Below are positions 1 to 64,000 of a stretch of 64,000 bases of DNA, in pieces; the stretch's first letter is position 1, and every line of letters begins with the position of its first letter. The notes beneath the pieces were generated by a model, which saw only the letters and a list, made by a program, of their open reading frames with translations, ran no database searches and was not told the origin of the DNA. The DNA is taken from contig NC_080425.1 in assembly GCF_029873635.1 (NCBI RefSeq), forward strand, positions 40,551,390-40,615,389. The letters run 5' to 3'. The DNA is from Malania oleifera (Eukaryota > Streptophyta > Magnoliopsida > Santalales > Ximeniaceae). A program made the position numbers and the translations under genes.

Positions 1-63
1 AACCCTACCCCTGCTTTTCTTTTTTCTTTCTTTCTTTTTTAATTTTTATTCTTTTTCTTTTTT

Positions 64-123
64 GTAATAAGAGTAATAATAATAATAACAATAATAATAA
101 TAATATTAACAATAATAATAGTA

Positions 124-165
<42 letters not shown>

Positions 166-168
166 AAT
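64..168. repeat. (TAA)n microsatellite
   Basis: Nearly uninterrupted TAA/ATA trinucleotide run with a few single-base interruptions. The tyrosine- and leucine-rich reading frame across it on the minus strand is a by-product of the repeat. The rest of the first 400 bases has no recognisable gene. Confidence 0.9.
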
Positions 169-394
169 TGTATTTGACCCTGGGCAAAAATAAGGTGCCT
201 ACACCCCTGGTATCCATTGGTCCAGGTGGGTTATGATTTATCAGGATGATTATGATTTGTCGGGATTATTATATTGGACATTATTATGGAAAAAAAATTT
301 ATGGTAAAATAAGCAAGTCATTACAAGGCGTCTGCTAGGTTAAGTTGAGGTGCCGGACACCCCTCTATTTGCTAATCTTTTTTTTTAAAAAAAA

Positions 395-916
395 AAAGCA
401 AAAATGTCAATTGTCTATCTGTTTTAGGTCAGGCGCCTGAGCATTTAAAAAACTTGTTTTTTAAGACTTTTATTTCAAAAACTCTTTTTGCTCTTTGGGC
501 CTTTTAATTTATAACTTTGAAAAACATTTTTCAAGGTTTTAAAAATAGGTCTCTAGGTCTTTATTATTCTTAAAGAGTTTCAATGCATTCATATTGAACT
601 TTAAATTGAAGTACTTACATTATAGACTTCCATAAGACTCTAAAATGTTCAATTCTTGAAGTTTTCATGTATGTTCTTACTTTGAGTTCATCTTGTCTTG
701 AGCTTCAATATTCTTTAAGCTTTCATAATATTTGTCAAACTTTGATATGAGCTTTCTTTGAATAATTTGTTTGTAGGTGTACAATGTACTCTTGTGATTA
801 CTTGATCTTGAACTTTCTAATACTTGATTCCTAAAACATCACAACTTTAAAAACATCTTAAATTCTCCTGATTTGTTATCATCAAAATAAAAGTCGTAAG
901 CCTTGTTAGGCCAACA
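395..916 (-). mobile_element. Ty1/copia (SIRE-like) LTR fragment
   Basis: The right edge reads GGCCAACA; reversed, it begins TGTTGGCCTAACAAGG, matching the starts of the copia LTRs ending at 16595 and starting at 59181. The stretch shares the run of CTTGAGC/CTTTAAGC-type phrases typical of the first third of those LTRs and contains a GCGCCTGA palindrome near 430. It abuts gypsy LTR sequence at 917, so it probably interrupts that LTR, whose first 0.8 kb would lie left of the window. The left boundary is uncertain. Confidence 0.6.
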
Positions 917-2156
917 TTATGATATATCTCTCAAATCGTATGGCACGAACATGTTTGTTATTTTTGCATAATTAAACCTGATGGTTTTTATGGTATTATA
1001 CAGTGAAATATATGGTTTTATACTGATCTCCGAAATCGTTAAGAATAATGTGAATTTAAGATATGACGGTTTTTATATGGAGTTATGATATGACAGGTTC
1101 TCTACAGAATTATGAATATGACGGTTTTATACCGAGTTATGATATGATGATTTTATACCGAGATATAATATGATGGTTTTATACCGAGTTATGATATGAC
1201 GGGTTTTATACAGATTTATGAATATGATGATTTATACCAAATTTTGAAAATGAGATCATGTTACTATTTTTGCTAAGTAAATTATATATATGGTTTATAA
1301 TACCTAAGGGAATAGATCTAATGGAAGTTCGGTACCATAGCTAGTGAAAGTATTAGTGCAGCCACACTGTAGTGGAAGTGTAGGCCATAGACAATCGATT
1401 TGGCCTGAGTAGGCAGGGTCGTACCGCCTAGAGTTCGGACCAAGTAGCGCAAATCGTACTTCAGAGCATGTTATGTTGACTTAGCAGTGGTCGGCTGGCC
1501 AAATTGCTAGGTCAAGTCTTCGGACCGCACAACTCGATCATGGGGATTATTCATGATGTTATATGATGGCCCAATAAGGAAGGTTCTCTATTCATATACA
1601 TAATTTATGAAAAATGAGCTATAATGAGCCGAAAGTATGTTATCAAGGAAAATGTATGTATTTTCAATGATATAGGTGTGAGTATAGTTTTCAAATGCCT
1701 TTTCACTTAAAGTTATATTAATGAATATATTATACTCACATTAAAACTCATGTTGGCCACATAGTGATGATAATCTAATCTGTCTTACTGAGAGGTGTCT
1801 CACCCCAATAAATATCTTCATTTTTCAAGACCTATAGGAAATCGAGTCTAGCAAGCTACGGGGCTAGGATTAGATTTTATAGTTCGTTATAATGTCTGTG
1901 AGACACTGGGTTATTATGTTTTTGTTTATTTTGGGATGTAATATGAATACTTGGAGGTACATGTTTAATTATGGTGGTATTAGAACTCTGGTAAAGTTGT
2001 TTTAAGGTTTGATGTATTTCCACTGCATGTTTTTAAATGTCTTGTGGAATGGCGTACCCAAGATCCCCTGTTGGGTTTGGGTCGCTATAATTATGGTATC
2101 AGTGATACATGTATGAAGAATAGCACTTCGGGCCTCATTGGGTTTGGGGCGCTATA
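917..2156 (+). mobile_element. Partial Ty3/gypsy LTR (first of three)
   Basis: Collinear with the last two thirds of the LTRs at 2364-4391 and 8808-10695, from the ATTATGATATATC phrase to the terminal GGGGCGCTATA. It contains the ATGATATGACGGTTTTATACC minisatellite (about 1060-1245) and the conserved GGCCAGATTGCTAGGTC-like and TTGGCCACA-like blocks. Its first part is not in the window; copia LTR sequence stands where it should continue. Confidence 0.85.
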
Positions 2157-2363
2157 GTTGAATCACGCAATTGAGGAAGTTTATGGGAATTGGAAGAGGA
2201 AATACATTAGAGATACCCACATTTATTCAAAGAGGTCCAACGCTAGTCAGGTAAGTGTGATTGTTTAGGTAAGTACTTGGTTTGTGAATATAAATGGTTT
2301 AGAATACGTTGTGATAAATTTCGATTAGCAAATTTCGAGGATTAAATTTTTATGAGGGGAGGA
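2157..2363 (+). mobile_element. Gypsy internal tail between LTRs 1 and 2
   Basis: About 200 bases matching the end of the internal region of the same family at 8600-8807. It runs from an AATCACGCAATTGAGGAAG phrase to the purine tract GAGGGGAGGA directly before an LTR. It therefore represents the 3' end of another copy whose downstream LTR is the one at 2364, showing that three LTRs share two internal regions. Confidence 0.8.
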
Positions 2364-4391
2364 TGTAAGGACCAAGTTTGGTATAAGACCAAATTGTCAA
2401 CAGTTTAAGGAATCTCAAAAAAACCATCGACGGTTTAGTGGAGCAACGGTTTGATATAAGACCAAACCACCAACGGTTTCATAAATCTCACGAAAACTGT
2501 CGATGGTTTCAAACAACCGAGAGTTTTTTATATAAGAACACGATAAAACTAGTTTGGTAAGAGACCAAACCGTCAACGGTTTCATCAAAACCGTCAAAGG
2601 TTTCTTGCGAGCTGGGGGTCTATAAAAGGAAATCTATTATTTCTTTTCATTTTAAGTCTATAAAAGGAAATCTATTATTTCTTTTCATTTTAACTCTCTC
2701 TCTCTCTCTCTCTCTCTCTGGGCTTTCACTCTCTCACTCACCCTTTCCCTAAATTGAGTCTCTCACTCTCTGTCTAGCCCAAAGGCACTCCACACATGCT
2801 CTTCAATCATCTCTCTCTCCTCCCGGCTTGTTGGCCCTCGTTTCTCGGCCAGGTTTAAGAAGCTAGGGTTTCCTCCAAAGGTTGTAGGTAGATTTTTAAG
2901 AACAAGTAAGGGGATTAGATTATGCTAATTATTTTTGAAATATAAACCTATTAAACAAAAGTATATAGATACTAGAATATTATATATGATTTTCTAAATG
3001 AATCAGGCATATGAAATGAGGGTTCTGGTTATTATACATATTTGGGGAAAACTAAAGTGAGTGGGGTGGTCATCTTCTTTTCCTGAAAAACATATGCATT
3101 GAGTTAAACTAAACCCTAGAGATGATCATACTTTTATTTTCAACAAGGTATATTTTCTTAGGGAAGTTTGTTATATTATGATATATCACTCAAATCGTGT
3201 GGCATGAGAATGTTTATTATTTTTGTGTAATTAAACTTGATGGTTTTTATGGTATTATACAGTGAAAGATTTGGTTTTATATTGATCTCAGAAATTGTTA
3301 AGAATAATTTGGATTTAAGATATGACAATTTTTATACCGAGTTATGATATGATAGGTTCTATACAAAATTATGAATATAACGGTTTTATACCGAATTATG
3401 ATATGATGGTTTTATACCGAGATATGATATGACGGTTTTATATAAATTTATGAATATGACAGTTTATACCGAATTGAGAAAATGAGATTATGTTACTGTT
3501 TTTACTATGTAAATTATATATATGGTTTATGAATCCTGAGGGACTAGATATTATGGAAGCTCGGTACTATAGTTAGTGAAAGTATTAGTGTAGCTACACT
3601 GTAGTGGAAGTGTAGGCCATAGACAGTCGATTTGGCCTGAGTAGGATCGTACCCTCCTAGAGTCTGGACCAGGTAAAGGTGGGCAAATCATACTTCAGAG
3701 CATGTTATGTTGACTTGGCAGTGGTCGATCGGCCAGATTGCTAGGTCCAGTCTTCAGACCACACAATCCAATCATGGGGGTTATTTATAATGTTATATGA
3801 TGGCCCAATAAGGAATATTCTCTATTCATATATGTAATTTATGAAAAATGGGCTATATTGAGCCGAAAGTATGTTATAAAGGAAAATGTATGTATTTTCA
3901 ATGATGTAGGTGTAAGTACAGTTTTCAAATGCCTTTTCACTTAAAGTTAAATTAATGAATGTCTTATGCTCACATTAAAACTCATGTTGGCCACACACTG
4001 ATGATAATCTAATCCGTCTTACTAAGAGGTGTCTCACCCTAATAAATATCTTCATTTTTCAGGACCTACATGAAACCGAGTCTAGCGAGCTATGGGGCTG
4101 AGATTAGATTTTATAGTTCATTGTAATGTTTGTGAGATACTGGGTTATTATGTTTTTGTTTATTTTGGGATGTAATATGAATACTTGGAGGTACATGTGT
4201 AATTATGGTGGTATTATAACTCTGGTAAAGTTGTTTTAAGGTTTGATGTATTTCCGTTGCATGTTTTTAAATGTCTTGTCGAATGCCATACTCAGGATCC
4301 CCTGTTGGGTTTAGGTCGCTATAATTATGGTATTAGAGATATATGTATGAATAATAGTACTCCGGGCCCCCACCGGGTTCGGGGCGCTACA
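2364..4391 (+). mobile_element. Ty3/gypsy (Tekay/Del-like) LTR, middle of array
   Basis: About 2.0 kb, starting TGTAAGGACC after a polypurine tract and ending GGGGCGCTACA. An array of ACCGTCGACGGTTT-like near-palindromes (about 2395-2610) is followed by a TATA-like TCTATAAAAGG at about 2620, a (TC)n tract near 2695-2720, a minisatellite at about 3300-3475, and the conserved CTCATGTTGGCCACACACTG block. A primer-site-like TATTTCAGAGCC follows the 3' end. Many differences from the LTR at 8808, roughly one base in ten in the stretches I compared, suggest an old insertion. Confidence 0.9.
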
Positions 4392-4856
4392 TTTGTTATT
4401 TCAGAGCCTACGTTAATAGGTCCTATAGACTTTAGGGATGATTATTAACAGAGTATAGGTATGAATTTTGATGAGGGTAGGAATGGGTAGACTAGGTATT
4501 GTAAGGTTGATCGGGTATAGGATGCATAGCAAATACAACAAGAAAATTTGAATTTTGGACTTTTGTCGCCCAGTATGGAAGAAGAAATCCATCGACGACT
4601 TTCTGTGATTTTTCTGAAACAGTCGACGGTTTCAAAAAAGCCATGGAAAACCACCGACGATTTTTTTTTGGGGTAGCGAGACTAAAATGTATAGTTTGAA
4701 CTTGGACATTAAGTTGATTGTTTTGTGGGAAGAAGTCCCTAAAGGAAAGTCTATGTAATCTTGTATGGTGTGTTGAGTACTTTGTAAATTCCTAGATAGA
4801 TATTTGTGCCGATCGCAGCATTAGGATTTTAAATTTGTTGTTGTCATATCTTCAGA

Positions 4857-5830
4857 ATGGATCCTAGAGATAAGAACGTGGATGCTAGAGGAAGTATTAA
4901 CTTGGGGGCTTTCAATGAAGAAGGCAGTGGTTCTACTTCATTACTACGTAGGCTAAATCAACGGGCTATGATAGAAATTATGTGGAATTCTAGGGGACAG
5001 AACTGCCCACCCCTTGACAAGGGTTGCACTGTTGAGCAATTCACCTGCCTAAACCCCCCAATTTTTATAGGAAGAGTTGATCCCATCATTGTGGAGGACT
5101 GGATCTAGGAGATGGAGGAGTTATTGGCAAGTTTTCGCTGCGCAGACGAGCAGAAGGTTTTGTATGTTGTTTTTAAAATGACTAGGGAAGCCAAACATTG
5201 GTGGATTTTACTTGAAGAACAAAGGCCAGAACTAGAAACCCTGACATGGAACCGTTTTAAGGAAATCTTCTATGACCGATACTTTCCCTCTTCTACCAGA
5301 GATGCCAAGGCAGAGGAGTTTATCAATTTAACCTAGGGGAACTTGACCGTTTGACAATATGCGGCCAAGTTTATGGAGTTGTCTTGTTTTGCCCTAAATA
5401 TGGTTCTATATGAATCTAAGAAGGCTCGGAGATTTAAGAAAGGTTTGAGTCTGAGGATCTACGAGCAGGTGGTGGCATTTCAAGTCCAGAACTTCTCGGA
5501 GTTGGTGGATAGAGCAACAGTATTGGAGAAAGGCCTACAGAAAAGTACAGAGGTACTAAACTAGAGGAAGAGGCCCATGCCTCTAGGTTTTCAGGCTGGT
5601 ACAAGTCAGGGTTCATGGAAGGGAAATAGAGATAACGTGGGCCAGAGGTGAGTTGTGGGGAATCAATCCTATCAGGGTGAGTCATCATGCCCTCCTTGTT
5701 CTAGATGTTATAAGAGGCATTCGGGGGAATGTCGGGTTAGAGCAGTGATCTGTTATCGGTGTGGTAGACCCGACCATATTACACGAGAATGTCGTGGGCC
5801 ACCAATTAATGTATCCACTCTTAATCGATA
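4857..5830 (+). pseudogene. Gypsy gag remnant with zinc knuckle
   Basis: The N-terminal part starts MDPRDKNVDARG. Next come the retrotransposon gag core phrases [21 protein letters not shown] and [17 protein letters not shown], and near 5750-5800 a CCHC zinc knuckle, CYRCGRPDHITREC. In the family this protein packages element RNA into cytoplasmic particles. It sits directly downstream of the LTR and primer site at 2364-4410. Broken in several places. Confidence 0.85.
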
Positions 5831-5899
5831 CCAGGGAAACAATCAGGCACCTCGAGATGGCTATCAAAGGAACACCGCCCAGACACGTGTTTATTCTCT

Positions 5900-6275
5900 T
5901 ACCCCAGGAGAGGCAAAAAGTGCTGGTGACATGGTGACATGTAACATTTTTATATTTTTGAAGAAAGCAATAGTCTTATTTAATTCTAGAACAACTCATT
6001 CTTTTATATCTCTGGAGTATATTAAAATGTGTGGGGTAGGAACTTAACCATTAGATGATGACTTATTTGTGGTCACACCAACGGGAACCTTAGTGGTATA
6101 TAGAAAGGTACTCAAAAATTATTCAGTTAGTATTCAGGGTAGGATGCTACCTGTGAATTTAGTTGTATTTGATAGGCATGGATTTGATGTAATTCTAGGA
6201 ATGGACTGGCTAGCCTCCGACTATGCTAGTATAGACTATTACAAGAAAGAGGTAGTATTCAAACCTCCTAGAGAG
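5900..6275 (+). pseudogene. Gypsy aspartic protease remnant
   Basis: Phrases typical of the plant gypsy protease follow the zinc knuckle: an ATHSFIS-like segment (here TTHSFISLEYIK) and FDVILGMDWLASDYASIDYYKKEVVF, which in intact relatives ends the protease and leads into reverse transcriptase. The family enzyme cleaves the gag-pol polyprotein. This copy is broken. Confidence 0.8.
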
Positions 6276-6419
6276 TAGGAGTGCAAATTTGTTGGGTCGT
6301 GTGTGTGTTCCTTACCAAAAATATTATCGGCTATTCAAGCAGAAAGGTTACTCTTGGATGGATGCCAAGGGTACCTGGAATGTGTGAAGGAAGCACCAAA
6401 GGAAGAACCAAAGCTGGAG

Positions 6420-7330
6420 GTTATCCCAGTAGTGAAGGAATTCTCAAATGTATTTTTGGAGGACTTACTTGGGTTGCCACCCAATCATGAGATCGAGTTT
6501 TCTATTGATCTACTTCCAGGAGAGGCATCAATCTCTAAGGCTCTATATAGAATGGCTCCTACGGAGTTGAAGGAATTGAAGGAGCAATTATAGGAATTAC
6601 TGGACAAGGGATTCATTAGACCTAGTGTGTCACCATGGAGAGCACCAATGTTATTTGTTAAAAAGAAAGACGGGTCGATGAGGATGTGTATTGATTATTA
6701 GGAAATAAATAATATGATAGTTAAGAACAAGTACCCACTACCCCGTATAGATAACTTGTTAGACCAACTTAAGGGAACACAAGTCTTCTCTAAGATCGAT
6801 CCCCGATCAGGGTACCATTAAGTGAAAGTCAAGTCAGAGGATATTCAATAGACCCAAGTAAGATTGAGACAGTAGTGGATTGGGTGAGATCAAAGAATGT
6901 TCAAGAGGTCAGGAGTTTCTTAGGTTTGGCAGGGTATTATCGCCTATTCGTCGAAGGGTTTTCTAAATTATCAGGTCCTATGACATAGTTGATGAGAAAG
7001 AATGTGAAGTATGAGTGGACTGATGATTGTGAGTAGAGCTTCCAAGAATTGAAACAATGACTCGTCACTACTTCGGTATTGACGATCCCTTTAGGAGTAG
7101 GTGGTTTTGTGATTTATAGTGATGCATCCCAGAAAGGGCTTGGGTGCGAGAATTTTACAGATTACAAAAGCCTTAAGTACTTCTTCACGCAAAAGGAACT
7201 AAATATGAAACAAAAGAGATAGCTAGAACTAATAAAGGACTATGATTGTACTATCAACTACCACCCAGGGAAAGCCAAAGTAGTAGTTGATGCGTTAAGT
7301 TAGAAGTCAGAGAATGCATCGGTCTCAATA
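6420..7330 (+). pseudogene. Gypsy reverse transcriptase/RNase H remnant
   Basis: Recognisable blocks in order are VVKEFSNVFLEDLLGLPP, the lysine-rich [13 protein letters not shown] block, [28 protein letters not shown] and the RNase H phrase VYSDASQKGLG (partly altered). Then comes YHPGKAKVVVDAL before the integrase. The domain is shorter than in intact relatives and has many breaks. Confidence 0.8.
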
Positions 7331-7399
7331 GTGGTAACTCAACATCAAATCAAGATGGATCTAGAAGGATTTGGTGTGGAAATAGTATAAGAGAACCAT

Positions 7400-8600
7400 C
7401 AGGATTTCATTGCCAATATGGTAATCCAACCGACCTTATTGGAAAAGATTAGAGTCGTACAGATGAAAGATACAGAGTTGGCGAAAATTATGGGTAAAGT
7501 ACAGAGTGTACTGAGGGCGGACTTTAACATCTCAAATGATGGGATTTTTAGGTTTCACACCAGACTATGTGTACTCGATGATGTTGAGATTAAAAAGGAC
7601 AATTATGAATAGACACATCGCTCTCTTTATACAGTGCATCCAAGAAGCACTAAGATGTATAGGGATCTACAAGAATCTTTCAAATAATATGAAGAGAGAA
7701 ATTGCCCGATTTGTGGAGTAGTGTCTTACATGTTAGCAAGTGCAGGATGAACATTAGAGACCAGCAAGGCCATTGCAACCACTTCACATGCTCAAGTGGA
7801 AGTGGGAGCACATTTCCATGGATTTCGTCATAGGGTTGCCACTAGCACTTCATGGGCAAAACGCCATTTAGGTATTTGTCGATCGTCTAACAAAAACTAC
7901 CCATTTTGTTTCGATTAAAGATTAGTTAATCCATGAATAGACTAGCAGAATTGTATGTGCATGAAACATGTGTGCAAGACTTCAGAGGCAGTTGGATTTA
8001 GTATCTGCCACTAGTTGAGTTCGCTTACAACAATAGCTATCAGGTCAATATTGAGATGGCACCATATGAAACAATATATGGTCAGAGGTGCTGATCTCCA
8101 TTGTATTGGGATGAGGTTGGCGAACGACAAATTTTGGGACCAAAAATTATACAACAGACTTTTGAGAAAATCAAACTCATTCGGGAAAGAATTAAAATAG
8201 CTCAAAGTTGACAGAAGAGTTATGCTGATATTCGTCGACGAGAGTTAGAGTTTGAGGTAGGAGATAAGATATTTTTGAGGATTGCTCCGATTAAGGGATT
8301 TATGAGATTTGGAAATAAGGATAAGCTAAGCCCTAGGTATATTGGGCCATTCAAGATACTGGAGAGGGTTGGTCTGGTTGCTTACAGGATAGCATTACAC
8401 CCGACAGTCTAGGATCCATGACGTGTTTCATGTGTCTATATTGAAAAAGTACATTTCAAATCCTTCGAATGTGATAAGCTATGAGGCATTGGAAGTTAGA
8501 GATACCTTATCATATGAGGAAGTGTCAGTTTAGATTCTAGACAAGAAGGAACAGGAACCATAGACCAAGAAGATTCCGTTAGAAAAAAGTACTCTGGCGT
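7400..8600 (+). pseudogene. Gypsy integrase remnant
   Basis: An integrase zinc-binding region near 7690-7760 is followed by core phrases such as WEHISMDFVIGLP and VDRLTKTTHF. The C-terminal segment is LEVGDKIFLRI-like, then LSPRYIGPFKILERVG and HDVFHVSILKKYISNPS. Related sequence recurs on the minus strand at 50653-50838 in a different gypsy family. Broken; a fossil. Confidence 0.8.
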
Positions 8601-8807
8601 AATCACACAATTGAGGAAGGTTCATGGGAATTGAAAGAGGAAAAATGTCAGAGGTACCCACATTTATTCAAAGAGGCCCAACGCTAGTCAGGTAAGTGTG
8701 ACTATTCAGGTAAGTGTTGGGTTTGTGAATACAAATGGTTTAGAATAGGTTGTGATAAATGTTGATTAGCAAATTTCAAGGAAGAAATTTTTATAAGGAG
8801 GGGAGGA

Positions 8808-10695
8808 TGTAAGGACCTAGTTTGGTATAAGACCAAACCTTCGACAATTTTAGAAATCTCATGGAAATCATTGACGGTTTCAAACAAATGAGAGTTTTTA
8901 TATAAGAACATAGGAAAAATGGTTTGGTAAGAGACCAAACCATCGACGATTTCATCAAACTGTCGACGGTTTCCTACAGGCCGGGGGCCTATAAAGGAAA
9001 CCTATTATTTCTTTTCATTTTAATTCTCTCTCTCTCTCTCTCTCTCTCTCGGGGCTTTAACTCTCTCTCTTTCACCCTTCCCTAAACCAAGTCTCTCACT
9101 CTCTTTCTAGCCCAAAGGCACTCCACACGTGCTTTCTAGTCCTCTCTCTCCTCCCGGCTTGTCAGACCTCATTTCTCGGCCATGTTTAGGAAGTTAGGGT
9201 TTCCTCCAAAAATTATAGGCAGATTTTCAAGAACAGGTAAGGGGATTAGATTATGTCAGTTATTTTTGAAATGTGAATCAATTGAACCAAAGTATATGGA
9301 TATAGAAATATTATATATGATTTTATGAATGAATCAGGCATAAGAAATAAGGGTTCTAGTTATTATACGTATCTGGGGAAAACTAAAGTGAGTGGGGTGA
9401 TCATCTCCTTTTCCTGAAAAACATATGTACTAAGTTAAACTAAGCTCTAGAGATGATCATACCTTTATTTTTAGTAAGGTATATTTTCTCAGGGTAGTTT
9501 GTTATATTATGATATATCACTTATATTGTGTGGTATGAGAATGTTTTTTATTTTTTGTATAATTAAACCTGATGGTTTTTGTGGTATTATACGGTGAAAG
9601 ATATGATTTTATATTGATCTCAGAAATTGTTAAGAATAATGTGGATTTAAGATATGACGGTTTTTATACCGAGTTATGAAATGACAATTTTATACCAAGA
9701 TATGATATGAAGATTTTATATCGAGTCATGATATGACAGGTTTTATACAGATTTATGAATGTGACAGTTTATACCAAATTGTGAAAATGAGATCATGTTA
9801 CTATTTTTGCTATGTAAATTATATATATGGTTTATGAACCTTGAGGGACTAGATCTTGTGGAAGCTCAGTACGATAGTTAGTGAAAGTATTAGTGCAGCC
9901 ACACTGTAGTGGAAGTGTATGCCATAGACAATCGATTTGGCTTGAGTAGGTTCGTACCCTTCTAGAGTTCAGACTAGGTAGAATTGGTCAAATCGTACTT
10001 TAGAGCATGTTATGTTGACCTAGTAGTGGTTGGCCAGCCAGATTGCTAGGTCTAGTCTTCAGATCGCATAATCCGATCATAGGGGTTATTCATGATGTTA
10101 TATGATGGCCCAATAAGGAAGGTTCTCTATTCATATACGTAATTTATGAAAATTGGGCTATATTGAGCCGAAAGTATGTTATCAAGGAAAATGTATGTAT
10201 TTTCAATGATATAGGTGCGAGTACAGTTTTCAAATGCCTTTTCACTTAAAGTTGAATTAATAAATGTCTTATGCTCACATTAAAACTCATGTTGGCCACA
10301 CACTGATGATAATCTAATCTGTCTTACTAAGAGGTGTCTCACCCTAATAAATATCTTCATTTTTTAGGACCTATAGGAAGCCGAGTCTAGAAAGCTACGG
10401 GGCTGGGATTAGATTTTATAGTTCATTGTAAGTGTTTGCGAGACACTGGGTTATTATGTTTTTGTTTATTTTGGGATGTAATATGAGTAGTTGGACTACA
10501 TGTGTAATTATGGTGGTATTAAAACTCTGGTAAAGTTCTTTTAAGGTTTGAAGTATTTTCGCTACATGTTTTTAAATGTATTGTGGAATGGCGTACCTAG
10601 GATCCCCTTTTGGGTTTGGGTCACTATAATTATGGTATCAAAGATATATGTATGGAGAATAGCACTCCGGGCCCTACCGGGTTCAGGGCGCTACA
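8808..10695 (+). mobile_element. Ty3/gypsy LTR, right end of array
   Basis: Starts TGTAAGGACC after the purine tract and ends GGGCGCTACA. It has the same parts as the LTR at 2364: near-palindromes at about 8820-8970, a TATA-like CCTATAAAGG near 8988, a (TC)n tract, a shorter minisatellite (about 9640-9775), and conserved 3' blocks. It is about 140 bases shorter than its partner, partly through fewer array units. Confidence 0.9.
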
Positions 10696-11021
10696 CAATC
10701 CCTTTTGTCAAGTGCTTTTTACTTTAACTAGTTCAAGCTGGGTAGTGTCCCTATGGACAGTTCTCTTCCCCTTTATGTGGGTTGTAGTGATTTTTTGACA
10801 GTTCAAGATGAACAAATCTTGAGGTCAATCACTTCACTCAGTCTTTCTAAATGGGTTTTATTGACTTAATAGTTCGGGATCACCAACTCTTGAGGTCAAT
10901 AACATCACTCATCCTTCTTGTTTTGTCTTCTTAGCCTAACCTCCATGTAACATTTAGTTAAAATGGATATCTCCATATTTATCTGACCCATTTTCAAATT
11001 TATCAACCAAAGAGGGGCAGC
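10696..11021 (+). other. Unassigned stretch ending in a polypurine-like tract
   Basis: No convincing gene. The last bases read AAAGAGGGGCAGC, followed by TGTTGATGG, which looks like a polypurine tract next to an LTR start. The stretch may be the internal tail of the TG-rich element that follows. This is inference from one junction. Confidence 0.35.
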
Positions 11022-11942
11022 TGTTGATGGCCATTTTGACCAAATGCCCAAAACGGAGGTTGGCAAGTCTCCTTGGACACACAAATTAAGGAAAATCCCT
11101 ATTATTCTAGGCTTTTCTACACTCTCGTTTCCAAATTTTACTGCATTGGTTGATTCAAAGCAATTTTAAATAGTAAGAAAAGGTTTGACAATGATTTTGA
11201 CTTTAAACATGCAAATCAAGGCAAAATACTTATAGTTCCAGACTTTTCTGCACTCTTTCTACTAGATTTGACTATGTTAGTGATTCAAAATAATTTGAAA
11301 TGGTAAGAAGAGGTATGACTATGATTTTGATTTTGTGCTACAAATCAAGTCAAAACCCATGTCATTTCTAGCTTTTCTAATATTTTTTCACTAATTTTCA
11401 CTACACTGAGTGATATGAAAGTAGTCCAAAATGGTAAGGCATTGTCCCCCATAATTTTTCTCTCTAGCATAAAAATTAAGGTAGAAGCCTCAACATTTTT
11501 CACTTTTCGACTCTCTTTTTGCAAAATCTAACTGCATTGGTTGATCTAGAATGGTCTAAAATGATATGGAGGGATCAAATGTAATTTTGGCCTCAGTACA
11601 AAATTTGAGGCAAAATTCTGCCTTTTCAATAATTTTCTGACATTTTTGGGTGCTCATGAAATTTTTGGCCATTTCTTGTGGATCCCATGCACATTTTTAT
11701 TTAATTTAATATTTTTATTAAAAATTGAAATTAAATATAATAATATTTTAATGTTAAAATATAGGAAACTAAAATTTAAAATGATGTTTCACAAAAAAAA
11801 AAAGGTGGGCACTTGCACACATGCACCTGCTTACTTTACAAAATGATGTCATTTCATTTTATTTTAAATTCACAAAAAAAAAAAAAATAACAAGGAGACC
11901 CAAAACAATGTCGTTTTGACATCGTCACCCTTTCTTCTTCTT

Positions 11943-13765
11943 TTTTTTTGATCAAAGGGTAAAAGTATATTGATCAAAGTAAGTATTTACACGTACATTG
12001 GGCATCCCTAGGCCGTAGAGATCCAACCAAACACAGACGGGGGATCAAATCGCAAATTACATCGAACCTGGGCATACCCAGGGGCCATTATGGCCAAATC
12101 AACAAAAATTCATAAATTCCAATCTTCCAAAAGGGACAAGCAAAATATTACATCTTGACAGTATATAGATAAAAATTTTCATACGTAGCACTATATACAT
12201 GTCTTTGTATCACATGGATCAGCTCCATAGTGGAAATGGAGTGGTTCTCAAACTTGCCTCTATTGCGGAAATGCCAAATAAAATACACACATGCAGCAAA
12301 TCCAATCTTCTGCCCTGCAACAATAAGACCATTCCCTTTGGCCTCCTTATGAAGCCATTTTGCAGCAGCTCTAATGCTTGTCATGGCTCTAGTAATACCC
12401 AGCTAGCTTCTAATACCATTCTAGACTTCAGCAGTGAATTTGCATTTGAAAAATAAGTGATCCAAGGATTCAGGATCAGTGTTGCAGAAGGTGCATAACC
12501 GATCAATTCCTTCATTTGTCAGCTTGTCACAGGCAAGGAGCTTTGCTTTCAAACCTAGCCAAAGGCAGATTGAGTGTTTAGGGAGAATGCCCTCATACCA
12601 AACCTCCCTAGTCCAGGGCACTTTATGCCCTTTAGCTCTCCAGAATTCATAGCTAAGTTTGCCTCTGTTCTCCCACTTACTCAACATATCAATAGCAGCA
12701 TCAATACCACCACAGTTCACCACCAGCTGATCTCTAATAGTTAACAGTTTCTTGAATAAAGGGAAGTCATTCTTCGTTGCAGAGATGCTCCAGATGCTTG
12801 AATCAGTTAAATACATATGATGGATCCACTTTGTCCAGATTGAGTCCTTCTTGGAGTGGATATTCCAAAGTGTTTTAGACAGCAAAGCAATATTCCATAT
12901 ATTGAGATCAAACATACCCAGGCCCCCCTCAGTTTTAGGGAGACATATCTCTCTCCAAGCCACCAAAGGTTTCCTCCTGCCTCCCCACAAAAAGACTTTG
13001 CACAATTTAACAATCTAGTTCAAAACATTAAGGGGAAAGGGGAAGATGGCCAGCCAGAAGCATTCCACCCCTTGGATTATGGAGTTAATGATTTCCGACT
13101 TCCCAGCATAGGAGAGGGTATGGGACGACCACCCCTTGAACATTCCAGAAATTCTGTTAATAAGTGGAGAGTAATGAGCAGCATTCAGTCTAGAAGAAAG
13201 AAGGGGGATACCCAAATACCTGAAGGGAAAGGCACCCAGCTTCATACCAGATAAATTAGATATATTTCCCAGCTCTTCTTGCCTAATACCAGCATGATAC
13301 AACTCTGATTTCAGCAGATTTACTGCTAGGCCAGAGCAGTTCAAAAATTAGTTTAAGCAGTTCATTAGGTACCTCACAAAAGGTAAGTCACCCCTTGAGA
13401 ACATCATTTAAGTCATCTGCAAACACCAAATGAGAAAGCCTAAGACCTTCACACTTGGGATGGAATTTAAAATCAGACTTACTCTCCACAGATTTCAGCA
13501 GGCTTGAAAGATATTCAACACATATCACAAAGAGCAAGGGGGAGAGGGGGTCACCCTGTCTCAGACCTTTACTGCCTTTAAAGAAGCCAAAAAATCTACC
13601 ATTAAGGGAAATGGAATAGGAGGTAGTAGTGACACATTCCATAATCCATGAAATCATCTCAGCTGGGAATCTTAAGTGAATAAGCATCTTCTTGAGGAAA
13701 AGTCAAGCAACTGAATCATAAGCCTTTTTGAGATCAATTTTCAACAAACATCTAGGGGATATTCT
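11943..13765 (-). mobile_element. 5'-truncated plant L1-type LINE with target-site duplication
   Basis: The 3' end is a T-run (a poly-A tail on the minus strand) at 11941-11950. A 13-bp duplication CTTTCTTCTTCTT flanks the insert at 11930-11942 and 13766-13778, the usual mark of target-primed reverse transcription. The insert is about 1.8 kb, against roughly 6 kb for a full plant L1. Only the second half of ORF2 (reverse transcriptase palm onward) and the 3' untranslated region are present, as in 5'-truncated dead-on-arrival copies. It sits in the TG-rich stretch starting at 11022. Confidence 0.9.
12148..13757 (-). pseudogene. LINE ORF2 fragment: reverse transcriptase and zf-RVT
   Basis: Reads on the minus strand from about 13757. 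It opens with IDLKKAYDSVA, then GLRQGDPLSPLLFVICVEYLSSLL, the catalytic FADD box in HLVFADDLND (near 13405-13425), and the thumb region with FRYLGIPLLSSRLN (near 13220) and WSSHTLSYAGKSEIINSI. The zf-RVT-type C-terminus has WTREVWYEGILPKHSICLWL and CTFCNTDPESLDHLFFKC (about 12430-12620). At least two frame changes separate these blocks (near 13350-13390 and 13010), and a third near 12420 precedes the last segment, so no ORF2 protein can be made. The endonuclease domain is missing through 5' truncation. Confidence 0.9.
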
Positions 13766-13778
13766 CTTTCTTCTTCTT

Positions 13779-14109
13779 CCTTGCTCTGACGGACCCCCTT
13801 TACAGAAGCCGCCATTTTTGGCAACGAGCCCCCCCCCCCCAATATTTTCTCTATTTTTCCTCTTTCTCTTTCTCTCTCTCCCTATCCCTTTCCTATATCC
13901 TATGCCACTCTTGTCCCATTTCTATCACCTCCGCCCTCCCACTTCTCTATGAGCTGTCGAAGCTGCACTATCCCCTTTTTATTAATTTTTTTTTACTCCT
14001 TTCTTCTCTTTTTTTCCCTCTCTATTTAAATCGCCCAATGGGCATGGCTCAAGGGGTCTTAAGGGTTTATTGGGCTACCTCTCTCTCCCATATTTATACT
14101 TCTCTTATA

Positions 14110-14167
<58 letters not shown>

Positions 14168-14230
14168 TTTCTTTTTTTCTCTACCACATGATAGTGTGTG
14201 TGTTAGTGGTGTGTGCTCGGGTGTGCATAT
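13779..14230 (+). repeat. Pyrimidine-rich spacer with long (CT)n tract
   Basis: C/T-rich sequence with a C-run near 13830 and an uninterrupted CT run of about 27 units near 14112-14165. A GTGTGT segment follows, ending in CATAT where the copia LTR inserted. No gene. Confidence 0.8.
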
Positions 14231-16595
14231 TGAAATTAGGAATAGCTTCCCAAGAGGGGGGGTGAATTGGCTTTTAAAAATTTCTTTTTAAAGTCCTTAA
14301 TTTCTTTTAATATTTAACCAATTCTTTAACTTGTTTATCTATTTTGCAATCAAACAAGAACTCGGTTTCTTTTAAACAATCAACAAGACAACTAATAAAA
14401 CATTCAATCTTCAACCACACAAATAATTAAACTAATCAAGCCAATCAACCACAATGCTCAAACTAACAACAAATTTGATTGGCAAATATAAATTCACTTC
14501 AGCATTATTAGATTGATGGAAGCATTCAAGATTAGTATATCTAACTTTTAGCTTTTATGTTATGTTCAGCCTTGTGGTAAATATGAGTTTGAACAAAGCC
14601 CTGTATATTTGAAATTTCTTCTTCAATATGATGTTCAATATAAAATCCAATTACTCTTTCCAAACTTCAGAATTCAAATAAACTCTTAAGTTAATTTATC
14701 TTTGGGATGTTTAGCCAAGTAACGTACTCCCGTATGGTTTCCGCAAAGAATGATTCAACCAACGTACTCCCTTTTGGTTTCCGCAACCCAAATCAAAATC
14801 AAACTTTAAGGTTTACTTGATTTCCAAATATACGTAGTTTATATAATTTTCAAATTTAAACCATCCACGCAATTTAAATATGTAATGAAAATAAAGAATA
14901 GGGAAAGAGAGAGTAAGACGGAGATTTTTACGAGGTTTGGCTTATACCCAGCCTACGTCCTCGCCTTTGGCAAACCACCAAAGGATTCACTAAACTTGTT
15001 CCGTTGACGGGTGGAACAAAATCTTTACAAGTGATACCCCACGCTCAAACACTCTTTCACTAGGCTAGAGCCTGCATCTACAAACGATGTCCCCTCGTTC
15101 GGTCACTCCTTTAGGCTAGAGCCTGCCTCTCTAAGCAATATCCCCTTGCTTAGCCAACGATCCAAACAATCTTTGGAACATCAAAGAACTACAAGAAACA
15201 AGATATAATATGCGTTCAAATATACTCTCACAATAGCAAGTTAGTACAAGTTCAACACTATATACTTCAATGTAAAATATCAATATGAAATACAATGAAG
15301 CTTAAGTGTAGAATTCACCAATATCCTTCTTAGAAGAGGATTAGCAGTAGGAATTTAGAGAAGGAAGGATTAGCACTTCAGAATATCTTAGGAAAAGAGA
15401 TTTGCAATGAGTGAACAAGAGAGCTTTGGAAGAACAAGAGTGCTTTCAGCTTCTAAAATAGATTTTTCAATTCATTGTTGAGTTTTGATTTGGAAAACCA
15501 TGTATTTATAGGCAATTAGACTTGTTTCCATGTTGCTAAAGTTTCCTTCGAGTGTTTCTCAAGCTTTTAGAAAGTTTGCCGCCCAAGCAAATAATATTTA
15601 AAAAATAAAATTTTTGAAATTTATGCCCGTTAATAGTGTTCAGATGACTGAAGTCTCGGGTTCAGTCATCTAAGGTGGTTCTGCCTCTAAAAAAAATTCA
15701 GCAAAAAATCTTCAGATGACTGAACTTAATCTTCAGTTGTCTGAAGTTATTCTTCAAACATCTGAAGTTACACTTCAATCGTCTGAAGTGGCTCTGTCTT
15801 CTATTCAGTCAGTTGAAGTTCCTCCCGTGAACAGTATTCAGTTGGCTGATAGCTGTGACCCCGCTTCAGTATTTTACTCATAACTTTTTCTATATAACTC
15901 CAAATTAGGTTTTGTTATTTTCAAAAGAAATCTAAGAGAAAATCCTACAACTTTCATGTTGAACACTTTTTAAAATAAGAAGTTTTAGATATAAAAAAAT
16001 GCACCTCAATGTGGATGTATAAAAACTAAGAACATTTGGAAAAACCTCCTTTTGGTGCTTTTTATTCCAAAAATAATTTTAACCTTTTTGAAATATATTT
16101 TGACCTTATGAAAATATTTTCCAGGTATTTTAAAAGGTATCTAGGTCTAAGAAGTTAACTTAAGAGTTTCATAATATTTCAAACGATATTTAAACATTAA
16201 AGTACTTACATAAAGACTTCTAAGACTTGACATTCTAAACACTCAAGTCTTCATGCTTGCTTTGACTCTTTCTTGGTCTTTAAGTTTTAATATTCTTTAG
16301 GCTTTTTCACTTTGCTTTTCTTTGGCTCTTTTGACTTTAACATTCCTTGGCTTTCAACAAATCATTCATGTTCTCATATTCTTCAAGTTTTAATATATCA
16401 TCTTTAAATCCATGCTTTGATCTTTAAATTCATGCTTTGACTCTTTTAAGCTTCATTTGATCCTTGTGAGCACTTTGACCTTGCTTTCTCATATATGAGC
16501 CCTGAGGCAACATTACTCACACAAATATGTTAAATTCCACTTGTTTGTTAGTATCAAAACAAGATAACAAGATTTTAAACCTTGTAAGGCCAACA
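14231..16595 (-). mobile_element. Copia (SIRE-like) solo LTR
   Basis: Reversed, it starts TGTTGGCCTTACAAGG and ends CCTAATTTCA, about 2.37 kb, with no coding region on either side. The flanking 5-mers are CATAT (14226-14230) and CGTAT (16596-16600), a target duplication with one change. On the minus strand the order is CTTCAGTTGTCTGAAG-like near-palindromes (15640-15850), a TATA-like CCTATAAATACATGG near 15500-15518, and the CCAATTCACCCCCCCCTCTTGGG block shared by the other copia LTRs here. An LTR alone implies loss of the interior by LTR-LTR recombination. Confidence 0.9.
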
Positions 16596-17062
16596 CGTAT
16601 ATATGTGTGTGTCCATATGGGTGTGTGTGTGTGTGTGGATGCATGCATGGATGTGCATATGCATGATGCATGATAATGCATACATGAATGGATGGATGCA
16701 TATGCATGTGCATGGATGGATGCATGCATGATTAAGAATGATGGCATGAATGCATGCAAGCATATACATATGCATGGATGCATGTTGATGTATGAATATG
16801 CATGTATGCATGATGATGCATGTACATGATGAATGATGAATGAAACATGGATGATGTATGCATGAAAGCATGTGCATGTGTGTGGATGTATGAATATGCA
16901 CGTATGCATGATGATGAATTTGCATGGTGAATGATGCATGTAAGTATGCATGTGGAAATGTATGTATGTATGCATGTAGATGCATGTGAGAGAACATGTG
17001 CTTGTGTTTGTATGCATGTTAACATGCATGAATGTATGTATATATAGGTGTGTATTTTTGGT

Positions 17063-17088
<26 letters not shown>
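16596..17088. repeat. TGCATG-rich minisatellite and (TG)n
   Basis: About 430 bases built from ATGCATG, GGATG and GATGAATG phrases without a fixed period, followed by a (TG)n run from about 17064. Histidine- and methionine-rich frames across it on the minus strand are repeat translation, not genes. It lies between two solo LTRs. Confidence 0.9.
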
Positions 17089-17094
<6 letters not shown>

Positions 17095-19278
17095 GTCCTC
17101 AAAATTCTTACCATTTTTTGTTATTTTTTATTATATATCCATATCCATACCTAAGCAGCGGGAACACATATCATACAACCATTCACATATATACTATACA
17201 ATACCAGAATCCAGTATATACAGATTATAGTCATACAAAAATACCCCTCCAGCAACATTTACTCAAAAATATACACAACTCTGACAAAACTTACCCTATA
17301 ACTAGGGTAATCAAATTACTCTCTATCCGCGAGCCTGATCTGCTCGCCTAATTGGCTCACCTGAAAAATGTTAAAATAATAGGGTGAGACGACGCTTAGT
17401 AAGTGGAAATATGCTATTACTAGTGTGTGGCAACTAAGTTAAAGATACTTTTAAAACAATAACTGAACTGTAATACAACAAATAATCTGTAAAGCATATC
17501 TTTCTTTCTCAATTTAAAATATACTATATCGTCTGTATTTTCTACTTTTCATACTGATAATATCATACCATACTCATCATATACTGTAAAACTGTATACA
17601 TATACATAACTGTACTTTATCCCTAGGACTCTGTACGTCATGATTTGACCTCTTATAATAGGGTTGTGCGGCCCGTAGGCAGGACTTCATCTGGTCGGCC
17701 CTCCAGATAAGTCAATATACTCTACTCTACCTCAACCCAACCAAACTGCATCCACTCCTAGGCTCGGGACTGGCTGCTACCTCGTCAAACCGGCCCCCTC
17801 CACCTAGTGAACTGGGGAGCTGCATCCTCTCCGAGCATGGCTGACGATACCCACACACTATCTAAGATATGTGGTTGCACTCTATCTGTATATAGCAACG
17901 GTACGGTGCTCTATAATCTATATCTGTACTGTATCTGTCTGTAATCTTTCCACAGGGATCTGATACTATATACATATATACATATATACTCTTTTACTAT
18001 TTTTACCATGTTTCCAAAATTACCATAACACTATCTTTCTGTACTGTAAATACTATAATCTCTGTATACTATATCTGTAGCATCTTGATGCTACCTCTGT
18101 ATATCTGTTTATATCTCTGTCTATATACTCTGTCTGTATACTCTGTATGTTATGGTAATAGGAAACATGACATGCTATAACTCTGTATATACTGTTCTGT
18201 ATAAAGCTGTGATATATATCCTGATCTGAATAAAATTGTATACATGTATATGTGTATATATATATCTGTTTCATGAAACTATTCGTATAAAAGCTATATA
18301 TACATGTATATTTCTCTGTATAATCTTTGTGAATATATAACTATATCTGTGTATTCTGTATAACTCCATATACTGGGAAAAATATATAAACTGTATATAC
18401 TGTTTTGTATCGATGTATTCAGTAAATACTATAAATACTATATAATAAATCTAAACAGGCCACACAAGCATTTAAACTCATATTCTGTAAATACTGTATA
18501 ATAAACTAGTATAAATATGTGTCTATGAAATTTCTGATAGCATTATGAAAACTTCTAGCATAGCATATTTCCCTTACCTTAACTTTGAAAAGTCCCTATA
18601 AAATTCTGGCTCTATACCCGCAGGGCTCTTAACTCAACATCCTGAAAACACAATTCCCCAAAACAAAATATCTGTATTTTCTTACATACAACATTTCTTA
18701 TAACTGAGGGAAAGACAAATACTGAATAAAATGCCTTACCTTGAGATTGGGACGAAATCCAACCCAACTTTTCCAATGATCAGCTCCGGTAGACTTGCAG
18801 AGAATCTTGCCAGGAACGTCATGGTAGCCTCAGATCTTTGATCCGGCAAGAAACAGGCCCGAAAACGAAGAGAGAAGTGAGAGAGGGACGTAGAGAGAGA
18901 GAGAGAGGAGAGAGAGAGGGGCGCTGAAATGTGATAAAAATATGATTTTTTCCTACTTATAGGGTCATATTCATCGACGAGACACGTCACCTCATCGACG
19001 AGTCCTTCAGTAAATTCGTCAACAAACCCCTGTATTCGTCGATGAAATTCAGAGCAGCCTAAACCTTCGCTCGGTATTTTCTCGTTGACGAAACCCTGTA
19101 TTTGTCAACGAATCCTGGCAATTCCTTAAAATTATTATTATTATTATTATTATCTCCAAAATGCGATATCGTCGTCGAACGCGGAGCATTCTTCGACGAG
19201 GCCTATTGCCTCCTTCTGTTTTTGTTTCTATTTCCCTATCTCTTTCATATTTAAATATCGTTATTTTTCGGGTCGCTA

Positions 19279-19280
<2 letters not shown>
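17089..19280 (-). mobile_element. Gypsy (Tekay-like) solo LTR
   Basis: Reversed, it starts TGTAGCGACCCGAAAAATAACG and ends GGACATTACA, about 2.19 kb. The flanks are GTGTG on both sides (17084-17088, 19281-19285), consistent with a 5-bp target duplication but weak evidence inside a TG run. On the minus strand: TTCGTCGACGAA-like near-palindromes (about 18965-19195), a TATA-like CCCTATAAGTAGG near 18950, a GA-rich tract, a CTGTATATACTCTG-type array (18060-18540) and the GCCACACACTAGTAATAGC block near 17420. Orientation is taken from the related copy at 48325-50301, which has a polypurine-like tract at its edge. Confidence 0.85.
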
Positions 19281-19319
<39 letters not shown>

Positions 19320-19650
19320 CATGTATGTATGTATATATGTGTGATATTTATTGTGTTTATATAGTATTTGTATATTTATATATGTATATTAGTATGTAAC
19401 ATATATGTATTTATTTTAATATATACATATGTATATGAATATGTATAGTTGTATTTGTGTGTGTGTGCATATGTGTGTGTATGTATGTACCTATTCATAT
19501 GGCTATGTCTAGGTTTATATATGGGTATATAATATACATGTATTTATAATTATATATTTGTATCTAATTGGTATTTAATATATAGGTATAAAGTATATGT
19601 ATATGTGTGTATATATATATATGTGTGTGTGTGTGTAAAAGTATGCATAT
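19281..19650. repeat. (TG)n and TATATG-rich sequence
   Basis: A pure TG run at about 19281-19316, then 330 bases rich in TATG/TGTA. With the solo LTRs on both sides removed, it continues the TG-rich stretch of 16596-17088. No gene. Confidence 0.85.
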
Positions 19651-21772
19651 TGTTGACTTTTTGAGTCTGATCCCTATTTTGATGCTGACAAACTACCAGT
19701 ATCTTATGTGTGCTTTTGGTGTGTGAACAGGTTTTCATTTCAGCACGAACATAAGATACCGAAAAATGAATGCCAGCAAGAACATAAAGCTCACACTCTC
19801 TCGGCGTTTTCCATAAAGATTTAAGAATAAAGAAGATAAAGAAGAAATTTGTTTTTAATTTGTATCTTTGGTCTGTAATAGTGCATGTACCTGCATGATA
19901 TTTTTTAAATGCTCAAATGACCATAGAATGGCCATAGGGACTGAATGACCTTAGGGCACTCTTCGGTCAACCGAAGGTCGATCAATGCCAGATTTTTAGG
20001 GTTATTTCTCTAAATGAAAAAGGTTTAGAATGACCCTAGGACACTCACACATGCACATATATGTATGACTAAATGAATTGGGTGATTGCATGATCAAATA
20101 AAATTGAAATGCATTTAAGCTGCATGTTCGGTCGACTGTACTCTCTAGTACAATTCCTCCCGGTCGACCGAACCGGTGCCAGGTTAACAATTTGATCATA
20201 GCTGGGTCGACCAAACTTACCCAGTTCATTATCTCCCGGTCGACCGAACTCCCTAGGAGTCAACATATTGACCATTTGGTTGACTGTGCCCAAAATGCAT
20301 AACAACGCCCTAGTCGACCGAGTTCCCATGTGTGAGAACTCAACGGTCTGGTCGACCGAACTTGTTAGTTCAAAAGGTTTCTGATAGACCGAATCGCTCT
20401 AAATGAGAAAATCGCCCTTGGACCTCCATGTCTAGTCGACCGAACTTGTAGTTCAATTTATTCCTAGTCGACCGAACTCAGCGCAACTCGGTTAACCAAA
20501 CTTCCTTTGGTTGATCGGTGCTCTCGAGTTGGAATTTTTTAACTGCATTAAAACGTCATTAAAATTTAATTAATCTTTTCCAAAATATCGAGCGTGTCCC
20601 CAACGGTCAAATTTTCCAAAAATTCTATAAATACCCCCTCATAACTCCATATTAGTAACTTTGATTAACCCAAATTTTTCTCTAATCCATTGTTAATCAA
20701 AGTTCCCCCAAAATGTCTTTTATTGTTTAAATCATTCTTTTGGAGTCAAATTTTTACAAAAAACTCTCCAACTCTCTTCCACTCTTTCATTTCAAAATTA
20801 CTCTTGGAGAGAGTATATTTACTTTTGGGCATTTATTTTTACATGCTTACTCTCACTTATACTTTATTTTTGAAAATCTTTTTGAGCATATAGCTTTGGT
20901 TTCTCCTTATTATTTTCATGATAAATATTCTTGGGAGAATTTATTTATTGCACAAATATTTTATTGAGTTTAAATTCCTAGATTCTCCAAATGTTCTTTA
21001 TTTGCAAAAATATTTATAGGAAAACATAATACTCATTTTTCATACATATTTTATTTGTGCATTGATTTTTTAGATAAGCACCCTTTACTCTATTGAGCTT
21101 AAATCATATCATAAGAGAGTGCATACATTTTTATGAGCTTAATGTGTACATCCATGCTTGTATTTAGAAGCTTTTTCATATGTACAAAAATGTTTCTTTT
21201 TGTACTAGTTGGGTTCAGCTCATTAATTGAATCGGGGAGTCTCAGCCCCGTAAATGAGACAGTTCGGTTCAACCCGAAATTGATCTAGGGAGTCTCAGCT
21301 CCGTAAGTGAGACAAGTTTGGCTCAGCCTAGTAATTGAGCTAGGGTTTTCCTCGCCCCATAAGGAGAAGAAGTAAAAGACTTCTACTCCGCCTAGTTAAG
21401 TGAGCAGGTATAATGGAATCCTTGGGGGTATGCCTAAGGTAGGGACGTAGGCAGTATTGACCGAACCTCATTAACAAATCTGTGTATCATTCTCTCTCTA
21501 TCTTATTTAAATTTCTGCACTTAAATTTCAGCATGTGTATGCTTATTCATGTTTTGTTATAACCATCTTGCATGCACACAGAACTAATTTAAATGAGATA
21601 TGCAGCACACGTGTATGTATGCACACACTGATAACTTAATCGTTTTACGTACACATTTTCAATATTGAATGGGATATGAACTGTGGTGAATTGCCATAAT
21701 TGTTTAAATTAGCGAAAAATATTTTTAAAACCCAATTCACCCCCCCCTCTTGGGATCACAGAAATTCCAACA
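19651..21772 (+). mobile_element. Copia (SIRE-like) solo LTR
   Basis: Starts TGTTGACTTTTTGAGTCTG and ends GAAATTCCAACA, about 2.12 kb. A perfect 5-bp target duplication CATAT lies at 19646-19650 and 21773-21777. An array of GGTCGACCGAAC near-palindromes, about a dozen with variants, spans 19965-20525. A TATA-like TCTATAAATACCCCC follows near 20623, and the CACCCCCCCCTCTTGGGATC block lies near the end. No coding sequence remains. Confidence 0.95.
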
Positions 21773-22080
21773 CATATATGTGTATAGGTATATAATATAT
21801 GTGTGTGTGTATGGATATGTGTGAATATATATTTTGTATATATATTTGCTTGTATATATTAGTATCTTTGTATGTACAGATGTAGGTAAGTGCATGCATG
21901 TATGTGTGTGTATGTGTCTGTGTATGTTCATATATGTGTTTATGCGTGTGTTAGTGTGTGTTTCTTGTATTTTTTTAAATAAAAAAAAAACACACACACA
22001 CACACATACACACACACACACACAAAATAATTAGAAAAATTTGGAAAATCCAAAAAAAAAAAAAAAAAAGAGTTTAGTCC
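21773..22080. repeat. TG/TA-rich sequence, (CA)n and poly-A
   Basis: TATATG-rich sequence, a (CA)n run at about 21990-22024, and an A-run near 22053-22069. It resumes the TG-rich stretch after the solo LTR. No gene. Confidence 0.8.
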
Positions 22081-23300
22081 AGTGGTTCCCATGATCTACT
22101 TTTGGCTAATGTTAGGATAAAGGCGAGAATTCTACTATATAGTGCTTTCTTTCCCTTATCCCTAAACATGATTGGAGTTTTAACCTTCGAGAATTGTATG
22201 ATTTGAGAAGGATTAGGGGTTCAATCAACCAAATTAGACCAAACGAACCGTGTGTCGTTCGTTCATTAGAGTTTTCCTTTTTTTTTTTTTTTTTCCAAAA
22301 ATACGTGCTTTTTGTAGTGTTTTTCTCGATTTTTAAAGGCCGATGATGAAGCTCTAGCTTTTTCCAAAACTCATGCATTTTAACACATTTTTCAACTTAA
22401 AACTTCACTTTTCAAACTTACTCTTTTCATTCACCTTTTTTCAAATATTGGTAATACAAGCTCGATCCCCTTTGCTAAAACTTTGGTTTTCCAAATTGGT
22501 AATACAAGGCCGACATTTTCCAATCAATAGTTTTTCATCCTATGATCACCATCATCATCATCATCATCATCATCATGCTTTTATCAAAACTTAGGGTTTT
22601 GTGGCCAACACTTTTTAGAGCAATACTCTGGGCTCCTCGAAGTCATGTTGGAGTGCTTAGATAGTGGTTCAATCACTTAAGGACCATAAAGGGTATTTAA
22701 TTTTTCATTTTCTATTTCTTTTCTTTTTGAAGGCAACACCTACGTAATTACAGTAACCGTTTTGCGAACGGTTGCCATTAGGGGTGCTGAGAGTATCATC
22801 ACTTAGATGATTGGCCAATCACCTTACCTATGCACAAATATATTGCCAAACTCTAAAATCTGGTTTTCACAAACCTTTTTTTAGAGTTTTTCTTTATTTT
22901 ACTTGTGTTTAAAGAAAATAAAAATTTGGGGAATCCATTTTTAATTGTTTTACCCCTTTTAATCAAAACCCTTTCTTACTCGTTTGGGGAACGTCATTCC
23001 TTCTTCATCGACACCTCGAATTTGGCATCGAAAACAATCAATCACTTGATTAATTTTCTGATGTCGCTTTTATAGTGAATCCTTTTAACCAATGCTCGCA
23101 ATGTGGGGGTGATCGTTGTCCTAGGTTCATAAATACATTTAAGCTCGAAATTGGGATCACAAAGGAATTTTCTTTCAGTTGTATGTGGGTAGCAGAACGA
23201 AGGTTTTTATTCAGCATAATGTTCAACTGCTTATTATTGTGCAGGTTTCTGCCTTTTCTGTACTATGATCGCATCAAGATAGATGGACATGATTTTTGAA
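22081..23300. other. Gene-free stretch, possible LTR end, with (CAT)n
   Basis: Contains a (CAT)n run at about 22545-22575, the phrase AACGGTTGCCATTAGGGGTGCT near 22765, which resembles sequence near the 3' end of Tat/Ogre LTRs, and an LTR-end-like TTGGCATCG near 23026. No open frame looks like a gene. Assigning it to the element beginning at 11022 is inference. Confidence 0.35.
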
Positions 23301-23509
23301 TGATAAGAAAATGACTATAATGGTTATTAAAATGTGACCTTGCATGTTTTTATTGTTTTTGAAACCTGAAATTGGTATACAACAACCACATTTATTTGAA
23401 AGGAGACTTTTAGTAATGAAACAAAAAGAAATATAAACAAATAACATATCTAACCATATGATGATTTAATTGAAAACAAACAAAAGAAATGCAAATATAG
23501 AGACTTAAA

Positions 23510-24210
23510 TTTTTAAGAAATTCTTCTTTGGTTAGGCGCTTAGGAAATGGGTTCTCCACCACATTGGGCTGCCCCTTCAATGTAGGTTTCTCAAAGTCAA
23601 GTAACCCTACATTCTTAAGGTCTTGGACACGATTGTTTAGCTACCAGTAACCATCCAAAGAATATGTAACAACCCCAATGTAAAATGAGCATTTTGCATT
23701 TGGGTTAGACAATTTAGGCAAGGGCCTGTTGACTGGGGTGGCCTTTCTAAGTCCAATGAGCTTTTGCCCTAGGAGTTGTGATAAATGTTAGGACAAGTCA
23801 TTCGGATAAGCTTAATTACCATTTTACCTCTCTTTGGGCATGCTGATTAGTCACTTGCACTTGGGCAGTCACTGTTGGGATTGCATTCACTATGGGAGGC
23901 TTGTTTATTGGGGTTTCAGCAGGGATTGCCATAGGATTTTGAGCTATAATGAAACAATACTAAGGCTACTGTTAAAAGCAAGAGGAACTCCTGGTCACTA
24001 CTTGGACCTCTTCAACCTTCTTGTCTTTCTTTTAGAAAAAATTTTTTGTTAGCATCAATGTACTTATCTAAACCTTTGGCGATCTCACTTCTAATAACAT
24101 CCTCTACCTAATTACCCAATAGCACCGACTTTGCAAAGCTTTTAGTTGTCACACAAATCAACTTGTTAAGAAGTGTTATATCAACTTCAGATTTTGGGTT
24201 CGGGTGCTAA
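23510..24210 (-). pseudogene. Tat/Ogre-like gag, C-terminal part
   Basis: The minus strand reads phrases such as NRVQDLKNVGLLDFE and NVVENPFPKRLT near 23520-23650. These match the end of plant Tat/Ogre gag, which has a CxxH-like knuckle followed by I/VQDLxxxGLLxFE. Upstream lies an EDVIRSEIAKGLDKY segment near 24060-24110. It is separated from the N-terminal gag piece at 26665-27620 by an LTR-like block. A fossil with several breaks. Confidence 0.6.
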
Positions 24211-26659
24211 TGAGAGGTGGCAATTCCAAAAAGAAATAAATGAGGATGGGGGCATGCGAGGTCTAGTCAACTAGACCGACCTTTTGCCTAGGCTAGTCAA
24301 TTGACCCCCTAGGGGTGGTCGATTGCTTGAACATTCTACTTAAAATTTTCTAATTTAAGAAAATGAAGTTGTCACTTTAATTAATTTTAAAAAGATAAAT
24401 AAATAAATAAATATATAATCCTAATAGAATAAAGATTAGAATTTTGGATTTAAGAGTGCGTTGTGTGGGGAAGTTAATTAGTTAACCATCTTTTTGATGG
24501 TTAACCAACTAGCACTCTAATGACACCAATTCAAAAAATTGTTAGCGCATCTATGTGTACGTGTGTGTATTTCTCATTTTATTTTTATAAAGAAATTTTT
24601 TCATAAAACCTTTATGAGTACCAAGCCCTATGGAAAATACTTTTTATTTAAAAAATCTTTTTTTAGAGAAAGATGATAATTTTTTATACATAAAGAAAAT
24701 TATAATTATAATTATTATTATTGTTGTTGTTGTTTAGAATGGACTTACTCCTTTGGAGTAAGTTGCCTACGTACCTGATAATCAGGACCAAGTCTATGTA
24801 GTTCAAAAACATTTTTGCCTTTTTTTAAACCTATTTTTTTTTAGTTTTAGAAAAATAAATCTCAAAGGTTGGAAAAAAAAGGAATTTTTTTTTATTTTTT
24901 TAGAAAAAAATACATTTAAAAAATAAACATTGTGGCAGTAAAAATTTGAGAAACAAAGGATTTTTTTAACATAAAAAAAGTTAAAGAAAATAAAACAATT
25001 TATTTTTTCTAAATTTTTGTACAAATTAAAACATACATAGATTCACACTCATTTTCATCTACATACACAAAATAGATATGAATTCAACCTATGAAATAAT
25101 TATACACAATTCATTTTAAAATTCTAGAAAGGGAAGGAAAGGGGGATAGTCGACTACTTTCTAGGGTCCGGATGACCTAACCACCTCTTTGCCAAGGCTG
25201 ATCAATTGGCTATCTAAGGGTAGTAGACCGATAAACCTTTTTAACTTAGCTGGTCGACCACCTGCGCATTTTTCAGTATTTTCCAACACATGTTCCAACT
25301 AAGCTTATATCTAAACATGCATGGATTTAGACACCAACACATCAAAACATGCAATTTTCCTAGAATACACACACACACATATATGTATATTCACATAATG
25401 TCACATATACAGGCACATGCATACACTCACATTTATTCATTTATCATATTCATACACATATACAAATCTAAGCATGCATATAAAAACACATCCTACATTG
25501 CCATGTATGAAAATAATATCCCATGCATGCATGAACATATAACAACATCCTACACTACCATACATGAAAATATACATATCCTATATTACATGTATCCATA
25601 AACATGCAAAAACACATCCTACGCTACCATGCATGCATGCATGTTTATTACCTACATGTATTTTCGTGCATAAAAATTCATATATATGCATATAATTATC
25701 TATATACAAATGCACAAACACATGCAAATCTACAATAAAAATCCACGTTCCCATCAAATTTCATGCATAAAATATGAAAGTGATAGAGATTGACTTGAAA
25801 ATGATAGTTTCACTGTAGATTAGTGGTAAAAAGGGAGAGAATGAAATGAGGGCGTGTAATGGAGGGAGAGAGTAATGGTGAGAGAAATGAATATGGACTT
25901 TAAAACATGAATGTGAGGCAAATATGCATGTCCCCAATTTATCTTTTCCACTATACATGCCTCCTTTATAGTCCCTTCTATGTCTATTTATAGACAAAAG
26001 AATGGGGGAAAGTTTGAATTTTTTTAAAAAATTAATAAAAATGCGCAACTAGAGAGAGTTAAAGTAGTTTTGGGTGTTGGGTAGATAGTGATCAAAAGAA
26101 GTTAGGACACATGGAAGAATAAGAAAAATCACAAAAACATGTGTTTTTTGTGGTTCTCCATTATCCAGTTAACCAAGCTCAGGTGGACAATTGACCAGGC
26201 CAGCGATTGAAGACAACTAACTGCTCATAAACATGTTGGCGCGATTGCACACGTGTGGACATGGACTAGTTGATCGCCCTTGGAGTCCATCATTAAATGT
26301 GTGTGTGTGTGTGCATGTATAATTTTAATATTTTATAAAAATAGGGTTTGATAAAAATACCCAAAACTTTTATAAAAATATAGAAAGGGTAGAATAATGT
26401 AGAAGAAGGAGAAAATTTATAAGATAGATTTTTTTTTTTCTCTTAATTTTTGTGCAAAAGTTCAAAACTTTCTTGAATTACTCCTAACTATTTTGGACCA
26501 TTTTCAATCACACTAAATGGTAAAATTGGCTAAAAAGAAAAAAGATTAGCCACATCCCAAATTAATTGAATTGACAAGGAGAGAACAAGAACTTGGGTTT
26601 CAATTGCTTTGGTTCTTGGTGTAGTGTTATGTAGTTAAGTTTTGATTGTTTGATCAACA
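24210..26659 (-). mobile_element. LTR-like block inside the Tat/Ogre-like gag
   Basis: Reversed, it starts TGTTGATCAAACAATC, similar to the TGTTGATGG start at 11022. It carries CTAGTCAACTAGACC-like near-palindromes (about 24250-24320, 25145-25265, 26165-26290), a CATACA/ATGCATG-rich satellite (25290-25720), and near 24726-24790 the phrase CTACATAGACTTGGTCCTGA. That phrase resembles the CTACGTAGxCTTGATT element of plant Tat/Ogre LTRs. An inverted repeat GTTAACCATC/GATGGTTAAC lies near 24481-24506. The left boundary is uncertain and no clear target duplication was found. Confidence 0.5.
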
Positions 26660-26664
26660 TGTTC

Positions 26665-27630
26665 CTTTTAGAGTATATACAAATGTCTAGACCATTTTTT
26701 GGTCATTTGGGTTGCACTTGAGATGCCACCTCATGCCATTGTTTCGTGTAGTTCTTAAAAGTCTTTCTTATCATTTTTTTTCTTTTCTTTTTTTATTTTT
26801 GCATCAAACGAAGTTCATTTCTTTCAAGGGCAACATCCTTATAAAACCTGTAATGTTAGAGGAACACTTCCATTATCTCATGCCAGTTTCAAACTTGATT
26901 CTTATCCACCTGACCGTTCCATTAGAGAGCTAACAAACCAAATTGCTACGAAAATAGTGAATCATGAGACTTAAAAGGTGCCATGACCTAATTATACGTA
27001 ATGAGATGCACCCTAGTGCACTTGCACCTATAATATTTTTCAAAGTATGGGATTTTGAACTTTGGTGGAATGAAAAAAATCTAGAGTTTGGCATGGGTCT
27101 CTATATCTAGATTAGTAAAGCTAGTCCTCCCCCACGCATTCTTGAGCTTCCCCTCCAAAATTTAACTTTGTTTACTACCATATTTAACTTTTCAATCGTA
27201 GGAGCTGGCTTCACCTTTTGCTTAAAGGATTCCTTCATTAAGACCAGGTGATCCACAAGAACTCTAACTGAGGCACAATTATAGGTGGCAGGATAACAAA
27301 AGTTTTATGGAGACGTTGACACTCATCTAGTTGGTATGTTTTGGAAGATAAAGCAAAGTTTGGCTTATGATCTAGGATAGGGATGGTAACTAGCTCCACT
27401 ACTTTTGGGGCTTTTGCTATATTGATGTTTTTAAGAATTTCTAAGATCAGATTAATGTTTCCCTCCATGACATCGACCCTCTTCTCCAAAAAATTGGTGT
27501 TGTCAAAATGGCTTCTGTGTAATTTGGATTGGACTACAATTGAAGACCTTTGTAGTATTCTTTTACCCAAGCCTAATATTGGTGAGAAGGCTTTTTGTAG
27601 GAGAGATTTTGAAACAACGGATTTTATTTG
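26665..27630 (-). pseudogene. Tat/Ogre-like gag, N-terminal part
   Basis: Minus-strand reading gives LEKRVDVMEGNINLILEIL, a coiled-coil-like segment, then near 27010-27070 PPKFKIPYFEKYYRCKCTR. The latter matches the PKFxxPxFEKYxGTxCPxxHL signature of plant Tat/Ogre gag. Farther on is NYTKQWHEVASQVQP near 26700-26750, matching the EYAQRWRExAxQVxP block. In the family this is the capsid protein. It is a fossil with several breaks and is interrupted downstream by the block at 24210-26659. Confidence 0.7.
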
Positions 27631-30600
27631 AAGAAAATAGAATTAGAAATGTTTATTATCAAAGGAAAGCACTAGATGGTGATTAATCACAATGCAATCT
27701 CCTAGATAACACTTTTTTCTTAACATTGTTGATTTTAAGAAAATGTGAATGAATGTGACAAATGCCTAATATCTTTATTCAAGAAATTATGCAAATGAAA
27801 TGACATAGGTTATGCAAATAAAGCCCTAAATCTAATGATATGATGGACCTAGTGCCCTAAAAACTAATGTATACAGTTACACTACATATATGCATTAAAA
27901 TGATTTAAAGGAAAGCCTCCATCCTAAAGTGGGTGAGGGTGTACCCTATAGAAAGGGAAGAAAGAATCGGCATATTGTGAGCTTCCCAACCTTAAAAAAA
28001 AAAGAAGAAGAAGAAGAAGAAGAAGAAGAAGAAGGGAAAAACTGTGGAGAGACCTCAAAAAACTCAAAAAGCCTCCGATTTAACTATATTAAGGTGAACA
28101 ATCTACATCTACAGCACACCTAAAAAAGGATAAACCTTAGTACTTTTTCCTACCTACATAGGCAAAATTTAACCCTAATTATATGAGATGAACTACATGC
28201 AATACAAAACTCTAACTATGAAATAAATGACATGACCCTAACTCAATGGAATGAATGCTAACTTGAGAGAGATATCAACCTAAATCTACACTTATTATGA
28301 TGCAAATGAATGAGGGAATGCAAAGTGTTGAACCAACTCATGGAAATATTCATGTAAATGCAATACATACTCTAAGAGGGACACAAGGTTGCATGACATT
28401 AACTACTATGAGAATCTAGACACAAGTGATGACACACACTATGATACTACGAAGGGATGGTGATGGTGATGAAGTGATGATGAGATGAGTTGTACAAGGG
28501 AGATGACGCAGAGAACAATGAAAAACCATTGAAGCATACCCAAGCTAATCTAACCATGGATAAATTTGCAAAGATTCTACCCCGAGGATAGAAATTTATG
28601 AAAAACTACATCAAAGGTGTCAGGTCTAATCCTTAATTGATAAAGGCTCCCAATATGCTTCTATAGAGCCATAAGACCTAGCAGATCTCTGATCCTTATT
28701 CGTTATAAGTGAACAGGGTATGTATTAAGCACAATATTTCACGGGTCCACATGAAGGCGTATGCCTCACAAGATATGATACTACTACATTCTCTATCAAA
28801 TCCTAAAAGGTATAGCACATGTAAGGCATGTGCAAGTATATGCTAAAAAAAGCAATGAAAAAAACATATACATTCTAACTTTATCTACCAATCATATGCA
28901 CAAGCTGAGGTAATCCATCATATACAAGACATGCAACATAATATGCTACCATAGTATGCACAATCTATGAGCACGCCATGTGATCAATGTAAGAGAGTAA
29001 TCTTATGTCAAATGGCTCAATTAGAAACAATCTGAGGTTAATTACTAGATCGACTTTTGAATGTCCCCAGTAAAGTGACCGACTTGTCGCAATATAATGT
29101 TGTGGAGGTGGGGAATAAGATGTCCATTTGGAGAAAATGGGGAATTGAGGGTAAGAATGTTATGGATGGGTGTTGTACATGTGAAGTGTATGGGATGGTG
29201 CTGTTGTAATTATGTGGCTAAGGACTTGGTTTATTAGGGGGGGAAAAAAGTAGCCCACATGAACTTCAATTTAGAGCAAAGGCCCATAATGGCATCAAAT
29301 AAAAAGCTTAGCCCAATTTGGGCTTCTAATTAAAGAGTAAGCCCATAGTGGGCCAAAAATTATAAAACAAGCCCAATTTGAGCTACATATGATCACTTCT
29401 AACCTTAAACTAATGTGTGTTTATGCGTGCAAGTGAAAGCAGTTGATAGTGGCTCAACTTGGTTGACTTGAAGATGATAGCCAACAAGGCTTCCTATTTT
29501 TTGAATTTGATTCATTTTTTTCAATTTTTTGTTTATTTTTTTCTAGTAATGCAAATGCATGATGTATAAACAATGCAAAAAAAAAAAAACAAGTTAGTGA
29601 ATATTTTAATTTTGCTCAATGAAGCGGGAGAATAAGTGAATTAAGATGCACATAGTTTAAGAGATTACGACATAAGAAAGACCTTAAAGGGCACCTTAAT
29701 TATTAATTAAAAGGAGAATTTATTTTCACTCAACTTAGGAAAGAGAGGGGAGGGGGGGGGGGTACCACCCAAATTGAAAATTTTCAGAAACTTGGTTAGG
29801 GATCCAATTTTTAAGGCAAAATGTGATTATGATGATTTAAGAGGAAAAGGGAATGAAAGAGGCTCAATTTTACTGCATAGAATGCCGGAGAAAATGTGGT
29901 GCTAAAGTGGGATCCCAAACTACAATGCTAATTAAAATAAAAATTCCAAACCAAACTAAGCAAAAATAAATGGATAAAGAAAATTATATTGAATTTGAAG
30001 TAACTTTAAGATTTGAGTTCGTATTTATGTCAATTTGAAGAAAAATCAATATAATTTTATATCATATTTTATTCAAATTCACAAAAATTCAATTCTAAAA
30101 TTAAATTTCAAGGGCCAAATTTTTTAAAGTTTCTTTTTAGCTACACTCTTATCACCTTTCCAGCACTCTTATGCTTCTCAATGCTTCACTGACCACCAAG
30201 ATTTACAGTAAATGAGGTGGTGTTCTAGTACTTTAATATCTAAAATTAATTTATGCATTAATTTTTAATTAAAATTAAACTAATTGATCATGTTAATTTA
30301 AAATATATTTAAAATAAAAATATCCATAAAATTTTTAAAATCTAGGAAAAAGTCATTCAAATAATATTTTTACTGTTTTTCAATTTTCATGAAAATGAAC
30401 TGTTCTTGCAGCACCGTGCACTGAAGGTGAGTTTTAAATTATAAAAATTAATTAAAATAATCAAATAAAATTTATTTTTAACTATATCATAAATTAGTAA
30501 TATTTTGTATTCTTATTATTTCAGCCAAAAAGTTAATTATTATTTGATTCAAGAACAAGGATGAATATTTATTTATTCAATTAGGTTTATATTTATTTTA

Positions 30601-30850
30601 GTCTTGAAAATATTAGTCGAGTTAAATTTAAATTTGATCTGGTTTTTCTTTTTCATTTTTAATTTTCATCAAACAAACCCATATGTGGTAAGAATATTTG
30701 TTTGAACTCTGAAAATATAGTTTTATACATATTTCTGTCAGCATTCTATCTAATTTACATACACACATCCTAAAACTCTTCAAACATTTTCTCTTCCAGA
30801 CCTCCCCACTTTTCCCACATTCCCACACCCGTGCAAACATTGATCATAGT
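27631..30850. other. Gene-free DNA upstream of the Tat/Ogre-like gag
   Basis: No convincing coding sequence on either strand. It holds a (GAA)n run near 28003-28034, A-runs, a G-run near 29752-29761, and AT-rich sequence from 29900 to 30600. By position it could be the leader and LTR of the minus-strand Tat/Ogre-like element, but I could not find an LTR boundary or primer site. Confidence 0.4.
28003..28034. repeat. (GAA)n microsatellite
   Basis: Run of about ten GAA units. The glutamate-rich frame over it on the plus strand is a repeat by-product. Confidence 0.9.
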
Positions 30851-31958
30851 GTAAAATGAATGGGGCTTGATATGTTGACTACTTAAAATTTAAGATTGTT
30901 TTTTTCAGAACAGATGAATAGAGTGCATTTTGCGAGCCATATATGGAAATCAAATATTTGTAAATGGAAAACTTCACCCAAAAACAAAATGTAACTTCTA
31001 AAGATAATTTTCACATGACAGAGAAGACTTACAATGAGGTGAAACATATGGAGTGATAATGATTCCTACTTTCAATGTAATCAACTGAAAAAATGAAGAG
31101 ATTCTACATTGTCCCATGACCCTTTCCCAATGGACAGCATATCTTAATACTTGATGCGTGCGTAGAGAGAAAGACAGTATATATATATATATATACTGTG
31201 TTTGGAAGGATGGATTTCGAATCTTAGATTTAAATTTGAATGAGTTTGAACAAATTTTAATACAATTTCATATTACATCTTATCCAAATTCAATACGATT
31301 CCAAATTTAAGGTCTCTTCAAACACGAGGATAATAGTTTTTGTAAGCCTTGGTCTAATGGTCTCACAAAACTATTGTCTACACTGTCTACTACCATGAAG
31401 AGAGAAAGAGAGAGAGAGAGCACCAATTGCAATAGGAATTAGCATTGCACAGAATATTAATATAATGCTCCCTCTACTTCATTAGCATTCTTCAGTGTCA
31501 AATTTGTAAATTGAGAAAGCAATTCAAAGGTGTCAGCATATATAAATTAGGACTAGAAAAATAACATTGCCAAATTTGTGGTTCAGATCGTTTCTAATTC
31601 TCTGGCCATTGATCGATCAACCTTAACCAATTTAAATTAAAATAAACCCACTAATTGCAAAGAAGAAATAGGGGGAGGAGGGATGTTTGGGTGGGTGGAA
31701 AAGCTACTGTGTTGCCTCCCCTTGTCATATTTCTTCATTTTCTAGCAGTTTGTAGACGGGAAAGATGTTGAGATCTGCCAAGCCATCCCAATCTACCTTT
31801 TTAATCATCTATCGATATGCATACAAATAGAACCTTGGAATCGCAACTAAAAGGAAATGAATATAATGGTAAACACTAATATAGTATATAAATTAAAGAA
31901 CAAAGTAAATCATGTACAGATAACAGAACCATCAATTTTTGCATTATTAATACCCCTA
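30851..31958. other. Downstream flank of the B3 gene
   Basis: No coding sequence seen. It contains a (TA)n run near 31178-31195, the small fold-back element listed separately, and a (GA)n run near 31400-31420. The 3' untranslated region of the minus-strand B3 gene should lie within the last few hundred bases, but I cannot fix its end. Confidence 0.5.
31198..31325. mobile_element. Small fold-back (MITE-like) element
   Basis: About 128 bases beginning GTGTTTGGAAGG and ending CTCTTCAAACAC. The two halves are imperfect reverse complements: a GATTTAAATTTG-type phrase on the left and CAAATTCAATACGATTCCAAATTT on the right. There is no coding capacity. The (TA)n run on the left hides any target duplication. 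Confidence 0.55.
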
Positions 31959-33102
31959 TCATTGAGGAACTGAGAAGTGCAAGCATTCATTATGCCAGCG
32001 CAATTTAATCTCTCTTCCGACAACAAGCCTCTTCCCACGAATGATTTTGCCCCATTTTCCTATCAGCTTGAAGTAAGTCCCGCACCACCTCAACTTCATA
32101 ACATAAGCATCATCAGTATCATCATCGTAGGCGTTAAAATTTGCTTGTTGTTGATGCCTCAAATGCTCTCGTGCTTCTGATGTCCAGTGAACAAGGATGT
32201 GTTCCCGAACTAGCTGACCAGACAAAGTGAGAAATGGATGATTGACATCCACATCAGATAATGTGAGGGCCTTCTTAATAGGCCACTGGTCCCACTCTTG
32301 TGGTGCAACACGCTGCTCTCGTGGAGCAAAACTTGGCTCTTGGGGTGCCATGCTGGGCTCATCAGGAACTGAGAAGTGCAACCATCCACTATCCCAGCGA
32401 ACTCTAATCTCTGTTCCTACATCCAATCCCTTTTTTCGAATGACTTGGCCCCATTTTCCAATGAGCCTATAATAGGTCCCACACCTTTTTAGCTTCATAT
32501 CATAAAATTCACCAGTATCATCATCTTGAACATTAAGATTTATGCACTGTTCATGTCTCAAACGCCCCCGTGCTTCAATTGTCCAATGCACAAGGATGTG
32601 TTCTTCAACTAGCTGTCCAGACAGGGTGAGAAAAGGATGATTAACATCGACATCAGACAATGTGAGAGCCTTCTTTATTGGCCATAGGTCCTGGTCGAGT
32701 GGTGCAATATTTTGCTCTTGTGGTACCACAATCCGCACATTAGGAACTGAGAAGTGCAACCATCCATTATCCCAGCGCATTCTAATTTCTGTTCCAACAT
32801 CTAACCCCTTTTTTCGAATGATTTTGCCCCATTTGCCACTGAGTTTATAGTATGTTCCACACCTCCTCAACTTCATATCATAAAACTCACCAGTATCATC
32901 ATCTTGTGCATTAACATTGATTAAATCAGCATTTCTCAAATGATCATGTGCTTGGTGCATTTGATGCATGAGGATGTGATCTTCCACTGGTTGACGAGGC
33001 AAAGTAAGGCATGGATGATCGACATCTACATCAGACACTGTGAGGGCCTTCCTGATAGGCCATAGGTCCTGCTCTTGTGGTGCAACACTATGATACGTTA
33101 TC
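31959..33102 (-). CDS. Tandem triple B3-like domain protein, last exon
   Basis: One uninterrupted minus-strand frame of 380 codons ends in TGA. Its right edge is an acceptor-like AAGCAG just before the frame, so this is probably the last exon and the start codon lies upstream. Three repeats of about 107 residues (14-120, 140-246, 273-379) each begin WPI(R/K)KALT and carry a SDVDV(D/N)HP segment and a CGTYxxLxGKWGxxIR block. They end in LHFSVP. Linkers contain APQE-type repeats. The pattern, KKxLTxSDV at the start and a W-x-x-(V/I)-I-(R/K)-x-x-x-L-x-x-G-x-E block at the end, resembles plant B3 DNA-binding domains, so a nuclear transcription factor-like role is inferred. Repeats 2 and 3 share a longer N-terminal match than either does with 1. 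Expression is untested; alternative: an unrelated repeat protein. Confidence 0.75.
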
Positions 33103-33474
33103 CTGCTTATTAAAAGGCAAATAGAGTAACGAAGCAGACAATGATAGGTCTTTTGACTATTTTATACATTTTACAAAATCAACTTGGTATGAATTGGTTT
33201 AACAATTTGTTAGCCATTCAGCCTGAATAGAATTACTTCATGAATAAAAAACAGATTCAACAGTATACTATTGTATGCAGATATTTGTTGAAGACACTAA
33301 AGACTTGATCAGTCTAAAAGAAGCTTTGGAGTATTTCATTCTACCCGATTGGCCACTTAATAGAAATCCAGCTCAAAGTACTTACCAAGTTTATGACAAT
33401 TTCACCAACTCAAGTACAAAGATTAGCAATTTATGACCTGAATGGAAGTTTCTAAGGCAATAATATAAATGAAC

Positions 33475-33621
33475 CTGGAGTATGCCGTCATCGTTTATGT
33501 TATCAGCATATGCTTCCTCAAGATTGGAAAATACTTGCCAAGCCTGCTTCACTTGAAAATCAACAGCTCCATACCAAAGCATGCCTTTTTTTTAAAGGTC
33601 CTCATCTTCCATGACACACCT
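33475..33621 (-). pseudogene. Probable upstream exon of the B3 gene, damaged
   Basis: The minus strand reads MEDEDL, then KKGMLWYGAVDFQVKQAWQV and FSNLEEAYADNINDDGILQ. It is bounded by an acceptor-like CCTACAG on the right and a donor-like CAG/GTTCAT on the left. An in-frame TAA falls next to an A-run after MEDEDL, so either translation starts at the later methionine, the exon is untranslated, or the gene is broken here. The reading phase at the left edge does not match that of the B3 exon at 33102, so the true donor may differ. I do not recognise the protein segment. Confidence 0.45.
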
Positions 33622-33727
33622 CTGTAGGCACAGAAGAAAATATGACAGAAACATTCAAGATCTGTTCAGTAAATTCTAAAATGAAACAAAATTAAGATTG
33701 CTAAGTTGTGTATTCACTAACTTATAG

Positions 33728-33849
33728 CAGCTCTGCAGTAGCACTGACAGCGATCCTGCTCTGATACCAAGTTGACAGTTGACACAGGTCAGATACACAA
33801 AGTTGTTTGAGACTGTCAAATCCTCAATTTGCAATGCCAATTCCAAAAG
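33728..33849 (-). CDS. Possible exon of the B3 gene
   Basis: The minus strand is open through LLELALQIEDLTVSNNFVYL and then TCVNCQLGIRAGSLSVLLQS, with an acceptor-like AATGCAG at its right edge; the donor is unclear. The composition looks like host protein. However, the DNA behind QLGIRAG is TTGGTATCAGAGCAGGATC, which is also how retrotransposon primer sites beside LTRs read, so a retroelement origin of part of this stretch is possible. No family is recognised. Confidence 0.35.
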
Positions 33850-33966
33850 CTGCATTCCAAAATCAGTTACAATCCAATATAAATAATAAAGCCCTCAAAT
33901 CTACTCTAAAAAATTTAACCAATCATACTTGATAAAACTAAATTTTACTGAAAATAAAAATAATTA

Positions 33967-34588
33967 GGGTTAAATACACTTTATCCACATGTGGTTTGGA
34001 AAGTTTTATATTGCCCACTGATGATTCAATAATTTGCACTTAGCCAGCCTGAGACTAGGTATATTAGATCTGTTAACCACTTGATTTCATATTGCACACC
34101 TGTGATTAAAAAATTTGTGCGTAACTTGCCTGAAGGTTTGTTAAACATGTGACTAAAATATAATTTTATAAATTTGCACATGACCCTTCTGAGATTAGGT
34201 CCACTAAACACGTCATCCACCAGTGATTTTCAAAAGTTGCACGGCCATCAATAGGACAAAAGATAAACATAATATAGAATGAATTCAGTGCTATGACACA
34301 TAATTCATTCCAAGATGAGCGGATTTAGCAAACGAATACTTTTGAAGTGCACAAAAATAATTTGTTGGGTTACATGCAAATTTCCAAAACCATGGATTGA
34401 TGATGTATTTAATAAACCTCAAGTGGGTTAAATGCAAATTTTTATACCAAAGCTGGGCGACATGAAATTACAAGTTGATAACAGATTTAATGGACCTAAC
34501 CTCAGGTGGATTAAGTGTAACGTTTTGAACCAGAGTAAGGCAATATAAAAATGACCCAAACGACATGTGGGTAAAGCATATCTAACCC
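33967..34588. mobile_element. Non-autonomous terminal inverted repeat element
   Basis: The left end GGGTTAAATACACTTTATCC and the reverse complement of the right end, GGGTTAGATATGCTTTACCC, match over about 34 bases with around six differences. Both continue into CACATGTsGTTTGG. The 0.62-kb interior has no coding sequence but repeats phrases such as AATTTGCAC and GAGACTAGGT. I could not identify a target duplication. It lies in a probable intron or 5' region of the minus-strand B3 gene. Confidence 0.6.
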
Positions 34589-35099
34589 AAAGAGAAGTTT
34601 GAAAATTAATAATGTAAAGTATGTCCAACTTAAATAATTAAAATTAAATTTCTTAAATTTTCAAAATGATGCATAGGACTTCCTGAGTCAGCCCCCTCTC
34701 CACAATGAACTATATTTCTTAGACATATTTATTTTCTTCAATGCTCCATATCTAGGTAAATATTTTTCAATGATGCTTGTAGGAAATTTATCATATATTT
34801 TCCAAAGTTCCAATTAGCTTTGAGAAAAGAGTATGAATTTGCAACTGATATTTTTCTTTTTCAACAAATATTTTCCTCCAAGAATATTCCGTTGACAAAA
34901 CTTAATCTCAAAAAAAATATAAGAATCAAAATACAGCTGATGGCAAGCACAATTAGAAGTATTACCGAGAAATTTTTGTCTACAGTTACCACAATCAATG
35001 AACTAGTAAATACAATGAAATTTTACAAGCCATAGACCAATAACTGAGAGAAACGGGGAGAAGAGAGAGAGAGAGAGAAAGAAGATACATGATTGCAAT

Positions 35100-35476
35100 G
35101 TTACCTAGAATGCCGAGCATTCTAAGTCATGGAACAGGATGAGATCATGGTATGACACATTCTCTAAAATGTGGAATGCTAGGGGCATACTACGTCGATA
35201 TATTGATGAAAAATATGCAAGAAGTTGACACTTGCATATTCTGGAGAGGAAGTTGAGGCATTTCTAGAACTAGAAGAGATTTTCTTAGTGAAATAGATTA
35301 ACAATGAGTAGAAATAGAATAGTGTAATAGTTCTCCTCCATTTTAACAAATAGAAAATATGTTCATGTTTGAGAAAAACATTGGATCATTAGATCGCAAT
35401 CCAGAACAAAAATGTACAACATTTGAAACATTCCTACCAATAGTGGAATGCTCGAGTGTTAGCATTTTCTGGTAAC
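35100..35476. mobile_element. Possible MITE with GTTACC ends
   Basis: The left end GTTACCTAGAATGCCGAGCATTC and the reverse complement of the right end, GTTACCAGAAAATGC then CGAGCATTCC, share their first bases and the GAGCATTC phrase with a small gap. It is 377 bases long with no open frame. No target duplication was established, so this remains tentative. Confidence 0.35.
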
Positions 35477-35519
35477 TATGCATGATTGTATGCCTGTAAC
35501 AGAACTAGATAACATTGTT

Positions 35520-36860
35520 AAGTATTTTTACTGATTTGATGCCATTTTATTATAATCAATATCCATTTTCCACAAAGTCGATCACATTCAGTATGTATCC
35601 CTTCATTACTATATAAAATATTTCCAGAGAAAAAAATTTTGCCATCAAAAGAAATATTTGCATGAAATACATAATAAAATTTCCCAGTTTATATAACAAA
35701 AAATTTATGCTGAGACGAATGGAAATTTTATGATCAACTAGTGTCCATCAAACCAGTCAGAGCTGAAAGAAATTTCATTTACATTCAAAGTTGATAGGTA
35801 ATAAAGGAAAATTTCATTCTACAATGCGGTTGTCCGAAAACAAGAAAAAAAAAATGCATAAAAAGCAAGACATTAGTTGAATTAAGTTGTGCATTGTCAT
35901 GGTCACAATGAGTTTAAATAGTTGGTTTCACTTAGAACCAAAAAGTATAAAGTACTTCAATTTCTGCAACTACTATCGCCCAAGAACTAATGCAGCTAAT
36001 TGCACAACTAATCTGCAGTAAAACAAAGAACTCACCTGAATCTTCCACCTTAGATTTCAGTAATTTCACAATAACTGCTTCTACTCCAATCCCTTCAAAG
36101 GCACATTGAACCCACAGTTTCTTACAAATGATAATTCAATCCCCCCTCGCCTCCTTATCTTTTCTTGCGCGTGCATCTGTGTAATTTCATCTACCTGCAA
36201 ATCTCCGATCTAACAAAAATCCAGATTTTGAAATTCAACAAAGCAAAGCAAAATTGCAATGCAAAGCAGACCCAATCCCATGCAATCAAAAACAGCCGCA
36301 AGGAGATTCTGTCAATTCATATACCCATTATTTAGCATCCTATAGTAACTAGCATGTCTTGATTCCTCATTTCATAGTTTTTTTTTTTTTTTTAAACCAA
36401 AATAATGTGAAAAATATAGAGAAGATTTTCAATTCATTAGTTCATTTTTTTGTTTTCAGAACCTTCCTAGCAATCAAACACAGAGGGTATTCAACTACAC
36501 TGATCTGAAATTTTAAATAAATAAATTAGAAAACCTGAAAAGGTGGGAATTGCCTCACCTTGTTTCGCTATAAGAAAGATGTGAGAATCTAAAAAATCCA
36601 ACAATTTCGCACATGCACAGACACACCCAGATTGGAGTTAAGATGAAAATTGCTTGGACTGTGATTATTGAAGCATGGGGGAATGGCCAACGAGTGCATG
36701 CCTGTGGCACCCTTTGTCATGGGTTCCTTGGAAGGCCCACCAAGCCTTGATTGGAGCAGATCATCCCCATGACAAAGACTTGAGAGAAACAGGAAAAATT
36801 ATTATTTTAGGCATCCTAATTATATCACATTTTAGACAACCCATTAAATCCTTAGATTTT
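35520..36860 (-). other. 5' region of the B3 gene, duplicated near 45.5-46.7 kb
   Basis: Non-repetitive-looking sequence that recurs, diverged, at about 45535-46720 in the same orientation. A strong donor-like CAG/GTGAGT stands at 36035/36036 on the minus strand. The exon to its right can be read as LWVQCAFEGIGVEAVIVKLL-KSKVEDS, although untranslated sequence is equally possible. A second donor-like TTTGCAG/GTAGATG lies near 36196. The segment ends near CCTTGGAAGGCCCACC, which is common to both copies. Start codon and first exon are unresolved. Confidence 0.5.
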
Positions 36861-37351
36861 GGGTAGTATTCAATTGACTTGTCCTACAATCAATCAAAAC
36901 TCAAAAACCAATGATTTGATTGGTTATTGTAAATGTAACATGGTTATGCAGCCTAACCAAATAATTCATCAAGGAATAGTCCCTTGGAAAATTTGAAACA
37001 TAGTGGTGCAGAACAACATCAAGGATCTACCGCCAAGGGAAATTAGAAGAAGTACAGGATACAAAGAAAGCAGAAGAAAAGGAAGGAGACACAAGGGGGG
37101 CAACACGGCAGAAGGAGATACACTTGGGGAGAAGAACACATGTTAATTCTCAATTAAAGTTCAACAATAACCAACTCCTACATGGCTTTCACACACTATT
37201 TATAAGAAAGCCTGTAACATAATAAATTACACACATACCCCTAATGATACATGAAATTACAAACACACCCTTGAAATACACAAATATTACAAGAAGTCCC
37301 CAAGACCCATACTCCTACTACAAACAAAGTAAACACATAATAAAAAACTAA
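36861..37351. other. Gene-free spacer
   Basis: No coding sequence, repeat or RNA gene recognised on either strand. Confidence 0.5.
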
Positions 37352-37420
37352 TTACCTAACCACATTTGGGTTAACAACAATAACAACAAACCAAGCCTTA
37401 AGTCCCACTAGTTGAGGAAG
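37352..37420 (-). mobile_element. SINE 3'-end fragment (Au-like)
   Basis: Reversed, it reads CTTCCTCAACTAGTGGGACT-TAAGGCTTGGTTTGTTGTTATTG. This resembles the end of plant Au-type SINEs: CCCACTTAGTGGGA, AAGGCTTTG, then TTG repeats. Its upstream part is interrupted by the gypsy composite at 37421. A second copy of the same end is at 45340-45397. Confidence 0.5.
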
Positions 37421-37950
37421 TGATGCGGAAACCCAAAAAATAAACGTCCGGAGACCCCAAATCAGATTTATCAAAACCCCAAACCCAAAATAAAATTCGA
37501 CATGGTAGTGGATCCTTGACTTATTGCTTGACGTGAAGCACAAACCAAGAATATAAAATTAATGGATGAACGCCACAAAGGTAGCACCTTTGATAAGTTT
37601 AGTGCAAGTTCAATGAAGAACTTGAAGAGAAATAAACCTCACTTGGAATTGTATTCAGCCAAAAATATCTCTTTTTCAATACAACAGAGAGTTGGCTACT
37701 TATAGAAAATAAAAGAAACCCATGACATCAACCTGACCAATAAAAATAGGCTATGACATCAATCTGGCCAATAAAATAGCCCCACATAACCTTAAACATG
37801 TCATGTCATTTAATGAAACATGTGCAAGTCACATGCCATGTGCCATGTCATTTAATAAAACATGTGCAAGTCACATGTCATGCTTAATTGACACAATTGA
37901 CCCACTATTTAGCCCATACTTTAATTAAAACAATAAAAATTCCCCAAACA
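37421..37950 (-). mobile_element. Gypsy composite, LTR A (3' LTR)
   Basis: Reversed, it starts TGTTTGGGGAATTTTTATTG after the purine tract AATAGGGGC and ends GGGTTTCCGCATCA, 530 bases. It contains two copies of a 42-bp unit built around CATTTAATrAAACATGTGCAAG (about 37795-37880). Confidence 0.9.
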
Positions 37951-39240
37951 GCCCCTATTGGCTTAAGGTTCCAGCTTCACACGTCCTAAGACAATTTACC
38001 ATCTTAGGCTCTTCAAGAAAGTCCTTTTCTTTAATATCCATGGCCCTCATTGACTCTTGCTCAAGCAACTTCTCAATTACTCCTTGCGTAGCCTCCTTGA
38101 CCTTCTTGGCTCTAGCTCTTGTGATGGGTCCACTTGGCATGTGCAGATCATCCTGTGCAATCGGAACTTGTTGGTTCATATCATTCCCCCTCTCCTCAAA
38201 AGGATTCATCCTCGAATCATCACCTACATCAAAAGGGCATAAATTAGAAATGTTGAAAGTTGCATTGACCTTATACTCACCCAGTAAATCCAACTTGTAT
38301 GCATTGTCGTTGATCTTTTCAAGCACTTGAAAAGGTCCATCACCCCTTGGGTGTAGCTTTGTTTTCCTTTTACTAGGAAACCTCTCTTTTCTCATATGCA
38401 CCCATACCCAATCTCTCGGTTCAAAAGTAACGAACTTGCGCCCCTTGTTGGCTTGAGATGAATATTGTCGGTTCTTCTTTTCGATGTGCTGTCATGCTTG
38501 TTCATGGATCCTCTTCACCAAGTCAGCCTTGTGTCGTCCGTCTAAGCTAGTTATCTCATTCACAGGTAGCGGCATCAAATCCAATGGAGTCAGAGGATTA
38601 AAACCATAAATAATTTCAAATGAAGAAAAATTAGTAGGAGCATGCACAGTTCTATTATAAGCAAACTCAACAAGTGGTATGCATTCTTCCCATGATTTTA
38701 AATTCCTTTGAATGACCGCACGCAATAAGGTGGCTGAAGTTCGATTAACTACTTCGGTTTGACCATCGGTTTGAGGATGACAAGCAGTAAAAAACAATAG
38801 CTTAGTTCCTAACTTTCCCCACAAAACCTTCTAAAAGTAGCTAAGGAATTTAACATCCCTATCACTCACAATTGTCCTAGGAATGCCATGCAATCGCACA
38901 ATGTCCCTAAAGAATAAATTGGCTATATTTGTGGCATTATCAGTTTTATGGCAAAGAATAAAATGTGCCCTTTTAGAAAATCTATCAACCACCACAAATA
39001 TAGTCCATACCCACTTTGGACCTAGGCAAACCTAATATGAAATCTATTGAAATGTCTACCCAAGGTTCACTAGGTACAGGCAAAGGAGTATAAAGGTCAT
39101 GAGGTAAGACCTTAGACTTAGCTTGTTTACATGAAATGCATCTAGAACACACTCTTTCTACATCTCTACGCATATGTGGCCAAAAGAAGTGTTCATGCAG
39201 AATATCTAAAATCTTTTGTACCCCAAAATGTCCCATCAAA
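37951..39240 (-). pseudogene. Gypsy composite, integrase and pol C-terminus
   Basis: Minus-strand reading shows an integrase zinc-binding region (GHFGVQKILDILHEHFFWPHM-type, then CSRCISCKQAKSK), core phrases [14 protein letters not shown] and [18 protein letters not shown], and a C-terminal segment, MHMRKERFPSKRKTKLHPRG then DGPFQVLEKINDNAYKLDL and FNISNLCPFDVGDD. The last phrases are characteristic of a widespread plant chromovirus-like gypsy group. In the family, integrase joins element DNA to the chromosome. Broken. Confidence 0.85.
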
Positions 39241-40490
39241 TCCCCGCTATGTGACCTTGCACAAGCAATTCTCTTAAGGAGCAGTTAGGCACACAAAGTC
39301 TACTCTCCCTAAACAAATATCCATCATGCCTATAAAATTTATGAAACACAACTTTATCACATGCCTCATACACATTAGAAAAATTAAAATCTTTAGCATA
39401 TAAATCATTTATGTACTCAAATGATGTGGAACCCCAAGAATGAACGTCCGGAAACCCCAAATCAAATTTATCAAAACCCCAAACCCAAAATAAGATTCGA
39501 CATGGTAGTGGATCCTTGACCTATTGCTTGACGTGAAGCACAAATCAAGAATATCAAATTAATGGATAAACGCCACAAAGGTGGCACCTTTGATAAATTC
39601 GGTGAAAGTTCAATGAAGAACTTGAAGAGAAATAAACCTCACTTAGAATTGTATTCAGCTAAAAATATTCCTTTAATCGGTGGCAAACCATTGGGCATGT
39701 CTACAAGAAAGACATCCTCGTACTCCTGCAGTAAAGAAACAACAGCACTAGGCAAGGAAGAGGTGAGTTCGTTAGCGCTCAAATATGCCTCCTTGTACAT
39801 GAGTACAACTAGAGGTTTTTGTGCATAAAAAGTTTTTTTATACTCTTTTTCCTTTGCATACAAACTCACTTTTTCTTCTCCCGTTGTTTTTCCCTCATTT
39901 TTACCACTTTTTTTTTTTTTTTTCTAATTTTAGCTCCTCTCTTGCCCTCATTTTCTCTCCTCTTTTTTTTTTTTTTTCAATGCTCTCTGCCTCTTCTTTT
40001 GTTTTATTCTCAGCCTCTCTTTTGTTTTTCTCATCATTTTACTCTTTTCAATCTCACTTGATCTTCATACACTTGCTTAGGAATCAATGGTACAAGGGTC
40101 ACACTCCTCCCATCTTTTATAAAGGAATACCTATTCTTGAACCCATCATGAGTGACACGTCGATCAAATTGCCACGGCCTGCCCAATAAGATGTGACTAG
40201 CATGCATGGGGACCACATCACATAGAATCTCATCAGAATATTTTCCAATTGAATATACAATCAGCACTTGCTTATTCACCCTAACCTCCCCACACTCATT
40301 CAACCATTGAAGTTTGTAAAGCCTAGGAGCCCCAACTTCTCTACTAATGTGGTACTAGCTACGTTAGTGCGGCTCCCTCCATTCGATGATCATGTTACAC
40401 ACCTTATCATGGATGTAACATTGAGTATGAAATATATTCTCACGCTGCTCCTCATTTTCATCTTTTACCACATGCATGTTTAAAACTCTC
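39241..40490 (-). pseudogene. Gypsy composite, protease and reverse transcriptase pieces
   Basis: Between integrase and gag on the minus strand. At about 40035-40300 the protease region has phrases like YSDEILCDVVPMHASHILLG and PWQFDRRVTHDG. Near 39640-39790 the start of reverse transcriptase shows SLLQEYEDVFLVDMPNGLPP, next to an LTR piece at 39429-39671. Near 39240-39420 lie phrases just ahead of the integrase (DGYLFRESRLCVPNCSLRE). Pyrimidine-rich runs at 39830-40050 separate the pieces. A fossil, broken. Confidence 0.75.
39429..39671 (-). mobile_element. Extra partial LTR inside the gypsy composite
   Basis: Begins TGATGTGGAACCCCAAGAATG and matches the first 250 bases of LTR A and LTR B as read on the plus strand, up to GAATTGTATTCAGC-AAAAATAT. 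It is embedded in pol, so sequences of at least three LTRs occur in one insertion. Confidence 0.85.
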
Positions 40491-40611
40491 CTAGTTACTA
40501 ATGTCTCACCATGGACAGCATACTCAACATCACTAGACTCTTCTAGTGAAGACATGGACTCATGATCACTCTCTTCATCATCGGTCTCAATAGTACCATT
40601 ATCTCTCATAT

Positions 40612-41360
40612 TCATTGCTCTTTTATTTGGGCATTGTGATGTAATATGGCAAGTCCCCAAATACCTAAAACATTTGGTATTTCTGTACCTACTAGGTTGA
40701 GAAGTTGTACCTTTTTCATGGCTGCCCACTTTGTCTTTGCCTTTCTCCTTCTCATCCTTGGATTTGGAAACAACCCTTTCTTCTTTTGATTTCCCCCAAT
40801 TCGGTTTCCATGTGGAATGGGAAGTCGACGTTGTTGTAGCATGCTTGTTTCCACCCTTGTGTTGAGTTGTCTCTCCACTTTCATTGCCATATGCACCATG
40901 TCCTCTAACTCCACATAGTGCTGCAGCTCCACTATGTTAGCAATTTTCTGGTTCAACCCACATAAGAATCGTGCCGTTGCAACTTCTCTATCTTCCTCAA
41001 TATTTGCCTGAATCATAGCCATCTCCATCTCCTTGTGGTAGTCCTCCACACTTTTGGTACCTTGGGTAAGGCTTTGAAGACGTTGGTCTAAGTCTCGGTA
41101 GTAGTGGTTTGGTATAGATTGCTTCCTCATCACCACCTTCATTTTAGCCCACGTCTCAATAGGTCTTTCCATGTTTCTACGCCTACTAAGAAGAATTTGA
41201 TCCCACCATACCAGTGCATAGTCAGTAAACTCCACAACTGCCAATTTCACTTTCTTTTCTTCAGAGTAGTTATGACACTCAAAAATGAGCTCAACCTTCC
41301 TCTCCCATTCAAGGTATACATCTGGGTTATTTTTCCCTTGAAAAGGAGGGATCTTCATTT
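40612..41360 (-). pseudogene. Gypsy composite, gag
   Basis: Minus-strand reading from about 41358 gives MKIPPFQGKNNPDVYLEWER, VELIFECHNYSEEKKVKLA, VVEFTDYALVWWDQIL, SVEDYHKEMEMAMIQANIEE and DMVHMAMKVERQL: the capsid core of a plant chromovirus-like gypsy group. A degenerate zinc-knuckle-like KCFRYLGTCHITSQC lies near 40640-40690. It is the best preserved part of the element and sits downstream of LTR B and its primer site, as expected. Confidence 0.85.
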
Positions 41361-42285
41361 TGATGTTTCCGATGTTTCTATCGATGTTATCTTGACCCCT
41401 TGGCTCCCATTAAGGTTGCCACTGTTACCTAGCACCTCGATAAGAAAATCTGCTCATACCGTCATGTTCATCATCACTCGCTTTATTGCTACCTATATCA
41501 TGTTCAAATTCAGCAATCGGAGGAGTATGTGGCCTTCGCCGCCTTTCATTGGATTGTCCTCTTCTCAGTCCATCAATTGTAGCATCTTGTCTATCCAGTC
41601 TATCTCTGAACTCCCCAAAAACATATTGAGTCTTTCAAACTGCTTGCAAGGTGAAGAATGAGTCTTGTGGAGGGTTCTCATTCTCGCTACCCTTGCTGGA
41701 AGTTTCAGCGCCAACCGCCTTTCTACTCATGATTTCAAACCTGCAAAAAGGATATTAGAGAGAAAAAAATTCCTCACTCACTCCTTTACGTGTTTACCCT
41801 CAAACTATTACACTCAACAATCGTGTTTTGAAATAATTTTTTTTTTTTTTTGGCTTTTTCCCCTCTGATACGCTCAGACACTCGTGCCTCTTACCACTTA
41901 GGATTTCTCTTTTAGTTCTTTAATGAACTAATACCAAACAAACCAATAGTTCAACCAAACACAACAATTGAATCAATGAATTAGAAACAAGATATCAACA
42001 AAAATAACAATAGAACAACTAAATCAGGACACAAAACAACGAAGTAAAGATAAAAGAAAGTTAAGAAAACAATAATGACGCAAATGAAATAAGAAGAAAT
42101 TCAATAGAACAAAATAACCAACTCAACCAAGGATATATTCAAACACAAATCAGAATAATAAACCGAATAGTTTTAGAATGGACGGATGATAAAAGAATAT
42201 AAAATAAGGATAAATGATTATAGGATAAAAGAATTTTCAAAAGCAAACAAGAAAAATAAGATAGATAGAACTTGATTTGAACCAA

Positions 42286-42300
42286 GGCTCTGATACCAAA
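42286..42300 (-). other. Primer binding site (initiator Met tRNA type)
   Basis: Directly inside LTR B, the minus strand reads TTTGGTATCAGAGCC, the usual plant retrotransposon primer site complementary to the 3' end of initiator methionine tRNA. Confidence 0.9.
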
Positions 42301-42870
42301 TGATGCGGAACCCCAAGAATGAACGCCCGGAGACTCCAAATCAGATTTATCAAAACCCCAAACCCAAAATAAGATTCGACATGGTAGTAGATCCTTGACC
42401 TATTGCTTGACATGAAGCACAAACCAAGAATATCAATTAATGGATGAACGCCACAAAGGTAGCACCTTTGATAAGTTCGGTGAAAGTTCAATGAAGAACT
42501 TGAAGAGAAATAAACCTCACTTGGAATTGTATTCAGCCAAAAATATCCCTTTTTCAATACAATAGAGAGTTGGCTACTTATAAAAAATAAAAGAAACCCA
42601 TGACATCAACCCGGCCAATAAAAATAGGCTACGACATCAATCTAGCCAATAAAATAGTCCCACATAACCTTAAACATGCCATGTCATTTAATGAAACATG
42701 TGCAAGTCTCATGCTATGTGCCATGTCATTTAATGAAACATGTGCAAGTCACATGTCATGTGTCATGTCATTTAATGAAACATGTGCAAGTCACATGTCA
42801 TGCTTAATTGACACAAATGACCCACTATTTAGCCCATACTTTAATTAAAACAATACAAATTCCCCAAACA
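42301..42870 (-). mobile_element. Gypsy composite, LTR B
   Basis: Same boundaries as LTR A (TGTTTGGGG start, CCGCATCA end on the minus strand) but 570 bases, because it has three copies of the 42-bp CATTTAATGAAACATGTGCAAG unit (about 42675-42800) instead of two. The next sequence on its right is pol tail and not flank, so LTR B is shared by two internal regions. Confidence 0.9.
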
Positions 42871-43103
42871 GCCCCTATTGGCTTAAGGTTCCAGCTTCAC
42901 ACGTCCTAAGACAATTTACCATCTTAGGCTCTTCAAGAAAGTCCTTTTCTTTAATATCCATGGCCCTCATTGACTCTTGCTCAAGCAACTTCTCAATTAC
43001 TCCTTGCGTAGCCTCCTTGACCTTCTTGGCTCTAAATCTTGTGATGGGTCCACTTGGCATGTGCTAATCATCCTATGCAATCGGAGCTTGTTAGTTCATA
43101 TCA
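42871..43103 (-). mobile_element. Pol tail at the right end of the gypsy composite
   Basis: Almost identical to 37951-38183 (pol C-terminus plus polypurine tract). It stops at TGATATGAAC on the minus strand, immediately before the target duplication GGAAG. Confidence 0.85.
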
Positions 43104-43108
43104 GGAAG

Positions 43109-45534
43109 CATATTTAGGTTTGGGATCCTATAAACCATTGACCATATTCTTTGACATAGGCCTCCAAATTGGGTCCAAACAATCCATCCAAATGCCCACT
43201 TGTCGTCCTACATCACATAGTTACTAGAAACAATGCAGTTTGGGTTGGGGTATGGGTATGGAAATGGAGTATGCTACTTAAGAAGTATGCAGTTTTTGGG
43301 GTGGTATGCTTAGTTGCCGTTGTACACTTGAACCGCTTATTTTGGTTGATTAGTTACCATGTTGGATTGCAGGAAGTTTGAATTATTTACTTAGGATGGA
43401 ATATAGAATATAGGAAAATCCCCATATTCTTATTCAATTAAATTATATACTATAAATAAATAACAATTAGTAAATTAATTTATTTCTTTTAATCTAAATG
43501 AATGTGTTAATTTTTTTTAAAAAAAAATTTATTATACTAAGTGAACAAAGTTGTTGAATTCTTCAAATAAACATATCCTTATAAAAATTCAAATTTGTAA
43601 TGACAAGCTGTACTCAAATTTTAAAAGTAATTATTGATATTCCTTCTTTTTGCACAAAAAAGAGGCTGAAGAGTAAGCTCCTTGGTATCAAACAGCTCTC
43701 TCCTTGCTGTTCAAATCCATCCACCATGGCAGCACTAGGAAGCTGGAGTCTCATCTAGCAGCAGGAAACCCTCAGCTGAGTTTCACACAACAGCTAGAAA
43801 CCCTCTCTAGAATCTCACCAAGCAGGGAGAAACCCTCTTCTCTCATGGTCCCAGGCTTTACAGCCCTCTACTCTCACCATCATATGCTTTGCAGTCCTCT
43901 TCTCTCAAAAATCTGGGTCGCTACTTTTTACATCTGGATCTTGATCCCCATTGATCCGGAACACCATCAACCTTTGAATAGGTATGTGCGATCCAGATCA
44001 TGGTTCCAGGCAGGGCAATGACCCAAGTAACTATGATTTGAAATCCACCAATCATACAATGTCATATTAGCACTTGACGTATAAATGAGAGATATGCTTT
44101 GATGTGGGCCCCAATACACGTTCCAACACGAGTTTAAAGAATCCAAACAATGATACGATATTATGTGATCATCGGTTTCCAACTTCCAAATCCTATGTGA
44201 GGTTACCAGCATGGTTATCAAAAATCTTGATCTGGATCCTATGATCCTACAATCCTACGATTTAGACTTAACTAATCGACCCAGATCTTAACAATAATCT
44301 TAATCAAGTGGAATCTTAGTAGAATCCTATATGGATCCTTAGGATCTTAGGATCGCAATCCTACTTAGGATCACATTGATCCTACTTGTGAAATAGAATA
44401 TGGATTTTTCCTATTTAAAATTTCAAAGAAAAGAGCCTATTCTATATATTTTTTTTATTGGCCCAAACACCTTCCTTCTAAAATAGGCATAAAATTTGGT
44501 CTAGATGGCCCAAAATCCAAATGCATCAAAATTAGGACAAAATAACAAGTATGTCATGGGATTTGAAAGCTCTTTTACTTCAAAATTGAAAGCTCTCTTA
44601 GAGCTTAAAGTTCTTGTAGGTTGAGCTAAGACTCTTCCTCCTTCGAGCAATAGTAAAGGCAAAGAACTTTGAGATTAGCAGAGACTAGAGAGCTTCAACA
44701 AATAGGGAATTGCACAATCAGGTTGAGAGCTTAAAGTTGCAGGCTTGCAGTAGTTATGCATTATCTTTGTAATTTTTTACTTTCTTCCTCTTCTTTTCTC
44801 TTATTATTGACAAGCTGAAGACCTATCTTTTATCCCAAGGCAGAGAGCATATAGCTTGCTTTTTCTTCTATTTTTATTTTTGACGAACAAAAAGTTCTTC
44901 TTCCTTTGAACAAAAGCTTTTCTTTTCCTTCTTTCTTGCCCTTCCTCATCTCTTTCCTTCTTCTCTTTCTTTTTCTTCTTATGGTCTGATGACAAGACCA
45001 CAGAAGCTAAGAAGTTGGCATCAATTCATTTAATTAAGATTAGCAATTTCTTCTTCCTTTTATCTTCATTCTTTTTGCTTTTCTTTTTAATTACAATTAT
45101 TGAATAAACAAGCTAGCAACAGTTTACCCTTTGCGATTCAATCTATTCAGATTTCTTTTAAGGTCAAGATTGTGGAAGGAAAAATTTGCTAGGTGCCAGC
45201 TAGCTACATTCGTGAAATTTGTTTTAGCATCTTAAACTTACTACCAAGTTTTTAGGCTTATTTTATTGAGAGTTTCCATAAAATTCCAAATAAATAAATT
45301 TTTTAATTTATTTTACATTGTCACTAAATTGGCAGAAAATGATTCATGTAGCCAACCCCACCTAGTGGAACTTAAGGCTTGGTTTGTTATTGTTGTATTT
45401 TACATTGTAAATAGAATCTTACGTTCCACAATCCGATCCTACCCATATTCCACACCACCCAAGTTTGAATCTCAAACTTGTAATATAAACTAGATAAAAA
45501 TTTGAGAGTGTAGCACTATGTTACAAATTCAACG
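43109..45534. other. Unassigned DNA between the gypsy composite and the host duplicate
   Basis: No convincing gene on either strand. It contains a cluster of GATCCTA/GGATCC words (44222-44390), a segment with repeated AAACCCTC phrases (43740-43840), pyrimidine-rich sequence near 44780-45100, and an Au-like SINE end near 45340-45397. Confidence 0.5.
45340..45397 (+). mobile_element. SINE 3'-end fragment (Au-like)
   Basis: Reads GCCAACCCCACCTAGTGGAA, CTTAAGGCTTGG, TTTGTTATTGTTG. It has the same family features as the minus-strand fragment at 37352. No SINE head with A and B boxes was recognised upstream. Confidence 0.5.
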
Positions 45535-46720
45535 CATTGCAAAGTAGTTTCATCAATTTGATACCCGTACCATTTTAATATAGTCAATATCCATTCCACA
45601 AAGTTGATCACATTCAACATGGATCCCTTCATTACAATGTAAAATATTCCAAGGGGAAAAAAACTTTTTGTAACTTCATTACAATATAACTAATGTCCAT
45701 CAAAACAACCACAGCCTAAAAAGATTTCTTCTATTTCAAAGTTGGCAGGTAATAAATGAAAGAAATACAAGCAAATTCAAATTTTCTGCAATGTGGTTGT
45801 CTGAAAACAAAGAATACATATAAAAGAAAATATTAATTGAACTATGTCGAGTATAGCCATGCTCATGATTTTAAACGGTTGGTTTCAGTGAGAACAAAAG
45901 ACTGTGAAGTACTTAGATTTGTAAATTTCTGCAACTGCTATTGCCTAAGAGCTAATGCAGCTAATCGTACACCTAATCTGCAGTAAAACAAAGAACTCAC
46001 CAAAATCTTCTACCTTAGACTTAACAATAACAGCTACTATTCCCCCAATCCTTTCAAAGGCACAGCTGACTCACAGTTTCTCATAAATAACAATTCAATT
46101 TCTCTATATTTTCTTGTGTGTGCGTCTGTGCATTCTCGCCTCCCTGCAAGACCTAACTAAAATCCAGATTTTCTAATTCCGTAAAGCAAGCGAAATTGCA
46201 AATCAAATCAGACCCAATCCCATGCAATCAAACTCAGCCATAAGAGATCCTATCAATTTCTATATGAATTATTTAGCAACCAGCATATCAATTTCCTCAT
46301 TTCATAGTTCACCTGATTTTCGGGAATGAAAATAACGTGAAAAAAAGGATGATTTCCCATTCATCTAGTTCATTTTTTCCCCTGAACCTTTCTCGGCAAT
46401 CAAACACAGAAATTCAACTAAACTGAACAGATAATTTTAGAAAAATTAACTCAGAAAAAATCAAACAGTCAGAGTTGCCTCACCTTGCTTCGCTATTACA
46501 GAGATGGGAGAATCTACACAAAAACCCAACATTTTCATAGAGAGAGAGAGAGAGAGAGCGTGGGGCGGAGTTGGGGGATGCCGAGGCTTTGGGTCGTCAT
46601 TGGCGAAGCACGGTAGAACGACTAACAAGTGTATGCTCGCTTTTTCCATGGGTCCCTTGGAAGGCCCACCCAACGCAGATCTTCTCCAATCCCCATCCCC
46701 ACTCTAGGCCTCCTAGATTG
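45535..46720 (-). pseudogene. Decayed duplicate of the B3-gene 5' region
   Basis: Aligns by eye with 35520-36860, sharing TCAATATCCATT-CCACAAAGT-GATCACATTCA, the donor-like GTGAGTTCTTTGTTTT near 45985-46000, and CCTTGGAAGGCCCACC near 46660. In the putative exon the reading seen in the other copy (VEAVIVKLL) is lost through small gaps, and no B3 exon follows. A (GA)n run occurs near 46541-46558. It is probably a partial segmental duplication without function. Confidence 0.6.
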
Positions 46721-47940
46721 AATCTCAAACTTCTAATGCTATGTATGTAAAAAAAACAATTTCTACTAGTAAATGTGTCTACATGATTGAATGTAAAATA
46801 ATATTATACTGTGATGTAATAGAAATGTATAGAAATTCCTTAATTAAAATTATATGACTTTTTTAGAAATAATATTATTTTATTATAAACTATTTAAAAG
46901 TCATCTGATTAAAACTTTTTTTCCTAAGTTGATATGTATCCAAACTCGTAGGATGATCTTACAATTTGTTAACAAATCTTGTAATATCATTTGTCGAGTT
47001 TTGAATGGGGCATGTGAATAATTACATAGGTGGCTAATGATGTGGCGGCTTAAATCCTGTAAGTTTTAAACAAAATCTCACAACTTTTGTTAAGTACATC
47101 TTGGATCTTGAAGTTGCAAGTTTTGCATGAGCAACTCACATTAAGAATGCATGTTGGGTCAATTATTATTATTATTATTATTATTATTATTGAGAAAGAT
47201 GAGATGGGCAAATAAGTAAAAGCGAGAAGAATGAAGGTCAAATTACCGAGGGGCATATATATATATGCATAGGAGAACACAATCAAGACTTGGGTCATTA
47301 TTTTCCACTTGCTTGTCCTTGATTAAATGTTTTGGGCTCATGTGTATGCCACCGTCCTACTCTTCTCTTCTCATCAAATCAACTTCTCTCTTTCTTCAAA
47401 ATTACTATTTGAGCGTTGAAAATTGCTAGTTTTCTTTGCAATTTTAGAAGTATTTTGAATCTGATATGGTACCCTTTTGGACCCCATGCAAATTGTCATT
47501 CAATCTCTTGAATTCGATGTGGTGTTTTTTAGGTTCCACATATAGACTTTAATTTATATGAAACCCAAAAGAGCGCTACATTAGATGCATGATACATAAT
47601 CTGTAAAGTTATTGGGAAGGCTAGTCAAAATGCCAAAACCATTGTACATTTGTTTTAGTGGCTAAAATTTATGACACTAAGTTGGACTCATTATGATATT
47701 ATTATGTCATGTATTTAATTTGTGTTTTAACAAATATGCAACTTTAGAGTTGTAATTATTCAAATGTGCCCTAAGAGAGATAAAAGATAGATTAATTATT
47801 TAAAAGGCTAAATAATCTTGTATTTCTTTGTGAGCTCATGGGTTGGACTTTGAATTTCTATTTATGGTTCAAAAATTGATGTTTGAAAACACAATCATAA
47901 TGTTTAAGTTCATGGAATGTCTATTCTTAATAATAGATTA
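46721..47940. other. Gene-free stretch with (ATT)n
   Basis: No coding sequence recognised. An ATT run lies at about 47163-47191. The last five bases, GATTA, are the left target duplication of the next LTR. Confidence 0.5.
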
Positions 47941-50900
47941 TGTGACAACCTGCTTAATTTCCACATTTTTTTTATACAATAAATACAATATCACAGAACT
48001 CGGGAGATCATAATCCACCTAAACCCATGGGTACTAGGGATACATCAGAAATACATCACGGAAGCCTATGCAGTAGGAAACATAAATCACAAATACCTCA
48101 TTATACCGTACATCACAATACGAGAGTTACTACAATCACTGTATATATATGTACCCAATACACAACCCAAAAGATATCTAGGGCCATCCCACAAAATACA
48201 TCCGACCCTATCAAAACACTTACCCTTCTAGGAGGGTAGACCAACCATACTAGATCAGCGGGGCTTTACCCGCTATCCTATTAGGGGCTCCTGAAATATT
48301 TATAAAATTTTGGGGTGAGACACTTGTAACGACCTGCTTAATAAACTGGGGGTTTTTTTTTTATATATACTATGATATTCTACATACTCTGATACCATAC
48401 TGAGGTAAACCAAATCATAAGCCTAAGCAGCGAGAAGCAGAAATTAAATAAACATAACCACATATAATTATATACAATACAATACCAGAGTGCTATCATG
48501 TTTTCCAAAATATACACATATCACTATTCCCCAAAATACCCTCAACTATGCTGGGATATACAAAAATCCTCCACAATACTCACTTCACCGACAGGGCACT
48601 ACTGAAGCCCCTCTATCTGCGAGCCTGATCTACTCGCCTACCTGGATCACCTGAAAAATGATTCAACATTGGGATAAGCCAATGCTTAGTAAGACGAAAT
48701 ATGCTATTACTAGTGTGTGGCAAATGAGTTACAATATTATGAAAATATGTTTCTAAATAATCATGTATAACTGAATATGTAAATACAGTACAAGTAATAA
48801 AATTCACCTCATTTCCATGTTACTTAACATAACAGTATTGTAAATTACTATTCAAAATACTTCTATCATACATAAGTATGTTCCCAGTTTCTGTAAATCT
48901 GTACATACATAATAGCAACTGAAAACTTTCCCTGTGGATAACTGTGTGTCATGATTTAACCCTTCATGACAGGATTGTGTAGCTCGTAGGCGGGATTTAC
49001 CCTGGCTGGCCAACCAGGAATAAATCACTATACTCCATCGGTCTGATATGCCCACCTCAACCCATATCTGATGGGGAGTCTGTCCACGTCAAGGGCCTAG
49101 GTGATCGACCTACTACCACGTATTATCTAAATAGGTGATTGCACTCGTAACATAACATAATATCTGTAGCAACGGTACCGCGCTCTATAACTGTATAGTC
49201 CAACAGGGTCTGATACTATATAATATATCTCTATATACAACTATCTGATTTACCATGATTATGAAATAACCGTAATAACCATGATACTGAATAAACTGTA
49301 ACTGTAATTCATACATCATAATATTGAGAACTATATAATCGTAACACTGAAACTCCATAATCATAATACTGAAATTCGTATAATCATAGTACTGAAATTC
49401 ATAAAATCATGGTACTGAAATTCGTAAACATATCTATGTACTATATTCATATTCTCAAGCCACACTATACTTTAATACGTAATTTTCATAATTTAATAAA
49501 TAGTATAACATTTTAAAAATACCTAGCATAGCATATTTCCCTTACCTGACTACTAAAAAGCCCCTATGGTATACTGGCCTAACACCCGCAGGGCCTCCTA
49601 CACAACACCTTGAAAACAACATTTTCTAGAACAGAGTATCAGTATTTTTTCGCCTACATCATTTCCTATAGCTGTCACAAGACCAAAAATGGACTAAAAG
49701 GCCTTACCCTGAATTTGAGATGAAATCCAACTCAATCCCACCGACGATCCGTCCTAGCAAACTTGAAGAGAACTCCGCCAGGAACATCATGGTGGCTTCA
49801 GATCGTCAATCTGACGACTGGAGGGGCCAAAATCGAAGAAAGAAGTGAGAGAGGGACGTAGAGAGAGAGAGAGGAGAGAGAGAGTGGCATTGAAAATGGA
49901 TAAAAATACGATTTTTAGCTATTTATAGGGCCAGATTCGTCGACGAGACATGTCACCTCGTCGATGAGTCCTTTAGTAAATTCGTTGACGAATCCCTGTA
50001 TTCATCGATGAAATTCAGAGTAGCCTAAATTCATCTCTCGGTATTTTCTCGTAGACGAAACCCTGTATTCGTCGATGAAATCCTAAAGACCTTCATCGAC
50101 GAAACCCTGTATTCGTCGACAAATTCCCTTATGCACTCATCAATGAACCCTTGTATTCGTCGACAAATTTTTGCAATTTCTTGAAATTATTATATTCTCT
50201 AAAATGCAATGTCGTCAACGAAGTTTACTACCTCCTTCTGTTCCTGTTTCCATTTTCCTTCCTCTTTATTATTAAAATACTATTATTCTTCAGGTCACTA
50301 CATTCTCCCTTCCTTATAAAATTTCGTACTCGAAATTTACCATCTGTCTATATTCCTTTCTATCATCCCATAGGGCAAAATGGTCTACTTATTTTATTAC
50401 CTACCCTTACTTATGGTAGAGGAATACCGTAGTTACATACTATGTTCTGGGAAATTACACATATAAAAGTAAAAACTATATACTAACCAAAATCAATACA
50501 TGTACCTGTAAAAGAAACCTATCTACCTATTATACTTTACCTGGGTATCTCTATTCCTCTTGGAACAACTATGGATATCTCTGTCTGATCTACTCCTCGA
50601 GTTCCCAAGAAGCTTCCTCTATGGTGTGATTCCTCTACAGAACTTTAACTAACTATATTTCTTTAGTGTGTAAAGTCTGAACCTTTCTGTCCAAAATTTG
50701 TACTGGTACTTCTTCATATGCCAATGAATCCTTAAGCTCTATCTCTGCATAGCTAATGATGTGGGATGGGTTTGAGATGTATTTCCTTAACATGGCAACA
50801 TGAAACACGTCATGAATTCGAGCCAAAGCTGGCAGCAACGCTAGCCTATAAGCAACTGACCCTATTTTCTTGTCGACGAAACCCTATATTTGTCGACGAA

Positions 50901-52977
50901 ATCCTAAAGACCTTCGTCTACAAAACCCTGTATTCGTCGACGAATTCCCTTATGCACTCGTCGACGAACCCCTGTATTCGTCGACAAATTTTGGCAATTT
51001 CTTGAAATTATTATATTCTCCAAAATGCAATGTCGTCGACGAAGTCTACTGCCTCCTTCTGTTCCTGTTTCCATTTTCCTGCCTCTTTATTATTAAAATA
51101 CTATTATTCTTCGGGTCACTACAACACCACTCAGTAAGGGAAATAAACTAATACTAGTGTGTGGCAACATGAGTATTCCGTGTTGTACATATATTGTATA
51201 GAAACATATTTAACAACTATTATGTCATATCTGGAAAAACATATATATCATCATAACATGACAAAACATACTGCATTTTCATAATCATATTTCATCTCAT
51301 AAAATAATAATACAAAAACATTCCTGGTAGGTTAGCTGGCTGTTATCATGTATTACCCCTACATGACTGGGTTGTGTGGCCCAAAGGCGGGACTTGACAA
51401 TGGTTGGCCGACCACTGCCAAGTCAAAAGTACAGTTTGTAAGTCTGATGGGTTTACCAGACCTGGTCTGTACACCAAGGGCGCTCACACACTTCTTAAAA
51501 ACCACATCGACCATCCAATCTCACACCACTCCGTACAGCGGCGTTAACACAAATATCATGATCATGATGACCATGGACACATAGCAACAGTACCGTGCAA
51601 GTGCTAGCCTAGACCAAGCCAACCAAGTTCTGATATCATATAGCATATACTGAAACTGTGATACATGGATATCATATCATTAATTATCAAATCAATCATA
51701 TCATTTTTCATATATAAATATATTATGAAAATCATTGGCCCGTACGCCGGTATTACACATTTTATCATAACTCGGCCCATACGCCGGCAAATTATAACAC
51801 AGCCCGTATGCTGGCAAATCACATCCATAGCTCGGCCCGTACGCCGACAAATCATATAATAGCACAGCCTGTACGCTGACAAATCACATCCGTAACTCGG
51901 CCCGTACGCCATCAAATCATATCATAGCACGACTTGAACGCCGAAAAAATATATCCGTAACTCAGCCCATACGCTTGCAAATCATACACATAGCACGACC
52001 CGTACGCCAACAAAACATATAAAAATCTCGGTCCGTGCGCCGGTTTTTCCATTATAAAAATCCATATCATTAATACATTCCCAGAAAACAGTATTTCATT
52101 ATCATTTCTACTCATGCCACACCAAATAGGTTTTTCATATATCCAACATGCCATCATTTGCAATAGTATTTTCCAAATATAAATCATATATATGAACACA
52201 TTTACTTTCCTGAAATCAAATGCTACATATACATACATTTTCTTAAAAAAAAACTAACTTAATTTATCACCTTACCTGATTCCTGAAAAGCTCCTAAATC
52301 AAACACTCCTGCACTGGCAGGGTTCCCCGTTCAACACCCTGAAAACAACATTCCCCAGAACTAAAGTTTAGTATTTCTATGCATATATCACTTCCTACAA
52401 CTGTTAATTAACCAAATACTGAGTAGAAAGTCTTACCCTGGATTTGGGATGGTTTCCAACTCAGTTCCACCGACGATCTGCTCCGACAGACTTGTAGAGA
52501 ACTTTCCCAAGAGCATCGCGGTGGCTTCACATCGTCGAACCAGTGGAAATCCGGCTCGAAATCGAATAGAGAAGGAGGAGGAATTGAAGGGTAAGAGAGA
52601 GGGAAGTTATGCGCTGAAAAAATTACTGAAAATCACGTTTAATCCCTATTTATACTACGAGATTCGTCGACGAGCCACGTCACCTCGTTGACGAGTCCTA
52701 TAGAAAGTTCGTCGACAAACTCCAACCCTCGTCGACAATTTTGAGGTTTTCAAAAATCCTCTCTCGGTATCTTCTCGTTGACGAATCCTATCCTCATCGG
52801 CGAGCTCCTATTATACCTTCGTCGACGAGTCCCCTGTATTCATCGACGAGGAGCTGAAAAATTCCTCAGAATTATGCTTTCAAAAAATGCAACGTCGTCG
52901 ACTGCCTCCTTCTGTTTCTGGTTCCCATTTCCCTTTCTTTTTATTATTTAAATACCATTATTCTTTGGATCGTTACA
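47941..52977 (-). mobile_element. Gypsy (Tekay-like) solo LTR, interrupted
   Basis: The plus-strand edges are TGTGACAACC and GGATCGTTACA. The 5-bp target duplication GATTA at 47936-47940 and 52978-52982 is perfect. The LTR itself (47941-48324 plus 51124-52977) is about 2.2 kb. On the minus strand: GTCGACGA-like near-palindromes (52660-52905), a TATA-like AGTATAAATAGGG near 52650, an array of GCCCGTACGCCGACAAATCA units (about 51735-52050) and the GCCACACACTAGTATTAG block near 51150. A second gypsy element is inserted at 48325. Confidence 0.9.
48325..51123 (-). mobile_element. Shortened gypsy element inserted in the solo LTR
   Basis: The plus-strand edges are TGTAACGACC and GGGTCACTACA, flanked by ACACT and ACACC, a near-perfect target duplication. 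Parts on the minus strand are a piece of LTR (51123-50862), a short internal tail (50861-50302) and a whole LTR (50301-48325). The tail encodes the end of pol (HDVFHVAMLRKYISNPSHII) and a polypurine tract ATAAGGAAGGGAGAA before the LTR. It is a fossil that lacks most of gag-pol. The whole LTR has the near-palindrome array TTCGTCGACGAA (49925-50220), a TATA-like CCCTATAAATAGC near 49918 and a TACTGAAATTC array at 49250-49440. Confidence 0.9.
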
Positions 52978-52982
52978 GATTA

Positions 52983-53720
52983 GTTATAATTGGTTTTATG
53001 AAAAATTAAGTTGTTACCATAGATTAAATAACAAAGCCTTTTATAAATCTTAATGATGAATAGAAAAATAATAGTTATTCCCAAATTTCACGATGGGAAT
53101 GTCTAGTCCTTTCTTATTACATGTTAGATGAAAAAATAAGAAAGATACCAGGGATAGCTATTATTTCTATTCCTAAATAATTCAATGTATTCCATCTTAT
53201 TCTAAAATATAGTTATGCGAACCCAACATAACATTATAGCACTTTTAGATCTCTTAGGAGGCATCTCAATGACTAAAGTGTGGGACTTCAATAGTGAAAG
53301 TTTTGAGTTTGAATTTCACGAGGGGGGGAAAGGAGGTATAGGATGAGAAACAAACTCCTTCCCATTTTTAGCTCTCAAGTATAGTTACTGTAAGTCTCCA
53401 ATCAAACCAAAAAAAAAAAAAAAAGACCCTATATTTGAACTTGAGTGAATTTAAATAAAACCCAATTAAGTTTTGTATTACATTTGACCCAAATTTCACC
53501 ATGGAAATGTCTAGTCCTTTCTTATTACATGTTAGATGAAAAAAAATAAGAAGTATATAAGGAATAGCGATTACTTTTATTCCTAAATTTTTCATTGTAT
53601 TCCATCTCATTCTAAAAAATAGTTATGCTAACCAAACATAACCTTATATCTCTTTTAGATCTCTTAGGAGATATCTTAACGACTAAAGTTTGGGACTTCA
53701 ATAGTGAAGGTTGTGAGTTT
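52983..53720. repeat. 411-bp tandem duplication (copy 1 and start of copy 2)
   Basis: Copy 1 starts near 53082 (AATTTCACGATGGGAATGTC) and copy 2 near 53493 (AATTTCACCATGGAAATGTC). Both carry TAGTCCTTTCTTATTACATG and GGGACTTCAATAGTGAA. The second half of copy 2 continues at 55779 after the solo LTR. No gene. Confidence 0.85.
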
Positions 53721-55778
53721 TGTTAACCTTGGTGTATTCCCAAGAAGGGGGTGAATTGGGTATTTAAAATTTATTTCTAGGTTTAGCTAATCCAATAGTA
53801 TATTCACAACCTAAGGTCTATCTATACAGTTCCAAATGTGCAGATAAATAAAATGTGTGGAAATTAAATCATGCGCAGCATTCACAATATAAGATACATG
53901 TGCGGTAAATGAATTACTGAAAATAAAATGCACACAGGATATGTTATCGGGGTTCGGCCAACTGTGTCTACATCCCCGACTTTAGCTCGTAAGTTCGATG
54001 ATTTCACTAATGCTCACTTAATGGGTGAAGCGGAACCGGTTCCAGGTCAAATTAACACAGGGCTGACCTCAACATTTACAAATTCTCCTTGCGGGATGGA
54101 GAAGACCCTAAGTCAAATTCACAGAGCTGACCCCAACCTTTACAACCAATCCTTTCCGGACTGGATTACCGCCCCCTCAGGCCACACCTGGAATTACAAC
54201 CAATAAAATTTTTGTACAAATAAAAGTGATTCTTATACAAGCAGATTTGTACAACAATATAGTCCAAAGTATGCACTCACAGATGATATGAATTTATGCT
54301 CAAATGGGATCTTGAAATTTAATTCAAGATAAAGTATTCAACAAGTGAATATTCAAGATACCTCAAAAACCCTAATGAAGTATCACACAAATATTTTATC
54401 AAATATAATCACAACAGATACTTAGAGCTCAAGCTTGCAAAAGATTTATCAAATAAAACTGTGCAAGCTTTCAAGTCTTGCAATATGAATGCTAAGACTA
54501 GCAAGCTAAAAATAAGATCTTCGCAATCAAATATTTATATATAAAATATTATGGGAAAGATCAATAAGCAAAAACTCTCAAAAATAGATTTTCAAAATCG
54601 TGTGAGTATGTGAGAGTCTATCCCTAGAAAATGATATGTAAAAATGTATATAATAAGCACAAACAAACTCCCTTCAATCTTGCTATTGATTTGTAAGAGA
54701 GGGAAATAAATCAAATACACTCTATTTCAAAAATATGTTTTCTAGTCAATATGAAAGAGTGTAATGAAAGTATATATTTGTGAGTATATAGGTTTGAGAG
54801 AAAAAATTTTAATCACTTTTGCTAATCACCTTTAATCCTTGCAAATGAACTAGTATATATAGGCAAGGGGCAAATTATGACCGTTGGAGACTTAATGGGT
54901 ATTATTAGAAAAGATTTAAAACAAGTTTAAAGTTTTAACCCATTTTTAACTCCTAACTACCTCGGTAAAAATAAACAACTCAAGAGTTTTTGGGTGCCCG
55001 ACCCAAGGTTTGGGTGCCCGAATAGACACAGTGCAAAAAGGTGTTGTTCGGGGTTCGGGTGCCCGAAAATGGGCTCGGTTAGTTGAACGAGGTGATTCAT
55101 CAAAAGGTCCACAGATGAGTTGCCCGGTCCAACATTCGATTAATTGAACTCATGTGTTCAGTCACCCGTGGCCCAATTTTAACATAAACGTTCGGTTGGC
55201 TGAGTTGGTGGAAAACGTCAGTTTAGGGGTTCGGTCGCCCAAAGACGGTATATTCATATTTGGTTTAGTCGCCCGAAACCAAGTCAACCCGCTGACTTCT
55301 CAGTCGTTCAGGCACCCAAAGTGTTTTGAACACAATGGGTTCGGTTGCCCGACCTCTCACATTTTTTTCTTATTTAGTCCATTTACACTTCAATTTGTTC
55401 TCCTGATATTATAAGTGATTATAAGGATTATTTTGTGCATTTGTGTAAGGACCTAAGGTATTTTTAGGGTCTATGAGGACACTGAAAAAATTTGGCATCG
55501 ATCGACCGAAGGGTGATCCCTAAGGCCAATCTAAGGTCTTTGAGCATTCATCCCTATCATGCATGCAGATGCAGTTATTACAGACCATATTAAAACAAAC
55601 CTGAGATAACATAACATGAATTACAATACAAAATAAATCTTCTGGGTTTTCAGTCTTCAAGACTTCATGTGCCATCAAATGATCAAGGTAATATAAACCT
55701 ACACACAAACTTGATAGACATTAAATACAAAGAGTATTTCTCATTATCAAAACCGGGATATGACCAATAAGGTCAACA
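53721..55778 (-). mobile_element. Copia (SIRE-like) solo LTR
   Basis: Reversed, it starts TGTTGACCTTATTGGTC and ends ACACCAAGGTTAACA, 2058 bases. The perfect target duplication AGTTT lies at 53716-53720 and 55779-55783; the uninterrupted first copy of the surrounding tandem repeat shows the empty site. On the minus strand: GGTTCGGGTGCCCGAA-like near-palindromes (54985-55350), a TATA-like CCTATATATAC near 54855-54868 and the CACCCCCTTCTTGGGAATAC block near the end. Confidence 0.95.
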
Positions 55779-56182
55779 AGTTTGAATTTCGCAAGGGGTG
55801 GAAAGGAGGTATGGAATGAGAAATAAACTCCTTCCCATTTTTAGCTCTCAAGTCTATTGTAAGTCTCTAACCAAACCAAAAAAATAAAGGCCCTATATTT
55901 AAACTTGGGTGAATTTAAACAAAACCCAATTAAAAAATATTACATTTGATCCAAAACCACACTAATAAAAAATCTAATACCCTAACTCCAAACTTTCAAA
56001 CACAAAACTAATGAAAAATAACATAACAAATATATATATAACAAAATTCAATTCAATTCTTTTGGTTATTGAGATTACTTAACTCTAGGCAGCACTTTCA
56101 ATCCTATATCATGTAAATGACGTAATTCCTACCCATTCAAACTTATCCTATTTGTGTTGCACCAAGTATAGAAAGATAATAT
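55779..56182. repeat. End of tandem-duplication copy 2 and AT-rich spacer
   Basis: Up to about 55950 the sequence continues copy 2 of the 411-bp duplication (GGAAAGGAGGTATGGAATGAG, CTCCTTCCCATTTTTAGCTC). The remainder is AT-rich with no gene. Confidence 0.75.
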
Positions 56183-56312
56183 TTGGGGAGCATGGATTTT
56201 GGCATTGAATTTGGATTTGTATGCATCTGAAAGAACTTTATTGTAATTTTATATTATGTTTTGTGCAAAGTAACACAAATCCAAATCCAAGATTCGAATT
56301 TCATGCTCCATA
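56183..56312. mobile_element. Small fold-back (MITE-like) element
   Basis: The left arm GGGGAGCATGGATTTTGGCA then TTGAATTTGGATTTGT pairs with the right arm ACAAATCCAAATCCAAGATT then CGAATTTCATGCTCC around a short AT-rich loop. It is about 130 bases long without coding capacity. A target duplication was not established. Confidence 0.6.
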
Positions 56313-56382
56313 TGAGGGTAAGGCTCATTAACCTAAACCCCAAGTCCAACTACCATTTATAAGTCCAAACATCCCTCTCCTT

Positions 56383-56384
56383 TT

Positions 56385-56464
<80 letters not shown>
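56383..56464. repeat. (CT)n microsatellite
   Basis: About 40 uninterrupted CT units. The leucine/serine frame across it is not a gene. An A-run lies further right near 56669-56683. Confidence 0.95.
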
Positions 56465-56471
<7 letters not shown>

Positions 56472-56737
56472 ATATCCTTTCGATTACTTTAGAAATAATA
56501 GGCCTATGTATAATGGTCTCATCACCATTGGGTTCAAAACTTTTAATGCTATTTTACTCACTACTACTAGTATTTTGCAATTGTTTTTTGTGGTAATTGG
56601 AATCAAACCTAGAAACTTAGGGAACCTACTTGGGAACCTAATAATATTTCATTTTGATTGCTTGGAATAAAAAAAAAAAAAAAATCTTTGGGACTGTCTC
56701 ATGCCTTTCTTTTTGAAGTCTTTTAGATTTAAAGACT

Positions 56738-58808
56738 TGTTTTTGTAAATTTTGACTCTACGAGTCCAATCCTGTTTTGATAATGACAAATTACTTGGTA
56801 TTTGATCTGTGCATTGAGATTGTGAACAGGAACAATATATAGTATGCACGGAAGGATTACAAGTCATGGACTCCATGAAGATTAAAACATACATATCTTG
56901 GCACAATCTATGGAACTGAAATAGTAGAAAAATGAAGATACAAGCGGCGAGTTCAAGATCGTCATGGGAATGGGTACTTAGAACTTATGTATTCACATAC
57001 TTCATATAATTTAATTTGAGGCTCAACATATATCCTAGAATGACCTTAGGACTCATGCATCTCATGAACATCATTAGGGAATATTTATGGACTTAAATAT
57101 ATTTTAAAATCATTTTTATAAAAGGGCAAAGAAAGAGAGCAAAACAGATTTTTGAAACTCAAAAGAAAAAATTCAGGAAAGGTTCAGTTCAGAAGATTGA
57201 ACTTTCAAGTTCAGTTGTCTGAAGATTTAATTTCATAAGACTGAAGTTAAGATCAGTCGTCTGAAGAATTTCTTCAGAAGACTGAAGATTAAGTTCAGTC
57301 GCCTAAAGAACTAATGGTGAAACACAAAACCTGGTAGAAATACCTTAGAAGACTGAACTCAGACTTCAGTCGTCTGAACCCAACACTTCAAAAGATCGAA
57401 CCCCAACTTCAGTCGTCTGACCCTGTGTACAGGTTGATTTTTTCAAAACTCTCAGGAACTTTAGTCATCTAGGCCCTAACCTTCAGTCGTCTGAATCTGC
57501 GGGAAAGTTTAAAATTTTGATTTTTAATAAGAGAACACGCGAACTATTTTTTGATCCAACGGTTAAAATTGATTCTAAGGGTAAGGTACCTATATATTCA
57601 ACATCTAAACCCTAGTGCCCCATCCTTTTGGAATAGAATTGAGAGACTTGAACATATTGCTATATGATTGTCTGCACTTCGACTTATACTCGTCAAGCTT
57701 TGGCAAATCAACTCAAAAAAATGAAGGGATTTCATATACACATCTTGATTTCTATTTGGTATTAAGGTTTGGTAAATTCATTTTTTATTTTCAAGAGTTT
57801 CTTATCTCATCATTTATTATTTAATATTATTAGAGAGATTGATCTTGAGTGTTCATATACATATAGAGATTGTTTTGACAAGATCACTACTTGAGAAAGG
57901 TTTTGCCATTGGTTAAATAGTTCTGATTCAAGAGTGTATTTAGTTAAAGACTTAATATTTTTGATACTTCAAAACCATTGATTAAATATCCTTAGAAGTT
58001 CATAACTATATATATTATTGAGGGATATTTTCTGAAAAATCTTATATTAGGTTTTGATATTTGGTAATCACATCTCATATATATATATATATATATATAT
58101 ATTAATTTGCATATTACAAAGATCATATTGTGGTTGAAAATTTGGGAGAAAGCTTACTTATTTAGATCTTTATAATATTCAAGACAAATTTTTTCACAAG
58201 ATCATATTTGATATTTGTGCATCTTGTCTCAAAGCTATTACTCATAAAAATATTTTGGAAGATTTGATAAAAGAGAAATTTGGTGAAGCATATTCATTCA
58301 TTAACAATTGTATCGTTACATACATATTGAGCTTCAAGTTTCATCATATGGATATGTGTTAGGAATTTCAATTGTACTCACTAGCTTTGTTAGAAGCGAA
58401 TCTTGAGTTGTTTTGCAGATTTGAAATTGTAATTGTAATCACAGTTCGGATTGTGAAACAGGTGAGGAGGAAGTTGTGCCTCTTGTAAGCAACGGATGTA
58501 AGGGAAGCTCCTTCCCAATTTAAGGAGCAGGGATTTTAGTGGAATCCTTGAGTGGGTTGCTCAAGGCGAGGACTTAGGCAGAGTTGGCTGAACCTTGTAA
58601 AAAATGTGTTTGCTTTCTCTCTTCATTTACTCCTTTTAGTTTCCGCAATGCATTTCACTACTTACATTGCACGTGTGTTTGTGGAATAACCTCACACGAC
58701 CTTGATAAGTAATTTGTTAAATATAGAAATAGGAACTAAGTGGTAAATAAGTTTAAAAAATTTTTAAATTACCCAATTCACCCCCCTCTTGGGATTACAC
58801 CTAAATCA
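56738..58808 (+). mobile_element. Copia (SIRE-like) solo LTR
   Basis: From TGTTTTTGTAAATTTTGACTC to ACACCTAAATCA, about 2.07 kb. The flanking 5-mers are AGACT (56733-56737) and ACACT (58809-58813), a target duplication with one change; the left edge could shift by a few bases. CTTCAGTCGTCTGAAG near-palindromes span 57185-57505, a TATA-like CCTATATATTC lies near 57588, and the CACCCCCCTCTTGGGATTAC block is near 58780. The motif is almost the same as in the LTR at 14231, so the two belong to related subfamilies. No coding part. Confidence 0.85.
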
Positions 58809-59180
58809 ACACTAAATATGCATAGATCTTTAGAAACAATATGATATAGCACAGGAAACAAACATCTTGCATTAATTGAATACAAATTTAGAATACAAAT
58901 TCATTAACCTTAAACATTAAAAGACATACGATCCAACTCAATTCTCATTTTTTAATGGATCCATCTCACTTCTCATCAAAACAAGAATTATGGAACCTCT
59001 TCATATGATCACGTGGGACTATTAGATGTGCATTTATGAAACCAGTGTGAGCAAGCTTTAACACTTTTTCAATTCCCAGCTGTTTCTACTTGATGTGATA
59101 CCCTTAACCAATTTAAACGTATAAGTCAAAATGAACAGACATGCAATTGTTCTCCTCCCTTATGCAATTAAATTAAGTTC
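58809..59180. other. Gene-free spacer
   Basis: AT-rich; no gene, repeat or RNA recognised. Confidence 0.5.
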
Positions 59181-60948
59181 TATTGGTCTAACAAGACTTA
59201 CGAATCTTATTTTTATGATAACAAATCAAGGGAAATTAACATGTTTTGGATGAAGTAATGATGTTTCAGGAATCAAGCATTAAAGTCAAGATCAAGAGTG
59301 TATTGATATCCTACAAGTGATCAAAAGAGAGCTCAACAATACAAGTTTGTCAAAACTTAAGAAAGCTTAATGACTTCTGAAGCTCAAAGTCAAGATGGAC
59401 TCAAAGCAAGATATACATGAAAACTTCACACCTAAAGAGTTTAAGTCTTAAGGAAAGTCTTATGTAAGTACTTCAATTTAAAATCAATACGGATGCTTTG
59501 AAGCTCTTTAGGAATGATTATGGGCTTAGAGACCTATTTTTAAAACCTTGGGAAACATATTTTTCAAATTTCAAATCAAAGATTCCAAGATTAATAGCTA
59601 AAATATTTTTCGAAAACAAAGTCTTAAAAACTGTTAAAATGCATGCTCATGCGATTGACTAGGTTTCGTCAGGCGACTAACAAATTATATGGTTTTTAAG
59701 AAAGGCAAACAAAACTATGACAAACGTCTCAAAAAACACTCTCAAACGACTGTCAGAACATTGTTAGGGAACTGACAGGGCACTGACTTTTGAAATATGA
59801 TGAGTTTTAATGTGACAGACAACTGAGACTTTTAGTCAGGTGACTAACGTTCATAAATTTTCAAATAAAGCAGCATTGAAAAGTCTTAAAAAATGTTTGC
59901 TTGGGTTCCAAACTTTGTAAATACTTAGGAAATACTCCAAGTAAACTTGGGCAACAAGGAATTACTTTTAGAACTCTATAAATACATGGAAGACCAAAGG
60001 ATTTTTATAACAACAACTACAAGCAATCAAACAAGCAAAGTCTCTAATTCTCAAAGCTTTCTTGCTCACTCACTCTTGCTAAAGTTATATTCAAAATTCC
60101 TACTGATACAACCACTCGATTCTTGTGCTCTTACTAAGTTTCATTCAATTTAAAGAAGAACTCAGTGATTAATTTCTTGAACTTCAAATTCATTCTTTAT
60201 TGATATTTAATTTGAAGTATATTAGTGCTCTAACTTGTACTAATCAGCTCTATTGTGAGAGTGTCTTTATACACAAGAATTTGTTCTTATTTCTTTCTGT
60301 TTTTGATGGTTCAGGTTGTTGAATCGTTGTATTGAGCGTGAGGTATCTCTTGGAGAGGAAGACTCTATCCTATTGAAAGAGTGTTGTAAAGGTTTGCGCA
60401 ACCCACAAAGGAGTGGTATAATAGAATCCTTAGGTGTGTTGCCTAAGGTGATGGCATAGGCAGATATAGCCGAACCTCGTAAAAACTATGTGTCATTCTA
60501 TTCCCTACTCTCTTTAAATTTTAGCACTTATAAACTGTGTGGTTGTGTACTTAATTTTCTGAATATTAATTTACTTTTGGAAATCGCAGAAACCATAAGG
60601 GAGTACGTTGATTAATCAATATTATTGTGGAAACCTCAAGGGAGTACGTTGATTGATTAATACCAAAGCTTATTAATATATTAGTTGGTTACATACTTAA
60701 GATTAAGATACTTATTTAATATTAACATTTGAATTTTTTGAATTTTCTATTTTATTTCATATTGCAATATCAAACTTACTTCATTGATTGGGCTGAGTGA
60801 TTGTGAAGTTGATTGTCGAGATTACAAATTAACTCAAATTGAAAAAAAGGTTATTACTTGACTAAAAGAACTTGTATAACAAGAATTTAAAAAAGAAAAT
60901 TTTAAAAACCCAATTCACCCCCCTCTTGGGAGTACACCTAACTTTTCA
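59181..60948 (+). mobile_element. 5' LTR of the copia element
   Basis: From TATTGGTCTAACAAG (other family members start TGTTGGCCTTACAAG) to CACCTAACTTTTCA, 1768 bases. CAGGCGACTGAC-like near-palindromes span about 59650-59850, and a TATA-like CTCTATAAATACATGG lies near 59975. It has the GGGAGTACGTTGATTGATTA repeats and the CACCCCCCTCTTGGGAGTAC block of the other copia LTRs. Confidence 0.9.
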
Positions 60949-60950
60949 AT

Positions 60951-60961
60951 TGGTATCAAAG
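60951..60961 (+). other. Primer binding site (initiator Met tRNA type)
   Basis: TGGTATCAAAG two bases after the LTR end, a one-base variant of the usual TGGTATCAGAG. Confidence 0.85.
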
Positions 60962-61007
60962 AAGGTTTAATAGAAAATTTTAAATTAGAAGTTATATAAA
61001 GGTTTTT

Positions 61008-62760
61008 ATGGCACACCAAGGCGTATTTCCCTTTGCCAAGGGTCAATCCTCAACTAGACCTCCTATCTTTTGTGGGATTAACTACACCTTTTGGAAACAA
61101 AGAATGAGAATCTATCTACAAACTTGGGTTGGAAAGCATGAAAAGTTGTCACACATTGTGACCTTATCCCAACTAAAATTGTGGATGGTAAAGAAATACC
61201 TAAAGAAAAAAAGGAGATGACCGACAATGATCATAAGATGTTGCAATTAAACTCAAGTGTTATAAATGCATTATATTGTGCCCTTAATATAAATGAATTC
61301 AATAGGGTCATGGCAAGCAAAACAACCAAAGAAATATGGGATAAATTAGAAGTAACCTATGAAGGAACGATTGACGTGAGAGACAATAGATTGACATTCT
61401 CACTAGTGAATATGAAGGCTTTAGGATGAACCAGGATGAAACTATCACTAGTATGTACACTAGGTTCACTCATATAATAAACTCCCTCAATGCCTTAAGG
61501 AAAAGTTACTCTACATATGAGATGATCTGAAAAATCTTTAGAGGACTTCCACCAATTTGGGAGCCTAAAGCCACAACAATTACGAAAGGAAGAAATCTCA
61601 AAAATACCTAGCTCCTTAGATGAATTAATTGGATCACTTCTCACCTGTGAGATGACTATGAATGAAAGGAATTTTGAAAATAACAAACAAAAGAAATCAA
61701 TAGCGCTGAAAGCTGCAAAAGAAAGCTCTAGTGAAGAAGAAGATGAAAATGAACTAAAAGATGATGAAATAGTATTGCTTACTAGAAGACTCGGAAAATT
61801 CTTCAAGAAAAATATGAAATTTGCTAGAAAGTTTAGAGGTGCAAAATCTGAAAAATGAGAAACAAGTAAAAAGGAAACTAAGAATGAACCTCCTACTTGT
61901 TACAATTGCAAAAAGGTTGGACATATTAAACATGATTGTCCATAACTCAAGAAAGACAAAAAGAAGAAGAACAAGGCTATGAAAGCTACTACATGGGGAC
62001 GACACGAGCTCAAGTGAATCGGAGAATGAATCAAGTGAACAAGAAGTAGCCAACATATGCTTCATGGCAAAAAAAGTTGAGGTAAATTATTAGTCTAGCT
62101 CATCAGAAGAATCAAGTAATGAATCATGTAATGACTCATGTGAAAGTATGCCATCATATAAAAAAAATTTAAGCTGAGTTGTTTGCAGTACATAATAGGT
62201 TTATAAAAGTTAAAAAAAAAAAAAGAAACATAGCTTTAAAAGAACAAAATGAAAACACTCAAAAATCAACTAGAAACCTCAAAATTAGTTGAAAAAGAAA
62301 ATGAGTCAAACATTGATAAACTCATGAAAAAGATAAACAAGATGTCTCAAGAATTGTTAAAACTTAAAGTAAATGGTGAAAGCAAGAAAGAGTTAGAAAT
62401 AAATGACCTTAAACGTAAAATTAAGGATAAGGATAAAATCATTTACAATTTTACAAAAGGAAAAGAGAACTTTGAAAAGTTAATTGGAACCCAAAGAATG
62501 TCATTAGACAAAGAAAGAATTGGATATAATGGAATTGAGAACAAAAAGAAAAAGAATCTATACATGGGATACTTTGTAAAGAAATCAAAGTATTATGCAA
62601 GCACTCTTCCAAAAATATCTATGAACACACTACGTGCTTCTTGTGTAAGAAAAGAGGACATGAAAAATTTGAATGGCCATTTAAAAGAAAAAATGATAAA
62701 GTCAATAAAGTATGGAAAGTCAACGAAAATAAATCTTAAATAAAAAGACCTAAGAAGGTT
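61008..62760 (+). pseudogene. Copia gag with zinc knuckle and coiled coil
   Basis: Starts MAHQGVFPFAKGQSSTRPP and continues with FCGINYTFWKQRMRIYLQT, the typical copia gag opening. KEIWDKLEVTYEGT follows near 61330-61375, and a CCHC knuckle, CYNCKKVGHIKHDC, at about 61898-61940. Beyond it (62249-62700) a lysine/glutamate-rich coiled-coil-like region (KNQLETSKLVEKENESNIDK) matches the extended gag of SIRE-type elements. It forms the particle in intact relatives; this copy is broken in several places. Confidence 0.85.
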
Positions 62761-62814
62761 TGGGTACCTAAAAATAACACATTGAACCCTTCTTGTAGGT
62801 TTGCTTTAGGACAA

Positions 62815-63060
62815 CCCCATCAAAAGACAAATGGTACTTAGACAGCGGGTGTTCAAGGCACATGACCAGAGATAAATCCAAATTCACTACACTAATGGAA
62901 AAAAATGGTGGATACGTCACATTTGGCGATAATGCTAAAAGTAAAATCATTGGAATTGGAAAAATAGGTAAGGAACCTTCTTTGACCATTGATGATGTTT
63001 TGTTGGTAGATGGATTGAAACATAATCTTTTAAGTATAAGCCAATTAAGTGATTAAGGAT
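62815..63060 (+). pseudogene. Copia protease
   Basis: The plus strand reads WYLDSGCSRHMTRDKSKFTT, with the DSG catalytic triad and the SRHMT phrase typical of plant copia protease. YVTFGDNAKSKIIGIGKIG and HNLLSISQLSD follow. In intact relatives it processes the polyprotein. Confidence 0.85.
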
Positions 63061-64000
63061 TTAATATTATTTTCAAACAAGACAAATGCATTGTTGAAAA
63101 TAGAGAAAAACATAATGTTCTATTCACCGCTAAAAGAATTAATAAAGTATATTGCATAAATTTTGAAAATCTAAAATCTCAAGATATCATATGCTTAGCA
63201 GCCATGAATGAAGCAAGTTGGCTATGACATAGAAGACTAGGATACGCTAGTATGGACTTACTATCAAAATTAGTTAAAAAGAACTTAGTCAGAGGACTTC
63301 CTAACATTAAGTTTGAAAAGGAAAAAATTTGTGATGCTTGTCAATTAGGAAAGCAAACTAAGTCTAGCTTCAAGAAGAAGAAACATATTTCCGCTAGCAG
63401 ACCCTTTGAGCTTATTCACTTAGATTTATTTGGACCTACTAGAACACTAAGTCTAGGAGGATAGCAATATGCTTTCTTCATTGTTGATGACTACTCCAGG
63501 TTTACTTGGGGCACTCTTCTTAGCTTCAAAACATGAAACTTGGAATGTGCTAATAAACTTGTGTAAAAGAATTCAACATGAAAAAGGATATGGTGTTTTA
63601 AATATTAGGAGTGATCAAGGAAGAGAATTCAATAATAAATATGTTGATAAATTTTGCAATGAACATGGAATAAAACATAATTTTCAGCACCTAGAACTCC
63701 ACAACAAAAAGGAGTTGTTGAAAGAAAGAATAGATCCCTTCAAGAAATGGTTAGGACCATGTTAAATGAACACAAATTACCTAAGTACTTTTGAGCTGAA
63801 GTCATTAATACCACATGTTATGTCACGAATAAAGTTTCCATAAGATCAACCTTTAATAAAACCCCCTATGAACTATGGAAAGGAAGAAGACCTAACATAG
63901 CTTACTTTCATGTATTTGGATGCAAGTGCTTTACTAAATGATAAAGATAACTTAGGAAAATTTGATACAAAATCAGATGAAGGAATCTTTTTAAGGTATG
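63061..64000 (+). pseudogene. Copia integrase, N-terminal part
   Basis: The zinc-binding HHCC region has HRRLGYASMDLLSKL and CDACQLGKQTKSSF. The catalytic core begins with FELIHLDLFGPTRT and continues with FIVDDYSRFTW, NIRSDQGREFNNKYV and FCNEHGIKHNF. The second aspartate in SDQGxEF belongs to the DDE triad. The domain continues past the window. Broken. Confidence 0.85.

Follow-up and report, generated by a model that had tools for sequence, protein, structure and literature searches.

Near-palindromic arrays lie upstream of TATA-like boxes in long terminal repeats (LTRs) of both Copia and Ty3/gypsy retrotransposons in a stretch of 64,000 nucleotides of Malania oleifera DNA, hereafter the window. 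The reading that we favour, to which we give a probability of about two thirds, is that these arrays are dyad sites for a dimeric host factor in the upstream activating region of the U3 promoter. Each dyad would then consist of two half-sites separated by a 4-bp gap and would be read by a host DNA-binding dimer. The sites of Copia elements of the Sirevirus type lie near whole helical turns apart and hold one phase to TATA, so that bound dimers would share one face of the DNA and jointly reach the TATA-bound machinery; the main gypsy family has its last site at 13-14 or 23-26 bp from TATA and pairs its sites at 20-21 bp. From these regularities we infer protein binding, the identity of the reader as a host dimer, and activation. 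More tentatively, and against the odds in our own estimate, the two unrelated superfamilies may share one kind of promoter (dyads with a 4-bp gap at a fixed geometry to TATA) read by one family of dimeric host factors, Copia insertions and deletions being kept mainly as whole turns.

Arrays, TATA-like boxes and host elements in the window

The initial annotation had placed near-palindrome arrays roughly 10-130 bases upstream of a TATA-like box, in the orientation of the LTR, at ten stretches. Such arrays are present in that orientation at all ten, a TATA-like box following 14-136 bp after the last copy (Table 1), and most motif matches fall at the positions assigned to them, some motifs cross-matching one another's arrays. 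Against the mean of ten first-order Markov sequences, the window contains 11 matches to AAACCGTCGACGGTTT (up to 3 mismatches; Markov mean 0.2), 29 to TTCGTCGACGAA (up to 2; 0.4), 14 to GTTCGGTCGACCGAAC (up to 4; 0.5), 23 to CTTCAGTCGTCTGAAG (up to 4; 3.2), 8 to TTCGGGTGCCCGAA (up to 3; 1.9) and 12 to GTCAGGCGACTGAC (up to 3; 1.7). The distance of 133 bp for the array at 19965-20525 uses a decayed last copy centred at 20493 (found at up to 5 mismatches of 16) and becomes 189 bp if taken from the last clearer copy (20437). No TATA was found for an eleventh array, at 50868-51044 in a truncated LTR piece.

Table 1. Features of the array-bearing elements, with the distance from the last palindrome centre to the 5' end of the TATA-like box.
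Feature	Position	Strand	Last centre to TATA (bp)	Remarks
Ty3/gypsy LTR, first of pair, with AAACCGTCGACGGTTT-type array and TATA	2364..4391	+		similar to 8808-10695; start TGTAAGGACC, end ...CGCTACA
6 near-palindromes of AAACCGTCGACGGTTT type	2391..2603	+		spacings 30, 43, 30, 73, 21
TATA-like box TATAAAAG	2621..2628	+	25.5	copy at 2659 via 38-bp repeat
Gypsy LTR, second of pair	8808..10695	+		
AAACCGTCGACGGTTT-type array in second gypsy LTR	8835..8972	+	25.5	TATA-like box at 8990
Gypsy gag (Retrotrans_gag), zinc knuckle and RVP_2 pieces	5109..6275	+		between LTRs 2364-4391 and 8808-10695
Copia-type array CTTCAG-N4-CTGAAG	15638..15851	-	135	TATA 5' end 15510(-)
Gypsy-type TTCGTCGACGAA array	18970..19200	-	14	LTR start 19280(-) TGTAGCGACC; TATA-like TATAAGTA at 18961(-)
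Copia-type array GTTCGGTCGACCGAAC	20126..20500	+	133	last copy decayed; TATA at 20626
Gypsy-type TTCGTCGACGAA array	49935..50223	-	14	LTR start 50302(-); TATA at 49927(-)
Gypsy-type TTCGTCGACGAA array, truncated LTR piece	50868..51044	-		LTR start 51123(-)
Gypsy-type array [TC]TCGTCGACGA[AG]	52662..52850	-	14	LTR start 52977(-); TATA at 52654(-)
Copia-type array TTCGG-N4-CCGAA	54989..55353	-	134	TATA-like box 54861(-)
Copia-type array TTCAG-N4-CTGAA	57187..57496	+	103	TATA-like TATATATT at 57591
Copia-type array GTCAG-N4-CTGAC	59646..59848	+	136	weak, decayed; TATA at 59977
LTR/primer-binding-site junction CAATTGGTATCAAAGA	60947..60962	+		2 mismatches to published Sirevirus 16-mer
Copia pieces: DUF4219 (below cut-off), Retrotran_gag_2, Pol_BBD, gag_pre-integrs, rve (below cut-off)	60984..63762	+		

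The assignment to two superfamilies is borne out by gypsy gag and protease pieces between the paired LTRs of the AAACCG family and by Copia pieces from gag to integrase after the 59650 LTR, the other LTRs of the window being classed by similarity only. For the TTCGTCGACGAA family, one further locus (L026) carries a sub-threshold gag match flanked by LTRs that are 89% identical, plus a related zinc knuckle. The element of the 59650 LTR has the gene order of Copia, with rve below cut-off and reverse transcriptase beyond the window. Its candidate Sirevirus junction (CA/ATTGG plus TATCAGAGC) has two mismatches in 16, a match with one mismatch occurs next to a gypsy element at 42287, and an average of 0.7 such matches arises in shuffled sequence. 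As to the Sirevirus mark of multiple AGGGGGAG polypurine tracts with AT/TG, AGGGGGAGATTG (up to 2 mismatches) occurs 4 times in the window against 4.2 expected, the 3' end of the element lying beyond the window. The LTR ends and gag style are suggestive of a Tekay/Del-type chromovirus, a lineage to which we do not assign the gypsy arrays.

A motif-free scan covered the window and a 200-kb sample of the same 1.49-Gb genome for palindromes of 12 specified bases (0-4 bp gap, up to 2 mismatches), with simple repeats masked, copies required to lie no more than 300 bp apart, and mirror, direct and complement symmetries as controls. At 5 or more copies, palindromic arrays numbered 10 in the window against 2, 2 and 1 for the three controls, and 23 in the sample against 5, 7 and 4. 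At 4 or more copies the contrast is weak in the window (12 against 11, 8 and 4), the sample giving 28 against 14, 23 and 7. The weak arrays at 8820 and 59650 escaped the scan, and three of its 12 window clusters (16594, 25407 and 42673) are not of the array-TATA promoter type. By type, the 23 sample arrays comprise 14 of TTCGTCGACGAA (2 decayed), 5 of Copia and 4 of neither.

Spacing, phase and direction relative to TATA

The distances between Copia palindromes come close to whole helical turns, at 21/22, 32/33, 42/43, 50-52, 72-74 and 84 bp. Over 82 spacings from 13 Copia arrays, the mean cosine at 10.5 bp is 0.695, the best of periods 6-20, and spacings above 25 bp in these arrays give 0.564 (n=46). 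When each of five similarity clusters is represented by one array, the cosine is 0.794 (n=27), or 0.756 above 25 bp (n=20), each with a simulated p of 5e-5, which is the lowest value that 20,000 uniform draws allow; here as elsewhere, the p values rest on uniform nulls and the LTR families are related by descent. Twenty further Copia loci, ten of which were drawn from the list of exact CGGTCGACCG pairs so that the sets overlap, give 0.713 (n=115), the highest value among 13 periods between 8 and 14, and 0.496 above 25 bp (n=43). Among the first 50 matches listed, exact CGGTCGACCG pairs in the range 16-46 bp are spaced by 21 (1 pair), 24 (4), 30-34 (28) and 40-43 bp (17) and by no other distance, with R 0.78 at 9 bp against 0.71 at 10.5 bp; Copia spacings of 24 and 40 do not fit the phase.

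The distance from the last Copia site to TATA moves in one-turn steps: 24 distances in the range 115-145 bp fall at 122-125 (14), 133-136 (8), 116 (1) and 138 bp (1), with R 0.77 at 10.5, 0.78 at 11 and 0.77 at 12 bp, in a set based on 60 of 100 matches listed that were hand-picked as carrying a block resembling CTCTCGGGTT or TTCTCGGGAAAG; the 40 omitted have mostly a different 'upstream' context. Pooling of 26 arrays gives R=0.74 at 10.5 bp, the best of 11 periods, after exclusion of 7 of 33 arrays for want of a usable TATA, the choice among several TATA-like sites having been made by TATAAATA match or family direction. The six distance classes into which we grouped the pooled set give R 0.85 (simulated p 0.007), two of the window values having been read by eye and one of these (133) taken from a decayed last copy. 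Within the CGGTCGACCG-pair and 24-distance sets, whole turns are favoured only by zero phase or by pooled data. In a strict TATA scan of the 13 Copia arrays, boxes face away from 10 and toward 8, so that the directions are barely separated.

The gypsy motif is strongly directional. The word TTCGTCGACGAA occurs 37,861 times in the genome and its reversed form 67 times, and TTCGTCGACGAA is followed by TATAAATA at 5-35 bp in 2,297 places (1,154 plus 1,143) against 21 (15 plus 6) for the opposite order. Among 100 matches listed, the spacer between the two words is 8 bp in 8, 18-21 bp in 45 (35 of them at 19), 28-33 bp in 42 and of other length in 5. Strict TATA boxes face away from 22 of 28 gypsy-type arrays and toward 4, compared with 15% for random intervals; of the 22, 19 lie 13-14 or 23-26 bp past the last centre and 3 elsewhere. 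The main gypsy arrays have a spacing rule of their own, 20-21/24-25 bp, which is not helical: TTCGTCGACGAA spacings above 25 bp give a cosine of -0.185 (n=47, p 0.93), without helical phasing beyond the 21-bp pair. Helical phasing as a universal rule is ruled out by these spacings. A scan of viral contigs for gypsy arrays found none.

The initial annotation had also suggested selection on form. This is supported for form at a fixed promoter position, and dimeric sites fit it best, given the 4-bp gap between half-sites, the Copia spacing near whole turns, the constant distance and direction to TATA, and the confinement of identity to the palindrome; direction holds genome-wide for the gypsy motif only. 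Copia-type words number about 80,000 in the genome (22,419 + 31,681 + 26,179). If the more tentative reading of one promoter kind shared by both superfamilies is true, the elements, with these words and the 37,861 of gypsy type, would be a genome-wide sink for the putative factor and a source of ready response elements for neighbouring genes. If one host factor reads both types, its identity would explain when the elements are turned on and would give a name to a factor that has tens of thousands of sites in the genome.

Structure of the sites and competing explanations

The claim that the sequence changes completely between families proved wrong, because they have a common half-site grammar: TTC(A/G)G or TTCG half-sites, 4 bp apart, recur across families. 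When the gap was allowed to vary from 0 to 12 in the window and the 200-kb sample, k=4 accounted for 22 of 33 TTCRG-Nk-CYGAA sites and 18 of 35 TTCG-Nk-CGAA sites, and the four central bases of TTCAG-N4-CTGAA vary widely. The arms are only partly coupled, the 26,179 mixed-arm sites being 0.66 of the number expected under independence. Symmetric and mixed sites number 17 and 5 in the window plus a random sample; a fuller count of 61 and 10 is biased, many loci having been fetched with symmetric words. Words that look bZIP-like and W-box-like occur between the sites.

It is also conceivable, if unlikely, that palindromes in the U3 of the 3' LTR fold as hairpins and yield small RNAs, marking a silencing hot spot or an RNA structure that is kept. 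TTCAG-N4-CTGAA would form a stem of 5-6 bp with a tetraloop, small RNAs are in excess at palindrome clusters of maize Sireviruses according to the part of PMC10760457 consulted, and the RNA of all 11 window arrays folds better than its dinucleotide-shuffled versions (z -1.3 to -7.7), a score that is unspecific because any array of palindromes folds. Hairpins do not predict spacing near whole turns or one-turn steps to TATA. In 299 gypsy copies the arms vary nearly independently, with complementary pairs observed against expected of 182 and 171 (positions 4:9), 266 and 264 (5:8), 255 and 251 (2:11) and 200 and 210 (6:7), though 143 and 113 at 1:12 and 203 and 184 at 3:10. Strict symmetry through base pairing is not supported, mixed-arm sites being frequent. 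We prefer dimeric sites to hairpins because the Copia sites lie near whole turns apart and in one phase to TATA.

We regard as improbable the view that the arrays are sites for VANC-like silencing or anti-silencing proteins, family-specific arrays that set methylation and turn over by conflict. VANC targets are indeed short, family-specific arrays in non-coding transposon DNA, as described in the accessible part of PMC5735166, and the ratio of observed to expected CpG is raised to 0.8-2.3 in 9 of 11 window arrays compared with 0.17-0.69 in their flanks; both CTTCAG arrays are poor in CpG (0.34 and 0.49), and the other three Copia arrays give 1.07, 0.97 and 0.80. VANC arrays are, however, tandem and of one orientation, and those of the window are dyads with mostly unique spacers. 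In a Pfam search of 36 different ORFs, the only DNA-binding match was a sub-threshold B3 in an ORF unlinked to an array-bearing element, and the fixed placement relative to TATA is more in keeping with transcription.

Neutral expansion of a functionless minisatellite through tandem duplication close to the start of the LTR has very little to recommend it: 44-bp units do repeat at 50054-50169 and 50872-50989, and units of 21-22 bp at 15707-15789 and 57179-57299, but for most arrays duplication fails because identity between copies of one array hardly extends past about 7 bp from the centre (0.71-0.77 within this distance and 0.29-0.35 beyond, or 0.48 at 8-14 bp in a 10-copy AAACCG set), Copia spacings near 3, 4, 5, 7 and 8 turns do not form multiples of a single unit, and palindromes exceed the control symmetries at 5 or more copies in the 200-kb sample.

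Comparison with known systems

Whether such a layout had been described was a question left by the initial annotation; for Sirevirus (Copia) LTRs it had, in 2010. The consulted portion of that article describes palindromic 'RM boxes' in high copy upstream of a conserved TATA, forming CpG islands at an average of 37 bp from TATA, which is another measure than our distance from centre to TATA (Bousios 2010, PMC2829016). It gives at least eight copies per element and a CGG-CCG core with one exception, Tnd-1; in that text 'helical' and 'spacing' appear only in the reference list. The Vitis RM box is CGGTCGACCG (PMC2829016), which is the core of the 19965-20525 motif. Our arrays differ from RM boxes, as far as these are described there, in CAG-N4-CTG and GTCAG motifs outside CGG-CCG, in the gypsy palindromes and in the spacing near whole turns. 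The window Copia LTRs have 7-10 palindrome copies at loose thresholds, with decayed copies, two of the five being one below the eight of RM boxes, and all five have a TATA shortly downstream of the cluster, 103-136 bp from the last centre. The CGG-CCG core is present in the 19965 and 54985 types and absent from the CTTCAG (15640, 57185) and GTCAG (59650) types, which by this core criterion are therefore like RM boxes without being RM boxes.

The U3 of Tnt1 is variable. Its BII boxes are LTR promoter boxes that bind defence-induced factors, without a palindrome array in the account consulted (PMC3316501). The maize Sirevirus palindromes (Bousios 2016, via passages of PMC10760457) likewise form a palindrome-rich cis-region with folding potential, the emphasis there being on small RNAs and secondary structure. 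The heat-response elements of ONSEN resemble our arrays as symmetric sites (nTTCnnGAAn) in a plant LTR promoter for a multimeric host factor, and differ in the site itself, in the 2-bp gap and, in the part of the source used, in having no long array or TATA rule (PMC3907296). The VANC target arrays of VANDAL transposons, also family-specific arrays of short motifs in non-coding DNA, are by the same partial source non-palindromic, of one orientation and bound by a transposon-encoded protein (PMC5735166); the spread of motifs by tandem repeats that marks them is not seen here, identity mostly stopping at the dyad edges.

Within the literature searched, which was largely open-access, we found no Ty3/gypsy counterpart and no helical spacing, and six motif strings gave no plant-LTR match by title. 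The layout in Copia elements is thus already known, and the gypsy arrays and the helical spacing rule of Copia appear to be new. The spacing rule would make the motif of 2010 a testable promoter model that predicts which insertions abolish activity and which do not, and the gypsy arrays extend the layout beyond Copia elements.

Palindromic arrays and the elements that carry them

LTR elements are numerous in the window, many of them nested and broken, and the near-palindromic motifs that the initial annotation had described in their LTRs are present at approximately 4 to 70 times the Markov expectation, mostly where it had placed them. A motif-free scan for any repeated palindrome, scored against mirror, direct and complement symmetry, revealed 10 palindromic arrays of at least five copies in the window versus 2, 2 and 1 in these controls; at four copies the contrast was weak (12 versus 11, 8 and 4). 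Twenty 10-kb stretches sampled along contig C1, one per 7 Mb, contained 23 palindromic arrays of at least five copies versus 5, 7 and 4 in the control symmetries, 14 being of the TTCGTCGACGAA type, 5 of Copia type (motifs including TTCAGG..CCTGAA and TCAGTCGACTGA) and 4 of neither. In the genome searched (1.494 Gb, 510 contigs, probably that of a plant to judge by the window's content, with the window at C9:40551390-40615389), where word counts comprise all copies regardless of host element, TTCGTCGACGAA occurs 37,861 times with palindromes counted once (reversed word, 67), TTCGGTCGACCGAA 3,249 times (reversed word, 1), TTCAGTCGTCTGAA 2,372 times on both strands (control, 2) and AACCGTCGACGGTT 2,630 times (control, 4).

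Arrays of AAACCGTCGACGGTTT lie inside LTRs of about 2 kb on either side of gypsy gag and protease pieces, and those of TTCGTCGACGAA inside LTRs whose start resembles TGTA(G/A)..ACC. At L026, a locus outside the window, an LTR pair with TTCGTCGACGAA arrays (89% identical) encloses a gag match below the cut-off, and the zinc knuckle found there is related to that of the window gypsy element. Pieces of Copia gag, Pol_BBD, gag-pre-integrase and integrase come after the LTR of the array at 59650; the LTRs at 15640 and 57185 are tied by similarity to it or to L022, a sample locus with Copia gag. The 54985 LTR is similar to the one at L012, a locus with Copia pol on the upstream side, and the 19965 LTR shows similarity only to L021 (position 5295), no coding evidence having been found for its element.

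Further features of the window and of one outside locus (L015)
Coordinates	Strand	Feature	Details
916-2160; 2364-4391; 8808-10695		three tandem-ordered copies of one gypsy LTR	first truncated, then copy of internal end (2161-2363); resembles a nested remnant or the product of LTR-LTR recombination
2618-2697		direct duplication of 38 bp (97% match)	gives one LTR of the pair a second TATA-like box; in partner (8808-10695) a single TATA-like box found, 8990
4617-4663		two further AAACCG-type palindromes	downstream of LTR, ahead of gag
12421-13702	-	broken non-LTR element pieces	RVT_1 and zf-RVT
16594-17148; L015 9488-9992		ATGCAT-rich degenerate arrays	palindromic by composition; no promoter location seen
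18982-18990; 49948-49956; 52675-52683		GTGACGTG-type word, presumably bZIP-like	between two TATA-nearest palindromes of gypsy LTRs; altered at 49948; recurs in many genome matches of gypsy motif with TATAAATA
31959-33161	-	400-aa open frame	three ~125-aa repeats; B3 DNA-binding domain match below Pfam cut-off (E 1e-4)
42673-42804		42-bp tandem repeat (four helical turns) with ATGACATGTCAT-type palindromes	in LTR-like repeat 42298-43103, beside gypsy gag
51768-52042		tandem repeat of 33/65 bp (GCCCGTACGCCGRCAAAT...)	follows the 52660 promoter when read in LTR orientation

Direction and distance to the TATA-like box

The claimed position upstream of a TATA-like box was borne out for all ten window arrays, which end 14-136 bp before it, with the proviso that the last copy at 20493 is decayed. 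Genome-wide, the gypsy motif is followed by TATAAATA 5-35 bp downstream at 2,297 places versus 21 in reversed order; in 100 listed places the spacers measure 8, 18-21 or 28-33 bp (five lie elsewhere), and among the matches listed the 19-bp and 8-bp classes differ in sequence context. In 28 gypsy-type arrays, eight obtained via the motif itself and none via TATA, a strict TATA faces away in 22 and toward in 4, the background being 15%. For Copia, CGGTCGACCG stands 110-140 bp ahead of TATAAATA at 680 places genome-wide versus 2 for the backward pattern (a control other than reversed order), and a strict TATA scan of 13 local arrays gave 10 away and 8 toward.

Between palindrome centres in Copia arrays the usual distances are 21-22, 32-33, 42-43, 50-52, 72-74 and 84 bp, near multiples of 10.5, which is the best of the periods from 6 to 20 bp; the signal persists when each similarity cluster contributes a single array and when the 21-bp step is left out. 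It was repeated in twenty further Copia loci; these were taken from listed pairs, so every locus contains one or more pairs spaced 16-46 bp apart and the sets overlap. From the last centre to TATA the distances are 82, 100-103, 121, 131-136, 154-156 and 175 bp, mostly of one 10.5 phase, in 26 of 33 arrays (seven dropped without a usable TATA, some choices made by hand). Hand-picked rows of one Copia LTR context gave 122-125 bp in 14/24, 133-136 in 8/24, 116 and 138 once each, and none at 126-132. The concentration in the CGGTCGACCG pair set (first 50 listed genome pairs) or in these 24 distances alone does not set 10.5 apart from neighbouring periods, but zero phase and pooled data do favour it. 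The stretches between Copia sites repeatedly contain GGTCAA/TTGACC words. Spacing in the gypsy TTCGTCGACGAA arrays obeys a different rule: steps of 20-21 and 24-25 bp alternate (unit 45-46), with no helical regularity past the pair. A single AAACCG array was tested; its 5 spacings fit the helical rule but are not enough for a judgement.

Proposed dimeric sites and hairpins

Array copies agree to about 7 bp from the dyad and are near background outside, the inner agreement being partly built in because copies were chosen by match. A half-site gap of 4 bp occurs in 22 of 33 TTCRG/CYGAA pairs and 18 of 35 TTCG/CGAA pairs, and the four central bases of TTCAG-N4-CTGAA are highly variable. CGG-CCG sites number 22,419 genome-wide (reversed-word control, 1,471), CAG-CTG sites 31,681 (1,557) and mixed-arm sites 26,179 (1,775); as the latter reach 0.66 of the independent-arm expectation, symmetry is favoured without being strict, as expected of two half-sites bound by one dimer.

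A constant orientation, distances close to whole turns and half-sites separated by 4 bp are what a promoter with co-aligned dimers, as proposed here, would need. The initial annotation had offered dimeric factor sites and hairpins alike; array RNA does have folding potential, but hairpins predict none of these three features, although both readings may hold. Unlike CGG-CCG sites, those of the CAG-CTG class contain no such CpG, and the CpG ratio is 0.34 and 0.49 in their two window arrays versus 0.80-2.3 in the other nine. Decay of the gypsy copies is concentrated at CpG positions, which suggests methylation. Sites that are retained because they activate might at the same time contribute to silencing, and such a conflict is proposed for Copia elements in PMC10760457.

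Relation to known elements

Neither gypsy counterparts, nor the CAG-CTG palindrome class, nor the helical spacing rule were found in the literature searched, in which most subscription journals are not covered. The Copia half is known in kind: Bousios et al. (2010; PMC2829016) describe the RM boxes of Sireviruses as high-copy palindromes built on a CGG-CCG core, together with CpG islands and a TATA box close by, and list CGGTCGACCG for a Vitis element.
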